Source: Meghimatium bilineatum (Eukaryota; Mollusca; Gastropoda; Stylommatophora; Philomycidae). From it: DNA of 64,000 bases. Positions 1 to 64,000 of the stretch are shown here, one piece after another. The stretch is from contig CM067298.1 in assembly GCA_034231615.1 (NCBI GenBank), forward strand, positions 60,108,387 through 60,172,386, written 5' to 3'. Positions within the stretch are counted from its first letter, which is position 1. Each line of letters starts with the position of its first letter. Under the pieces are notes generated by a model. The model was not told the origin of the DNA and ran no database searches. It saw nothing but the letters and a program-made list of their open reading frames with translations. The position numbers and the translations under genes are program-made.

Positions 1-183
1 CTACCAATGCCAGACTTGACAACTAACACCTACACATAAGTAAGATCATATTCGTGCCAACACTATGCTACCAATGCCAGACTTGACAACTAACACCTAC
101 ACATAAGTAAGATCATCTTCGTGCCAACACTATGCTACCAATGCCAGACCTGACAACTAACACCTACACATAAGTAAGATCAT
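1..183. repeat. 67-bp tandem repeat, 2.7 copies, cut by window edge
   Basis: The start CTACCAATGCCAGAC recurs at 1, 68 and 135. Copies differ at one or two bases. The third copy breaks off after AGTAAGATCATC near 183. The array probably extends left of the window. Confidence 0.95.
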
Positions 184-500
184 CTGAAGGTGCGCAATTA
201 GAACATCGGACGGATACTAAGTATAACATAGTGCATCAAGTATATAGAGAAACAACAGATCTGTTGTTTCTATATATATTCTATGCATGGTATTATATCT
301 ATTATCTTTCTGATGTTCTCATTGCGCATTTTGCTGAGTCTGGTGTTTCCAAAGGCCTTTTTCAGACATTTCATTTTGCAAGTTTTGATCTTAAATAAAT
401 CAAAAATCCTGTACACAATTCAACATAACTGCAGAATGAAATGTCTGAAGAAGGCCTTTGGAAACACCAGACTCAGCAAAATGTGCTCAATAATTACATA
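184..500. mobile_element. Fold-back made of LINE-tail fragments
   Basis: Bases 185-260 read on the + strand as a decayed reverse-transcriptase tail ending CIKYIEKQQ, as in the copies at 7725 and 44510. At 241-278 the sequence folds into a 38-bp palindrome (one mismatched pair) centred on AGATCT. A second inverted repeat follows: 321-380 pairs with 431-490, about 60 bp with few mismatches. The right arm encodes MKCLKKAFGNTRL, another piece of the same LINE tail family. Confidence 0.75.
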
Positions 501-688
501 CTTGGATTTTTACATTGTTCACTTTCTCCAACTTGGATTCACTGGACATTTATGGATTTAGAAGTTATTCATCTGACATTGGACTATTCAACAATCTCAA
601 AAACATTATTCTATTGTTTCTTTTGAACCCTGTGCTCGTTTTTATTGCGGCGTTCTTTGCCAGAGAAACTTCTACCATTTATTCATTT
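501..688. other. No recognisable feature
   Basis: AT-rich sequence without a coding or repeat signal I can name. Confidence 0.5.
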
Positions 689-797
689 TAACACAGGTGG
701 GAGAGTTGTAAGGAATATCATTGTAAAACATGTGGGAGAGTTGTAATGAATATAATTTTAACACAGGCGAGAGAGTTGTATGGAATATAATTTTAAC
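689..797. repeat. About 36-bp tandem repeat, three copies
   Basis: The core GGGAGAGTTGTA with flanking AACACAGG and GAATATAAT recurs three times with small differences. Confidence 0.85.
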
Positions 798-1429
798 AGT
801 GTGTTGTCTAGTATTATTATGTATAAGGGTTAGTCATGGTCGCTGTAATTTATTGAGTAATGGATGATCAGTTTGGGTTTTCTGTCACGTGATACACATG
901 ACAAATCATCACTTTCATTTATTACAAAGACAGTAAGTGAGAAAAGGAAGCGTGGATGTTAGAGTGTGAGGTCTATGGCCCCAATATTTGTTCTTAGGTG
1001 GTATGCTAGTCATGTTAAGCACCTGCGATTCAAAGTACACAGATTGAGTAAACTGTAGCTGATAGGGACACCATATATATTGTTAGTTTCTTTGCCATTC
1101 CTGCAATACAAAAGTTATGAATATATTTGTGAATATATAGTATATTCACTGTTTACCGAAATAATCATCCTTCTTCAGTTTTTCTTTTAAAAAATAAAGA
1201 AAGTATCTTATGGCGAGGTATGCGCTTTTCAGCCACAAAAAGGGGGAGGGGTGTGGTTACTGTTACAGATAATCCAGTCACCATGAATCCAATATTAACA
1301 TTGTGATGACAAAAACGTATTGAATATATAACTCGGTGGTTATGGTTATGCACCACTCCCTTAATTACATAGGCGTACTCTCGAACTCGTGGTGGCTGGA
1401 TTACCAGAACTCTATTATTATTTTATGGT
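798..1429. other. No recognisable feature
   Basis: AT-rich non-coding stretch. Short ORFs on both strands show no family motif. Confidence 0.5.
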
Positions 1430-1740
1430 TAAAAAAAACTATGATATAACCAAATTGGCGCCCGTGTGTTGCCAGAGGTCAGAAAGGGGGGGGGTAAAGA
1501 ATTGCGATATTATTACGTGCCAATTATGTTGTAAGAGGCGACAAAGAAGGTTTTGGGCTCGCGTTGGTTGTTTCACCTCCAAAAAGGTCAAAGTAGTAGG
1601 ATGTGTAAGACCGAAAAGCGCAGATATCGCAGCTAAGATATAAGCTATGACACAATACACTTCGTTCTCCGAACTTAATAATGCTAATATTCAGGAGTCT
1701 GAGAACGAACGCAGAAGAAGAGGAGAGAAATTGGACCATG
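1430..1740 (+). mobile_element. Dispersed repeat family A, near full length
   Basis: The head holds GCCAGAGGTCAGAAAGGG, a GGTAAAGAAT block and GTTGTAAGAGGCGAC. The middle holds AAAGTAGTAGG and GACACAATACACTTCG. It ends GAGAACGAACGCAGAAGAAG. The same blocks recur at 12385-12700 (minus), 54905-55165 (plus) and in fragments at 2640, 53540, 57440 and each array-unit junction. It is a non-coding SINE-like interspersed repeat. No clear tRNA-type promoter was seen. Confidence 0.7.
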
Positions 1741-1977
1741 TCCGCGTTTGAAAGAAGCGCACCTCACAATAAGAGTACCTTAAATAAAATTAATTATAAT
1801 AATACCATAGTTTGTGGTACAAACAAGGGTTAGGTAATAACGAAACATGAGGATGACAAAACAGAGATTTATTACATAAACATATTATTGATCAAAATTA
1901 TTCCTTGATGACACACATAAATCTACGTTTACACAAGGGACTGCTTGACCATCATGTAATAATGAATACATACACAT
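1741..1977. other. No recognisable feature
   Basis: AT-rich sequence, no coding signal. Confidence 0.4.
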
Positions 1978-2010
1978 CTGTGTGTGTGTGTTTGTGTGTG
2001 TGTGTGTTCG
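1978..2010. repeat. (TG)n microsatellite
   Basis: Alternating TG run with one interruption, next to the 3' UTR of the LINE tail that follows on the minus strand. Confidence 0.9.
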
Positions 2011-2029
2011 TCCATCACAAGTGATGATG

Positions 2030-2262
2030 ACCATTTTACATCTACTTTTGAAAATTCAGTTAGAATTATGACCATGTCTAATAGTTCGTAGATGTCCATT
2101 GAGCCTAATTCCAGTTGTAAATGTTCTTGGGCAGTTCGGGCATGGAATGACCATTGTAGACGGATTTTGATCTATCCGTGACTTTCTAGCTACTCTCCGC
2201 TGTTGGGCTGCAACATTTCTTTTCACAAGATTATGCGCTCTGACTGTAGAGCGCCTTATATA
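2030..2262 (-). mobile_element. RTE-like LINE 3' end with C-terminal zinc finger
   Basis: On the minus strand about 70 codons read AHNLVKRNVAAQQRRVARKS and then CPNCPRTFTTGIRLNGHLRT, a C2H2 finger typical of the extreme C-terminus of RTE-like LINE polyproteins. The 3' UTR includes GGTCATCATCACTTGTGATG and GACGAAC, matching the element at 13315-13900. It is 5' truncated and ends against the CA/CG repeat. Confidence 0.8.
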
Positions 2263-2325
2263 CATACACACACGCGCGCGCGCGCGTACACGCACACCCC
2301 CCCCCCCCCCCACACACACACACAT
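2263..2325. repeat. Mixed (CA)n/(CG)n/poly-C tract
   Basis: Alternating purine-pyrimidine run with CG repeats, a 15-base C run at 2297-2311, then (CA)n. Such runs are prone to Z-DNA and slippage. Confidence 0.9.
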
Positions 2326-2634
2326 TTGTGGTTTTTTTCTAGGAAAAAGGAGGGTATACGGCGTTTACAGAAGTGGATGGTCAATACTTTAACATGAATG
2401 GTCACCATCTCTCCTCCTCCCCCCCCCTCCTCATATTGCCGTCATACTTTGCACATAGGTAGTTTTAAAAAGAAAAAACCAAGCTTACGTTTGAAATATT
2501 TTGAGTAATCAAATAGTTTTCTTATAGCTCTAATGTCATATTAAATACGGGCGGCGGTGTGGTTTGTTGTGTATTCTCCGTAGCGTTAATTATGAGGTCA
2601 CGTTATATAAAGAGGGAGGGTTCAATCATTTCGT
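2326..2634. other. No recognisable feature
   Basis: Short C-rich run near 2410-2430. Otherwise nothing identified. Confidence 0.4.
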
Positions 2635-2770
2635 GTGTTGACAGTGTCAGAAGGAGGAGCAAAGAATATTAACGTACTGATCTGCCATGCATGTCATAAG
2701 AGACTACTAATAGGTATGAGGTTAGTGTTTAGTATGAGAACTAACAACAAAAATAACCATTCAAACCTTC
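2635..2770 (+). mobile_element. Dispersed repeat family A, 5' fragment
   Basis: Contains GGAGCAAAGAATATTAACG and GCATGTCATAAGAGACTACT, matching the head of the copies at 1430 and 12700. Confidence 0.65.
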
Positions 2771-2794
2771 TCATATGGGCCTCACAACCTCCAC

Positions 2795-2866
2795 CCATAC
2801 AGACATACATACAGATATACATACACACATACGTACATACTTACATACCGACATACATGCACTAAT
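2795..2866. repeat. (ACAT)n microsatellite
   Basis: Degenerate run of ACAT/ACAG tetramers. Confidence 0.9.
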
Positions 2867-3424
2867 ATAATGCTTACTTTAACCAGGTTTATAATAAAGG
2901 CCATAATTTGTCCATGCCTTTATAAAGTTCAATATTTTTATTTCTTTCCTTGCTATTTTAATCTGTTGCTCCCTGGTGCCCAACAAGCCGTTGTTGTTTT
3001 ATTAAAGCCTCCAAGCTGTCATGAAAGGAAACAGGACATATTAGTTGATCATTTTTCTATCTCTATTGTAAATAGGAATTCCTTGGAAAATTAGAGACTT
3101 GGAAACTTGTACAGCAGTACTGTCCGGATTATAATGGCCTCTCTACAAATAAATGTATAGTGCTCTTAATTGCTTTATTGGCACCATTTGAATATAGGCC
3201 TATGTTTTGTTCTTGCGATATCAGGCTCAGTTCAGAAAGCTCTAGAAGTGCATCACACATTATTTCTAAGTCTAAAATAAACGCCACAATAGTAATCTTC
3301 TTCATCAATCCCTTATATGTGCAATTATCTTTTTTTTTAAATCTCTGGAATTATCATCTTAAGCATTCTAAAATGGCAAACTACTTTATGATCCAACCAA
3401 ACTGCAGATACTGAGCGAAAGCTG
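2867..3424. other. No recognisable feature
   Basis: AT-rich. Short ORFs without family motifs. Confidence 0.4.
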
Positions 3425-3438
3425 GATGCTACCCAACT

Positions 3439-3600
3439 TCTTCTTCTTCTGCGTTCATTCTCAAACTCCCGTTGAATCTCTCTTGTAGCAGGACCACGGT
3501 CCTATTAGATTTCCAGCAGGATGTATTCCAGAAAATGGAAATGCGTTGTGTCGCCGTTTTATTTGTGCCAATGGCCCGACACATCCGTCTTCGGCGGGAT
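3439..3600 (-). mobile_element. SINE-like family B, full-length copy with 14-bp target-site duplication
   Basis: The minus strand begins GCCGAAGACGGATGTGTCGG, passes CACAAATAAAACGGCGACAC and CATCCTGCTGGAAATC, and ends GAGAATGAACGCAG with a (GAA)n tail. GATGCTACCCAACT flanks it at 3425-3438 and 3601-3614, a clean target-site duplication. It is inserted in the hAT pseudogene, whose reading frame resumes on either side. Other copies: 60320-60480, 60785-60905 and one in each array unit. Confidence 0.85.
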
Positions 3601-5366
3601 GATGCTACCCAACTAATGCTTAATATTCGTCTAATTTTCGACAACTGCGCTTTCAGTGAACTGGCACATACATGGAGTTCGCGATTATTCTTTGGTTGAT
3701 GCATGATAAAAAAAAACGTTTAACTTGTCAATAAATTATTTCAATCTATTAATTTTAGAAACTTTCTTATCAGCATCGTGGACTGATAATTCCAGATTAT
3801 GCTTAGCACAGTATCGAACAACTAATAATGGCAATTTATCTTTTAATACATTTTTTTACTACGAGAACATTATTGCTGCACCATCACAAGCAACAGAAAT
3901 TAAACATTCATTCAGGTACTCCTCTGTCAATCCAATAGAATGAAGACATCTAATCAAAGCGGAGAAGATTCCGGCGGATGGTACATCTTCTAGTTCAGCT
4001 AAGTCAATAAATAAATTAACTAGTTCAATAAGTTCCACCATTCTTTTCTTAGCATGAACTTTTCTATCTTGCGCAACATGCTTTGAGAGTCTGAGTATTA
4101 CCGAGTGTGTTGATATATCAGTTATCAACAAATTAAGAGCTGCTGTAACTCCCTCTATCTCCATCCTCATGCTCGATGTGACAGTAGAATATGCTGAAGA
4201 TTTTTCAACCAACTTCATGCCGTTTCTGTAGGCAACAAAACCCCAACCGCTTTTATTTGTGTTTCTGTTAACGGAGCCATCTGTGTATATAATGTCTTGT
4301 TGTTTCGAGTGTAGTTGGGCATGTTCGTGCACTGTTTTCTGAACAACTCAGTTGTCCAGAGCATTACATGCTTCTGTCCGAGGAAACGAGAGAGCCGACT
4401 TATTGGCAGGCAATTCGGCGATAGGCGGCACATTGCTAAGAAGAGATAAAGCAGACTTAATGAAGGCAGTAATAAATTCATTTCAAGATGCAGATGATGT
4501 CATTGAGGTTGAGAACGTACACATACAGAGAATGTTAGAAATGGGATTATCTGGAGGTGAGGGAAGGAAAAGTAAATTTTTTGGAAAGTCTCGAAGATCA
4601 CATAATCAACACCTGACCGGAACTCTGAGTCTACATACACTGGGATGGCTGCTGGAGCGGAGGGTGGAGCACTTATGGGGATGCCCCGCGTGCTGTGAAG
4701 CCAGTTTCTAATCAAGAAGAGAAGAATCAAGATAAATTAACTAGTCTGATCATTTCACAACCTGAAATTATTGCGCGAATATACACAATAATGTAGATTT
4801 TCTGACTGATTGTTATCGCCTCGTTGATGATTAATGACATTTTTGATTTTATATTTACAATTGTATTGATCAATTTTGGTTAATTTCCATTTCAAAAGTA
4901 TTGAATAACTTATTTTTGTTGTTGCAATTATATAGACTTTGTAAAACACCTTTGTAGTTGTTTCTTTTTTGGCGTGATTGCAATTTTAGGGATACCGTTT
5001 CGATTGTCTTTTTCTTCGCGTCTTCTAAAAAATTATGAAAAGTGTGTGGCCATCGTTTGCTTTATGTTTCAATATTTTTTATTTGTAAAGATGTTGTTCC
5101 TGAGTTTTGCCAAAATAAGTTACTTCACTGTTTGCCCATTCTTTTGAAATCTTAGATCCCATTTTAGCATCCGTTCCGATTGTTTGAATTTTGCTACAAG
5201 CAATGCAACATATTTTTCCATCCTTTGTAAGTAACCAAACGTTTCTTTCCCAGAAATCATTCGTTTGCTCCATTGTCCAACAGAACGGCCAACTATTTGC
5301 CACTTGATCATTGGTCTTAGTAGAAAATGATGGTGCTGCAACTACAAGCGATTCCGACGTTTTCAT
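3601..5366 (-). pseudogene. KIAA1586-like hAT transposase remnant
   Basis: Minus-strand pieces appear in family order. 5079-5366 has a zinc-binding N-terminal module (KICCIACSKIQTIG) followed by SKEWANSEVTYFGKT. 4755-4949 is a weaker middle piece. 3859-4100 ends LISVACDGAA. 3604-3858 continues with HNLELSV and KNNRELHVCASSLKAQ and reaches WVASS. This order is characteristic of KIAA1586-like proteins derived from hAT transposases. Stops, frameshifts, an RNase H insertion (about 4105-4740) and a family B SINE show that it is dead. Confidence 0.75.
4105..4740. mobile_element. Rearranged RNase H-bearing LINE fragment inside the hAT remnant
   Basis: The N-terminal half of an RNase H domain reads on the minus strand (4332-4105): IIYTDGSVNRNTNKSGWGF, then RMEIEGVTAALNLL. 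The C-terminal half reads on the plus strand (4352-4711): RGNERADLLAGNSA, then VEHLWGCPACCEASF. The two halves meet head to head near 4340, so an inversion or twin-priming event split the domain. A related copy lies at 50740-51350. Confidence 0.7.
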
Positions 5367-5535
5367 TATTGGTTCCGCGCAATCGTTTCCATATTTTTGG
5401 TGCTTGTGATGGGAAAAAAAGTTATAACTTTGTTCATTAAATACAGAAATTCGTGAATATTTTGCGCCGAGTATTTGTCACAAGCTGAACAGTTCTGTAG
5501 TATGTGCTCTGGGAAATGACCTTATATGGTACAGA

Positions 5536-5747
5536 GAAGACCTCTTTACATAATTAATTAGGACGTTATTCATTACGTGTTTTATTATTACCGTGCTGTT
5601 CGCTGCTACCATTTATATACTTGGAGTCGCCTGGCTATTTTTTGCATGCGACGCCAAGTATACAAATAATGACCAATGAAAATCACGACAATAATAAAAA
5701 AAGTAACGAATTAAGTCTTAATTAATTATTTTTAGAGGTCTTCTACC
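5536..5747. mobile_element. Palindromic MITE-like element, about 105-bp inverted arms
   Basis: Starts AGAAGACCTCTTTACATAAT and ends with the inverse of AGAAGACCTCTAAAAATAAT. The arms (5536-5640 and 5641-5747) pair along most of their length, including TATACTTGG(A/C)GTCGC near the centre. There is no coding capacity. The terminus resembles the RGAACCTC-type ends of Tc1/pogo elements, but the superfamily and target-site duplication are unclear. Confidence 0.75.
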
Positions 5748-6233
5748 GTAATGGGGTTTTGTTTGGGGTCAAGTCCGTTGACAAGGAGGCGGTGGGTGTT
5801 TCTTTTGCTTAAGAAGTCAGATCATGACACTTAGTACTAGGGAAAAAAATGCCAAAAAGGGTAGACCCCTCCCCCGAAGTAAAATAAAATAAAATTGGTT
5901 GTCTAAAAATAAAAATATAAAAGAAAACCCAAGGAAAATGAAGGAATGACTCATGCGATCGAAGATATAACCATTTTAATTCGGTACATTTTCCCCTCCC
6001 CCCTTATCGAAGACGTATCTATGACCGTGGTTCTGGTGAATGCCCATATAGGCCCCCAATGTCATTCCTGGACAATTGCAAATCGCAGATTGTTGATACC
6101 GATCGATGTGGTGTAAATGTGCATTGAGACGGCTGTGTTCCGTTCACAGTCGAAAAATCTCGACTCGTTTATTGCTGTTCAATTTGTTTCTGTTGTCTTC
6201 CTGAGATCTATAGTATCCCTTAGTTCTCTTTGT
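5748..6233. other. No recognisable feature
   Basis: Contains a short (AAAAT)n-like run near 5880-5900. Nothing else identified. Confidence 0.4.
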
Positions 6234-6256
6234 TTGTTTGTTTGTTTGTTTGTTAA
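6234..6256. repeat. (TTTG)n microsatellite
   Basis: About six TTTG tetramers. Confidence 0.9.
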
Positions 6257-6339
6257 ATGGGGGGATTAAAGCCTCTTAGCTGTGGCACGAAACTTTCAAC
6301 CTAAGACAGAAGTCTATTTTGGTTATATCAGACCGTTTT

Positions 6340-6630
6340 AGCTTTTATCTAAATGTGACCTAATTGTCTGGGTGTTTGGAAAGCCGTGCGTGCTATTGCT
6401 ATGATTTATTGCTAGGTGGAGTTGATGTTTATTTGAGGCCAAGATGCCTTTATCTAAGTGTGACCTATGGTCTGGGCGAATTGAGAACCGTGCGTACCAT
6501 TATTGCAAAAGAATGTTGCTAGTTGTTGTATTAAAGCTGTTTATTTCCGGTGGTATTGCTTTTTATTTAAGAGTGACACTAATGTATGGGGGACTTTGAA
6601 AACCGTACGTGCGATTATGCCAAAAATTGT
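6340..6630. repeat. Diverged tandem repeat, about 110-bp unit, three copies
   Basis: TTTATCTAARTGTGACC, GTCTGGG and CCGTGCGTRC recur in order from about 6343, 6449 and 6562, with growing divergence. Confidence 0.65.
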
Positions 6631-6755
6631 CCATATTGCCAGCCGTATCCTGTGGTGAGCGTTCCTCGGTTGTATTTGTTGAAAGCTGTGAAGAGAGACC
6701 TGTAGAAAGTCTGACGACAAACAATGACTTATTTTGTTTTGACTTGGTTAGATTT

Positions 6756-7680
6756 TTAAATTAGGGCTTTAGTCCTGGTTATAAATTGTTTAATTAGCTT
6801 TAGCCTATTTGGTGGTATATCATGGCCCAGAACCTTTACTAATTTATATGGTATTTTATTGTTTAGGTAGTAATCTTTTAGGTCTTGCCTATGATGGTTG
6901 TATTTATGACAATGGAGTAGGAAATGATCTATTGTATTTTCCTCTTCACATATTGGTTCGAGTGTATAATGTAATGATTTTCCCAGTTTAAGTCGCAGTA
7001 GTTTCCTGTTGGCAGGGATTTTCAGCTCTTCCTTGATTTGAGTGGTCCTAGTGGGTCCTTTTAGCATTGCATGTGCATGTCTTCCTTTTGCACTGTTGTC
7101 CCATTTTTCTGTCTATTCCTTAAGTATTGTGTCCTTTATTATGCTCCTGGTTTCCGATCTGCCAAGTCCTACTTGGATTTCTGTTCCTTGTGTTCGTCCT
7201 TTCTTGGCTTCCTTGTCAGCTGCTTCATTTCCTGGTATTCCGACATGGGCTGGAATCCACATTACAGTAACCCTCGTACCAACGTGAACTAGGTTTGTTG
7301 TTATGCGTAGTATATCTTCTACTATATCTGGCCTTTGACTGTCATGTTTATTTTGTATAGCCTGGACTGATAATAATGAGTCAGTCAGGATTGTTACATT
7401 TTTAGGTGGGTTATCATTTATTATTTCTATAGCTTTTAGTATTGCAAGTAGTTCAGCCGTGAGTATTGATGTATGTTCTGATAATTTAAAGCTCTTATTG
7501 ATGTTCCTGTCAGGTATTACTATTCCTGCGCCAGTAGGGCCTTCCTCTCCTTTGGACCCATCTGTGAATACTTTTAGACTATTTATTGTTCTATCATTTA
7601 TGTGGTTTAATGCTCTATGTTTAGTTGAATCTCTGTTTTGATCTTTTTTCCCTATATAAGATAGGGAAATGTCAGTTTCC
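6756..7680 (-). mobile_element. RNase H plus C-terminal region of a LINE
   Basis: On the minus strand, with one or two frame breaks, an RNase H domain carries its acidic residues: VFTDGS, then ILTAELLAILKAIE, then ILTDSLLSVQAI and MWIPAHVGIPGNEAAD. It is followed (7067-6756) by a C-terminal tail with a zinc-knuckle-like CEEENTIDHFLLHCHKY. This architecture is known in jockey- and I-type LINEs. Upstream reverse transcriptase is absent. Confidence 0.8.
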
Positions 7681-7699
7681 GGTGATATTAACTCCCAAG

Positions 7700-8010
7700 G
7701 GGGTATTACTGGTATTGTTTTTCTACATCAAATATATAGAGAAACAGCAGATAAAATGGTTTGGACATCTTATGAGGATGAACGATCAACTTCCCGTAAG
7801 AGCTTATAACAAGATGGAATCAGGATACAGAGCCAAAGGAAGACCTAGGAAAAGATGGATAGATAACATCAAAACCATTCTGAACAAACATGACTACACC
7901 TCAACCAGAGCAACACACCTGGCTCTGTAACACAGACTACATCTCTTTCACAAACCCATATGCTCCATGGCAAGTGTTGAAGCTACGACAACATCACCAC
8001 CTTGGGATAG
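7700..8010 (+). mobile_element. LINE family C tail, 5' truncated
   Basis: Encodes QIKWFGHLMRMNDQLPVRAY, then [16 protein letters not shown], then HDYTSTRATHLAL, with breaks after that. It ends GGGATAGACAATAGA, the 3' signature shared with the copies ending at 44782 and 56260. Confidence 0.85.
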
Positions 8011-8084
8011 ACAATAGAGATAGCCTGTATAAGGAAAAAATCTATGGCAAGGGGCAAACAGAATCCAAAGTTGCAACTATTAAG

Positions 8085-8605
8085 AAACTATATTATTTCC
8101 AGTGTTAGCATATGGTTGTGAGAAGTGGGTAATGACATCTGCAATGGAAATGAAAATATCTGCATTTGAAATGAAGTGTTATAAAAAGATCTAAAAATTA
8201 TATAGGCAAAGAGAAGATTCAACACAGATGTCTGCAAAGACCTGAACAAAGATGATGATTGGTTCCTCAAAACCATAAAAATGCAAGCTAACATATTTCA
8301 GACACATGAAAAGACTGTAGGTTAGAAAGATTAATTATGAAGAGAAAGATTAATTATAAAGAGAAAGATTAATTATGAAGAGAAAGATTAATTATGAAGA
8401 GAAAGATTAATTATGAAGAAAAAGTTTCCAGGTTGGAGAACAAGATGACACTAAAGACGTTGATGAGTACAGGATATTAAAGATCTTTTGAATATAACAC
8501 TGGCAGAAGCAGTGCAGTTTGCACAGAACTGAGAGGCTTACTGAGTGACAGTGAGGACAATGTTCTACAAAGGACATGTCACATAGATGTGCATTATTAT
8601 AAAAT
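8085..8605 (+). mobile_element. Decayed LINE tail with internal 19-bp tandem repeat
   Basis: Starts YGCEKWVMTSAMEMKISAFE and KCYKKI, a hallmark of LINE ORF2 C-terminal regions. It ends LKDLLNITLAEA, as in the copy at 13065-13290. Frameshifts are frequent. Between 8324 and 8422 a 19-bp unit (GAAAGATTAATTATGAAGA) repeats about five times in tandem. Confidence 0.75.
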
Positions 8606-9275
8606 TTGGATATTTATTTGAAGTCATAATAGAAATAGTGTGCTCTGTTCTCTGATTACCACGACCTAAAATGTATGTTAGCTAACATAAACAAACAGGC
8701 TTTACTCAGGGTTAAGGTTAGAGATAGTGACATTAAATATTTATGTGAACATATCCGTATCGCTTCAACTCTATATTTAGAATATGTATGCTCACAATCA
8801 AGAGTGCGGAAGATCTGCTATAATACATAATGAGTACATAATACAAAAATAGTTTTTGTTTTATGACAATGAAAATTATCCTCTCACATTGACAGAGACA
8901 CATAATTTTTTTACAGAAAATAGTTTGGCTTATTCCAAGAATTCTTTTCAAGGACACTTCATATTGTGCAATGGTTAGTAATCCTTCCTGAAGACAGAAT
9001 GTGGACAAATCAGCAATGTTTTGGAGACATATTGCAAGATCATTTGCCACAAATGATGATTCTACAGATTCTGGTTGGAAAAACAGTCCTGAGAATGATG
9101 AGTCTAACACTGGTAAACTTTTTGTTTAGTTTGTAATTTTAAGTATTACAATTAAAGATTTCTATGTCAAGGTTGAATATCATTTGGGAAAGTAAGATCA
9201 GAATTTCAGTAAACATCAATTTATACAGGTCACTAGTGTTGTATTCATTTTTACTGATGTGAAAGCCAAACTGCT
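8606..9275. other. No recognisable gene
   Basis: A 125-codon minus-strand ORF (8733-9110) has no family motif I recognise and no splice or repeat context in its favour. The region is otherwise AT-rich. Confidence 0.4.
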
Positions 9276-10913
9276 GATTGTTACACTTCTAGTTACTGTG
9301 ATTGTTACACTTCTGGTTACTGTGATTGTTACACTTCTGGTTACTGTGATTGTTACACTTCTTGTTACTGTGATTGTTACACTTCTGGTTACTGTGATTG
9401 TTACACTTCTTGTTACAGTGATTGTTACACTTCTTGTTACTGTGATTGTTACACTTCTGGTTACTGTGATTGTTACACTTCTGGTTAGTGATTGTTACAC
9501 TTCTGGTTACTGTGATTGTTACACTTCTGGTTACAGTGATTGTTACACTTCTGGTTACTGTGATTGTTACACTTCTTGTTACTGTGATTGTTACACTTCT
9601 GGTTACTGTGATTGCTACACTTCTGGTTACAGTGATTGTTACACTTCTGGTTACAGTGATTGTTACACTTCTGGTTACTGTGATTGTTACACTTCTTGTT
9701 ACTGTGATTGTTACACTTCTCGTTACTGTGATTGTTACACTTCTGGTTACTGTGATTGTTACACTTCTGGTTACTGTGATTGTTACACTTCTGGTTACAG
9801 TGATTGTTACACTTCTGGTTACAGTTATTGTTACACTTCTGGTTACAGTGATTGTTACACTTCTGGTTACGGTGATTGTTACACTTCTGGTTACAGTTAT
9901 TGTTACACTTCTGGTTACAGTGATTGTTACACTTCTTGTTACTGTGATTGTTACACTTCTGGTTACAGTGATTGTTACACTTATGGTTACAGTTATTGTT
10001 ACACTTCTGGTTACAGTGATTGTTACACTTCTGGTTACAGTTATTGTTACACTTCTGGTTACTGTTATTGTTACACTTCTGGTTACTGTGATTGTTACAC
10101 TTCTTGTTACTGTAATTGTTACACTTCTGGTTACTGTGATTGTTACACTTCTGGTTACTGTGATTGTTACACTTCTGTTACTGTGATTGTTACACTTCTG
10201 GTTACAGTGATTGTTAAACTTCTGGTTACAGTGATTGTTACACTTCTGGTTACTGTGATTGTTACACTTCTTGTTACAGTGATTGTTACACTTCTGGTTA
10301 CTGTGATTGTTACACTTCTGGTTACTGTGATTGTTACACTTCTGGTTACTGTGATTGTTACACTTCTGGTTACTGTGATTGTTACACTTCTTGTTACTGT
10401 GATTGTTACACTTCTTGTTACTGTAATTGTTACACTTCTTGTTACTGTAATTGTTACACTTCTGGTTACTGTGATTGTTACACTTCTGGTTACTGTGATT
10501 GTTACACTTCTTGTTACTGTGATTGTTACACTTCTGGTTACTGTGATTGTTAAACTTCTGGTTACAGTGATTGTTACACTTCTGGTTACTGTGATTGTTA
10601 CACTTCTTGTTACAGTGATTGTTACACTTCTGGTTACTGTGATTGTTACACTTCTGGTTACTGTGATTGTTACACTTCTGGTTACTGTGATTGTTACACT
10701 TCTGGTTACTGTGATTGTTACACTTCTGGTTACTGTGATTGTTACACTTCTTGTTACTGTAATTGTTACACTTCTGGTTACTGTGATTGTTACACTTCTG
10801 GTTACTGTGATTGTTACACTTTTGTTACTGTGATTGTTACACTTCTGGTTACTGTTATTGTTACACTTCTGGTTACTGTGATTGTTACACTTCTAGTTAC
10901 TGTGATTGTTACA
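9276..10913. repeat. 24-bp minisatellite, about 68 copies
   Basis: The unit is GATTGTTACACTTCT followed by GGTTACTGT. Variants are mostly G/T and C/A at fixed positions. A few 1-2 bp deletions (9485, 10172, 10824) shift frame. Because 24 is a multiple of three, long stop-free frames arise without being genes. Confidence 0.97.
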
Positions 10914-10974
10914 GATACATACAGACTAGAATTTTAGATGATTGAATTCTTAGAATAACATGAAACATTTGCTG

Positions 10975-12262
10975 TCTATTTCATATACACTGATGGCAAG
11001 GTTGTCTGACTGTTTCATATACACTGACAGCAAGGTTGTCCGACTGTTTCATATACACTGGTGGCAAGGTTGTCTGACTGTTTCATATACACTGGTGGCA
11101 AGGTTGTCTGACTGTTTCATATACACTGACAGCAAGGTTGTCCGACTGTTTCATATACACTGACAGCAAGGTTGTCCGACTGTTTCATATACACTGATGG
11201 CAAGGTTGTCTGACTGTTTCATATACACTGAAGGCAAGGTTGTCCAACTGTTTCATATACACTGACAGCAAGGTTGTCCGACTGTTTCATATACACTGAA
11301 GGCAAGGTTGTCCGACTGTTTCATATACACTGATGGCAAGGTTGTCCGACTGTTTCATATACACTGAAGGCAAGGTTGTCCAACTGTTTCATATACACTG
11401 ACAGCAAGGTTGTCCGACTGTTTCATATACACTGATGGCAAGGTTGTCCGACTGTTTCATATACACTGATGGCAAGGTTGTCCGACTGTTTCATATACAC
11501 TGATGGCAAGGTTGTCCGACTGTTTCATATACACTGATGGCAAGGTTGTCCGACTGTTTCATATACACTGATGGCAAGGTTGTCCGACTGTTTCATATAC
11601 ACTGAAGGCAAGGTTGTCCGACTGTTTCATATACACTGACAGCAAGGTTGTCAGACTGTTTCATATACACTGAAGGCAAGGTTGTCCAACTGTTTCATAT
11701 ACACTGACAGCAAGGTTGTCAGACTGTTTCATATACACTGAAGGCAAGGTTGTCCAACTGTTTCATATACACTGACAGCAAGGTTGTCAGACTGTTTCAT
11801 ATACACTGAAGGCAAGGTTGTCCAACTGTTTCATATACACTGACAGCAAGGTTGTCCGACTGTTTCATATACACTGACGGCAAGGTTGTCCGACTGTTTC
11901 ATATACACTGATGGCAAGGTTGTCCGACTGTTTCATATACACTGACAGCAAGGTTGTCAGACTGTTTCATATACACTGACAGCAAGGTTGTCAGACTGTT
12001 TCATATACACTGATGGCAAGGTTGTCAGACTGTTTCATATACACTGACGGCAAGGTTGTCCAACTGTTTCATATACACTGACAGCAAGGTTGTCCGACTG
12101 TTTCATATACACTGAAGGCAAGGTTGTCGACTGTTTCCTATACACTGACAGCAAGGTTGTCCGACTGTTTCATATACACTGACAGCAAGGTTGTCAGACT
12201 GTTTCATATACACTGAAGGCAAGGTTGTCCAACTGTTTCATATACACTGATGGCAAGGTTGT
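10975..12262. repeat. 34-bp minisatellite, about 38 copies
   Basis: The unit starts TGTTTCATATACACTG and ends GCAAGGTTGTCCGAC. Variable blocks (ATGG, ACAG, AAGG; then CCGAC, CAGAC, CCAAC) form alternating dimers in parts, notably 11640-11850. It is separated from the 24-bp array by only about 60 bp. Confidence 0.97.
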
Positions 12263-12384
12263 AGATATGACTGCTGAAATGGGGGTGGGTTTCTTTAAAA
12301 ATAACTTTTCCTTAATCTTAATTATATTTGTTTATTTGTTAAAATACTTGGGGTGGGGGAGCATATACAATTTTCACTTGTTTG

Positions 12385-12700
12385 ATAGCTCTAAGTAGCA
12401 AGTTCTGTTTTGCTAGAGGGGGACAAAGAATTTTGATTAATAAATCATCTGCTTTTTCTGCTTCCATATTTGTTCACAGACATATGCAGTTTAGCAGGAT
12501 GTTGTTTGGAGAACGTAATGTGTTGTGTTATGGTTTAAAACTTTCATACGATACCTTACAATCCCACATGACTGCTGGGTCACTTTGACCCTGTATTTGA
12601 TAGCCAACTCTACCACATAAACTCCTTAGTCACCTCTTATGACATGCTTGGAAGAAAAAAAACAGTGTTTCTATTCTTTGCTCCACTTTCAGGCATGGAA
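12385..12700 (-). mobile_element. Dispersed repeat family A, near full length
   Basis: The minus strand has GAAAGTGGAGCAAAGAATAG, CATGTCATAAGAGGTGACTA, GGGTCAAAGTGACCCAGCAG, CCATAACACAACACATTACG and CATCCTGCTAAACTGC in the same order as the copies at 1430 and 54905. Confidence 0.7.
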
Positions 12701-13060
12701 TTATGAATAACTTAATCGTTATTCATAATTTAATTTATAATATCAGATTTAAAGTTCATTTGGCAAATTTGCAGTACAGTAAAGGTAGGTCCCATGTTTG
12801 CAACCTGCCATTGGGGATGAAGATAGCTCTTCATATACTAAGCTGCAACAACTATTAGATGAAGTGACCAATTCCGTTGGCTAGTCGGCTGAACTACATG
12901 AAACAAATCTCCCAGTGGACATCCTCCCCTACCATACACACAACTGCTGGCAGAGACGGTGGAAGATGCTATTATCAACAACAGTTTCGAAGGTTGGATT
13001 TGGAAAGGCCCTGTATTGGGCTGAGGGTGCACAAAGGATGGTAACTGATAAGTGACCAGT
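12701..13060. other. No recognisable feature
   Basis: Non-coding. The segment GCAATGGCAAACACTGCTGA at its right end resembles the body of tRNA-derived SINEs such as the one at 46795. Confidence 0.35.
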
Positions 13061-13290
13061 ACCGGTTCATAAAGCAATGGCAAACACTGCTGAGACGTAT
13101 CTGTGCCAAGAAACTCATGATGGAAAGTTCAGGAAAGAGAACAAGAGGCAGACCAAGACTACGATGGACACATGACATTGAAGATCTTCTGAAAATGACA
13201 CTGGAAGAAGATGGGCAGCGAGCACAGAACCGAGAGGCTTACATAGTTGCTGTGAGGACAACGTTCTGTAAAGGACGCTTCACATAGAGA
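13061..13290 (+). mobile_element. LINE tail, 5' truncated
   Basis: Encodes KRTRGRPRLRWTHDIEDLLK, then QRAQNREAYIVAVRTTF and a stop. This is the standard end of a LINE ORF2 of the same family as 8085-8605. Confidence 0.8.
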
Positions 13291-13314
13291 GATCAATTCC
13301 CTTCCTAGTATATG

Positions 13315-13900
13315 AAAAATTACTAAACATCCATTGGTGGGACAAAGTACCAGACTACGAGGTCTTGGAAAAATCAACCTCAATAAGCATCCACACAATA
13401 CTTATGAAGGCGCAGGCACGCTGGGCAGGCCATCTTGTGCGTATGGAGAACTCGCGATTGCCAAAACAAATATATTATGGAGAACTCAAGGCAGGATTTC
13501 GAAAAGCTGGTGGACAGAAAAAGCGTTTCAAAGACACGCTCAAGTCATCCTTGAAACATCTTAACATTGACGTAGGCGCTTGGGAGAGCATCGCTCAGGA
13601 TAGAACGGCTTGGCGTTACAGCATTAGAACGGGAGCACTAGCGGCAGAAGAATTCAGACAAGAAACTGCAAGACAGAAGCGGACACGTAGAAAAGAAAAA
13701 ACATCTCAACCTCACACAGATACCTTCTATTGTTGTCAATTCTGTAAAAGAACATTTTGTGCGCGCATTGGACTTGCTAGTCATTTAAAAACGCACTATT
13801 AACTTTATTATTTTATTATTTATTGTTATTATTATTATGGTTGAGTTTTTGGTCATCGTCGATCACGACGGACGAACATCATCATCATCATCATATGAAA
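13315..13900 (+). mobile_element. RTE-like LINE tail with C-terminal zinc finger and 3' UTR
   Basis: Intact frame from 13365 to 13802: QARWAGHLVRMENSRLPKQI, GGQKKRFKDTLKSSLKHLNI, and a C2H2 finger CQFCKRTFCARIGLASHLKT. The 3' UTR has GGTCATCGTCGATCACGACG, GACGAAC and an (ATC)n tail, shared with the minus-strand copy at 2030-2262. It is 5' truncated. Confidence 0.88.
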
Positions 13901-13904
13901 AATC

Positions 13905-14158
13905 AAGTAGGGAACTTATTAACTGTATTAGAAGACCACAATCACAGTTTCTGGGTCATGTTATAGAAGAGGTGGGCTGGAGAACATTGTGACAACTAGA
14001 AAGATCGAGGGTAAGAGAGAAAATGTGAGAAAATGTTGGATGGCTTGAAAGCCTGACATGATGCAGAATCATCAGAAACTATATTTAAATGTATAACAGA
14101 GGAATGTGGAGAGACATGATCACCTACGCCGGAAGGCATGGTACCAATAAATGAATGA
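13905..14158 (+). mobile_element. LINE tail, 5' truncated, (AATG)n tail
   Basis: Decayed frame with FLGHVI, MLDGLKA, then ECGETW-like and ITYAGRHGTNK at the end, followed by AATAAATGAATGAAC. This is the typical ending of another RTE-like subfamily. Confidence 0.7.
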
Positions 14159-14159
14159 A

Positions 14160-14335
14160 CTCATAAGTCAGGTACTCATTTACAGCTGGGTTGACCGGAA
14201 AAATGGTCGTGCCATGTGATAAATCACAACCAAAATTTATTTGTTTGTCTGGATTTGGTTTTGAACCTTGCACGCTGTAACCCGGTGATAGTAAGCAAGC
14301 TCTCTATCATCTAGACCACCGTTCTCCTCAAGTAG
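14160..14335 (-). mobile_element. tRNA-derived SINE
   Basis: The minus strand starts GGAGAACGGTGGTCTAGATG. An A-box-like TGGTCTAGATGATAGAG lies at 14302-14318 and a B-box-like GGTTCAAAACC at 14257-14267, correctly spaced. The body has CAGCTGTAAATGAGTACCTG, reminiscent of CORE-type SINE domains. It is not a functional tRNA. Confidence 0.75.
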
Positions 14336-14650
14336 TAAAAGAATAAATTTAAGAGTAATTTTTATTTGATAAAATTGCAGTATACAAGAGCATCAAATAT
14401 GCAGTCTGTTGGAGGCATAAGACACCAGTTTTCAGTTCCTGAGAATGTACAACTGTTGATGTGTGGATCCAAGTTTCTGACCAACATCAAACAGCACCTA
14501 ATTTTTAATCCACTATTATCCATATCCATGCTAGTGCTTATTTATGATTAACCACTTGTGTGTATATTTAATATTATACCTTTCATATCGTTTCAGTGGA
14601 GCAAAGTTTGCCAGTTATTACGACATCCAACATTCAATGATTGCTTTGAT
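14336..14650. other. No assigned gene; exon-like pieces at the left edge of the array
   Basis: A splice-acceptor-like TTGCAG at 14375-14380 opens a + frame reading MQSVGGIRHQFSVPENVQ and on to 14551. A second acceptor-like TTTCAG at about 14592-14597 opens another short frame that runs into the array. I recognise no family. Confidence 0.25.
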
Positions 14651-14749
14651 TGTCGTATTCAGAGCATGTGAAGAACTAGGGTCGGAGCTTGCATATGGAC
14701 CACCTCTTCCTGTTGTCATCAGAGTGAGTTCGAAGCTTGAGCTAAGATA

Positions 14750-15560
14750 TTCGATATATCTATCTATTTGATAAACCCTTTGTTGCCTTTCAGGTTCAGG
14801 GGTAGAAAAGTATTCTGGAGATGGTCCTCGTGTGTGCTGAGTATATTGGGGATTTTGTCACCTCTTATATTTCGGGGGTACATTGTTTTCATGGTCGGCC
14901 TCTAGGTTTACCATCACTGTATCTGTGTAGCATAGCTTGCTGTGGTATGATGTCTGATGGTAGTCTGCTGATGTGTGCAAACCATTTGATCGGTTGAATA
15001 TATTCCAAGATTGGGGTGGTGCCAGTTTTTTGTCTACTGTCCTCATTCTTCAATCTGTCTCTTAGTGATATTCCTAGGATTCTGCGTAAGCATGCCGTTT
15101 CAGCTGCCACAAGATTACGTATGTCTTGTGCTGTCGTTGTCCATGATTGGCTTTGTGATAGCACATCATTGGCATAGTTCGTTTTTAATAGTGTTATTTT
15201 GGTGTTTAAATCTACATTTTTGTTTCTGAAGATTGGTGTCATTTACCCTGGGGCTTTGTATGCTTTACTACATCTATTGTGTATTTCTTTGCTGCTCTTG
15301 TTATCTGCTATGATATTGCTTTCTAGGTATGTGAATTCTGTCACTTATTTAAGTCTGCTATTTCCAATATATATATTGTTTTTTTTTCTATTCTTCCTAT
15401 CTCATTATTTCTGTCTTTTCTATATTTATCTTCATGTTAAATGTTTGGCATGTTTGATGTAATATGTCTATTTGTCTTTGTAGTTGCTCTTCTGGTGAGA
15501 CTGTTCAACAACATTTTACTTTCTTATATAAGAATAAGTGTTTTTAGGTCTAGCGCTGAT
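14750..15560 (-). mobile_element. LINE family R1 tail in array unit 1 (repeated in all units)
   Basis: Minus strand: QTCQTFNMKINIEKTEIM, then FRNKNVDLNTKITLLKTN, then SQSWTTTAQD and CLRRILGISLRDR, then IQPIKWFAHISRLPSDIIPQ and GKPRGRP, followed by a (GATA)n tail. The other copies start 3543 bp apart (ORF starts on the minus strand at 18707, 22250, 25793, 29336, 32879, 36422, 39965). The same family occurs at 48013-48325 and 49455-49640. It is 5' truncated and broken. Confidence 0.8.
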
Positions 15561-15640
15561 TTCATATTTGTGAATTTACATTTTTTGAAAACCATTATAA
15601 GTTTTCTTATTCAGGCGGCATGCAGTATATGTATGAGGTA

Positions 15641-16089
15641 ATCCAAGCACATTGAACTCAATGCTCTGTACATTTTAACTATTTACATGTTGAAATGAAT
15701 GATCAGCATGGATGCATAGGAAAATAACTAACAATCTCAAATATGTAAACTTTTACACCCTTATATTTCCAATTTTCATGCTTTGTTTCTGGATTTAAGT
15801 GGTTCACTTTTAATGTATTTCAGTATATATATATCTGCATATATCTTTAGCAACCATAAATAAAACACAATAAATAAATTATACAGCTCCTCATTACATG
15901 CTTGTATGCTGAGAATTATTTTTTAAACACAACTGTCTTCTGATTATTACTTCAACTATTTACTGTTTTCCTGGCTATAATGTTAAGCTATCCAAAATAT
16001 TTTTTGTTGTTGCTTATTCTCACTTTCATCTAAAGTGACATTATTTTTCTAGCTAATATCAACTTTAAAAGTATACAATCCTTCTACAT
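15641..16089. other. Unit spacer, no recognisable feature
   Basis: AT-rich non-coding sequence, repeated in each unit at 3543-bp steps. Confidence 0.5.
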
Positions 16090-16960
16090 AAATTTTGAAA
16101 ATCAACACAGAAAAGAGAAAGATCTTGGTTAATAGAATAAATGCAGGAATGCAGACCAACATCATGATGAATACTTTCAAATACCTCTGATCTAGCATAT
16201 TCAACTATAGAAATTGCAAAGCAGAATTATATATAAGACTGGAGATGGCTTTAGCTTTTATGTCATTCATTCATTTTCCTTTTGCACTGAAGTTAGTGCA
16301 TAGAGAAGATATCAGATGTCTCCAATTCTGTCTGTTCAAAGCTATTTTGTGCAGTTCTTGAATGGTATGGATATTGATTGCTTTACTTTCTCTAAGTATT
16401 GTTCTTCTGAGTTTTTCTTTTGGTCTACCCCTGGCTCTTTTGCCTGTAGGTATCCATTCAAAAGATTGGTGGTGTATTCTGTTGGTGTCTGCACATAGGA
16501 CATGCCCGATGTAGGACCAACAGCGTTTTCTTATAACATCTATGATTAAATTTTGATGTGTCTCTTCTCTGATTTTATCATTCAATTTGAATTCACTCCA
16601 ATGGGTGTTAGTTATCCTACGAAGACATTTGTTCTCGAAACTCAGTAATTTCTTTTCTGAAGATAAAGAGCTTTTCCAGCTCTCACATCCATATGATAGC
16701 ACCAGAAATTATATTTTATGTCAAAGTTAAACATAATTTGGAAAAGTAACATCAGTGTTATAAAGGCTTTCGAAATGCAGTGCTATAGAAGAGTCCTGAG
16801 AGTACCATGGACAGCAAAAAAGACCAACCAAGACATGCTAAGAAAAATTAACGTTCAAGAAGGCTGTTTTTTAAACACCATATTGAGAAGGAAGTTAGTA
16901 CTTAGAATACAAATGCTTCAGTATCAGTATATAGTGATATCAGTATCAAAATGGTGGTAA
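16090..16960 (+). mobile_element. LINE family R3 tail, split by a nested LINE (unit 1; repeated in all units)
   Basis: The plus strand reads RKERKILVNRINAGMQTNIM and FNYRNCKAELYIRLEMALAF up to 16262. It resumes at 16718 with LNIIWKSNISVIKAFEMQCY, RRVLRVPWTAKKTNQDMLRK and RRKLVLRIQMLQY. The gap is the nested insertion 16266-16713. Copies of the right part start at 20261, 23804, 27347, 30890, 34433, 37976 and 41519. Confidence 0.8.
16266..16713 (-). mobile_element. Nested LINE family R2 tail, unit 1
   Basis: Encodes [53 protein letters not shown] and [20 protein letters not shown]. The 3' tail is (GAAT)n. It is flanked by the 10-bp direct repeat TTTTATGTCA (16256-16265 and 16714-16723), a target-site duplication. 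It is 5' truncated; the frame of 143 codons is open. Residue near the C-terminus: His (RHLISS). Confidence 0.88.
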
Positions 16961-17025
16961 ATTATTACTATACTATCATTTACGTTTCTCAGTTATGAAG
17001 TTTACATTTCCATGTACGTTTTAAT

Positions 17026-17157
17026 ATGTTCATTCTCAAACTCCTGCTGAACCTCTCTTATAACTGGAAAATGGTCACCAGATTATCAGTAAGATGTAGT
17101 CTATAGAACTATTTTGTTGTCAGTTTTTATTTGAGCAAGTGGCCAGACTTCTGCTGT
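17026..17157 (-). mobile_element. SINE-like family B fragment in unit 1 (repeated in all units)
   Basis: The minus strand has CAGAAGTCTGGCCACTTGCT, CAAATAAAAACTGACAAC and CAGCAGGAGTTTGAGAATGA, aligned with the full copy at 3439-3600 but more diverged. Repeated every 3543 bp, just downstream of each CPQ exon and its poly(A) signal. Confidence 0.7.
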
Positions 17158-17265
17158 AACATATTGAAATTGATATTTGCAGAAATCTCTTTATTTGTTA
17201 AATTTTCAGCATGAAACAGTGTACATTCAAGACTTGCAGTTGCAAATTATAAATATAATAGACAT

Positions 17266-17850
17266 CTATACAACTGTTCTGTTAGCAGGTAGCATGAATT
17301 GCATGTCAGCCAAAGCGTAGGCTGTGACTGTCCAAACTGCAGTACAAAGGTCCATTATATCAGGATTTTGGACAGTCATAGTATCCCCATTACTATGATG
17401 GAAGTAAAAATATGTGGAAGTATCAATCTTTATACTGCCACCTGGGACACCAATTGTTGGCCATTGATCCACATCTGACAGACTAGCTCCATTATCCACT
17501 GTTGTTGCATTAAGCCTACTCAAAAGTGTTATTGCTAAATATTGCATAATTTTCATAGCTTCATTAGAACCTGTGAACTGTAAGCCTTCTGGCTTAAAAG
17601 TCCCCATATCCGATTCCATTACAATATCCATATTAATGGATTCATTCTTATGTTTGTTGAAGTAATCAATGCCACCCCACAAACCAAGCTCTTCACATGT
17701 CCATAATACAACACGCAGAGTTCTTTTTGGTCTCAAACCAAGCTGTCGTATAATAGATAATGCCTCCCATGAAATAAAAGCTCCTCCTCCATCATCCATA
17801 GCTCCTTGACCAACATCCCAACTGTCCAAGTGACCACTGACTAGAACAAC
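17266..17850 (-). CDS. CPQ: Extra copy of CPQ terminal exon (array unit 1, distal)
   Basis: Intact acceptor, frame, stop and poly(A) signal (17190-17195). It carries one synonymous change near its start (Leu codon CTA instead of CTG, from + strand ACTAG versus ACCAG). Protein identical to the others. It sits about 25 kb beyond the proximal terminal exon. Confidence 0.8.
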   Translation of the reverse strand, partial: VVLVSGHLDSWDVGQGAMDDGGGAFISWEALSIIRQLGLRPKRTLRVVLWTCEELGLWGGIDYFNKHKNESINMDIVMESDMGTFKPEGLQFTGSNEAMKIMQYLAITLLSRLNATTVDNGASLSDVDQWPTIGVPGGSIKIDTSTYFYFHHSNGDTMTVQNPDIMDLCTAVWTVTAYALADMQFMLPANRTVV

Positions 17851-18193
17851 CTTTGAACAATAAAATAGCACAATTATAGAAGTGATATTCATCATCTAGA
17901 AAATGTATGAAAATACTGACAGAACTATGGCCGTTAAAATAGTTTCAGAACTGTTTGACTTGTCAGACAAATGTGATATCATAGAATCATCCAGTTAGTG
18001 ACTCTATATATTAGTGACTTTCCTTAGTAAGCTAACATTTTCATGTTTTTTGTTACTTAGTTATCTTCCAGTTAAATTTTTACTTATACACAGATTGTAT
18101 TGTATCATGCATTTCTCAGGATGTATTTTTATGAGCAAATAATTTTGGGACCCAGAAAGGGAGCAAAGAATATTAGCACTGTCATCTATTATA
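17851..18193. other. Unit intron remnant and junction with family A head (unit 1; in all units)
   Basis: The sequence upstream of the exon acceptor includes a polypyrimidine-containing stretch. The last ~50 bp hold GGGAGCAAAGAATATTAGCA followed by CTGTCATCTATTATA, the head of dispersed repeat family A. The unit junction falls inside this head. Confidence 0.6.
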
Positions 18194-19808
18194 TGTCTTA
18201 TTCAGAGCATGTGAAGAACTAGGGTCGGAGCTTGCATATGGACCACCTCTTCCTGTTGTCATCAGAGTGAGTTCGAAGCTTGAGCTAAGATATTCGATAT
18301 ATCTATCTATTTGATAAACCCTTTGTTGCCTTTTAGGCTCAGGGGTAGAAAAGTATTCTGGAGATGGTCCTCGTGTGTGCTGAGTATATTGGGGATTTTG
18401 TCGCCTCTTATATTTCGGGGGTACATTGTTTTCATGGTCGGCCTCTAGGTTTACCATCACTGTATCTGTATAGCATAGCTTGCTGTGGTATGATGTCTGA
18501 TGGTAGTCTGCTGATGTGTGCAAACCATTTGATCGGTTGAATATATTCCAAGATTGGGGTGGTGCCAGTTTTTTGTCTACTGTCCTCATTCTTCAATCTG
18601 TCTCTTAGTGATATTCCTAGGATTCTGCGTAAGCATGCCGTTTCAGCTGCCTCAAGATTACGTTTGTCTTGTGCTGTCGTTGTCCATGATTGGCTTTGTG
18701 ATAGCACATCATTGGCATAGTTATCGTTTTTAATAGTGTTATTTTGGTGTTTAAATCTACATTTTTGTTTCTGAAGATTAGTGTCATTTACCCTGGGGTT
18801 TTGTATGCTTTACTACATCTATTGTGTATTTCTTTGCTGCTCTTGTCATCTGCTATGATATTGCTTTCTAGGTATGTGAATTCTGTCACTATTTAAGTCT
18901 GCTATTTCCAATATATATATTGTTTTTTTTCTATTCTTCCTATCTCATTATTTCTGTCTTTTCTATATTTATCTTCATGTTAAATGTTTGGCATGTTTGA
19001 TGTAATATGTCTATTTGTCTTTGTAGTTGCTCTTCTGGTGAGACTGTTCAACAACATTTTACTTTCTTATATAAGAATAAGTGTTTTTAGGTCTAGCGCT
19101 GATTTCATATTTGTGAATTTACATTTTTTGAAAACCATTATAAGTTTTCTTATTCAGGCGGCATGCAGTATATGTATGAGGTAATCCAAGCACATTGAAC
19201 TCAATGCTCTGTACATTTTAACTATTTACATGTTGAAATGAATGATCAGCATGGATGCATAGGAAAATAACTAACAATCTCAAATATGTAAACTTTTACA
19301 CCCTTATATTTCCAATTTTCATGCTTTGTTTCTGGATTTAAGTGGTTCACTTTTAATGTATTTCAGTATATATATATCTGCATATATCTTTAGCAACCAT
19401 AAATAAAACACAATAAATAAATTATACAGCTCCTCATTACATGCTTGTATGCTGAGAATTATTTTTTAAACACAACTGTCTTCTGATTATTACTTCAACT
19501 ATTTACTGTTTTCCTGGCTATAATGTTAAGCTATCCAAAATATTTTTTGTTGTTGCTTATTCTCACTTTCATCTAAAGTGACATTATTTTTCTAGCTAAT
19601 ATCAACTTTAAAAGTATACAATCCTTCTACATAAATTTTGAAAATCAACACAGAAAAGAGAAAGATCTTGGTTAATAGAATAAATGCAGGAATGCAGACC
19701 AACATCATGATGAATACTTTCAAATACCTCTGATCTAGCATATTCAACTATAGAAATTGCAAAGCAGAATTATATATAAGACTGGAGATGGCTTTAGCTT
19801 TTATGTCA

Positions 19809-20256
19809 TTCATTCATTTTCCTTTTGCACTGAAGTTAGTGCATAGAGAAGATATCAGATCTCTCCAATTCTGTCTGTTCAAAGCTATTTTGTGCAGTTC
19901 TTGAATGGTATGGATATTGATTGCTTTACTTTCTCTAAGTATTGTTCTTCTGAGTTTTTCTTTTGGTCTACCCCTGGCTCTTTTGCCTGTAGGTATCCAT
20001 TCAAAAGATTGGTGGTGTATTCTGTTGGTGTCTGCACATAGGACATGCCCGATGTAGGACCAACAGCGTTTTCTTATAACATCTATGATTAAATTTTGAT
20101 GTGTCTCTTCTCTGATTTTATCATTCAATTTGAATTCACTCCAATGGGTGTTAGTTATCCTACGAAGACATTTGTTCTCGAAACTCAGTAATTTCTTTTC
20201 TGAAGATAAAGAGCTTTTCCAGCTCTCACATCCATATGATAGCACCAGAAATTATA
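19809..20256 (-). mobile_element. Nested LINE family R2 tail, unit 2
   Basis: Same insertion as in unit 1. Carries the Asp variant (RDLISS). Confidence 0.88.
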
Positions 20257-20808
20257 TTTTATGTCAAAGTTAAACATAATTTGGAAAAGTAACATCAGTG
20301 TTATAAAGGCTTTCGAAATGCAGTGCTATAGAAGAGTCCTGAGAGTACCATGGACAGCAAAAAAGACCAACCAAGACATGCTAAGAAAAATTAACGTTCA
20401 AGAAGGCTGTTTTTTAAACACCATATTGAGAAGGAAGTTAGTACTTAGAATACAAATGCTTCAGTATCAGTATATAGTGATATCAGTATCAAAATGGTGG
20501 TAAATTATTACTATACTATCATTTACGTTTCTCAGTTATGAAGTTTACATTTCCATGTACGTTTTAATATGTTCATTCTCAAACTCCTGCTGAACCTCTC
20601 TTATAACTGGAAAATGGTCACCAGATTATCAGTAAGATGTAGTCTATAGAACTATTTTGTTGTCAGTTTTTATTTGAGCAAGTGGCCAGACTTCTGCTGT
20701 AACATATTGAAATTGATATTTGCAGAAATCTCTTTATTTGTTAAATTTTCAGCATGAAACAGTGTACATTCAAGACTTGCAGTTGCAAATTATAAATATA
20801 ATAGACAT

Positions 20809-21393
20809 CTATACAACTGTTCTGTTAGCAGGTAGCATGAATTGCATGTCAGCCAAAGCGTAGGCTGTGACTGTCCAAACTGCAGTACAAAGGTCCATTA
20901 TATCAGGATTTTGGACAGTCATAGTATCCCCATTACTATGATGGAAGTAAAAATATGTGGAAGTATCAATCTTTATACTGCCACCTGGGACACCAATTGT
21001 TGGCCATTGATCCACATCTGACAGACTAGCTCCATTATCCACTGTTGTTGCATTAAGCCTACTCAAAAGTGTTATTGCTAAATATTGCATAATTTTCATA
21101 GCTTCATTAGAACCTGTGAACTGTAAGCCTTCTGGCTTAAAAGTCCCCATATCCGATTCCATTACAATATCCATATTAATGGATTCATTCTTATGTTTGT
21201 TGAAGTAATCAATGCCACCCCACAAACCAAGCTCTTCACATGTCCATAATACAACACGCAGAGTTCTTTTTGGTCTCAAACCAAGCTGTCGTATAATAGA
21301 TAATGCCTCCCATGAAATAAAAGCTCCTCCTCCATCATCCATAGCTCCTTGACCAACATCCCAACTGTCCAAGTGACCACTGACCAGAACAAC
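20809..21393 (-). CDS. CPQ: Extra copy of CPQ terminal exon (array unit 2)
   Basis: Intact acceptor, frame, stop and poly(A) signal (20733-20738). Protein identical to the proximal copy. Confidence 0.8.
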   Translation of the reverse strand, partial: VVLVSGHLDSWDVGQGAMDDGGGAFISWEALSIIRQLGLRPKRTLRVVLWTCEELGLWGGIDYFNKHKNESINMDIVMESDMGTFKPEGLQFTGSNEAMKIMQYLAITLLSRLNATTVDNGASLSDVDQWPTIGVPGGSIKIDTSTYFYFHHSNGDTMTVQNPDIMDLCTAVWTVTAYALADMQFMLPANRTVV

Positions 21394-23351
21394 CTTTGAA
21401 CAATAAAATAGCACAATTATAGAAGTGATATTCATCATCTAGAAAATGTATGAAAATACTGACAGAACTATGGCCGTTAAAAAAGTTTCAGAACTGTTTG
21501 ACTTGTCAGACAAATGTGATATCATAGAATCATCCAGTTAGTGACTCTATATATTAGTGACTTTCCTTAGTAAGCTAACATTTTCATGTTTTTTGTTACT
21601 TAGTTATCTTCCAGTTAAATTTTTACTTATACACAGATTGTATTGTATCATGCATTTCTCAGGATGTATTTTTATGAGCAAATAATTTTGGGACCCAGAA
21701 AGGGAGCAAAGAATATTAGCACTGTCATCTATTATATGTCTTATTCAGAGCATGTGAAGAACTAGGGTCGGAGCTTGCATATGGACCACCTCTTCCTGTT
21801 GTCATCAGAGTGAGTTCGAAGCTTGAGCTAAGATATTCGATATATCTATCTATTTGATAAACCCTTTGTTGCCTTTTAGGCTCAGGGGTAGAAAAGTATT
21901 CTGGAGATGGTCCTCGTGTGTGCTGAGTATATTGGGGATTTTGTCGCCTCTTATATTTCGGGGGTACATTGTTTTCATGGTCGGCCTCTAGGTTTACCAT
22001 CACTGTATCTGTATAGCATAGCTTGCTGTGGTATGATGTCTGATGGTAGTCTGCTGATGTGTGCAAACCATTTGATCGGTTGAATATATTCCAAGATTGG
22101 GGTGGTGCCAGTTTTTTGTCTACTGTCCTCATTCTTCAATCTGTCTCTTAGTGATATTCCTAGGATTCTGCGTAAGCATGCCGTTTCAGCTGCCTCAAGA
22201 TTACGTTTGTCTTGTGCTGTCGTTGTCCATGATTGGCTTTGTGATAGCACATCATTGGCATAGTTATCGTTTTTAATAGTGTTATTTTGGTGTTTAAATC
22301 TACATTTTTGTTTCTGAAGATTAGTGTCATTTACCCTGGGGCTTTGTATGCTTTACTACATCTATTGTGTATTTCTTTGCTGCTCTTGTCATCTGCTATG
22401 ATATTGCTTTCTAGGTATGTGAATTCTGTCACTATTTAAGTCTGCTATTTCCAATATATATATTGTTTTTTTTCTATTCTTCCTATCTCATTATTTCTGT
22501 CTTTTCTATATTTATCTTCATGTTAAATGTTTGGCATGTTTGATGTAATATGTCTATTTGTCTTTGTAGTTGCTCTTCTGGTGAGACTGTTCAACAACAT
22601 TTTACTTTCTTATATAAGAATAAGTGTTTTTAGGTCTAGCGCTGATTTCATATTTGTGAATTTACATTTTTTGAAAACCATTATAAGTTTTCTTATTCAG
22701 GCGGCATGCAGTATATGTATGAGGTAATCCAAGCACATTGAACTCAATGCTCTGTACATTTTAACTATTTACATGTTGAAATGAATGATCAGCATGGATG
22801 CATAGGAAAATAACTAACAATCTCAAATATGTAAACTTTTACACCCTTATATTTCCAATTTTCATGCTTTGTTTCTGGATTTAAGTGGTTCACTTTTAAT
22901 GTATTTCAGTATATATATATCTGCATATATCTTTAGCAACCATAAATAAAACACAATAAATAAATTATACAGCTCCTCATTACATGCTTGTATGCTGAGA
23001 ATTATTTTTTAAACACAACTGTCTTCTGATTATTACTTCAACTATTTACTGTTTTCCTGGCTATAATGTTAAGCTATCCAAAATATTTTTTGTTGTTGCT
23101 TATTCTCACTTTCATCTAAAGTGACATTATTTTTCTAGCTAATATCAACTTTAAAAGTATACAATCCTTCTACATAAATTTTGAAAATCAACACAGAAAA
23201 GAGAAAGATCTTGGTTAATAGAATAAATGCAGGAATGCAGACCAACATCATGATGAATACTTTCAAATACCTCTGATCTAGCATATTCAACTATAGAAAT
23301 TGCAAAGCAGAATTATATATAAGACTGGAGATGGCTTTAGCTTTTATGTCA

Positions 23352-23799
23352 TTCATTCATTTTCCTTTTGCACTGAAGTTAGTGCATAGAGAAGATATCA
23401 GATGTCTCCAATTCTGTCTGTTCAAAGCTATTTTGTGCAGTTCTTGAATGGTATGGATATTGATTGCTTTACTTTCTCTAAGTATTGTTCTTCTGAGTTT
23501 TTCTTTTGGTCTACCCCTGGCTCTTTTGCCTGTAGGTATCCATTCAAAAGATTGGTGGTGTATTCTGTTGGTGTCTGCACATAGGACATGCCCGATGTAG
23601 GACCAACAGCGTTTTCTTATAACATCTATGATTAAATTTTGATGTGTCTCTTCTCTGATTTTATCATTCAATTTGAATTCACTCCAATGGGTGTTAGTTA
23701 TCCTACGAAGACATTTGTTCTCGAAACTCAGTAATTTCTTTTCTGAAGATAAAGAGCTTTTCCAGCTCTCACATCCATATGATAGCACCAGAAATTATA
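23352..23799 (-). mobile_element. Nested LINE family R2 tail, unit 3
   Basis: Same insertion as in unit 1. His variant. Confidence 0.88.
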
Positions 23800-24351
23800 T
23801 TTTATGTCAAAGTTAAACATAATTTGGAAAAGTAACATCAGTGTTATAAAGGCTTTCGAAATGCAGTGCTATAGAAGAGTCCTGAGAGTACCATGGACAG
23901 CAAAAAAGACCAACCAAGACATGCTAAGAAAAATTAACGTTCAAGAAGGCTGTTTTTTAAACACCATATTGAGAAGGAAGTTAGTACTTAGAATACAAAT
24001 GCTTCAGTATCAGTATATAGTGATATCAGTATCAAAATGGTGGTAAATTATTACTATACTATCATTTACGTTTCTCAGTTATGAAGTTTACATTTCCATG
24101 TACGTTTTAATATGTTCATTCTCAAACTCCTGCTGAACCTCTCTTATAACTGGAAAATGGTCACCAGATTATCAGTAAGATGTAGTCTATAGAACTATTT
24201 TGTTGTCAGTTTTTATTTGAGCAAGTGGCCAGACTTCTGCTGTAACATATTGAAATTGATATTTGCAGAAATCTCTTTATTTGTTAAATTTTCAGCATGA
24301 AACAGTGTACATTCAAGACTTGCAGTTGCAAATTATAAATATAATAGACAT

Positions 24352-24936
24352 CTATACAACTGTTCTGTTAGCAGGTAGCATGAATTGCATGTCAGCCAAA
24401 GCGTAGGCTGTGACTGTCCAAACTGCAGTACAAAGGTCCATTATATCAGGATTTTGGACAGTCATAGTATCCCCATTACTATGATGGAAGTAAAAATATG
24501 TGGAAGTATCAATCTTTATACTGCCACCTGGGACACCAATTGTTGGCCATTGATCCACATCTGACAGACTAGCTCCATTATCCACTGTTGTTGCATTAAG
24601 CCTACTCAAAAGTGTTATTGCTAAATATTGCATAATTTTCATAGCTTCATTAGAACCTGTGAACTGTAAGCCTTCTGGCTTAAAAGTCCCCATATCCGAT
24701 TCCATTACAATATCCATATTAATGGATTCATTCTTATGTTTGTTGAAGTAATCAATGCCACCCCACAAACCAAGCTCTTCACATGTCCATAATACAACAC
24801 GCAGAGTTCTTTTTGGTCTCAAACCAAGCTGTCGTATAATAGATAATGCCTCCCATGAAATAAAAGCTCCTCCTCCATCATCCATAGCTCCTTGACCAAC
24901 ATCCCAACTGTCCAAGTGACCACTGACCAGAACAAC
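24352..24936 (-). CDS. CPQ: Extra copy of CPQ terminal exon (array unit 3)
   Basis: Intact acceptor, frame, stop and poly(A) signal (24276-24281). Protein identical to the proximal copy. Confidence 0.8.
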   Translation of the reverse strand, partial: VVLVSGHLDSWDVGQGAMDDGGGAFISWEALSIIRQLGLRPKRTLRVVLWTCEELGLWGGIDYFNKHKNESINMDIVMESDMGTFKPEGLQFTGSNEAMKIMQYLAITLLSRLNATTVDNGASLSDVDQWPTIGVPGGSIKIDTSTYFYFHHSNGDTMTVQNPDIMDLCTAVWTVTAYALADMQFMLPANRTVV

Positions 24937-26894
24937 CTTTGAACAATAAAATAGCACAATTATAGAAGTGATATTCATCATCTAGAAAATGTATGAAAAT
25001 ACTGACAGAACTATGGCCGTTAAAATAGTTTCAGAACTGTTTGACTTGTCAGACAAATGTGATATCATAGAATCATCCAGTTAGTGACTCTATATATTAG
25101 TGACTTTCCTTAGTAAGCTAACATTTTCATGTTTTTTGTTACTTAGTTATCTTCCAGTTAAATTTTTACTTATACACAGATTGTATTGTATCATGCATTT
25201 CTCAGGATGTATTTTTATGAGCAAATAATTTTGGGACCCAGAAAGGGAGCAAAGAATATTAGCACTGTCATCTATTATATGTCTTATTCAGAGCATGTGA
25301 AGAACTAGGGTCGGAGCTTGCATATGGACCACCTCTTCCTGTTGTCATCAGAGTGAGTTCGAAGCTTGAGCTAAGATATTCGATATATCTATCTATTTGA
25401 TAAACCCTTTGTTGCCTTTTAGGCTCAGGGGTAGAAAAGTATTCTGGAGATGGTCCTCGTGTGTGCTGAGTATATTGGGGATTTTGTCGCCTCTTATATT
25501 TCGGGGGTACATTGTTTTCATGGTCGGCCTCTAGGTTTACCATCACTGTATCTGTATAGCATAGCTTGCTGTGGTATGATGTCTGATGGTAGTCTGCTGA
25601 TGTGTGCAAACCATTTGATCGGTTGAATATATTCCAAGATTGGGGTGGTGCCAGTTTTTTGTCTACTGTCCTCATTCTTCAATCTGTCTCTTAGTGATAT
25701 TCCTAGGATTCTGCGTAAGCATGCCGTTTCAGCTGCCTCAAGATTACGTTTGTCTTGTGCTGTCGTTGTCCATGATTGGCTTTGTGATAGCACATCATTG
25801 GCATAGTTATCGTTTTTAATAGTGTTATTTTGGTGTTTAAATCTACATTTTTGTTTCTGAAGATTAGTGTCATTTACCCTGGGGTTTTGTATGCTTTACT
25901 ACATCTATTGTGTATTTCTTTGCTGCTCTTGTCATCTGCTATGATATTGCTTTCTAGGTATGTGAATTCTGTCACTATTTAAGTCTGCTATTTCCAATAT
26001 ATATATTGTTTTTTTTCTATTCTTCCTATCTCATTATTTCTGTCTTTTCTATATTTATCTTCATGTTAAATGTTTGGCATGTTTGATGTAATATGTCTAT
26101 TTGTCTTTGTAGTTGCTCTTCTGGTGAGACTGTTCAACAACATTTTACTTTCTTATATAAGAATAAGTGTTTTTAGGTCTAGCGCTGATTTCATATTTGT
26201 GAATTTACATTTTTTGAAAACCATTATAAGTTTTCTTATTCAGGCGGCATGCAGTATATGTATGAGGTAATCCAAGCACATTGAACTCAATGCTCTGTAC
26301 ATTTTAACTATTTACATGTTGAAATGAATGATCAGCATGGATGCATAGGAAAATAACTAACAATCTCAAATATGTAAACTTTTACACCCTTATATTTCCA
26401 ATTTTCATGCTTTGTTTCTGGATTTAAGTGGTTCACTTTTAATGTATTTCAGTATATATATATCTGCATATATCTTTAGCAACCATAAATAAAACACAAT
26501 AAATAAATTATACAGCTCCTCATTACATGCTTGTATGCTGAGAATTATTTTTTAAACACAACTGTCTTCTGATTATTACTTCAACTATTTACTGTTTTCC
26601 TGGCTATAATGTTAAGCTATCCAAAATATTTTTTGTTGTTGCTTATTCTCACTTTCATCTAAAGTGACATTATTTTTCTAGCTAATATCAACTTTAAAAG
26701 TATACAATCCTTCTACATAAATTTTGAAAATCAACACAGAAAAGAGAAAGATCTTGGTTAATAGAATAAATGCAGGAATGCAGACCAACATCATGATGAA
26801 TACTTTCAAATACCTCTGATCTAGCATATTCAACTATAGAAATTGCAAAGCAGAATTATATATAAGACTGGAGATGGCTTTAGCTTTTATGTCA

Positions 26895-27342
26895 TTCATT
26901 CATTTTCCTTTCGCACTGAAGTTAGTGCATAGAGAAGATATCAGATGTCTCCAATTCTGTCTGTTCAAAGCTATTTTGTGCAGTTCTTGAATGGTATGGA
27001 TATTGATTGCTTTACTTTCTCTAAGTATTGTTCTTCTGAGTTTTTCTTTTGGTCTACCCCTGGCTCTTTTGCCTGTAGGTATCCATTCAAAAGATTGGTG
27101 GTGTATTCTGTTGGTGTCTGCACATAGGACATGCCCGATGTAGGACCAACAGCGTTTTCTTATAACATCTATGATTAAATTTTGATGTGTCTCTTCTCTG
27201 ATTTTATCATTCAATTTGAATTCACTCCAATGGGTGTTAGTTATCCTACGAAGACATTTGTTCTCGAAACTCAGTAATTTCTTTTCTGAAGATAAAGAGC
27301 TTTTCCAGCTCTCACATCCATATGATAGCACCAGAAATTATA
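26895..27342 (-). mobile_element. Nested LINE family R2 tail, unit 4
   Basis: Same insertion as in unit 1. His variant, plus a private T-to-C change near 26911. Confidence 0.88.
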
Positions 27343-27894
27343 TTTTATGTCAAAGTTAAACATAATTTGGAAAAGTAACATCAGTGTTATAAAGGCTTTC
27401 GAAATGCAGTGCTATAGAAGAGTCCTGAGAGTACCATGGACAGCAAAAAAGACCAACCAAGACATGCTAAGAAAAATTAACGTTCAAGAAGGCTGTTTTT
27501 TAAACACCATATTGAGAAGGAAGTTAGTACTTAGAATACAAATGCTTCAGTATCAGTATATAGTGATATCAGTATCAAAATGGTGGTAAATTATTACTAT
27601 ACTATCATTTACGTTTCTCAGTTATGAAGTTTACATTTCCATGTACGTTTTAATATGTTCATTCTCAAACTCCTGCTGAACCTCTCTTATAACTGGAAAA
27701 TGGTCACCAGATTATCAGTAAGATGTAGTCTATAGAACTATTTTGTTGTCAGTTTTTATTTGAGCAAGTGGCCAGACTTCTGCTGTAACATATTGAAATT
27801 GATATTTGCAGAAATCTCTTTATTTGTTAAATTTTCAGCATGAAACAGTGTACATTCAAGACTTGCAGTTGCAAATTATAAATATAATAGACAT

Positions 27895-28479
27895 CTATAC
27901 AACTGTTCTGTTAGCAGGTAGCATGAATTGCATGTCAGCCAAAGCGTAGGCTGTGACTGTCCAAACTGCAGTACAAAGGTCCATTATATCAGGATTTTGG
28001 ACAGTCATAGTATCCCCATTACTATGATGGAAGTAAAAATATGTGGAAGTATCAATCTTTATACTGCCACCTGGGACACCAATTGTTGGCCATTGATCCA
28101 CATCTGACAGACTAGCTCCATTATCCACTGTTGTTGCATTAAGCCTACTCAAAAGTGTTATTGCTAAATATTGCATAATTTTCATAGCTTCATTAGAACC
28201 TGTGAACTGTAAGCCTTCTGGCTTAAAAGTCCCCATATCCGATTCCATTACAATATCCATATTAATGGATTCATTCTTATGTTTGTTGAAGTAATCAATG
28301 CCACCCCACAAACCAAGCTCTTCACATGTCCATAATACAACACGCAGAGTTCTTTTTGGTCTCAAACCAAGCTGTCGTATAATAGATAATGCCTCCCATG
28401 AAATAAAAGCTCCTCCTCCATCATCCATAGCTCCTTGACCAACATCCCAACTGTCCAAGTGACCACTGACCAGAACAAC
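27895..28479 (-). CDS. CPQ: Extra copy of CPQ terminal exon (array unit 4)
   Basis: Intact acceptor, frame, stop and poly(A) signal (27819-27824). Protein identical to the proximal copy. Confidence 0.8.
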   Translation of the reverse strand, partial: VVLVSGHLDSWDVGQGAMDDGGGAFISWEALSIIRQLGLRPKRTLRVVLWTCEELGLWGGIDYFNKHKNESINMDIVMESDMGTFKPEGLQFTGSNEAMKIMQYLAITLLSRLNATTVDNGASLSDVDQWPTIGVPGGSIKIDTSTYFYFHHSNGDTMTVQNPDIMDLCTAVWTVTAYALADMQFMLPANRTVV

Positions 28480-30437
28480 CTTTGAACAATAAAATAGCAC
28501 AATTATAGAAGTGATATTCATCATCTAGAAAATGTATGAAAATACTGACAGAACTATGGCCGTTAAAAAAGTTTCAGAACTGTTTGACTTGTCAGACAAA
28601 TGTGATATCATAGAATCATCCAGTTAGTGACTCTATATATTAGTGACTTTCCTTAGTAAGCTAACATTTTCATGTTTTTTGTTACTTAGTTATCTTCCAG
28701 TTAAATTTTTACTTATACACAGATTGTATTGTATCATGCATTTCTCAGGATGTATTTTTATGAGCAAATAATTTTGGGACCCAGAAAGGGAGCAAAGAAT
28801 ATTAGCACTGTCATCTATTATATGTCTTATTCAGAGCATGTGAAGAACTAGGGTCGGAGCTTGCATATGGACCACCTCTTCCTGTTGTCATCAGAGTGAG
28901 TTCGAAGCTTGAGCTAAGATATTCGATATATCTATCTATTTGATAAACCCTTTGTTGCCTTTTAGGCTCAGGGGTAGAAAAGTATTCTGGAGATGGTCCT
29001 CGTGTGTGCTGAGTATATTGGGGATTTTGTCGCCTCTTATATTTCGGGGGTACATTGTTTTCATGGTCGGCCTCTAGGTTTACCATCACTGTATCTGTAT
29101 AGCATAGCTTGCTGTGGTATGATGTCTGATGGTAGTCTGCTGATGTGTGCAAACCATTTGATCGGTTGAATATATTCCAAGATTGGGGTGGTGCCAGTTT
29201 TTTGTCTACTGTCCTCATTCTTCAATCTGTCTCTTAGTGATATTCCTAGGATTCTGCGTAAGCATGCCGTTTCAGCTGCCTCAAGATTACGTTTGTCTTG
29301 TGCTGTCGTTGTCCATGATTGGCTTTGTGATAGCACATCATTGGCATAGTTATCGTTTTTAATAGTGTTATTTTGGTGTTTAAATCTACATTTTTGTTTC
29401 TGAAGATTAGTGTCATTTACCCTGGGGCTTTGTATGCTTTACTACATCTATTGTGTATTTCTTTGCTGCTCTTGTCATCTGCTATGATATTGCTTTCTAG
29501 GTATGTGAATTCTGTCACTATTTAAGTCTGCTATTTCCAATATATATATTGTTTTTTTTCTATTCTTCCTATCTCATTATTTCTGTCTTTTCTATATTTA
29601 TCTTCATGTTAAATGTTTGGCATGTTTGATGTAATATGTCTATTTGTCTTTGTAGTTGCTCTTCTGGTGAGACTGTTCAACAACATTTTACTTTCTTATA
29701 TAAGAATAAGTGTTTTTAGGTCTAGCGCTGATTTCATATTTGTGAATTTACATTTTTTGAAAACCATTATAAGTTTTCTTATTCAGGCGGCATGCAGTAT
29801 ATGTATGAGGTAATCCAAGCACATTGAACTCAATGCTCTGTACATTTTAACTATTTACATGTTGAAATGAATGATCAGCATGGATGCATAGGAAAATAAC
29901 TAACAATCTCAAATATGTAAACTTTTACACCCTTATATTTCCAATTTTCATGCTTTGTTTCTGGATTTAAGTGGTTCACTTTTAATGTATTTCAGTATAT
30001 ATATATCTGCATATATCTTTAGCAACCATAAATAAAACACAATAAATAAATTATACAGCTCCTCATTACATGCTTGTATGCTGAGAATTATTTTTTAAAC
30101 ACAACTGTCTTCTGATTATTACTTCAACTATTTACTGTTTTCCTGGCTATAATGTTAAGCTATCCAAAATATTTTTTGTTGTTGCTTATTCTCACTTTCA
30201 TCTAAAGTGACATTATTTTTCTAGCTAATATCAACTTTAAAAGTATACAATCCTTCTACATAAATTTTGAAAATCAACACAGAAAAGAGAAAGATCTTGG
30301 TTAATAGAATAAATGCAGGAATGCAGACCAACATCATGATGAATACTTTCAAATACCTCTGATCTAGCATATTCAACTATAGAAATTGCAAAGCAGAATT
30401 ATATATAAGACTGGAGATGGCTTTAGCTTTTATGTCA

Positions 30438-30885
30438 TTCATTCATTTTCCTTTTGCACTGAAGTTAGTGCATAGAGAAGATATCAGATGTCTCCAATTC
30501 TGTCTGTTCAAAGCTATTTTGTGCAGTTCTTGAATGGTATGGATATTGATTGCTTTACTTTCTCTAAGTATTGTTCTTCTGAGTTTTTCTTTTGGTCTAC
30601 CCCTGGCTCTTTTGCCTGTAGGTATCCATTCAAAAGATTGGTGGTGTATTCTGTTGGTGTCTGCACATAGGACATGCCCGATGTAGGACCAACAGCGTTT
30701 TCTTATAACATCTATGATTAAATTTTGATGTGTCTCTTCTCTGATTTTATCATTCAATTTGAATTCACTCCAATGGGTGTTAGTTATCCTACGAAGACAT
30801 TTGTTCTCGAAACTCAGTAATTTCTTTTCTGAAGATAAAGAGCTTTTCCAGCTCTCACATCCATATGATAGCACCAGAAATTATA
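30438..30885 (-). mobile_element. Nested LINE family R2 tail, unit 5
   Basis: Same insertion as in unit 1. His variant. Confidence 0.88.
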
Positions 30886-31437
30886 TTTTATGTCAAAGTT
30901 AAACATAATTTGGAAAAGTAACATCAGTGTTATAAAGGCTTTCGAAATGCAGTGCTATAGAAGAGTCCTGAGAGTACCATGGACAGCAAAAAAGACCAAC
31001 CAAGACATGCTAAGAAAAATTAACGTTCAAGAAGGCTGTTTTTTAAACACCATATTGAGAAGGAAGTTAGTACTTAGAATACAAATGCTTCAGTATCAGT
31101 ATATAGTGATATCAGTATCAAAATGGTGGTAAATTATTACTATACTATCATTTACGTTTCTCAGTTATGAAGTTTACATTTCCATGTACGTTTTAATATG
31201 TTCATTCTCAAACTCCTGCTGAACCTCTCTTATAACTGGAAAATGGTCACCAGATTATCAGTAAGATGTAGTCTATAGAACTATTTTGTTGTCAGTTTTT
31301 ATTTGAGCAAGTGGCCAGACTTCTGCTGTAACATATTGAAATTGATATTTGCAGAAATCTCTTTATTTGTTAAATTTTCAGCATGAAACAGTGTACATTC
31401 AAGACTTGCAGTTGCAAATTATAAATATAATAGACAT

Positions 31438-32022
31438 CTATACAACTGTTCTGTTAGCAGGTAGCATGAATTGCATGTCAGCCAAAGCGTAGGCTGTGAC
31501 TGTCCAAACTGCAGTACAAAGGTCCATTATATCAGGATTTTGGACAGTCATAGTATCCCCATTACTATGATGGAAGTAAAAATATGTGGAAGTATCAATC
31601 TTTATACTGCCACCTGGGACACCAATTGTTGGCCATTGATCCACATCTGACAGACTAGCTCCATTATCCACTGTTGTTGCATTAAGCCTACTCAAAAGTG
31701 TTATTGCTAAATATTGCATAATTTTCATAGCTTCATTAGAACCTGTGAACTGTAAGCCTTCTGGCTTAAAAGTCCCCATATCCGATTCCATTACAATATC
31801 CATATTAATGGATTCATTCTTATGTTTGTTGAAGTAATCAATGCCACCCCACAAACCAAGCTCTTCACATGTCCATAATACAACACGCAGAGTTCTTTTT
31901 GGTCTCAAACCAAGCTGTCGTATAATAGATAATGCCTCCCATGAAATAAAAGCTCCTCCTCCATCATCCATAGCTCCTTGACCAACATCCCAACTGTCCA
32001 AGTGACCACTGACCAGAACAAC
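31438..32022 (-). CDS. CPQ: Extra copy of CPQ terminal exon (array unit 5)
   Basis: Intact acceptor, frame, stop and poly(A) signal (31362-31367). Protein identical to the proximal copy. Confidence 0.8.
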   Translation of the reverse strand, partial: VVLVSGHLDSWDVGQGAMDDGGGAFISWEALSIIRQLGLRPKRTLRVVLWTCEELGLWGGIDYFNKHKNESINMDIVMESDMGTFKPEGLQFTGSNEAMKIMQYLAITLLSRLNATTVDNGASLSDVDQWPTIGVPGGSIKIDTSTYFYFHHSNGDTMTVQNPDIMDLCTAVWTVTAYALADMQFMLPANRTVV

Positions 32023-33980
32023 CTTTGAACAATAAAATAGCACAATTATAGAAGTGATATTCATCATCTAGAAAATGTATGAAAATACTGACAGAACTAT
32101 GGCCGTTAAAAAAGTTTCAGAACTGTTTGACTTGTCAGACAAATGTGATATCATAGAATCATCCAGTTAGTGACTCTATATATTAGTGACTTTCCTTAGT
32201 AAGCTAACATTTTCATGTTTTTTGTTACTTAGTTATCTTCCAGTTAAATTTTTACTTATACACAGATTGTATTGTATCATGCATTTCTCAGGATGTATTT
32301 TTATGAGCAAATAATTTTGGGACCCAGAAAGGGAGCAAAGAATATTAGCACTGTCATCTATTATATGTCTTATTCAGAGCATGTGAAGAACTAGGGTCGG
32401 AGCTTGCATATGGACCACCTCTTCCTGTTGTCATCAGAGTGAGTTCGAAGCTTGAGCTAAGATATTCGATATATCTATCTATTTGATAAACCCTTTGTTG
32501 CCTTTTAGGCTCAGGGGTAGAAAAGTATTCTGGAGATGGTCCTCGTGTGTGCTGAGTATATTGGGGATTTTGTCGCCTCTTATATTTCGGGGGTACATTG
32601 TTTTCATGGTCGGCCTCTAGGTTTACCATCACTGTATCTGTATAGCATAGCTTGCTGTGGTATGATGTCTGATGGTAGTCTGCTGATGTGTGCAAACCAT
32701 TTGATCGGTTGAATATATTCCAAGATTGGGGTGGTGCCAGTTTTTTGTCTACTGTCCTCATTCTTCAATCTGTCTCTTAGTGATATTCCTAGGATTCTGC
32801 GTAAGCATGCCGTTTCAGCTGCCTCAAGATTACGTTTGTCTTGTGCTGTCGTTGTCCATGATTGGCTTTGTGATAGCACATCATTGGCATAGTTATCGTT
32901 TTTAATAGTGTTATTTTGGTGTTTAAATCTACATTTTTGTTTCTGAAGATTAGTGTCATTTACCCTGGGGCTTTGTATGCTTTACTACATCTATTGTGTA
33001 TTTCTTTGCTGCTCTTGTCATCTGCTATGATATTGCTTTCTAGGTATGTGAATTCTGTCACTATTTAAGTCTGCTATTTCCAATATATATATTGTTTTTT
33101 TTCTATTCTTCCTATCTCATTATTTCTGTCTTTTCTATATTTATCTTCATGTTAAATGTTTGGCATGTTTGATGTAATATGTCTATTTGTCTTTGTAGTT
33201 GCTCTTCTGGTGAGACTGTTCAACAACATTTTACTTTCTTATATAAGAATAAGTGTTTTTAGGTCTAGCGCTGATTTCATATTTGTGAATTTACATTTTT
33301 TGAAAACCATTATAAGTTTTCTTATTCAGGCGGCATGCAGTATATGTATGAGGTAATCCAAGCACATTGAACTCAATGCTCTGTACATTTTAACTATTTA
33401 CATGTTGAAATGAATGATCAGCATGGATGCATAGGAAAATAACTAACAATCTCAAATATGTAAACTTTTACACCCTTATATTTCCAATTTTCATGCTTTG
33501 TTTCTGGATTTAAGTGGTTCACTTTTAATGTATTTCAGTATATATATATCTGCATATATCTTTAGCAACCATAAATAAAACACAATAAATAAATTATACA
33601 GCTCCTCATTACATGCTTGTATGCTGAGAATTATTTTTTAAACACAACTGTCTTCTGATTATTACTTCAACTATTTACTGTTTTCCTGGCTATAATGTTA
33701 AGCTATCCAAAATATTTTTTGTTGTTGCTTATTCTCACTTTCATCTAAAGTGACATTATTTTTCTAGCTAATATCAACTTTAAAAGTATACAATCCTTCT
33801 ACATAAATTTTGAAAATCAACACAGAAAAGAGAAAGATCTTGGTTAATAGAATAAATGCAGGAATGCAGACCAACATCATGATGAATACTTTCAAATACC
33901 TCTGATCTAGCATATTCAACTATAGAAATTGCAAAGCAGAATTATATATAAGACTGGAGATGGCTTTAGCTTTTATGTCA

Positions 33981-34428
33981 TTCATTCATTTTCCTTTTGC
34001 ACTGAAGTTAGTGCATAGAGAAGATATCAGATCTCTCCAATTCTGTCTGTTCAAAGCTATTTTGTGCAGTTCTTGAATGGTATGGATATTGATTGCTTTA
34101 CTTTCTCTAAGTATTGTTCTTCTGAGTTTTTCTTTTGGTCTACCCCTGGCTCTTTTGCCTGTAGGTATCCATTCAAAAGATTGGTGGTGTATTCTGTTGG
34201 TGTCTGCACATAGGACATGCCCGATGTAGGACCAACAGCGTTTTCTTATAACATCTATGATTAAATTTTGATGTGTCTCTTCTCTGATTTTATCATTCAA
34301 TTTGAATTCACTCCAATGGGTGTTAGTTATCCTACGAAGACATTTGTTCTCGAAACTCAGTAATTTCTTTTCTGAAGATAAAGAGCTTTTCCAGCTCTCA
34401 CATCCATATGATAGCACCAGAAATTATA
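33981..34428 (-). mobile_element. Nested LINE family R2 tail, unit 6
   Basis: Same insertion as in unit 1. Asp variant. Confidence 0.88.
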
Positions 34429-34980
34429 TTTTATGTCAAAGTTAAACATAATTTGGAAAAGTAACATCAGTGTTATAAAGGCTTTCGAAATGCAGTGCTA
34501 TAGAAGAGTCCTGAGAGTACCATGGACAGCAAAAAAGACCAACCAAGACATGCTAAGAAAAATTAACGTTCAAGAAGGCTGTTTTTTAAACACCATATTG
34601 AGAAGGAAGTTAGTACTTAGAATACAAATGCTTCAGTATCAGTATATAGTGATATCAGTATCAAAATGGTGGTAAATTATTACTATACTATCATTTACGT
34701 TTCTCAGTTATGAAGTTTACATTTCCATGTACGTTTTAATATGTTCATTCTCAAACTCCTGCTGAACCTCTCTTATAACTGGAAAATGGTCACCAGATTA
34801 TCAGTAAGATGTAGTCTATAGAACTATTTTGTTGTCAGTTTTTATTTGAGCAAGTGGCCAGACTTCTGCTGTAACATATTGAAATTGATATTTGCAGAAA
34901 TCTCTTTATTTGTTAAATTTTCAGCATGAAACAGTGTACATTCAAGACTTGCAGTTGCAAATTATAAATATAATAGACAT

Positions 34981-35565
34981 CTATACAACTGTTCTGTTAG
35001 CAGGTAGCATGAATTGCATGTCAGCCAAAGCGTAGGCTGTGACTGTCCAAACTGCAGTACAAAGGTCCATTATATCAGGATTTTGGACAGTCATAGTATC
35101 CCCATTACTATGATGGAAGTAAAAATATGTGGAAGTATCAATCTTTATACTGCCACCTGGGACACCAATTGTTGGCCATTGATCCACATCTGACAGACTA
35201 GCTCCATTATCCACTGTTGTTGCATTAAGCCTACTCAAAAGTGTTATTGCTAAATATTGCATAATTTTCATAGCTTCATTAGAACCTGTGAACTGTAAGC
35301 CTTCTGGCTTAAAAGTCCCCATATCCGATTCCATTACAATATCCATATTAATGGATTCATTCTTATGTTTGTTGAAGTAATCAATGCCACCCCACAAACC
35401 AAGCTCTTCACATGTCCATAATACAACACGCAGAGTTCTTTTTGGTCTCAAACCAAGCTGTCGTATAATAGATAATGCCTCCCATGAAATAAAAGCTCCT
35501 CCTCCATCATCCATAGCTCCTTGACCAACATCCCAACTGTCCAAGTGACCACTGACCAGAACAAC
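34981..35565 (-). CDS. CPQ: Extra copy of CPQ terminal exon (array unit 6)
   Basis: Intact acceptor, frame, stop and poly(A) signal (34905-34910). Protein identical to the proximal copy. Confidence 0.8.
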   Translation of the reverse strand, partial: VVLVSGHLDSWDVGQGAMDDGGGAFISWEALSIIRQLGLRPKRTLRVVLWTCEELGLWGGIDYFNKHKNESINMDIVMESDMGTFKPEGLQFTGSNEAMKIMQYLAITLLSRLNATTVDNGASLSDVDQWPTIGVPGGSIKIDTSTYFYFHHSNGDTMTVQNPDIMDLCTAVWTVTAYALADMQFMLPANRTVV

Positions 35566-37523
35566 CTTTGAACAATAAAATAGCACAATTATAGAAGTGA
35601 TATTCATCATCTAGAAAATGTATGAAAATACTGACAGAACTATGGCCGTTAAAAAAGTTTCAGAACTGTTTGACTTGTCAGACAAATGTGATATCATAGA
35701 ATCATCCAGTTAGTGACTCTATATATTAGTGACTTTCCTTAGTAAGCTAACATTTTCATGTTTTTTGTTACTTAGTTATCTTCCAGTTAAATTTTTACTT
35801 ATACACAGATTGTATTGTATCATGCATTTCTCAGGATGTATTTTTATGAGCAAATAATTTTGGGACCCAGAAAGGGAGCAAAGAATATTAGCACTGTCAT
35901 CTATTATATGTCTTATTCAGAGCATGTGAAGAACTAGGGTCGGAGCTTGCATATGGACCACCTCTTCCTGTTGTCATCAGAGTGAGTTCGAAGCTTGAGC
36001 TAAGATATTCGATATATCTATCTATTTGATAAACCCTTTGTTGCCTTTTAGGCTCAGGGGTAGAAAAGTATTCTGGAGATGGTCCTCGTGTGTGCTGAGT
36101 ATATTGGGGATTTTGTCGCCTCTTATATTTCGGGGGTACATTGTTTTCATGGTCGGCCTCTAGGTTTACCATCACTGTATCTGTATAGCATAGCTTGCTG
36201 TGGTATGATGTCTGATGGTAGTCTGCTGATGTGTGCAAACCATTTGATCGGTTGAATATATTCCAAGATTGGGGTGGTGCCAGTTTTTTGTCTACTGTCC
36301 TCATTCTTCAATCTGTCTCTTAGTGATATTCCTAGGATTCTGCGTAAGCATGCCGTTTCAGCTGCCTCAAGATTACGTTTGTCTTGTGCTGTCGTTGTCC
36401 ATGATTGGCTTTGTGATAGCACATCATTGGCATAGTTATCGTTTTTAATAGTGTTATTTTGGTGTTTAAATCTACATTTTTGTTTCTGAAGATTAGTGTC
36501 ATTTACCCTGGGGCTTTGTATGCTTTACTACATCTATTGTGTATTTCTTTGCTGCTCTTGTCATCTGCTATGATATTGCTTTCTAGGTATGTGAATTCTG
36601 TCACTATTTAAGTCTGCTATTTCCAATATATATATTGTTTTTTTTCTATTCTTCCTATCTCATTATTTCTGTCTTTTCTATATTTATCTTCATGTTAAAT
36701 GTTTGGCATGTTTGATGTAATATGTCTATTTGTCTTTGTAGTTGCTCTTCTGGTGAGACTGTTCAACAACATTTTACTTTCTTATATAAGAATAAGTGTT
36801 TTTAGGTCTAGCGCTGATTTCATATTTGTGAATTTACATTTTTTGAAAACCATTATAAGTTTTCTTATTCAGGCGGCATGCAGTATATGTATGAGGTAAT
36901 CCAAGCACATTGAACTCAATGCTCTGTACATTTTAACTATTTACATGTTGAAATGAATGATCAGCATGGATGCATAGGAAAATAACTAACAATCTCAAAT
37001 ATGTAAACTTTTACACCCTTATATTTCCAATTTTCATGCTTTGTTTCTGGATTTAAGTGGTTCACTTTTAATGTATTTCAGTATATATATATCTGCATAT
37101 ATCTTTAGCAACCATAAATAAAACACAATAAATAAATTATACAGCTCCTCATTACATGCTTGTATGCTGAGAATTATTTTTTAAACACAACTGTCTTCTG
37201 ATTATTACTTCAACTATTTACTGTTTTCCTGGCTATAATGTTAAGCTATCCAAAATATTTTTTGTTGTTGCTTATTCTCACTTTCATCTAAAGTGACATT
37301 ATTTTTCTAGCTAATATCAACTTTAAAAGTATACAATCCTTCTACATAAATTTTGAAAATCAACACAGAAAAGAGAAAGATCTTGGTTAATAGAATAAAT
37401 GCAGGAATGCAGACCAACATCATGATGAATACTTTCAAATACCTCTGATCTAGCATATTCAACTATAGAAATTGCAAAGCAGAATTATATATAAGACTGG
37501 AGATGGCTTTAGCTTTTATGTCA

Positions 37524-37971
37524 TTCATTCATTTTCCTTTTGCACTGAAGTTAGTGCATAGAGAAGATATCAGATGTCTCCAATTCTGTCTGTTCAAAGC
37601 TATTTTGTGCAGTTCTTGAATGGTATGGATATTGATTGCTTTACTTTCTCTAAGTATTGTTCTTCTGAGTTTTTCTTTTGGTCTACCCCTGGCTCTTTTG
37701 CCTGTAGGTATCCATTCAAAAGATTGGTGGTGTATTCTGTTGGTGTCTGCACATAGGACATGCCCGATGTAGGACCAACAGCGTTTTCTTATAACATCTA
37801 TGATTAAATTTTGATGTGTCTCTTCTCTGATTTTATCATTCAATTTGAATTCACTCCAATGGGTGTTAGTTATCCTACGAAGACATTTGTTCTCGAAACT
37901 CAGTAATTTCTTTTCTGAAGATAAAGAGCTTTTCCAGCTCTCACATCCATATGATAGCACCAGAAATTATA
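37524..37971 (-). mobile_element. Nested LINE family R2 tail, unit 7
   Basis: Same insertion as in unit 1. His variant. Confidence 0.88.
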
Positions 37972-38523
37972 TTTTATGTCAAAGTTAAACATAATTTGGA
38001 AAAGTAACATCAGTGTTATAAAGGCTTTCGAAATGCAGTGCTATAGAAGAGTCCTGAGAGTACCATGGACAGCAAAAAAGACCAACCAAGACATGCTAAG
38101 AAAAATTAACGTTCAAGAAGGCTGTTTTTTAAACACCATATTGAGAAGGAAGTTAGTACTTAGAATACAAATGCTTCAGTATCAGTATATAGTGATATCA
38201 GTATCAAAATGGTGGTAAATTATTACTATACTATCATTTACGTTTCTCAGTTATGAAGTTTACATTTCCATGTACGTTTTAATATGTTCATTCTCAAACT
38301 CCTGCTGAACCTCTCTTATAACTGGAAAATGGTCACCAGATTATCAGTAAGATGTAGTCTATAGAACTATTTTGTTGTCAGTTTTTATTTGAGCAAGTGG
38401 CCAGACTTCTGCTGTAACATATTGAAATTGATATTTGCAGAAATCTCTTTATTTGTTAAATTTTCAGCATGAAACAGTGTACATTCAAGACTTGCAGTTG
38501 CAAATTATAAATATAATAGACAT

Positions 38524-39108
38524 CTATACAACTGTTCTGTTAGCAGGTAGCATGAATTGCATGTCAGCCAAAGCGTAGGCTGTGACTGTCCAAACTGCAG
38601 TACAAAGGTCCATTATATCAGGATTTTGGACAGTCATAGTATCCCCATTACTATGATGGAAGTAAAAATATGTGGAAGTATCAATCTTTATACTGCCACC
38701 TGGGACACCAATTGTTGGCCATTGATCCACATCTGACAGACTAGCTCCATTATCCACTGTTGTTGCATTAAGCCTACTCAAAAGTGTTATTGCTAAATAT
38801 TGCATAATTTTCATAGCTTCATTAGAACCTGTGAACTGTAAGCCTTCTGGCTTAAAAGTCCCCATATCCGATTCCATTACAATATCCATATTAATGGATT
38901 CATTCTTATGTTTGTTGAAGTAATCAATGCCACCCCACAAACCAAGCTCTTCACATGTCCATAATACAACACGCAGAGTTCTTTTTGGTCTCAAACCAAG
39001 CTGTCGTATAATAGATAATGCCTCCCATGAAATAAAAGCTCCTCCTCCATCATCCATAGCTCCTTGACCAACATCCCAACTGTCCAAGTGACCACTGACC
39101 AGAACAAC
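38524..39108 (-). CDS. CPQ: Extra copy of CPQ terminal exon (array unit 7)
   Basis: Intact acceptor, 195-codon reading frame including stop, and AATAAA signal at 38448-38453, all at the same offsets as the proximal copy. The protein is identical. It has no exons 1-5 of its own, so it would need read-through and exon choice, or independent transcription, to be used. Confidence 0.8.
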   Translation of the reverse strand, partial: VVLVSGHLDSWDVGQGAMDDGGGAFISWEALSIIRQLGLRPKRTLRVVLWTCEELGLWGGIDYFNKHKNESINMDIVMESDMGTFKPEGLQFTGSNEAMKIMQYLAITLLSRLNATTVDNGASLSDVDQWPTIGVPGGSIKIDTSTYFYFHHSNGDTMTVQNPDIMDLCTAVWTVTAYALADMQFMLPANRTVV

Positions 39109-41066
39109 CTTTGAACAATAAAATAGCACAATTATAGAAGTGATATTCATCATCTAGAAAATGTATGAAAATACTGACAGAACTATGGCCGTTAAAAAAG
39201 TTTCAGAACTGTTTGACTTGTCAGACAAATGTGATATCATAGAATCATCCAGTTAGTGACTCTATATATTAGTGACTTTCCTTAGTAAGCTAACATTTTC
39301 ATGTTTTTTGTTACTTAGTTATCTTCCAGTTAAATTTTTACTTATACACAGATTGTATTGTATCATGCATTTCTCAGGATGTATTTTTATGAGCAAATAA
39401 TTTTGGGACCCAGAAAGGGAGCAAAGAATATTAGCACTGTCATCTATTATATGTCTTATTCAGAGCATGTGAAGAACTAGGGTCGGAGCTTGCATATGGA
39501 CCACCTCTTCCTGTTGTCATCAGAGTGAGTTCGAAGCTTGAGCTAAGATATTCGATATATCTATCTATTTGATAAACCCTTTGTTGCCTTTTAGGCTCAG
39601 GGGTAGAAAAGTATTCTGGAGATGGTCCTCGTGTGTGCTGAGTATATTGGGGATTTTGTCGCCTCTTATATTTCGGGGGTACATTGTTTTCATGGTCGGC
39701 CTCTAGGTTTACCATCACTGTATCTGTATAGCATAGCTTGCTGTGGTATGATGTCTGATGGTAGTCTGCTGATGTGTGCAAACCATTTGATCGGTTGAAT
39801 ATATTCCAAGATTGGGGTGGTGCCAGTTTTTTGTCTACTGTCCTCATTCTTCAATCTGTCTCTTAGTGATATTCCTAGGATTCTGCGTAAGCATGCCGTT
39901 TCAGCTGCCTCAAGATTACGTTTGTCTTGTGCTGTCGTTGTCCATGATTGGCTTTGTGATAGCACATCATTGGCATAGTTATCGTTTTTAATAGTGTTAT
40001 TTTGGTGTTTAAATCTACATTTTTGTTTCTGAAGATTAGTGTCATTTACCCTGGGGCTTTGTATGCTTTACTACATCTATTGTGTATTTCTTTGCTGCTC
40101 TTGTCATCTGCTATGATATTGCTTTCTAGGTATGTGAATTCTGTCACTATTTAAGTCTGCTATTTCCAATATATATATTGTTTTTTTTCTATTCTTCCTA
40201 TCTCATTATTTCTGTCTTTTCTATATTTATCTTCATGTTAAATGTTTGGCATGTTTGATGTAATATGTCTATTTGTCTTTGTAGTTGCTCTTCTGGTGAG
40301 ACTGTTCAACAACATTTTACTTTCTTATATAAGAATAAGTGTTTTTAGGTCTAGCGCTGATTTCATATTTGTGAATTTACATTTTTTGAAAACCATTATA
40401 AGTTTTCTTATTCAGGCGGCATGCAGTATATGTATGAGGTAATCCAAGCACATTGAACTCAATGCTCTGTACATTTTAACTATTTACATGTTGAAATGAA
40501 TGATCAGCATGGATGCATAGGAAAATAACTAACAATCTCAAATATGTAAACTTTTACACCCTTATATTTCCAATTTTCATGCTTTGTTTCTGGATTTAAG
40601 TGGTTCACTTTTAATGTATTTCAGTATATATATATCTGCATATATCTTTAGCAACCATAAATAAAACACAATAAATAAATTATACAGCTCCTCATTACAT
40701 GCTTGTATGCTGAGAATTATTTTTTAAACACAACTGTCTTCTGATTATTACTTCAACTATTTACTGTTTTCCTGGCTATAATGTTAAGCTATCCAAAATA
40801 TTTTTTGTTGTTGCTTATTCTCACTTTCATCTAAAGTGACATTATTTTTCTAGCTAATATCAACTTTAAAAGTATACAATCCTTCTACATAAATTTTGAA
40901 AATCAACACAGAAAAGAGAAAGATCTTGGTTAATAGAATAAATGCAGGAATGCAGACCAACATCATGATGAATACTTTCAAATACCTCTGATCTAGCATA
41001 TTCAACTATAGAAATTGCAAAGCAGAATTATATATAAGACTGGAGATGGCTTTAGCTTTTATGTCA

Positions 41067-41514
41067 TTCATTCATTTTCCTTTTGCACTGAAGTTAGTGC
41101 ATAGAGAAGATATCAGATCTCTCCAATTCTGTCTGTTCAAAGCTATTTTGTGCAGTTCTTGAATGGTATGGATATTGATTGCTTTACTTTCTCTAAGTAT
41201 TGTTCTTCTGAGTTTTTCTTTTGGTCTACCCCTGGCTCTTTTGCCTGTAGGTATCCATTCAAAAGATTGGTGGTGTATTCTGTTGGTGTCTGCACATAGG
41301 ACATGCCCAATGTAGGACCAACAGCGTTTTCTTATAACATCTATGATTAAATTTTGATGTGTCTCTTCTCTGATTTTATCATTCAATTTGAATTCACTCC
41401 AATGGGTGTTAGTTATCCTACGAAGACATTTGTTCTCGAAACTCAGTAATTTCTTTTCTGAAGATAAAGAGCTTTTCCAGCTCTCACATCCATATGATAG
41501 CACCAGAAATTATA
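41067..41514 (-). mobile_element. Nested LINE family R2 tail, unit 8
   Basis: Same insertion as in unit 1. Asp variant, plus a private G-to-A change near 41310. Confidence 0.88.
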
Positions 41515-41990
41515 TTTTATGTCAAAGTTAAACATAATTTGGAAAAGTAACATCAGTGTTATAAAGGCTTTCGAAATGCAGTGCTATAGAAGAGTCCTGA
41601 GAGTACCATGGACAGCAAAAAAGACCAACCAAGACATGCTAAGAAAAATTAACGTTCAAGAAGGCTGTTTTTTAAACACCATATTGAGAAGGAAGTTAGT
41701 ACTTAGAATACAAATGCTTCAGTATCAGTATATAGTGATATCAGTATCAAAATGGTGGTAAATTATTACTATACTATCATTTACGTTTCTCAGTTATGAA
41801 GTTTACATTTCCATGTACGTTTTAATATGTTCATTCTCAAACTCCTGCTGAACCTCTCTTATAACTGGAAAATGGTCACCAGATTATCAGTAAGATGTAG
41901 TCTATAGAACTATTTTGTTGTCAGTTTTTATTTGAGCAAGTGGCCAGACTTCTGCTGTAACATATTGAAATTGATATTTGCAGAAATCTC

Positions 41991-41996
41991 TTTATT
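41991..41996 (-). promoter_or_regulatory. Polyadenylation signal AATAAA of proximal CPQ terminal exon
   Basis: AATAAA lies 71 nt after the stop codon on the minus strand, in ACAAATAAAGAGATTTC. The same site follows every exon copy at 3543-bp steps (17190, 20733, 24276, 27819, 31362, 34905, 38448). Normal use would end the transcript before the other copies. Confidence 0.75.
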
Positions 41997-42066
41997 TGTT
42001 AAATTTTCAGCATGAAACAGTGTACATTCAAGACTTGCAGTTGCAAATTATAAATATAATAGACAT

Positions 42067-42651
42067 CTATACAACTGTTCTGTTAGCAGGTAGCATGAAT
42101 TGCATGTCAGCCAAAGCGTAGGCTGTGACTGTCCAAACTGCAGTACAAAGGTCCATTATATCAGGATTTTGGACAGTCATAGTATCCCCATTACTATGAT
42201 GGAAGTAAAAATATGTGGAAGTATCAATCTTTATACTGCCACCTGGGACACCAATTGTTGGCCATTGATCCACATCTGACAGACTAGCTCCATTATCCAC
42301 TGTTGTTGCATTAAGCCTACTCAAAAGTGTTATTGCTAAATATTGCATAATTTTCATAGCTTCATTAGAACCTGTGAACTGTAAGCCTTCTGGCTTAAAA
42401 GTCCCCATATCCGATTCCATTACAATATCCATATTAATGGATTCATTCTTATGTTTGTTGAAGTAATCAATGCCACCCCACAAACCAAGCTCTTCACATG
42501 TCCATAATACAACACGCAGAGTTCTTTTTGGTCTCAAACCAAGCTGTCGTATAATAGATAATGCCTCCCATGAAATAAAAGCTCCTCCTCCATCATCCAT
42601 AGCTCCTTGACCAACATCCCAACTGTCCAAGTGACCACTGACCAGAACAAC
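42067..42651 (-). CDS. CPQ: CPQ terminal exon, proximal copy (array unit 8)
   Basis: This copy lies nearest to exons 1-5 and is the expected last exon of the normal transcript. The acceptor is TTGTTCAAAG|GTTGTTCTG. It encodes 194 residues holding the complete catalytic centre: H288, D290, D300, E334, E335, D362 and H432/433 in full-protein numbering. It ends MLPANRTVV. An AATAAA signal lies 71 nt after the stop (41991-41996, reverse strand). Its protein sequence is identical to that of the seven copies downstream. Confidence 0.92.
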   Translation of the reverse strand, partial: VVLVSGHLDSWDVGQGAMDDGGGAFISWEALSIIRQLGLRPKRTLRVVLWTCEELGLWGGIDYFNKHKNESINMDIVMESDMGTFKPEGLQFTGSNEAMKIMQYLAITLLSRLNATTVDNGASLSDVDQWPTIGVPGGSIKIDTSTYFYFHHSNGDTMTVQNPDIMDLCTAVWTVTAYALADMQFMLPANRTVV

Positions 42652-43486
42652 CTTTGAACAATAAAATAGCACAATTATAGAAGTGATATTCATCATCTAG
42701 AAAATGTATGAAAATACTGACAGAACTATGGCCATTAAAAAAGTTTCAGAACTGTTTGACTTGTCAGACAAATGTGATATCATAGAATCATCCAGTTAGT
42801 GACTCTATATATTAGTGACTTTCCTTAGTAAGCTAACATTTTCATGTTTTTTGTTACTTAGTTATCTTCCAGTTAAATTTTTACTTATACACAGATTGTA
42901 TTGTATCATGCATTTCTCAGGATGTATTTTTATGAGCAAATAATTTTGGGACCCAGAAAGGGAGCAAAGAATATTAGCACAGTCATCTATTATAAGTTGG
43001 AAACACTCTGACAGAACAAAATGATATTATGCTAATGTGGAGAGAGTATTGCAAAGAAATTAACACAGAGCCATCCCAAAATAATTTAGAGCACCAACCA
43101 AACATAAAAAGAAGCACACAGGAACCCCAGGAACAAAAGAACCATTAAGGACAGAAATTGACAGCCTGAATGGGGAAAAGCAGAAGGATGCAACAAAATA
43201 ACAGCTGAAATTATTTATCAGTTAGGCTCCAAGATCTGGACAGAAACTTGGCCAGGTGATCGGAAAAGATGTGTGTGTGTGTGCATGTGTGTATATGTAT
43301 GTATATATATATGTATGTGTATATGTATATATGTGTGTGTATGCATGTGTGTGTATGTATGTGCATGTGTATGTATATATATGTGTGTATATGTATGTAT
43401 GTACACACACACACACACATATATACATATACACATACATACACATATACATACATACATACATACATACATACATACATACATAC

Positions 43487-43533
<47 letters not shown>

Positions 43534-43564
43534 ATACATATATATATGTCATACATATATATAT

Positions 43565-43642
<78 letters not shown>

Positions 43643-46600
43643 AAGAACTGGACGCAATATTTATAGATCAAGAGAAGGCGTTTGATAGTCAACAGGGACG
43701 TACTATGGGAAACTCTAGAAATGTATTGTATCAAAGGACAACTGCTAGAAAGTATAAGATCTTTGTATAAGAACTGCCAATGTGTAGTAAGAACATCAGA
43801 TGGTATCACAGATGCATTTGCTACAAAAACGAGAGTGCGTCAAGGTTGCGTGGTCTCACCTTTGCTATTCAATATATACATAGACAGAATAATAAAAGAG
43901 GAAACAAGTACAGAGGGCAACATCACCGATTCAGAACAAGAAAACTCAGAGTAACTAAATAATGAAATAAATGAACTACTTTTCGCAGACGATCAGAGCC
44001 TCATATACGAACACGAAGGACAACTACAAAATCATGTTAGTTCACTATCTGCAATATGTAGATAATACAACATTAAGATCAATACACAAAAGACAGAAAC
44101 TATGAAAATATGCAGTACATAAATTCCACTAAACATACAGATAGACAATATAGGAGTAAAACAAGTAACAGAGTTCAAATATCTCAGTAGTATTTTTACA
44201 GAAAATGGAAGCTTCGATAGAGGAATAGAGATGAGATGTCAAAAGGCAAATGCAGTAACATACCAACTGTCAACACTACTTCTTCACCCCAAGATCGAGA
44301 TGGAAGTTAAGAGACAAATGATCTACAGTATATTCCTACCAACACTGTGTTACCAGTGCCAAACCTGGTCTCTCTCATCTTCACATTATAGAAAGATAGT
44401 GACATGTGAGATGAAATGCTTGAGGCAAGCTACTGGGGCCACCAGGCTTGATGGATTACGAAATGAATATATCTGGGAAAAAATAGGTATAATATCTTGT
44501 ACAGATTACATAGAGAGAGAACAGATCATGTGGTTTGGCCATATTATGAGAATGCATCACGAAAAGTTGCCCGTACAAGCATATAACCAAATGAGATCAG
44601 GGTACAAAGCCAGAGGAAGACCACGGAAAAGATGGATAGAAAACGTTAACGACATCCTGAACAGACATGATCATAGCACAGCCGAGGCCACATATCTGAC
44701 TTTAGAACGCAAGCTCGAGCTCCAATCACCCATATGCTTAATGGCAAGAGTGGATCACAAAGCACCTGGGAATAGACAATAGACACATATACCAAAAAGC
44801 AGGGATCTGCAATCAATTATGCTCCAACTATAGAACAACCTCACTAATAAGTCTATTGTCTATCCCCAGGTGAATGATTGTTGATTTTTGAATTCTGAAA
44901 TTAATAGACTACTCAATAACAGAGGACCAATAAACTTACTGCAAAGAAAGAATCAAAACATCATTTCCAGCTAGAACTTACATATTTGGTTGAACTATAT
45001 TGTACAAAAACAGAAACCCAACTTTTTTGAAGTTACTTTTGTAAAAGATATTCTCTGATTTGACAACATTCAACCTATCAACTGTGTCCACCTAGTCATT
45101 ACCTTCTCGTGGTTAACTGAATTGTACTCACCTCATGGTTCATGAGGTCATGAAAGAGGTCAATGTAAAAAAAAACATTTTTGGCAATAACTAGTGACAG
45201 GTTCATGAGAATCCAGTGAGACTTAATAAACACAAAACTCTCTGACCATATTATTGAATGCCTATAAAAGATTGACAGTCCTGAAATAAATTCAGTTGAA
45301 AATTAAATGCGCAAGTATGGTTCATCTCACTACAGAACAACGATACATCTTCATTGGACAGGCTGGAAAATCACAAAGTGTAGTGGCCAGACAATTTAAT
45401 GCAGTTAGAAGCACCATTAGTCGCCTTTAGGGGTGATTTTAACAAACTGGCTCAGTGGCAGCGCAGTGGAAGACCCAGAGTCACAACTCCTGCCGAATAC
45501 CGCTTCATATGGCTGTGTCATCTCAGGAATCAATTTGCATTTGCATCCTACAGATTCCACTCAATGCCAGCAGCTCGTAGAATTTCAGATAATAGGTCAG
45601 GAACCGGCTACACGATGCTGGTCTTTGGGCTAGAAGACCCATCAGAGCTCCTGTTCTTACAGAGTAGCATCGCCAGAACTGACTGCAGTGGATGAACCAG
45701 TATCGTTAATGGACCATTGGGAATGACTAGATACTGGTTTGGTTTAGTTATTAATTATTTTTTTTTGCTCCAACAAAACAATAAATGGAGAAAACTCTTC
45801 TCAGGCCATGAGTGCTATGCCCAGAACAACGTTGATGAGGCTCCTCCATATGGTGGTGTGAGGTGTACTGATGTGGTGGGGGTGATCAACTTCATCGGAA
45901 GAAGAGACTTGGTGCAAATTGAAGGATGCCTGAATGCAGAACGACACATTGCTGACTTTGTTCGTCCTTTTATGTTCCAATTATGGCTGCATGAGGTCAA
46001 TTTTTCAGCAGGATAACACTATATCTCATGTGGCACAATTCATAACCCAGTTTCTTGCTGACAACAATATCCAGACCATTCCGTGGCCAGCCATGTCCTT
46101 AATAGAACACTTATGGGATGAACTTGACAGCTGACACCGCCAGTGAGATGTGGTTCCAGCCAATCTCAGACAGTTTTCTCTTGCACTGCGGTCATCCCAA
46201 GAAGGAAGAGTCAGCAGCCATCCCAGGACAACAGACCCAATGGCTAATAGATCCATGTCAAAGAGATATAGTTTTCTGATAGAGGCTAGAGGAGGCCATA
46301 CACCGTACTGAAACAGAGCTTCAGTCATCAAAGAATAAAAGTCCAATCCAACTTTAAGGAATATCATTTCAATGTTAATGTCTGAAAGGCTCTTCATGCC
46401 AATTCAACACACATTAATTCCGCAAAATACAATTTTAGCACACGTTTGAAATTTGGTGTCCATTAGCACTGCAATAATATTGCATTTCTTTTTTTGAACA
46501 GTACATAATTTGTACAGAGTAAACTCAATTATAGAAATTGTAATTACCCTATGAGGGAGAACTTGAAGCCATGAATAAAAGAAGAAAAGGACGGAAACTT

Positions 46601-47970
46601 CATGAAAACAATCATCGTTAATGAAACATGGGTCTATGAATAGGACATGGCTACTGATGTTTTAATATAGGAGAGCATTTCCAAAGAGACAAGAATTACT
46701 AGATTTCAGGGTTTACATAAATTAATTTTTAAAACGTTTAGGAACTTTTGAGCAAACATCTACACAATCTCTTAAAATTGGTAGTATATCCTATTCAGGA
46801 CATAGCCTTCAATGCAGCATTATTTGGCTGTAGTGATTTTATAGGTAATATAAATACATTCAGCAGTTTGCCATTGCTTTCTAAACTGTCCAGATACACA
46901 ATTGACTGTAGCGAGGTTTGAACCAGTACCTTGGCCATCACAGATTCGCCACCATAGAGCTGGACACACAATCCCTTACATATCAAAATAGTATATATCA
47001 CATTACACTATCTGATCACATAAACTAAAGGTTATCATGTCTACCTCTTCAGGGAAAGAATGTCCTTTGATTTCACCAACAACATTGTATGATACTACAT
47101 CGGGCAGGGACTGGGCCTCCATGTATAAAGAGATAGTAATGTTTTCTCCTCTCTGTGACATTCTCCAGAAAAGCTCAGCATCTTCTACAGTTATACAAGC
47201 ACCAGGTATCTGGAATTATAAGAACAGGCATGACATTAGATGTCTTTTCAACACATGAAGCCTACATGAGAGGCAATTAAAAGGAAGAGGCTATTATTTT
47301 GGATATTCTTTAGGTGACAACATTCTTTTCAAGCATAGTCTACTATAGATGTTCTGAACTTCTTGTGAATGTTGGAAGTCAGTCTTTTGTTGGCCAAGAA
47401 CATGTTCAAACACTCTGGGATGTCTTCCATTACTAATTTTTCTACATGAGTATAGATGACGGAACCAGTTTTAGACTATGTAAGTGGCTATCTAGTCCGT
47501 TATGTCCTTTCCAATGTAATCATGTTTGCACTGTATGTCCAAATGAGCACAGAGGTGATGGAACCAGTCTTATGCTATATAACTTTCTGTTTAGTCTGTT
47601 GTGTCCTGACCTGGTGCAGAAGATAATAACTTGTTTGGCTTTTGTGAGATAATTATAGTTGTCTTTTGGGTGGTCAATTTTTCACATAGCTTTGATGAGG
47701 ATCCTCTTTTCCCGGAAGGTGATTTCTTGGTCTATTTATTCTTGTGTTGTTCCGCATTTTTCTAGCATATCTGCCTTTTTTCATTTCCTGGTATACCACA
47801 ATGGGATGATATCCACTGTATCACTACCCTTCTTTGGTGCTAACTTCTCAGAGCTTTTTTCAAATCAGAGTTGCTTTACTAACACAGACGAAAGGAAATA
47901 TACAGTTTATAACTTCTGTCATCTCACATGAGAATCTTCAATAAATTGTGAAACCTTTTTAAAATGTATA

Positions 47971-48010
<40 letters not shown>

Positions 48011-48501
48011 ATGATTTGACACTTTTGTGCCTCGCAGAGTAAGGGGTACAAGAGATCTCTGGAGATCGTCTCCCTGTGTGCTATTTGTAGGCTTGTTCTC
48101 ATAGCTTCTTTGATTTCTGTGGTCCATCTTTTACATGACCTTCCTCTGGCTTTAATAGGCATGGTGTCTATGTGTCATAGTTATTTGTGGAATATGATCT
48201 GTTGGTAGTCTCAACGCGTGTGAAAACCACATAGTCTGTTTTCTCTTGATATATTCTAATACTGGAATTGTTTTGGTTATCTGTCTGATGTTATCATTTC
48301 TATTCTATCTCTTAACTCTTAGTGGGCCAGGGGCAAAACCATAATTTTTTCAGGCTTTTTATAATCATAAAATGTTACATACTATTGTTACTAAATGTTT
48401 CAAAAATTGCTAAAATATAATCTTAGAACACGATCCATAAATGAAAGCCTTCAGTAACTCAATGTTTCACAGATTTACATTCGTTAAACATAATATTACT
48501 G

Positions 48502-48542
<41 letters not shown>

Positions 48543-51500
48543 CAGGAGATATAGGTGGGGGATATGAAAGAGGAAAAAGAAATTGTAACATTTCTAGGTC
48601 TACTTACCACTCAATGCAAATGAATAATATTCCCTTACACACCCAGCTTGAGAAAACTAAACACAGCATTATGCATATAATCCATGAAAATGTTATCACA
48701 TTTAAAACACAAAAAGATTATAATTTATATTGATTATATACTATTTGAAGAATAGATGAGGAAACTATCCCAAAAAATCAGTAAACACAAATCAACAGTT
48801 TAAATTCCGTTATTAGGAATGAAAATTTAGAATCACAAACACATGTTCCACAAGTGATGATTGATTTAAAACAGATGGAAGTGGTCTCGAATATCATTTA
48901 CACTGATTTGGAAATACTGGGATTGAATATAAACGCACTACAGAGTATTCACTCTAATATCTCCAAACAACAAATAGGTTGTTGATTGATCCAGACAGGA
49001 AAAATGAAAATGACAAATAGGTTTTTGCTTGGTTCTGTATGAGTTAATAACACTCCAACTATTCTATGTAGGCACACCATTTGTACTATTACAATCAATA
49101 CAAAGTAACTGCGTGAAACGTAACAACAATTAGACTTAAGTAAAACACAGGTTTATATTTCGTTTCAATGGGACACGACAGACTATAGCTAAAACTAGTA
49201 GGAATAAAAAATAAAAATTACTAGTAGAAATAAAAAAATGTATTTCTTGTGTATACAAGTTAGTCAAGTACGGAAGAACGCGTGTTCAATAGTTGCTAGT
49301 CGATTTGGTGCCATTGAACGGACTGGTTCAATTCTCGTTAGTCTAAAAAATGTGTATTTCTTGTGTGCTCATCATTACCTACAAGTTTTAGCTATAGTCT
49401 GTCGTGTCCCATTGAAACGAAATATAAACCTGTGTTTTACGTAAGTCTAATCATGTGTACTATTACTAGTTTTCTTTTGTCTTGTACTGTCGTTGTCCAG
49501 ATTTGACGATGGTATAATTCGTTTAATGTCTTTTTTAATGCAACTTCAGTGTCTATGTTGACATTTTTGTTCTTAAAGATACTTGCCATCTGTTCTAGTA
49601 TCTGGTATGTTTTGTATGTATTCAATCAAACAAATTGAAATTGGTTCTATGTAAACAGCTTCAACACCACCTATGTTTAATACTGCTACTATAATATCTC
49701 GATTACCTTTGTTACTCCACCTTGATAAGACATTGTGCCAGTATGAGGACTGTAGATAGACATAGAAGCAGCACTCCGGACAAGGGCTGCCACTGCTCCA
49801 ACCTTAGCTGCTTCGCTAGCCCCTGCAGATCTATACTGGACACTTTGACTGAAAATATTATGTGTGTGTGTTGAAATAAAAGTAAAGAGATTCTTGCACA
49901 GTTGATTACTTTCACAGTGCAGTAAAATAAATTACATTATTTCCAACAATTTCTCATATATTATTTTAATTGAAGGGGCGGAGGAAGGAGAATCTATTAA
50001 GTAGAAGATAGGAGGAGGGGGTTACCACATTTTCGTGTGTTTCCTAGTACTAAATGTGGTGTTTTACTTTCCTAAACATGGGAGGTTGAAACAACAACTC
50101 CGCCCAATTTACGGGCTTGATATATATATATATAATTTAATGTATGGTATTTATATCACATTTGATGATATAATAACCATAATGTTAATTAATATTTAAT
50201 TGTTGAAAAGGTAAACACAACCAAAATGTTGTCATATGACATGTTCTTTCCAGAACACTGTCTTCCTTATGAATCTCCTGAAATCTCCATGGTCTTTGGC
50301 AGGTTATCCTGCCTTCTCTAACGACATGTGCAGAATATTGTTGATAAATAAAAACTTTTTGCCACATCTTGTGTAATATTTTTCAAAACATATTTTTCCT
50401 TATTTTGGTATAGGCAGTTTATCCTTTAGCTTATTTTTAACTTATCTACTCTTCTTTCTATGCATGACTTATAATTATGTTATAGTACATTGTTACAGCA
50501 AAAAGGTAAAAGCAGGTAAAAACATTTAGGAGACAATCATTGAAAAATATTGGAGCAACAAAACTTCTGAATTCATTTTTTTATGGACAATAAAAATCAT
50601 TCAACAGTTGCCATCTCAGCATTGAAGGTTGGCGGCAATAGACCTCTTACGTCTGTCTCTTTACCTTGGTAGTGCACTCTACAAAACTGTATCCTGTCCA
50701 TCTCATGATTATCACAGGCATTCATGTTGAAAAATAGCATTGTCCTTTGGTCCACAATGAGAAGTATGGATAGGGTTTTGTTACGCGCAGGAATAGTAGA
50801 AGGTACTTGGGAAATCGTCTGCGTGCTCCACAACAATATTGAATATGAAAATAGAAGTGGTCATACCCTGTTGGTGTCTGAAATATCAAATCACATGGTG
50901 ATACTCTCAGATTTCCAAATCATTCTGCTTAAGATAGAAAGCTGCATGTTAAGAAAAGAAAGGGGTCATGTTACTGAACGACTCGGTTGTCTAACGTATT
51001 ACATGGATACACTACCCTGGTCATGCAGGGATCAGAGGCAACAAAAAAGCAGACTCATTGGCAGGCAATGCTGTAGTTGATGGCACAGTATTGAAAAGAG
51101 ATAGGGTCTACCTATTTTAAGGGCAGTCATTGATTAACTACAGAGTAAAGAAGACAGTGCTGGGGTGATAATGTGTACATACAGAGAATGACCAGGAGTG
51201 AGAGGAAAAGTGTATCTTCTATGGAAAGATCAGAAGATCACATAATCAACATCTGACATGGACTCTGCATACTCTTAGATGGCTGCTGCAACGGAGCACC
51301 TATGGGAATGTCCCATATGTCATGATTCTGGTTTCTAATTAAGAATTTGGTCCACAATTACTTATTTGTCCTATATGAAACTAGTTGAATAGTAGCTGAC
51401 ACTATTTCTGGAAAGCATCCCATTTTTCAATACTGGTGGATGGACATGTTTGGAGTATGTTGCCATTTCTGTCAGCTCATTCTGTACTGGTAAGATAATA

Positions 51501-54500
51501 CATTTTTAAAGCTATAATTACAATCATTATTTACAAAACATTACCCATAACTTATCCAGACTTGATTGTAAACAACAATTTTTCCTTTTGCTTCAGCTGC
51601 TCTTTCTTTAAGTTCATCAAAAGACTGAACCTGTGAGAAATAATATAATTCACAAAGGTATATTAGGTAAGCAAGTAATGCTTAGTGAAATAAGTATAAA
51701 TATGTTTCTACATGAATACTCTTAAAAAATAATAATGGCATTAGCAAACAAAAGGATGAACAAAGATTAAATGATGATGATGAAGTAATCCCTTTAGCTG
51801 TAAGCAGGTAGCACTTGAAAGCCCTTCCCTTTCTAACTAAAGCACATGTACTCCCCATTGAGTAAATGAGACGAGACCTGAACAAGGTTTGTTGTCTCAA
51901 AGGCATTGCTGTGTTAGGGGGGTTTTAATGATGTATGTTTAGTCCTTGAAGTGAGGAATTCCAGTGTAGCAGTATCTCAGGATCATCACTTCCTGTCAGA
52001 AACATAGCATACATTTTTGGGCCAAATAGTTCATTATTCTTCTGTCAGATCTGCTGACCCATCTGCACTATATACCAGTACTGACTGGTATGTGGCAGGA
52101 AGAAACTGTTGGTAGGAATAACTGTTTTTTACAACATCACCACTATTTCTGTATCAGGTCGGTCTTACACTCAGTCTTACATTCAGGTATGGCTGACTTG
52201 AAGGCACACAATATACACACATGAGAATGTTTATTACTATTGAACGTTTCAATTACAACATCATTGGATTGTTTTATCAAGAAAACACAACATCAATAAG
52301 GTTATCAGCATATCATTAATATACGTGCAAATACTATCTGGAACTCTCAGTTACGTATCCGTTATCTTCAACTTGTTCTCCTGTAATCATTATCTTCATA
52401 AGTCTTCAACTGATTGTATTTATGTATGCGTTGTTCTATATGACTCATGGGATATACTTCCCAGAATGGTGAACAACTTCTAATATTCCCAGGTTTTAAC
52501 TTTGTCAGTTCTTCCAACTTCTCAGCCGTATTGTAGTCGTACATGTGTTTTTCTCTAACAGAGTGAGAAAGTTGCTCTGGATAATTCTATCTTCTGAGAC
52601 TATCAAACTAGAACTGATCTGATAATCCATAAAATTGAATCTTTCAATCAGATGCTCCATTGCTACTAAATTCCAGAAAACTCAAGTTTTCTGACAGCCA
52701 AAATCCTATGATGGTTAGAGCTTGCGTGGCTACAACATGCCGACTAGCTCCTCCTACTTTTGGAAGAACTACCGGTAATTGACTTTCTCTGTACCAAGAG
52801 TGAGTAGTTAACTGTCACTAAAGACTACCTTGACCAAAGGTAACCCATGTATCAAGTCTTAACCTATCATCGAATCTCAACTCCACCTCCCAAAATCTTC
52901 CCATCAAATGATTCTCACAAGCAATTAGCACTTATCGACCCTTCGTCTCTGAAATGCCATTGGGTATCCACTTGCACGCCATCAAGTCTGTAGCATGATT
53001 ATTCTGGCATCTGCTCTTGCCAGTTTCTCAGATATGTGCAGACACTCAATTATCAACTATTTCTCCTTTCCACCGGGGAATTGCATGTTATGTCATCTCT
53101 CCGTAACCTTGTGTCATATTCTGCCTATGGCGCAGTTATATGGTCAGCTCTCTCTTTATCTTGGTACAGGTTGCATAATCAATCGACTCAACTATAAGTG
53201 GCTTGGAAACTTGAATAGCTTGAAATACTGCATTCCGTTGCTGGCAGCTGTTTCACCTGGCGCCAGTTGCTTCTTATTTCCTACAAGATCAGTTCACTGG
53301 TTTGGTTGCCCTCACTCCTTTGGAGAGGGGGTTCGCTGTCATAGCAAGATGGCCCCTCTCCAGTAGACTACCCACCTGTAGGTACACCTAGTATTCCCTA
53401 CCATCTAGGAGTCTGACACAAAAGGACAAAGGTACAACTTTTACTGAGCTCCATATCTTCGTCATCCATGATGACCATGTGACAGGAGACAAAAACAAGA
53501 AATCAAGATAGGATATGCAGTGACAATTACGATTTTTTTAAAAAGGGTGACAGATTGCCAGCCTATCCCCCAACTTTTTTAATCACCTCCTATGATATGA
53601 ATGGAAATAAAAACTAGTTCCAGCCTTGCCTGTTGTCACACAAGCAACAAAGCAGCAAGTATATAGTTTCTTGTATCTTGAATATATGTCAACCCAGTGG
53701 TAGAGTTGATATTGGCCCACAGCATAAACCTAACTTAGTAAAATTAACTGTTCGTAAACTATTCATCCACATTGTTTTGACAATATGAATTTATTATCAT
53801 GAATGCATTAGTGGTGCCTAAAATATTCAAAAATGGTTGACTAAGTATGTCCTATACAGGTTATGCTTCAATTATTATTTTAATATTTAAGATATCATTA
53901 GAGATGATGGCAGTTCAATAAGGACAAATATTTTCAAAAGAGAGGATAGGAATCACAAAAAACAAACAATAATGTGAGATAGATTAAGACAAATCAGTAA
54001 AAACAATAGACCAGCTAGCAAAAACTGAAGTAGCTGTCAGTGACAGAACAATTATTACCATTTCCAGAAATGAAGTCCATAATCAAAAGCTTCATAAACA
54101 TGAAATGTAATCCAACTCACCCAAGCAGAAAAAAAGACAATGCTATCTAGCTTGAAAGAAAGGAATAACTAAACATTTTTAGACTTAGAACAGGCCACAA
54201 CAAACTTAACACATGTACTGAAAGTTTGGTGTTGGTACTACCAATATGTGTCCCTATAGACAATCTTCAGGAAACACAGAACATATTTTACAGTACTGCT
54301 CACTGTACTACCCCACAAGAACAAAACTATGGCCATCTGAAACAGCTCTGATGGACAAGCTTTATGGCCATGCCTCTGGGCTAGTGAATACAGTACATTT
54401 CATTGCTTAAATCCATATCAGCATCCGACTTCGACTGGAGAACAAGGAAGATATTTTCAGAAATTAGTCATCCAGTGCTGCTAATACTTTTTCCAGCTTA

Positions 54501-57500
54501 TAGTAATTTTGTTGTGCTTTAAGGAAGCAGCATTAAACTATTATGAATGTATTAGTAGTGCCTAACAAAGTCAAATTACATATTCCTGATTGAGACTTTG
54601 TATAAATCTTGATTATTCAGGAGTAGTCTGCCTCTCACTCTGTTTCCTTATATATATAATCACAGCATGCTTCCCACAGACAATATGTTTGCTGAACTTT
54701 CAGAAGGAAAAAGAGTTTGTGGGTGACCATTCCTAAGTAATAAAGAATTATGCAAATGTTGAATCAGGGATATGTAATTTTATGTAACATATGAAAACTG
54801 TTTAAAGCTTTTTCTATTTGTCAGTGTTTTCACATTGCACTATTATATAGTTTGAAAACACTGATGAAACATGCACATATTATATAGAAATAATGGTTTC
54901 AGATGTGGCCTGACCCGGCATTGAAAGTGGAGCAAAAAATAATAACACTGTAACCAACCGTGCATATTCATATTGCAAGAGGCAACTGAGAATGTTTAGG
55001 CGTTAGTGAGTTAGCTGTCCCCACCGATAAGATCAAAGTGACTCAAAAGCTATGCAAAAGTCAGATGTGTTTGGACAAAAAAATGTAGGTATCACATCTA
55101 ACCTGTAAACCATGATACAAAGTATTCTGTTCTCAAGACTACATCCTGCTAACCAACAGATAATTATAAATTCAGAGCTACACTCTGCAAAGAATGTCTC
55201 ACCTGAAGAAGACTCAATCTATTCTTAGCAAATTCTTCAAAGTGTTGAATGAGACATGATATCAGCTAAATCAATTTCATGTCTTCAGTTTTGTTTTGAT
55301 TATTCATCGTGTATATGCAGGAGTGTGTGATTCTGAGATGATAACTTTGAAGGTGTCTATTAAATGCACATTTCACATGGATATGAATGACATCTCCATA
55401 GTTCTCTTTTCTAAATTGCTCAGCAAATCAACAAGGATGTGATCTTGAGACTGAAGACATATGAATACAGTTTTATGGAAATGATGCAGATAATATTCAT
55501 TTTGAGCATAGAAAGTGTATATATAATGAGAAAGAATTAGAAATACAACCAGACACATCTTAGATTGGCTTCCACAAAGAGAATATATGTGAAAATATTA
55601 GAAAAATTCAACAGTAAAAGGAAGAATCACAAATTTGAGAATCAGTGATGTCACTAAAGAAAATGACTACTGTTTCCCTTTTCATTATCAATGAGACATA
55701 TTGGCAAATGCTGTGTTTAGGGCTCATATTTTTGGGGATCAACAGCATATCTAGGGATGATGTGGTCAGCATCACACTACCACCTTTACTTTAACAGATT
55801 TGATACCAGTTTTCTTAGACTAACCTAGGAGATGGTGATTTTTAAAGGATTTCTTGTTGAAGTGGAAATTAAATCTTGTGTCACCTGCCTAGGAAAGCAG
55901 TGCATTAACTACTGAGCTACTGTGTCCCTATTGAAAAATAAGGCACAATAAGTAATAAGACACATAAACTATTTGCATCATCTTTCATTCCAAAATTTTC
56001 TCTATAATCATTTGCAAATGTATATTTATGTATTAAATTTTGGGGATCTCCATGGTGTAGTGCTTAAGTTGTTCACTTTAAAATGCTCAAGAGGTTACAA
56101 GTTCGAATCCCACACATGACAACTTATTAACTAGTGGAATTTTTTCAACCTGGGGGTTATTGCTTTAAGCTATGGAGTTATATGCTATGAGTGGTACTCT
56201 CTGCTGGTGACTTGCTGCTTTGTTAAGAGATACAAAGTACATTGTATATTGTACTCTATTTGTCTATTGTCTTTCCCCAGGTGGTTTGTGATCCACTCTT
56301 GCCGTTAAGCGTAGGGGTGATTGGAGCTCGAGCTTGCGTTCTAAAGCCAGATGTGTGGCCTCGGCTGTGCTATGACCATGTCTGTACAGGATGTCCCTGA
56401 TATTTTTTATCCATCTTTTCCATGGTCTTCCTCTGGCTTTGTACCCTGATCTCATTTGGTTATATGCTTGTATGGGCAACTTTCCATGATGCATTCTCAT
56501 AATGTGGCCAAACCACTTGATCTGTACTCTCTCTATGTAATCTGTACAAGATATTATACCTATTATTTCCCTGATATATTCATTTCACAATCTATCAAGC
56601 CTGGTGAACCCGACAGCTTTCCTCAGGAATTTCATCTCACATGTCCCTATCTTTCTATAATGTGAAGATGAGAGAGACCAGGTTTGGCACTGGTAACACA
56701 GTGTTGGTAGGAATATACTGTATATCATTTGTCTCTTAACTTCCATCTTGATCTTGGGGTGAAGAAGTAGTGGTGACAGTTGGTATGTTACTGCATTTGC
56801 CTTTTGACATCTCATCTCTATTTCTCTATCGAGGCTTCCATTTTCTGTAAAAATACTACTGAGATATTTGAACTCTGTTACTTGTTTTACTCCTATATTG
56901 AATATATATTGTACTCTATATATTGTATATAATAACTGATATATTGGGAAATCCAAGAACACTAATGTAAATCTTCTACACCTTTTCAACTTTTCAATAA
57001 TTTGCAAATGTATACAGTGAATAAAAAAAAGTAAACATTACCACAAGAGCTTGTGCTGTGATTCCTTGTTTAGGTGTAGCAATGCTGTTGCCAAGACCCA
57101 ATATGGCTATCTCTTTGGGTCGAGGTGTAATCAACTGTGCCCACTCTTTGCCTCGTACCCAATGTGGAACTGTTACTGCTTCTGTATGAACATTCTCCAG
57201 TCCATCCTGTGTGAACTGATCCACCATATAATTTATTGTATCTTCCAGTGTTTGAGATCCACATAACCTAAATTCAGAATACAAAACCAAGAGGCAAAGA
57301 TATTTTTACATAATTTGTTTTTCAAATTTACTTTATGTGCATTTGTGAAAAAAAAAGAAGAAATATGACAACATTTGTATTAAAAAATTAAGACTATTTG
57401 ATCTTACAAAAATTACATGGAATTAATCTTCTGCATTCATTATCTAACTCTTGAAGATTAGAAGGATGTAATCCAGAGAATGGGATTTGTTGTATTATGG

Positions 57501-58503
57501 TTTACAGCTTGTCTGGAATATCTGTACCTTTTGGTCTAATAAATCCAAATTCAGCATGACTTCTGGATCATTTTATTGGGACGAATTCAATCCTAACTAC
57601 ATAACAGGCAAACTAGAGTTTCACTGAATGGTCAGAAGAGTAGAAAATATTGCTACATTAAGGAGTTCCTCAGGGGGGAGTAATTACTCCAACACTCCTC
57701 TTTGCCTACATCAATGATCTTGTAAAACAATTCCTCTCTGGAATGAAAGCAACGCTAGATTCAAATGATCTTCTACTGTGGTGTACAAACACAATAAACC
57801 ATCATACAGAAGAATGTTCATTCATTTTCCTTTTGCGCTGAAGTTAGCGCATAGGGCAGAAGTTAGATCTCTCCAATTCTGTCTGTTCAAAGCTATTCTG
57901 TGCAGTTCTTGAATAGTATAAATATTGGTTGTTTTACTTTCTCCAAGTATTGTTCTTCTGAGTGTTTCTTTTGGTCTACCCCTTGCTCTTTTACTTAAAT
58001 ATCTGATGATGTACTAGACAGTGTAACAAAATAATTTGTTTGAATGAAAAAGAATTGGAATGAACTGACTTCTGTTACACAAATCGGTCTGGACTTTACG
58101 ATGTTAGTTGATTAATCCAACGATCGACGGAGTGACCCAGACTTGATTAGAGAAACACCCTCCATCAATGGACGTCACTACCGGAAGTCCAAGAAGGTAG
58201 CAGGCAGCATAAAAACTCAAGGCATTGTCTAACAAATGGCAAATCACAATAAACACAGAAAAAACATCTACAACATTCTTTTCTCTTTCCCTAAGGAAAA
58301 AGGCCAGGCCACATTTAGGAATTACCATCATCAAGGAAAAAGACTAACCCACATATCATGGTGTCATCTTTGATAAAAGACTTTGATAATATACTTGAAG
58401 CAAGTATATTGAAAAAGCAAAAGAAAAACCCACAGATTAGTAGGCACATAAGCATACTCAGAAAACTAGCAGGCACAAGTTGGGATGAAAATGAACATAC
58501 TCT

Positions 58504-58553
<50 letters not shown>

Positions 58554-59055
58554 GATATAATCTGGAGGTCATAGTCAATCAGGACACTCACAAAAATGCG
58601 CTATTTAATTCCTGCGTCATTCTAATGCTGTCATATGGATATGAGAGCTGGTAAAGTTCTTTATCTTCAGAAATGAAAATATTGAGTTTTGAAAACAAAT
58701 GCCTTCGAAAACTAAAAACTAACACCCACTGGGGAGAATTCAAATCGAACAAAAAAATCAGAGAAGAGACACATCAAAACTAAATCACAGCCATTATTAG
58801 AAAACGCTGTTGGTCCTACATTGGACATGTCCTATGCTCAGACAATAACAGAATACACCACCAATCTCTTGCTTGGATACCAACAGGCAGAAGAACCAGG
58901 CATAGACCAAAGGAAACACTCAGAAGAAGAACAATAATTAGAGAAATTAAAACAAACAGAATTCATACTATTCAAGAACTGCACAGAATAGCTTTGAACA
59001 GACAGAATTGGAGAGATCTGACCTCTGCCCTTTACGCTAACGGAAAATGAATGAA

Positions 59056-59091
<36 letters not shown>

Positions 59092-61171
59092 CATTATCAA
59101 ATTCTGTCTTCACAACGAAGGTTTGCTGCAACGGATCTCCAACATCCCCTGTCTCTTGATTTGGTGGTGCACTCTGCTAGACCAAACCTGTCTATCGTGT
59201 GATGTTACTCTCCCACTTCTATATCTGCCTACCTCTTGCTCACTTCCCTTTAATTTTACCCTCAAGTAAGGTCTTCAATAAGGTGTCATGTTTTTTAATG
59301 TGTCCAAAATATTTTATGTGCCTGATCTTTATTTCTCTTAGTAGTTCTTTCTTCATATTAAGTGTTTTTAGCACCTCTTTATTGGATTTCTTCTCTTTCC
59401 AAGATGTTCACCCTATTCTTCTATACACCCACATCTCAAAGGCATCAATTCTGTCTTCTAATTCTTTATTTAGTGTTCATGTTTCTGAGCCATACATTCA
59501 TATAGAATAGATGTAGCATTTTATAATTCTCATTTTTAACTTGGCAATCTACTGAATTATGCTAAGAAATCATGGCAGCTTATATTGAAATAAATATGCT
59601 AACTGCTACACCCTAAGATGTAGCAACCTGATATTAATTTAGTTAGAAATGATATCCATGGTGTTAAAAGAAAACACTCATATGACTTGATAAAAATCAA
59701 AATTTGTTAGGGAATTTGGTTGAACTGAGCTGTCAAATGTGTTGACTAAGTTGAGAGATGAATCAGTATCAGCTGGTTGGAATTGTATCAAATATAATTT
59801 GCACCTTCTGATTTTTTTGTCTTACCTTTGTCAGCTTGGTTGTAGAGCAGTCTCATAAACAGAACTTGGTTGTATAGCAGAGTCTCATAAACAGAACTTA
59901 GATGTAGAGCAGTCTCATAAACAGAACTAGGCTATTGAGCAGAGTTTCATAAACAGAACTTGGTTGTAGTGCAGATTTTCAGAAACAGAACTTGGTTGAA
60001 GAGCAGAGTTTCATAAACAGTACTTGGTTGTAGAGCAGTCTCATAAACATAATTTGGTTGTATATCAGAATCTCATAAACAGAACTTGGTTGTAGAGCAG
60101 TCTCTTGGTTGCATATGTTGATAGTTTTAAAGACAATTTTACTGGAAATGTGATTGTATGTTTTCATAGTAAAAAATGCAATTGTTATCAAAACTTCAAT
60201 ATATAGGATGATTCAATTGTTATGTAGCCTCTATTAGTAGTTCTATACAAAATTCATGGTAATGTTGATTTTTTCTTCCTGGTATTCATTCCATAATATG
60301 AAATACATGTAATCAGCCAAAGATAGATGTGTTGGGCCATTTGTGGAAATAAAACGGTGAAAGAAGGCATTTCCATTCTCTCAACTACATCCTGCTAGAA
60401 ATCTAGAAATCATTGTCCTGCTAAAAGAGAAATCCAGCAAGCATTTGAGAATGACTGCTGAAGAAGAAGGAAAAAATAGATGTCACACTCCAAAAGTATT
60501 TTGAAGCTGGAAATAGTTGTGTTTCATATTATACTGTTTATATATCCTGAGCAAAATATAACATAACAAATAATGTGTGAGTGTCTGTGGTCAATAACGA
60601 CTCACACAGCAGTAAAAAGTCAAGCATCAATGGTTAGCATTCAGATGTGATACAAAAAAGCAAGTATGCTGACCAAGTGAGCTAATAAACAGGTTGCGAT
60701 TCATGGCAGGTCTACTAGCGGTATGACAATGAATGTCCATTATTCAATGGAATTGGTAAAACTCAATGTATACATACCACTGCCAAGTCTGATATGTCAG
60801 GCCACTTGCGCAAATAAAACTATGACATAACACATCTTCATTCTGCTGGAAATTTAGTAGGGTTTATACTGCTACAAGAGAGATCCAGCAGAATGTGTAA
60901 AAAATACTTTAAAAAATTAAATAACAATTCCAGAATTGTGGTAGTACCTGAAACCAAACTTATCAGTCATGTTAGCAAGTCTCCCGTAGACTTGCCCTTT
61001 AGCTGCACCAGTGAGAACATAGTCAATGATATCATCAGCTACTGATTTGTGACTAGCAATGTCTTTAATGTAGGAGTCTAATGGTGGCCAGTCTTTGAGT
61101 CGAGGTAGTGAGCTGGAGGCAACCAAATGAAGTATAACAGGCAAATAGAGTGTAGGTAGGAATAAAAGCAT
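42067..61171 (-). CDS. CPQ: Carboxypeptidase Q gene, six coding exons (span)
   Basis: CPQ (plasma glutamate carboxypeptidase) is a secreted or lysosomal M28 dizinc exopeptidase that releases unsubstituted amino acids from peptides, mainly dipeptides. Six minus-strand exons join with GT-AG sites and matching phases (224, 226, 86, 142, 165 and 585 nt) into 475 codons, very close to the human length of about 472. The N-terminus is hydrophobic (residues 3-16), like a signal peptide. Exons 1-5 supply the pro region and PA-like insert. Exon 6 carries H288 and D290 (SGHLDSWD), D300 (AMDDGGG), the catalytic pair E334-E335, D362 (MESDMG) and H432/H433 (FHHSNGD). These match the family zinc ligands with a constant offset of two from human. 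A splice acceptor 6 nt before the ATG implies a non-coding first exon further upstream. Introns hold LINE, SINE, Tc1 and MITE insertions. No frameshift or stop was seen. The last exon is repeated seven more times downstream. Confidence 0.93.
43000..44795 (+). mobile_element. LINE family C reverse transcriptase, degenerate, split by a microsatellite
   Basis: Reads on + with frameshifts. 43000-43265: [20 protein letters not shown]. Then after the repeat: [13 protein letters not shown] (motif A), [20 protein letters not shown] (motif B region) and [17 protein letters not shown] (motif C, FADD). Then an intact 183-codon C-terminal frame (44231-44782) with [35 protein letters not shown] and [14 protein letters not shown]. 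It ends AATAGACAATAGACAC, a 7-bp tail repeat. Stops at several points show it is inactive. It lies in CPQ intron 5. Confidence 0.88.
43269..43640. repeat. Compound microsatellite (TG)n, (TATG)n, (CATA)n, (TA)n
   Basis: About 370 bp of alternating purine-pyrimidine repeats, ending in about 37 TA dinucleotides. It interrupts the LINE family C reverse transcriptase. Confidence 0.97.
44796..45310. other. Mostly unassigned; small LINE scrap
   Basis: Near 44800-44865 a scrap reads [12 protein letters not shown] (reverse transcriptase N-terminal part), followed by the family C end motif GTCTATTGTCTATCCCCAGG in inverse orientation. The rest is unassigned intron. Confidence 0.4.
45315..46320 (+). pseudogene. 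Tc1-like transposase remnant
   Basis: Plus-strand frames in order. [20 protein letters not shown] and [14 protein letters not shown] are the paired helix-turn-helix region. GSVAAQ and [20 protein letters not shown] follow. The DDE region has [20 protein letters not shown], then IPWPAMS and [10 protein letters not shown], the D and E of the Tc1 catalytic triad. Several frameshifts, a stop and a small deletion between PAMS and IEH make it dead. It lies in CPQ intron 5. Terminal inverted repeats were not found. Confidence 0.85.
46321..46559. other. No recognisable feature
   Basis: AT-rich intron sequence, perhaps the 3' flank of the Tc1 remnant. Confidence 0.4.
46560..46695 (+). pseudogene. Mariner-like transposase scrap
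   Basis: Reads [13 protein letters not shown], then DMATDVL, similar to the mariner catalytic signature TGDETWVYGYDPET. Only about 40 codons survive. Confidence 0.5.
46795..47000 (-). mobile_element. tRNA-derived SINE in CPQ intron 5
   Basis: Minus strand: A-box-like CCAGCTCTATGGTGG (46949-46963), B-box-like TGGTTCAAACC (46914-46924), then a body with GGACAGTTTAGAAAGCAATG and GCAAACTGCTGA. It ends about 45 bp from CPQ exon 5. Confidence 0.65.
47045..47209 (-). CDS. CPQ: CPQ coding exon 5
   Basis: Acceptor AATTCCAG precedes [17 protein letters not shown] (human [17 protein letters not shown]). The exon ends [12 protein letters not shown] before donor GAG|GTAGAC. Joining to exon 6 gives [15 protein letters not shown], matching human [15 protein letters not shown], which fixes both splice sites. 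The exon is 165 nt, phase 0 at both ends. Confidence 0.93.
47280..47932 (-). mobile_element. LINE RNase H and C-terminal region, degenerate
   Basis: Minus strand, several frames: [16 protein letters not shown], then KQVIIF and [13 protein letters not shown], then [15 protein letters not shown]. These match the C-terminal half of the LINE at 62120-64000 ([26 protein letters not shown]). It lies in CPQ intron 4. Confidence 0.75.
47968..48012. repeat. (TATC)n microsatellite
   Basis: About ten TATC tetramers. This is the 3' tail of the minus-strand LINE R1 copy that follows, as in the array units. Confidence 0.93.
48013..48325 (-). mobile_element. LINE family R1 tail, 3' piece
   Basis: Minus-strand frames: [20 protein letters not shown] and [18 protein letters not shown], matching R1 in the array. 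The more N-terminal piece is 1.1 kb away at 49455-49640, separated by a later insertion. Confidence 0.75.
48326..49129. other. Insertion of unknown type inside LINE R1
   Basis: AT-rich, non-coding, with an (AT)n run at 48504-48541. It separates two pieces of one LINE copy, so it was probably inserted, but its ends are not clear. Confidence 0.4.
49130..49450. mobile_element. Fold-back MITE-like element, about 75-bp inverted arms
   Basis: The left arm (49131-49205) starts TTAGACTTAAGTAAAACACA and contains GGGACACGACAGACTATAGC. The right arm (49373-49448) is its reverse complement with few changes. The ~170-bp core holds two copies of ATGTATTTCTTGTG and has no coding capacity. It lies in CPQ intron 4. 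Confidence 0.8.
49455..49640 (-). mobile_element. LINE family R1 tail, N-terminal piece
   Basis: Encodes [20 protein letters not shown] and [13 protein letters not shown], the same family as FRNKNVDLNTKITLLKTN in the array. Confidence 0.75.
49707..49848 (-). CDS. CPQ: CPQ coding exon 4
   Basis: Acceptor ATTTTCAG|T completes a Gly codon. The 142-nt exon encodes [20 protein letters not shown] and continues through [17 protein letters not shown] to GGVTK, a strongly conserved CPQ segment. The donor is AAAG|GTAATC, phase 0. Confidence 0.92.
49849..50739. other. CPQ intron 3, unassigned part
   Basis: Contains a short (TA)n near 50121 and purine-rich stretches near 49975-50020. A minus-strand ORF at 50597-50836 has no family I recognise. 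Confidence 0.4.
50740..51360 (+). mobile_element. RNase H-bearing LINE fragment, degenerate
   Basis: Plus strand: [20 protein letters not shown], then (other frame) [20 protein letters not shown] and [14 protein letters not shown], ending near [14 protein letters not shown]. Same family as 4105-4740. It lies in CPQ intron 3. Confidence 0.75.
51545..51630 (-). CDS. CPQ: CPQ coding exon 3
   Basis: Short 86-nt exon after acceptor TTTCTCACAG. It encodes [20 protein letters not shown] and then YNQVWISYG, closely following human SFDELQRRASEARGKIVVYN. The donor is TATGG|GTAATG in phase 2. Confidence 0.92.
51660..53539. other. CPQ intron 2, unassigned part
   Basis: No coding signal I trust. An ORF at 52995-53366 lacks a recognisable motif. 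The GC- and pyrimidine-rich segment 52700-53400 differs in composition from the surroundings and may be an unrecognised repeat. Confidence 0.35.
53540..53640 (-). mobile_element. Dispersed repeat family A, fragment
   Basis: The minus strand has CATATCATAGGAGGTGATTA and AAAAAGTTGGGGG, matching the CATGTCATAAGAGGCGAC region of family A. Confidence 0.5.
53985..54425 (+). mobile_element. LINE C-terminal region, degenerate
   Basis: Plus-strand frames: [12 protein letters not shown], then TGHNKLNTC, then [20 protein letters not shown] and [18 protein letters not shown]. These follow the order of the LINE at the right edge (DQLAKEGAA, TGHNRLR, SAKHILQECSEH, LESKLYGTLYELQKTVSFI). It lies in CPQ intron 2. 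Confidence 0.8.
54426..54904. other. No recognisable feature
   Basis: AT-rich intron sequence. Confidence 0.4.
54905..55165 (+). mobile_element. Dispersed repeat family A, near full length
   Basis: Plus strand in order: CATTGAAAGTGGAGCAAAAA, TATTGCAAGAGGCAACTGAG, GATCAAAGTGACTCAAAAG, GTAAACCATGATACAAAGTA, CATCCTGCTAACC. Same order as the copies at 1430 and 12385. Confidence 0.7.
55166..55784. other. No recognisable feature
   Basis: AT-rich intron sequence. Confidence 0.4.
55785..55932 (-). mobile_element. tRNA-derived SINE
   Basis: The minus strand starts GGGACACAGTAGCTCAGTAG with an A-box-like segment near 55898-55921. A degraded B-box-like AGATTTAATTTCC lies at about 55864-55876. Confidence 0.6.
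56036..56244 (+). mobile_element. tRNA-derived SINE
   Basis: Well-preserved head: A-box-like TGGTGTAGTGCTTAAG (56053-56068) and B-box-like AGTTCGAATCC (56100-56110), with tRNA-like spacing. The body runs to the LINE insertion site. The acceptor stem does not pair, so it is not a tRNA gene. Confidence 0.75.
56260..56904 (-). mobile_element. LINE family C tail, 5'-truncated, 15-bp target-site duplication
   Basis: Minus strand: [47 protein letters not shown], then [15 protein letters not shown] and [29 protein letters not shown] flanks it at 56245-56259 and 56905-56919. The 3' end is GGGAAAGACAATAGACAAA. It lies in CPQ intron 1, close to exon 2. Confidence 0.9.
57042..57267 (-). CDS. CPQ: CPQ coding exon 2
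   Basis: The acceptor AATTTAG|G at 57268 completes an Arg codon with exon 1, giving [12 protein letters not shown]. This matches the family pattern GPRLSGSKNLE. The exon continues through [11 protein letters not shown] and [12 protein letters not shown] and ends ITAQALV before donor GTG|GTAATG, phase 0. Length is 226 nt. Confidence 0.92.
57440..57550 (-). mobile_element. Dispersed repeat family A, fragment
   Basis: The + strand GAGAATGGGATTTGTTGTAT followed by TATGGTTTACAGCTTG matches the inverse of the CATAACACAACACATTACG block. Confidence 0.5.
57655..58510 (+). mobile_element. Jockey-like LINE reverse transcriptase, degenerate, with insertions
   Basis: 57655-57815 reads [20 protein letters not shown] with a degraded YADDL region ([10 protein letters not shown]). 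58225-58510 reads [29 protein letters not shown] and [16 protein letters not shown]. All match the LINE at 62120-64000 (GVPQGGVLSPTLF, ANRWCVSINTDKCSTTLF, LRKLSGTTWGAS). Between them lies a nested minus-strand LINE R2 scrap (57813-58000). Confidence 0.8.
57813..58000 (-). mobile_element. LINE family R2 tail scrap, nested
   Basis: Same 3' end as the R2 copies in the array: TTCATTCATTTTCCTTTTGC and the inverse of GGTAGACCAAAAG. The 5' part is lost. Confidence 0.75.
58508..58552. repeat. (TA)n microsatellite
   Basis: Pure TA run. Confidence 0.93.
58555..59090 (+). mobile_element. LINE family R2 tail, + strand, with (GAAT)n then (AT)n tail
   Basis: Decayed frame: [43 protein letters not shown], then [20 protein letters not shown]. 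It ends AATGAATGAATG followed by (AT)n to 59088. Confidence 0.8.
59095..59515 (-). mobile_element. LINE tail, degenerate
   Basis: Minus strand: [57 protein letters not shown] and GKRARGRQ. This is an RTE-like C-terminal region distinct from R1, R2 and C. Confidence 0.75.
59516..59834. other. No recognisable feature
   Basis: AT-rich intron sequence. Confidence 0.4.
59835..60110. repeat. 30-32 bp tandem repeat, about nine copies
   Basis: CTTGGTTGTAGAGCAG followed by AGTCTCATAAACAGAA recurs with small length differences. Confidence 0.9.
60320..60480 (+). mobile_element. SINE-like family B, near full length
   Basis: Starts GCCAAAGATAGATGTGTTGG, then GGAAATAAAACGG, CATCCTGCTAGAAATC, AGCATTTGAGAATGACTGC and an AGAAGAAGAAG tail. 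Confidence 0.75.
60481..60784. other. No recognisable feature
   Basis: AT-rich intron sequence between two family B copies. Confidence 0.4.
60785..60908 (+). mobile_element. SINE-like family B
   Basis: Starts GCCAAGTCTGATATGTCAGG, then CGCAAATAAAACTATGACAT, ending CAAGAGAGATCCAGCAGAAT. It lies only 40 bp beyond the CPQ exon 1 donor. Confidence 0.75.
60948..61171 (-). CDS. CPQ: CPQ coding exon 1
   Basis: ATG at 61171 opens a hydrophobic leader ([16 protein letters not shown]) followed by a family-typical region ending in [10 protein letters not shown]. The donor after 60948 reads CAG|GTACTA, leaving phase 2. Upstream of the ATG lies TTCTTATTTACAG, a good splice acceptor ending at 61178. The mRNA exon therefore probably starts at 61177, and the 5' UTR begins in another exon that was not located. 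Confidence 0.9.
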
Positions 61172-61177
61172 GATGAT

Positions 61178-62079
61178 CTGTAAATAAGAAAGAACATGTT
61201 AATTTGCATAAGAGTGAAAAGTAATCATATTTATTTTTCTTCTTTCATTCACTATTATCTGTGTTGATGATACTTAAAATAATTAATTGAAACATATATT
61301 ATTTAGAAAACTGATTTTTTTCTACTACTGTTGTATTGAATTTTTAGGCTCCACTTGGACCATCAAGGCAAGAGACAGAGGATTTTGGAGATCCATTACA
61401 CCCAACCTTGGATGCAGAGACAGCACTTGATGATAATAAGTCCAATAAGGCAGATGTAACATGAACGACTAACCTCTAGTCACTTTGAACTGTAGTTAGT
61501 TCATGTGAGTTGGGATTAGGTACATGTTAGGCAGATGTGGCCCAATTTTTTATGGAACAAGCTATAGTCTCATAAAAAAAAAAACCGGCGTTAGTGTTTG
61601 AAACTCATTACGGGGAGATAAGCAGTGCTAACAAAAACATTACATTTATTGTGCCCTTATATTTGAGCAAAGTTGAGGAATATAGCTTGGCGGGGGAGAC
61701 AGAGTATTTTAGTTTTTTTTGGGACGGGGAGAGGATTAATTGGTTAATTGGTGGGGAGGGGGGCAGTGTAGGATTGGAGTTAGTTTCTAGTTTTTGGGGA
61801 GGATGTTTAGATATTGGGGGGGGGAAGAATTGGTGTTAGATTTTTAGTTTTTAGGGGAGGATGTTTAGTTGTTGGGAGGGGTTATGATTGGTGTAAGATT
61901 TTTAGTTTTTGGGAGGGTGGCGGTTTCACTGGATGGGGTTAGGATTTGGCAGTGTTCTCATTATCTGCTGTGTCGACTTCTATTGCATTTCCACTGAATC
62001 CATCATTATAGTAATGATACGGTCATTGGGTGACCATAACTCATATCTTTTCTCGATGTAGCAGTCCTTGAGTCTGTAA
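61178..62079. other. CPQ upstream region, G-rich on + strand
   Basis: Expected to hold the intron between the non-coding first exon and coding exon 1. 61690-61930 has many G runs and a degenerate ~60-bp repeat (TTTTTAGTTTTTGGGGAGGA, GATGTTTAG) about three times. No TATA box or CpG island could be assigned with confidence. Confidence 0.4.
61349..61464 (+). CDS. Possible terminal exon of an unknown + strand gene
   Basis: After an acceptor-like TTGTATTGAATTTTTAG the + frame reads APLGPSRQETEDFGDPLHPT, then LDAETALDDNKSNKADVT and a stop. The composition is protein-like (acidic, polar), but no family is recognised, no upstream exon was found and no AATAAA follows closely. It could be chance. Confidence 0.2.
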
Positions 62080-64000
62080 CTTCTTCTTCTTCTTCTTCTT
62101 TCGTTCACTTGAAACATGTCTATATCTGCAATTCTGTCTCCTTAATAAAACTCACTGTCTTTTGTAGTTCATACAGTGTCCCATAGAGCTTTGATTCCAG
62201 TGTTGTTTCCTCTGGCCAATATGTCTGCCTCAGCGTTTCATGCTCAGAACACTCTTGAAGTATATGTTTGGCACTCTGTACTGCCTGTCCACATGTACAC
62301 ATGGCCGTGTTGCCAATCTTGAACTTTGTATACATGTGACTGCGGAGTCGGTTGTGTCCTGTTCTGAGACGTAGAATTATAACTTGTTCTGATCTGTTCA
62401 TAATGTGATAGTCATCTTGTGTTGGTGTTTGTGGCTTTCTTATTGACTTGATCATCTGTTTTTTCTGATGGTAGGTGATTGGTATATCTGGTTGATCTTC
62501 GGCAGCACCTTCCTTAGCCAGTTGGTCTGCTTTTTCATTTCCTGGTATTCCACAGTGAGAGGGTATCCACTGCATGGTTACCCTATACTGGTAAGACAAT
62601 TCGCTAAGTAGTTTTTTCAAGTCTGTTAGTTTTCCAGACTGGAGAGCTTGAAGCACTGACCTTGCATCTGTCAGGAATACCACAGGCTGTAGGTCAGAGT
62701 TGGAGTTCAGCAGTTTTTTAGCTGCCACAGTAATTGCCTGGATTTCTGCATCATAATTATTGCAGAATTTTCCTGTCGGTGTTCTGATTGTATCTCTAGG
62801 CTTGTGTGGATATTCTATATATACACCTGCACCTCCATTCCTCACAGCATTCTGTGCTGACCCATCTGTGTATACTCTGACCCATATATCTTGTGGATAT
62901 TCCTCGTCCAGGAAACTGAGGGTGACTGTCCTCCGCTGCACACTGTTCTGTTCGTCCTCGCTTAGTATTCCTTTCACATGGGTCTGAATGTATATTGGCA
63001 TTCCATGCCTTTCACTCCATGGGGTTTGTTCTGGTACAGACCTTAAGGGGCTGTCAACTTCAGGTAGGTCTGTAAGTTGTCTACGGAGTCGTTTAGCTTG
63101 ATGGATAAAGCTGCTTCTTTTCAGTCGCCCCATTGCTAGGTTTTGGAATCTTTCCTTCATTGGATGACTTGGCATACACTGAAACTTTTCCGCTTGAATT
63201 AGTACTTTTGTGTCTCTGCGTTCGCTAAGTGTTTGCATTCTTCCCATTTTCTGCATCTCTGCTATGGGTGTTGATTTCATTGCTCCCAACATTATTCTAA
63301 GTGCCTGGTTTTGCACTTTATCTAGATCTTGTAATGTGGTGTTTGATGCAGGACACCACGCAGCTGAACCATATTCCAGGTGTGGTCTTATGCCTTGCTG
63401 GTAAACTTTACTGAGTATATTCCCACTGGCTCCCCATGTGGTTCCACTTAGTTTTCTCAGGATAGCTAACTTCCTCCTGGCTTTTGTTGTTGCTTTGTTT
63501 ATGTGCTGCTTCCATGTCAGCTTATCATCAAAAGTAACTCCGAGGTATGTTGGTTGTTTGTCTTCCTTCAAGAGCTCTCCGTCTATCTTGATATGACCGG
63601 CTTTTTGTTTTGGTGAGAGGGTAAAGAGTGTAGTGCTGCACTTATCTGTGTTAATGCTGACACACCATCTATTTGCCCATAAGGTTAGGGCATCGATAGC
63701 TCTTTGTATTTGTTTAGTGGCCACTGTTGCATGTTCTTCCGTGCACCAGATCACCAGGTCGTCAGCATACATTGCCACTTTGATCCCGTGTGGTAGTTCA
63801 GCAACTAGGTCATTGATGTAAACCAAGAAAAGTGTGGGTGACAGGACTCCTCCCTGGGGGACTCCATGACGCAGTAGGACTTTCTTGCTTTTGCGACCAT
63901 CTAATTGTACCCTGGCTCTTCTATTATGCAGGTATGCTTTTACCCATTTGTACATTCTTGAGTTAACCCTGCAATTTCGCAATTTCTTTAGGAGCCCTTC
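62075..64000 (-). mobile_element. Jockey-like LINE, 3' half: reverse transcriptase, RNase H, (GAA)n tail
   Basis: An uninterrupted minus-strand frame runs from the window edge to a stop at 62120. Reverse transcriptase motifs: VPQGGVLSPTLFLVYINDL, then MYADDLVIWC (catalytic DD) and YLGVTFDDKLTWKQH (thumb). RNase H: VYTDGSAQNA, NNYDAEIQAITVA, FLTDARSVLQAL and [17 protein letters not shown] hold the D, E, D, H, D set. A C-terminal tail with CTCGQAVQSAKHILQEC follows. The 3' end is a short UTR and (GAA)n at 62080-62102. The upstream ORF1, endonuclease and palm start lie beyond the window. It has no stop or frameshift, so it may be young. Confidence 0.92.

Follow-up and report, generated by a model that had tools for sequence, protein, structure and literature searches.

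Why does a peptidase gene carry its last exon eight times behind one set of upstream exons, and do the extra copies have any consequence? We addressed this question in a window of 64,000 nucleotides from Meghimatium bilineatum (C1:60108387-60172386; assembly of 1.61 Gb in 32 contigs).

Initially, we considered the gene itself, which lies on the minus strand. Coding exon 1 (60948-61171) begins with ATG, encodes the protein start with a hydrophobic N-terminus by translation and is followed by the donor GTACTA. Exons 2 (57042-57267), 3 (51545-51630), 4 (49707-49848) and 5 (47045-47209) were placed by in-frame joins; exon 5 is the last single-copy exon. GT stands behind each of exons 1-5 and AG ahead of exons 2-5, and these five exons are single-copy within the window. 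The ATG sits 6 bases behind an acceptor-like stretch, TTTACAG. Therefore, a non-coding 5′ exon is probably present upstream of the ATG. Exons 1-5 join in frame to exon 6 from any unit of the array described below, and the resulting protein of 475 aa matches Pfam PF04389 (M28; E 6.6e-29) at residues 268-454. Its best solved relative is 3iib (Peptidase M28; E 5.7e-69; residues 62-466), and a domain search gave no match to a PA-domain at E 0.001. Judged from its sequence, the gene product is an M28 peptidase, CPQ-like. The name CPQ was given on an assumed correspondence to human CPQ, with its likeness including length and one 20-residue stretch. Exon 6 encodes residues 282-475. The motifs GHLDSW, AMDDGG, TCEELG, MESDMG and FHHSNGD, which presumably hold the zinc ligands and the catalytic Glu as in the M28 family, are all encoded by exon 6 and fall at residues 287-437. 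Thus, the M28 match and the in-frame joins agree with the CPQ-like gene and bear out the exon set proposed in a preliminary description of this DNA, and the motif positions agree with its statement that the putative catalytic and metal-site motifs are confined to the last exon.

Lag comparison at 3543 bp and alignment showed that positions 14651-42994 of the window are made up of a 3543-bp unit repeated eight times head to tail in minus-strand orientation. The copy spacing is constant at 3543 bp, and 8 x 3543 gives 28344 bp. Given the minus-strand orientation of the gene, exon 5 is closest to unit 8 (39452-42994) and most distant from unit 1 (14651-18193). Eight 3.5-kb copies with 99-100% identity are beyond chance. 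When the exon 6 frame (209 aa) was searched against the 1.61-Gb assembly, at least 8 candidates and at least 8 matches were obtained, all inside the array; these counts are lower bounds. The eightfold tandem repeat of the terminal exon described earlier is thus upheld by the constant spacing, the alignment and the 8 copies in the assembly. Its start at 14651 was correct, and its end, given as 42993, was one base short of the actual 42994. The array resembles an exon-bearing macro-VNTR of the LPA KIV-2 type in that a multi-kb unit (3543 bp) stands in tandem eight times and the units are homogenised, with 0-6 substitutions between members of units 2-8. With eight exon 6 copies behind common exons 1-5, it is also a tandem terminal-exon duplication. 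The assembly does contain the array; the copy number given there is possibly incorrect, and the exact count of interior units is less certain.

The coding part of exon 6 is 585 nt including the stop codon. On the minus strand, its copies lie at 42067-42651 (unit 8), 38524-39108 (unit 7), 34981-35565 (unit 6), 31438-32022 (unit 5), 27895-28479 (unit 4), 24352-24936 (unit 3), 20809-21393 (unit 2) and 17266-17850 (unit 1), and each joins in frame. The intron between exon 5 and exon 6 is 4393 bp for unit 8, becomes 3543 bp longer with each further unit and reaches 29194 bp for unit 1. In 8/8 copies the frame is open and ends in the stop codon, the last 25 intron bases before exon 6 are identical, and three A[AT]TAAA motifs occur within 300 nt after the stop. 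The 3′ flanks of the copies are near-identical. All eight spliced readings give one identical 475-aa sequence. Accordingly, the earlier statements that every one of the eight exons keeps an intact acceptor, frame, stop and poly(A) signals, and that all encode the same protein, were verified for 8/8 copies on each point.

How similar are the units? A gapped alignment contained 21 variable columns, which correspond to 20 events: 13 are private to unit 1 (10 substitutions and 3 indels), 3 to unit 8 and 1 to unit 4, and the remaining 3 occur in two or three units each. Any two of units 2-8 are separated by at most 6 substitutions (range 0-6). Since unit 5 matches unit 7 over its entire length, the eight units comprise seven distinct sequences; exact identity between different units extends over 7275 bp at the longest. 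In unit 1, 12 of the 13 private events fall within the outer 731 of 3545 columns (binomial 6e-8, a value that overstates the clustering because events within one tract are non-independent). This outer edge (14651-15381) carries 9 substitutions (~1.2 percent) and 3 indels, and the rest of unit 1 is almost the same as the other units. Because the private events are crowded there, the outer edge of unit 1 appears to be older than the interior of the array or to come from another haplotype, with the interior homogenised. An inversion or unrelated insert in unit 1 was also considered and rejected: 200 bp looked odd only in a gap-free comparison, and the gapped alignment resolved them into three small indels. 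The private changes of unit 8 (1858, 3283 and 3530) are in its outer half without significant edge clustering, and three changes are too few to weigh. At sites 606 and 1668, all four allele combinations are present (units 1, 3, 5 and 7; unit 2; unit 4; units 6 and 8), a distribution that could stem from inter-unit exchange, from recurrent mutation or from mosaicism of the assembly. The variant pattern is consistent with homogenisation of the array through unequal exchange or conversion. It thereby backs the recent expansion listed among the options of the preliminary description, in combination with homogenisation by exchange.

Perfect protein conservation had been regarded as remarkable, and this view was not sustained. 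With the divergent edge excluded, the remaining 2812 bp contain seven variable sites; 1.46 were expected in the coding part (585 bp) and one was seen (P(<=1)=0.55). This sole coding difference, at position 17842, is CTA for CTG in codon 3 of exon 6 in unit 1 and is synonymous, as are about 22 percent of possible coding changes. Because coding variants are present at the chance number, the identical protein carries no sign of selection. The data are silent on selection, and youth or homogenisation of the copies accounts for the identity of the protein. With too few variants to go on, an explanation of this identity by purifying selection was set aside as unsupported. Eight intact exons are likewise compatible with selection, and seven sites give the test little power.

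We propose that the array is probably a recent, near-neutral exon-bearing macro-VNTR, in which the unit nearest exon 5 would normally provide the 3′ end of the gene and the other seven would be redundant. Each unit takes in a portion of intron 5 together with terminal exon 6 and its 3′ flank. The array would have started with one duplication without visible homology at its ends: when the flanks were compared with the unit ends, no homology beyond about one base was found. On the same ground, we rejected a duplication caused by transposon copies recombining at the array ends. Unequal exchange or conversion between units may then have raised the copy number and kept the units alike. In the pre-mRNA, exon 5 would be joined to the acceptor met first, that of unit 8, and cleavage at the poly(A) signals of unit 8 would yield ordinary CPQ. 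Because every unit possesses its own acceptor and poly(A) motifs, the first unit should suffice. The other seven units may seldom be transcribed and may be tolerated as they change nothing.

We weighed this proposal against several other explanations. In an assembly error, the true locus would have one, few or some other number of units, and copies would have been laid out wrongly or two haplotypes mixed. The identity of units 5 and 7 and the very small differences among six of the units would suit such an error, and mosaic variants are possible from haplotype switching. However, 7 of the 8 unit sequences are distinct, and a one-unit locus would not yield units with different private variants. 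Furthermore, the private edge of unit 1, with its 9 substitutions and 3 indels, is hard to produce by copying, and even the longest exact inter-unit repeat can be crossed by accurate long reads. Thus, we regard an assembly error as unlikely, although it is the strongest competitor. It is very improbable, in our judgment, that the units are separate small genes. In that reading, the exon 6 frame continues open upstream through the acceptor to ATG-ATG and encodes a 209-aa protein with a hydrophobic start and the catalytic part. This frame is open in 8/8 units, but the hydrophobic start results from translating the pyrimidine-rich acceptor region, whose reading is hydrophobic by nature, and the product would be without the first 281 residues of CPQ. 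A bacterial-type promoter scan of unit 8, which is uninformative for an animal gene, gave 14 sites versus 17.0 in shuffles.

The array might instead be functional, if the units serve as alternative 3′ ends or if the amount of pre-mRNA that is finished productively depends on how many identical terminal exons are present. All eight terminal exons are complete, and in both Nav1.4 and AOX the copies of the terminal exon give rise to expressed splice variants, according to the excerpted reports (PMC8476164, PMC5589949). Against this, one protein and near-identical 3′ flanks would bring nil isoform diversity, no sign of coding constraint above chance was seen, and the copies in the precedents have diverged (63.5-65.9% similarity for AOX exon 10 in the excerpted report, PMC5589949). 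We therefore consider a functional array doubtful, somewhat more so than an assembly error. One form of it seems improbable to us: a copy-number rheostat, in which identical, complete terminal exons would make CPQ 3′ end formation fail-safe, with the next unit rescuing a missed acceptor or poly(A) site, and in which the unit number, shifting by unequal exchange, would tune output with the protein unchanged. A functional role for the array, though conceivable, is unsupported; alternative 3′ ends here would all encode the same protein.

Is an array of this kind commonplace in the genome? Two minisatellites stand beside the array at 9270-12262 (24 bp x 68.6 and 34 bp x 37.8). As a background sample, small and non-random, we used 19 evenly spaced 10-kb stretches from contigs C1-C6, one of which is half N. 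Clear short-unit arrays were present in at least 6 of the 19 (L010, L016, L023, L025, L026 and L027). As read from the repeat listing, no tandem unit longer than 500 bp occurred in the 19 stretches or in the two flanks of the window. Thus, this genome expands tandem repeats readily, which favours the proposed expansion; on this small sample kb-scale arrays are not commonplace, which counts against it. The CPQ unit also contains fragments of dispersed repeats, which are found again at 57817-57992 and 58620-59021. Rfam and tRNA searches of the window gave 0 matches.

If the array is a recent, near-neutral macro-VNTR as we propose, it would catch at its start a process that is otherwise seen in terminal-exon duplicates that are old, few and diverged. 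It would also show that a gene can tolerate numerous surplus endings since it uses the first of them. If the unit number is polymorphic, the locus would lend itself to a natural test for an influence of redundant 3′ ends on output. For annotators and users of RNA-seq, exon 6 reads map to eight places.

Finally, we compared the array with known systems, as they are presented in excerpts of the published reports. In salamander Nav1.4 (SCN4A), the 3′ end with terminal exon 26 is duplicated (26a/26b), both copies are transcribed and inter-copy conversion is described (PMC8476164). As in CPQ, the tandem duplication is limited to the 3′ end of the gene and includes the entire coding part of the terminal exon; in contrast to the eight near-identical CPQ copies spaced at 3.5 kb, Nav1.4 possesses two diverged, expressed copies ~180 kb apart (PMC8476164). 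Terminal exon 10 of oyster AOX is duplicated and alternatively used (PMC5589949). Its two copies are 63.5-65.9% similar and are alternatively spliced in a stress-dependent manner (PMC5589949), whereas the CPQ copies encode an identical protein. Drosophila pip resembles CPQ in having eight tandem homologous terminal-exon clusters (PMC9013439). However, the pip clusters are diverged and mutually exclusive, with competing RNA pairing proposed (PMC9013439), and the CPQ copies are near-identical. Thus, the protein divergence among copies that characterises these precedents is absent from CPQ (one protein from 8/8 copies). The preliminary description had called tandem duplication of a single long terminal exon with perfect protein conservation unusual; this holds for eight near-identical copies but not for the duplication as such, for which the excerpts on Nav1.4, AOX and pip give precedents (PMC8476164, PMC5589949, PMC9013439). 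A Drosophila CNV study, as excerpted, classed 76 percent of duplications as partial duplicates (PMC3449122).

Human LPA KIV-2 is a 5.6-kb coding unit present in 1-40 units per allele (PMC11462820), and very little variation between units is reported in the excerpt of a further study (PMC4378929). CPQ shares with it an intragenic, multi-kb, exon-bearing unit with little inter-unit variation (PMC11462820, PMC4378929). The internal exons of KIV-2 lengthen the protein, whereas the CPQ unit is a terminal exon with a stop and a poly(A) signal; because of these, the CPQ protein would be unchanged by copy number. Among the literature matches listed, there was no array of high-copy, near-identical terminal exons, which is no proof of absence, and the term carboxypeptidase Q was absent from them. 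The kind of duplication found in CPQ is therefore already known, and what differs is its high copy number together with near-identity at a terminal exon.

The CpG observed/expected ratio was 0.27 in a unit (unit 5) of the array at 14651–42994, compared with 0.40 in the rest of the window with the array excluded. Two large, adjacent minisatellites, one of 24 bp × 68.6 (9270–10913) and the other of 34 bp × 37.8 (10979–12262), lie 2.4 kb past the 3′ end of the array. In L028, a DNA stretch outside the window, we also observed a 306-aa open frame (L028:8346–9266) with recurring 20-residue units of the type NTDIYKAIMLNVLPQTTDVH; this frame is probably a 60-bp minisatellite in translation.

Retroelement remnants with an RNase H domain (PF00075) are present at 7113–7727 (E 6.3e-21) and 3859–4347 (E 2.8e-10). 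Upstream of CPQ, long open frames of 626 and 642 aa on the minus strand (62120–64000 and L029:1–1926) each run on across the window end, the one into L029, the stretch that adjoins it, and the other into the window. Judged by eye, they resemble the coding region of a non-LTR retroelement, with both a reverse transcriptase and an RNase H.

Two retroelement tails, at 44141–44789 and 56257–56905, form an inverted pair (649 bp, 93% complementary). The pair flanks CPQ exons 3–5, with one tail in an intron on each side. The inverted tails could pair in the pre-mRNA. Circular RNA formation or A-to-I editing can be favoured by inverted repeat pairs.
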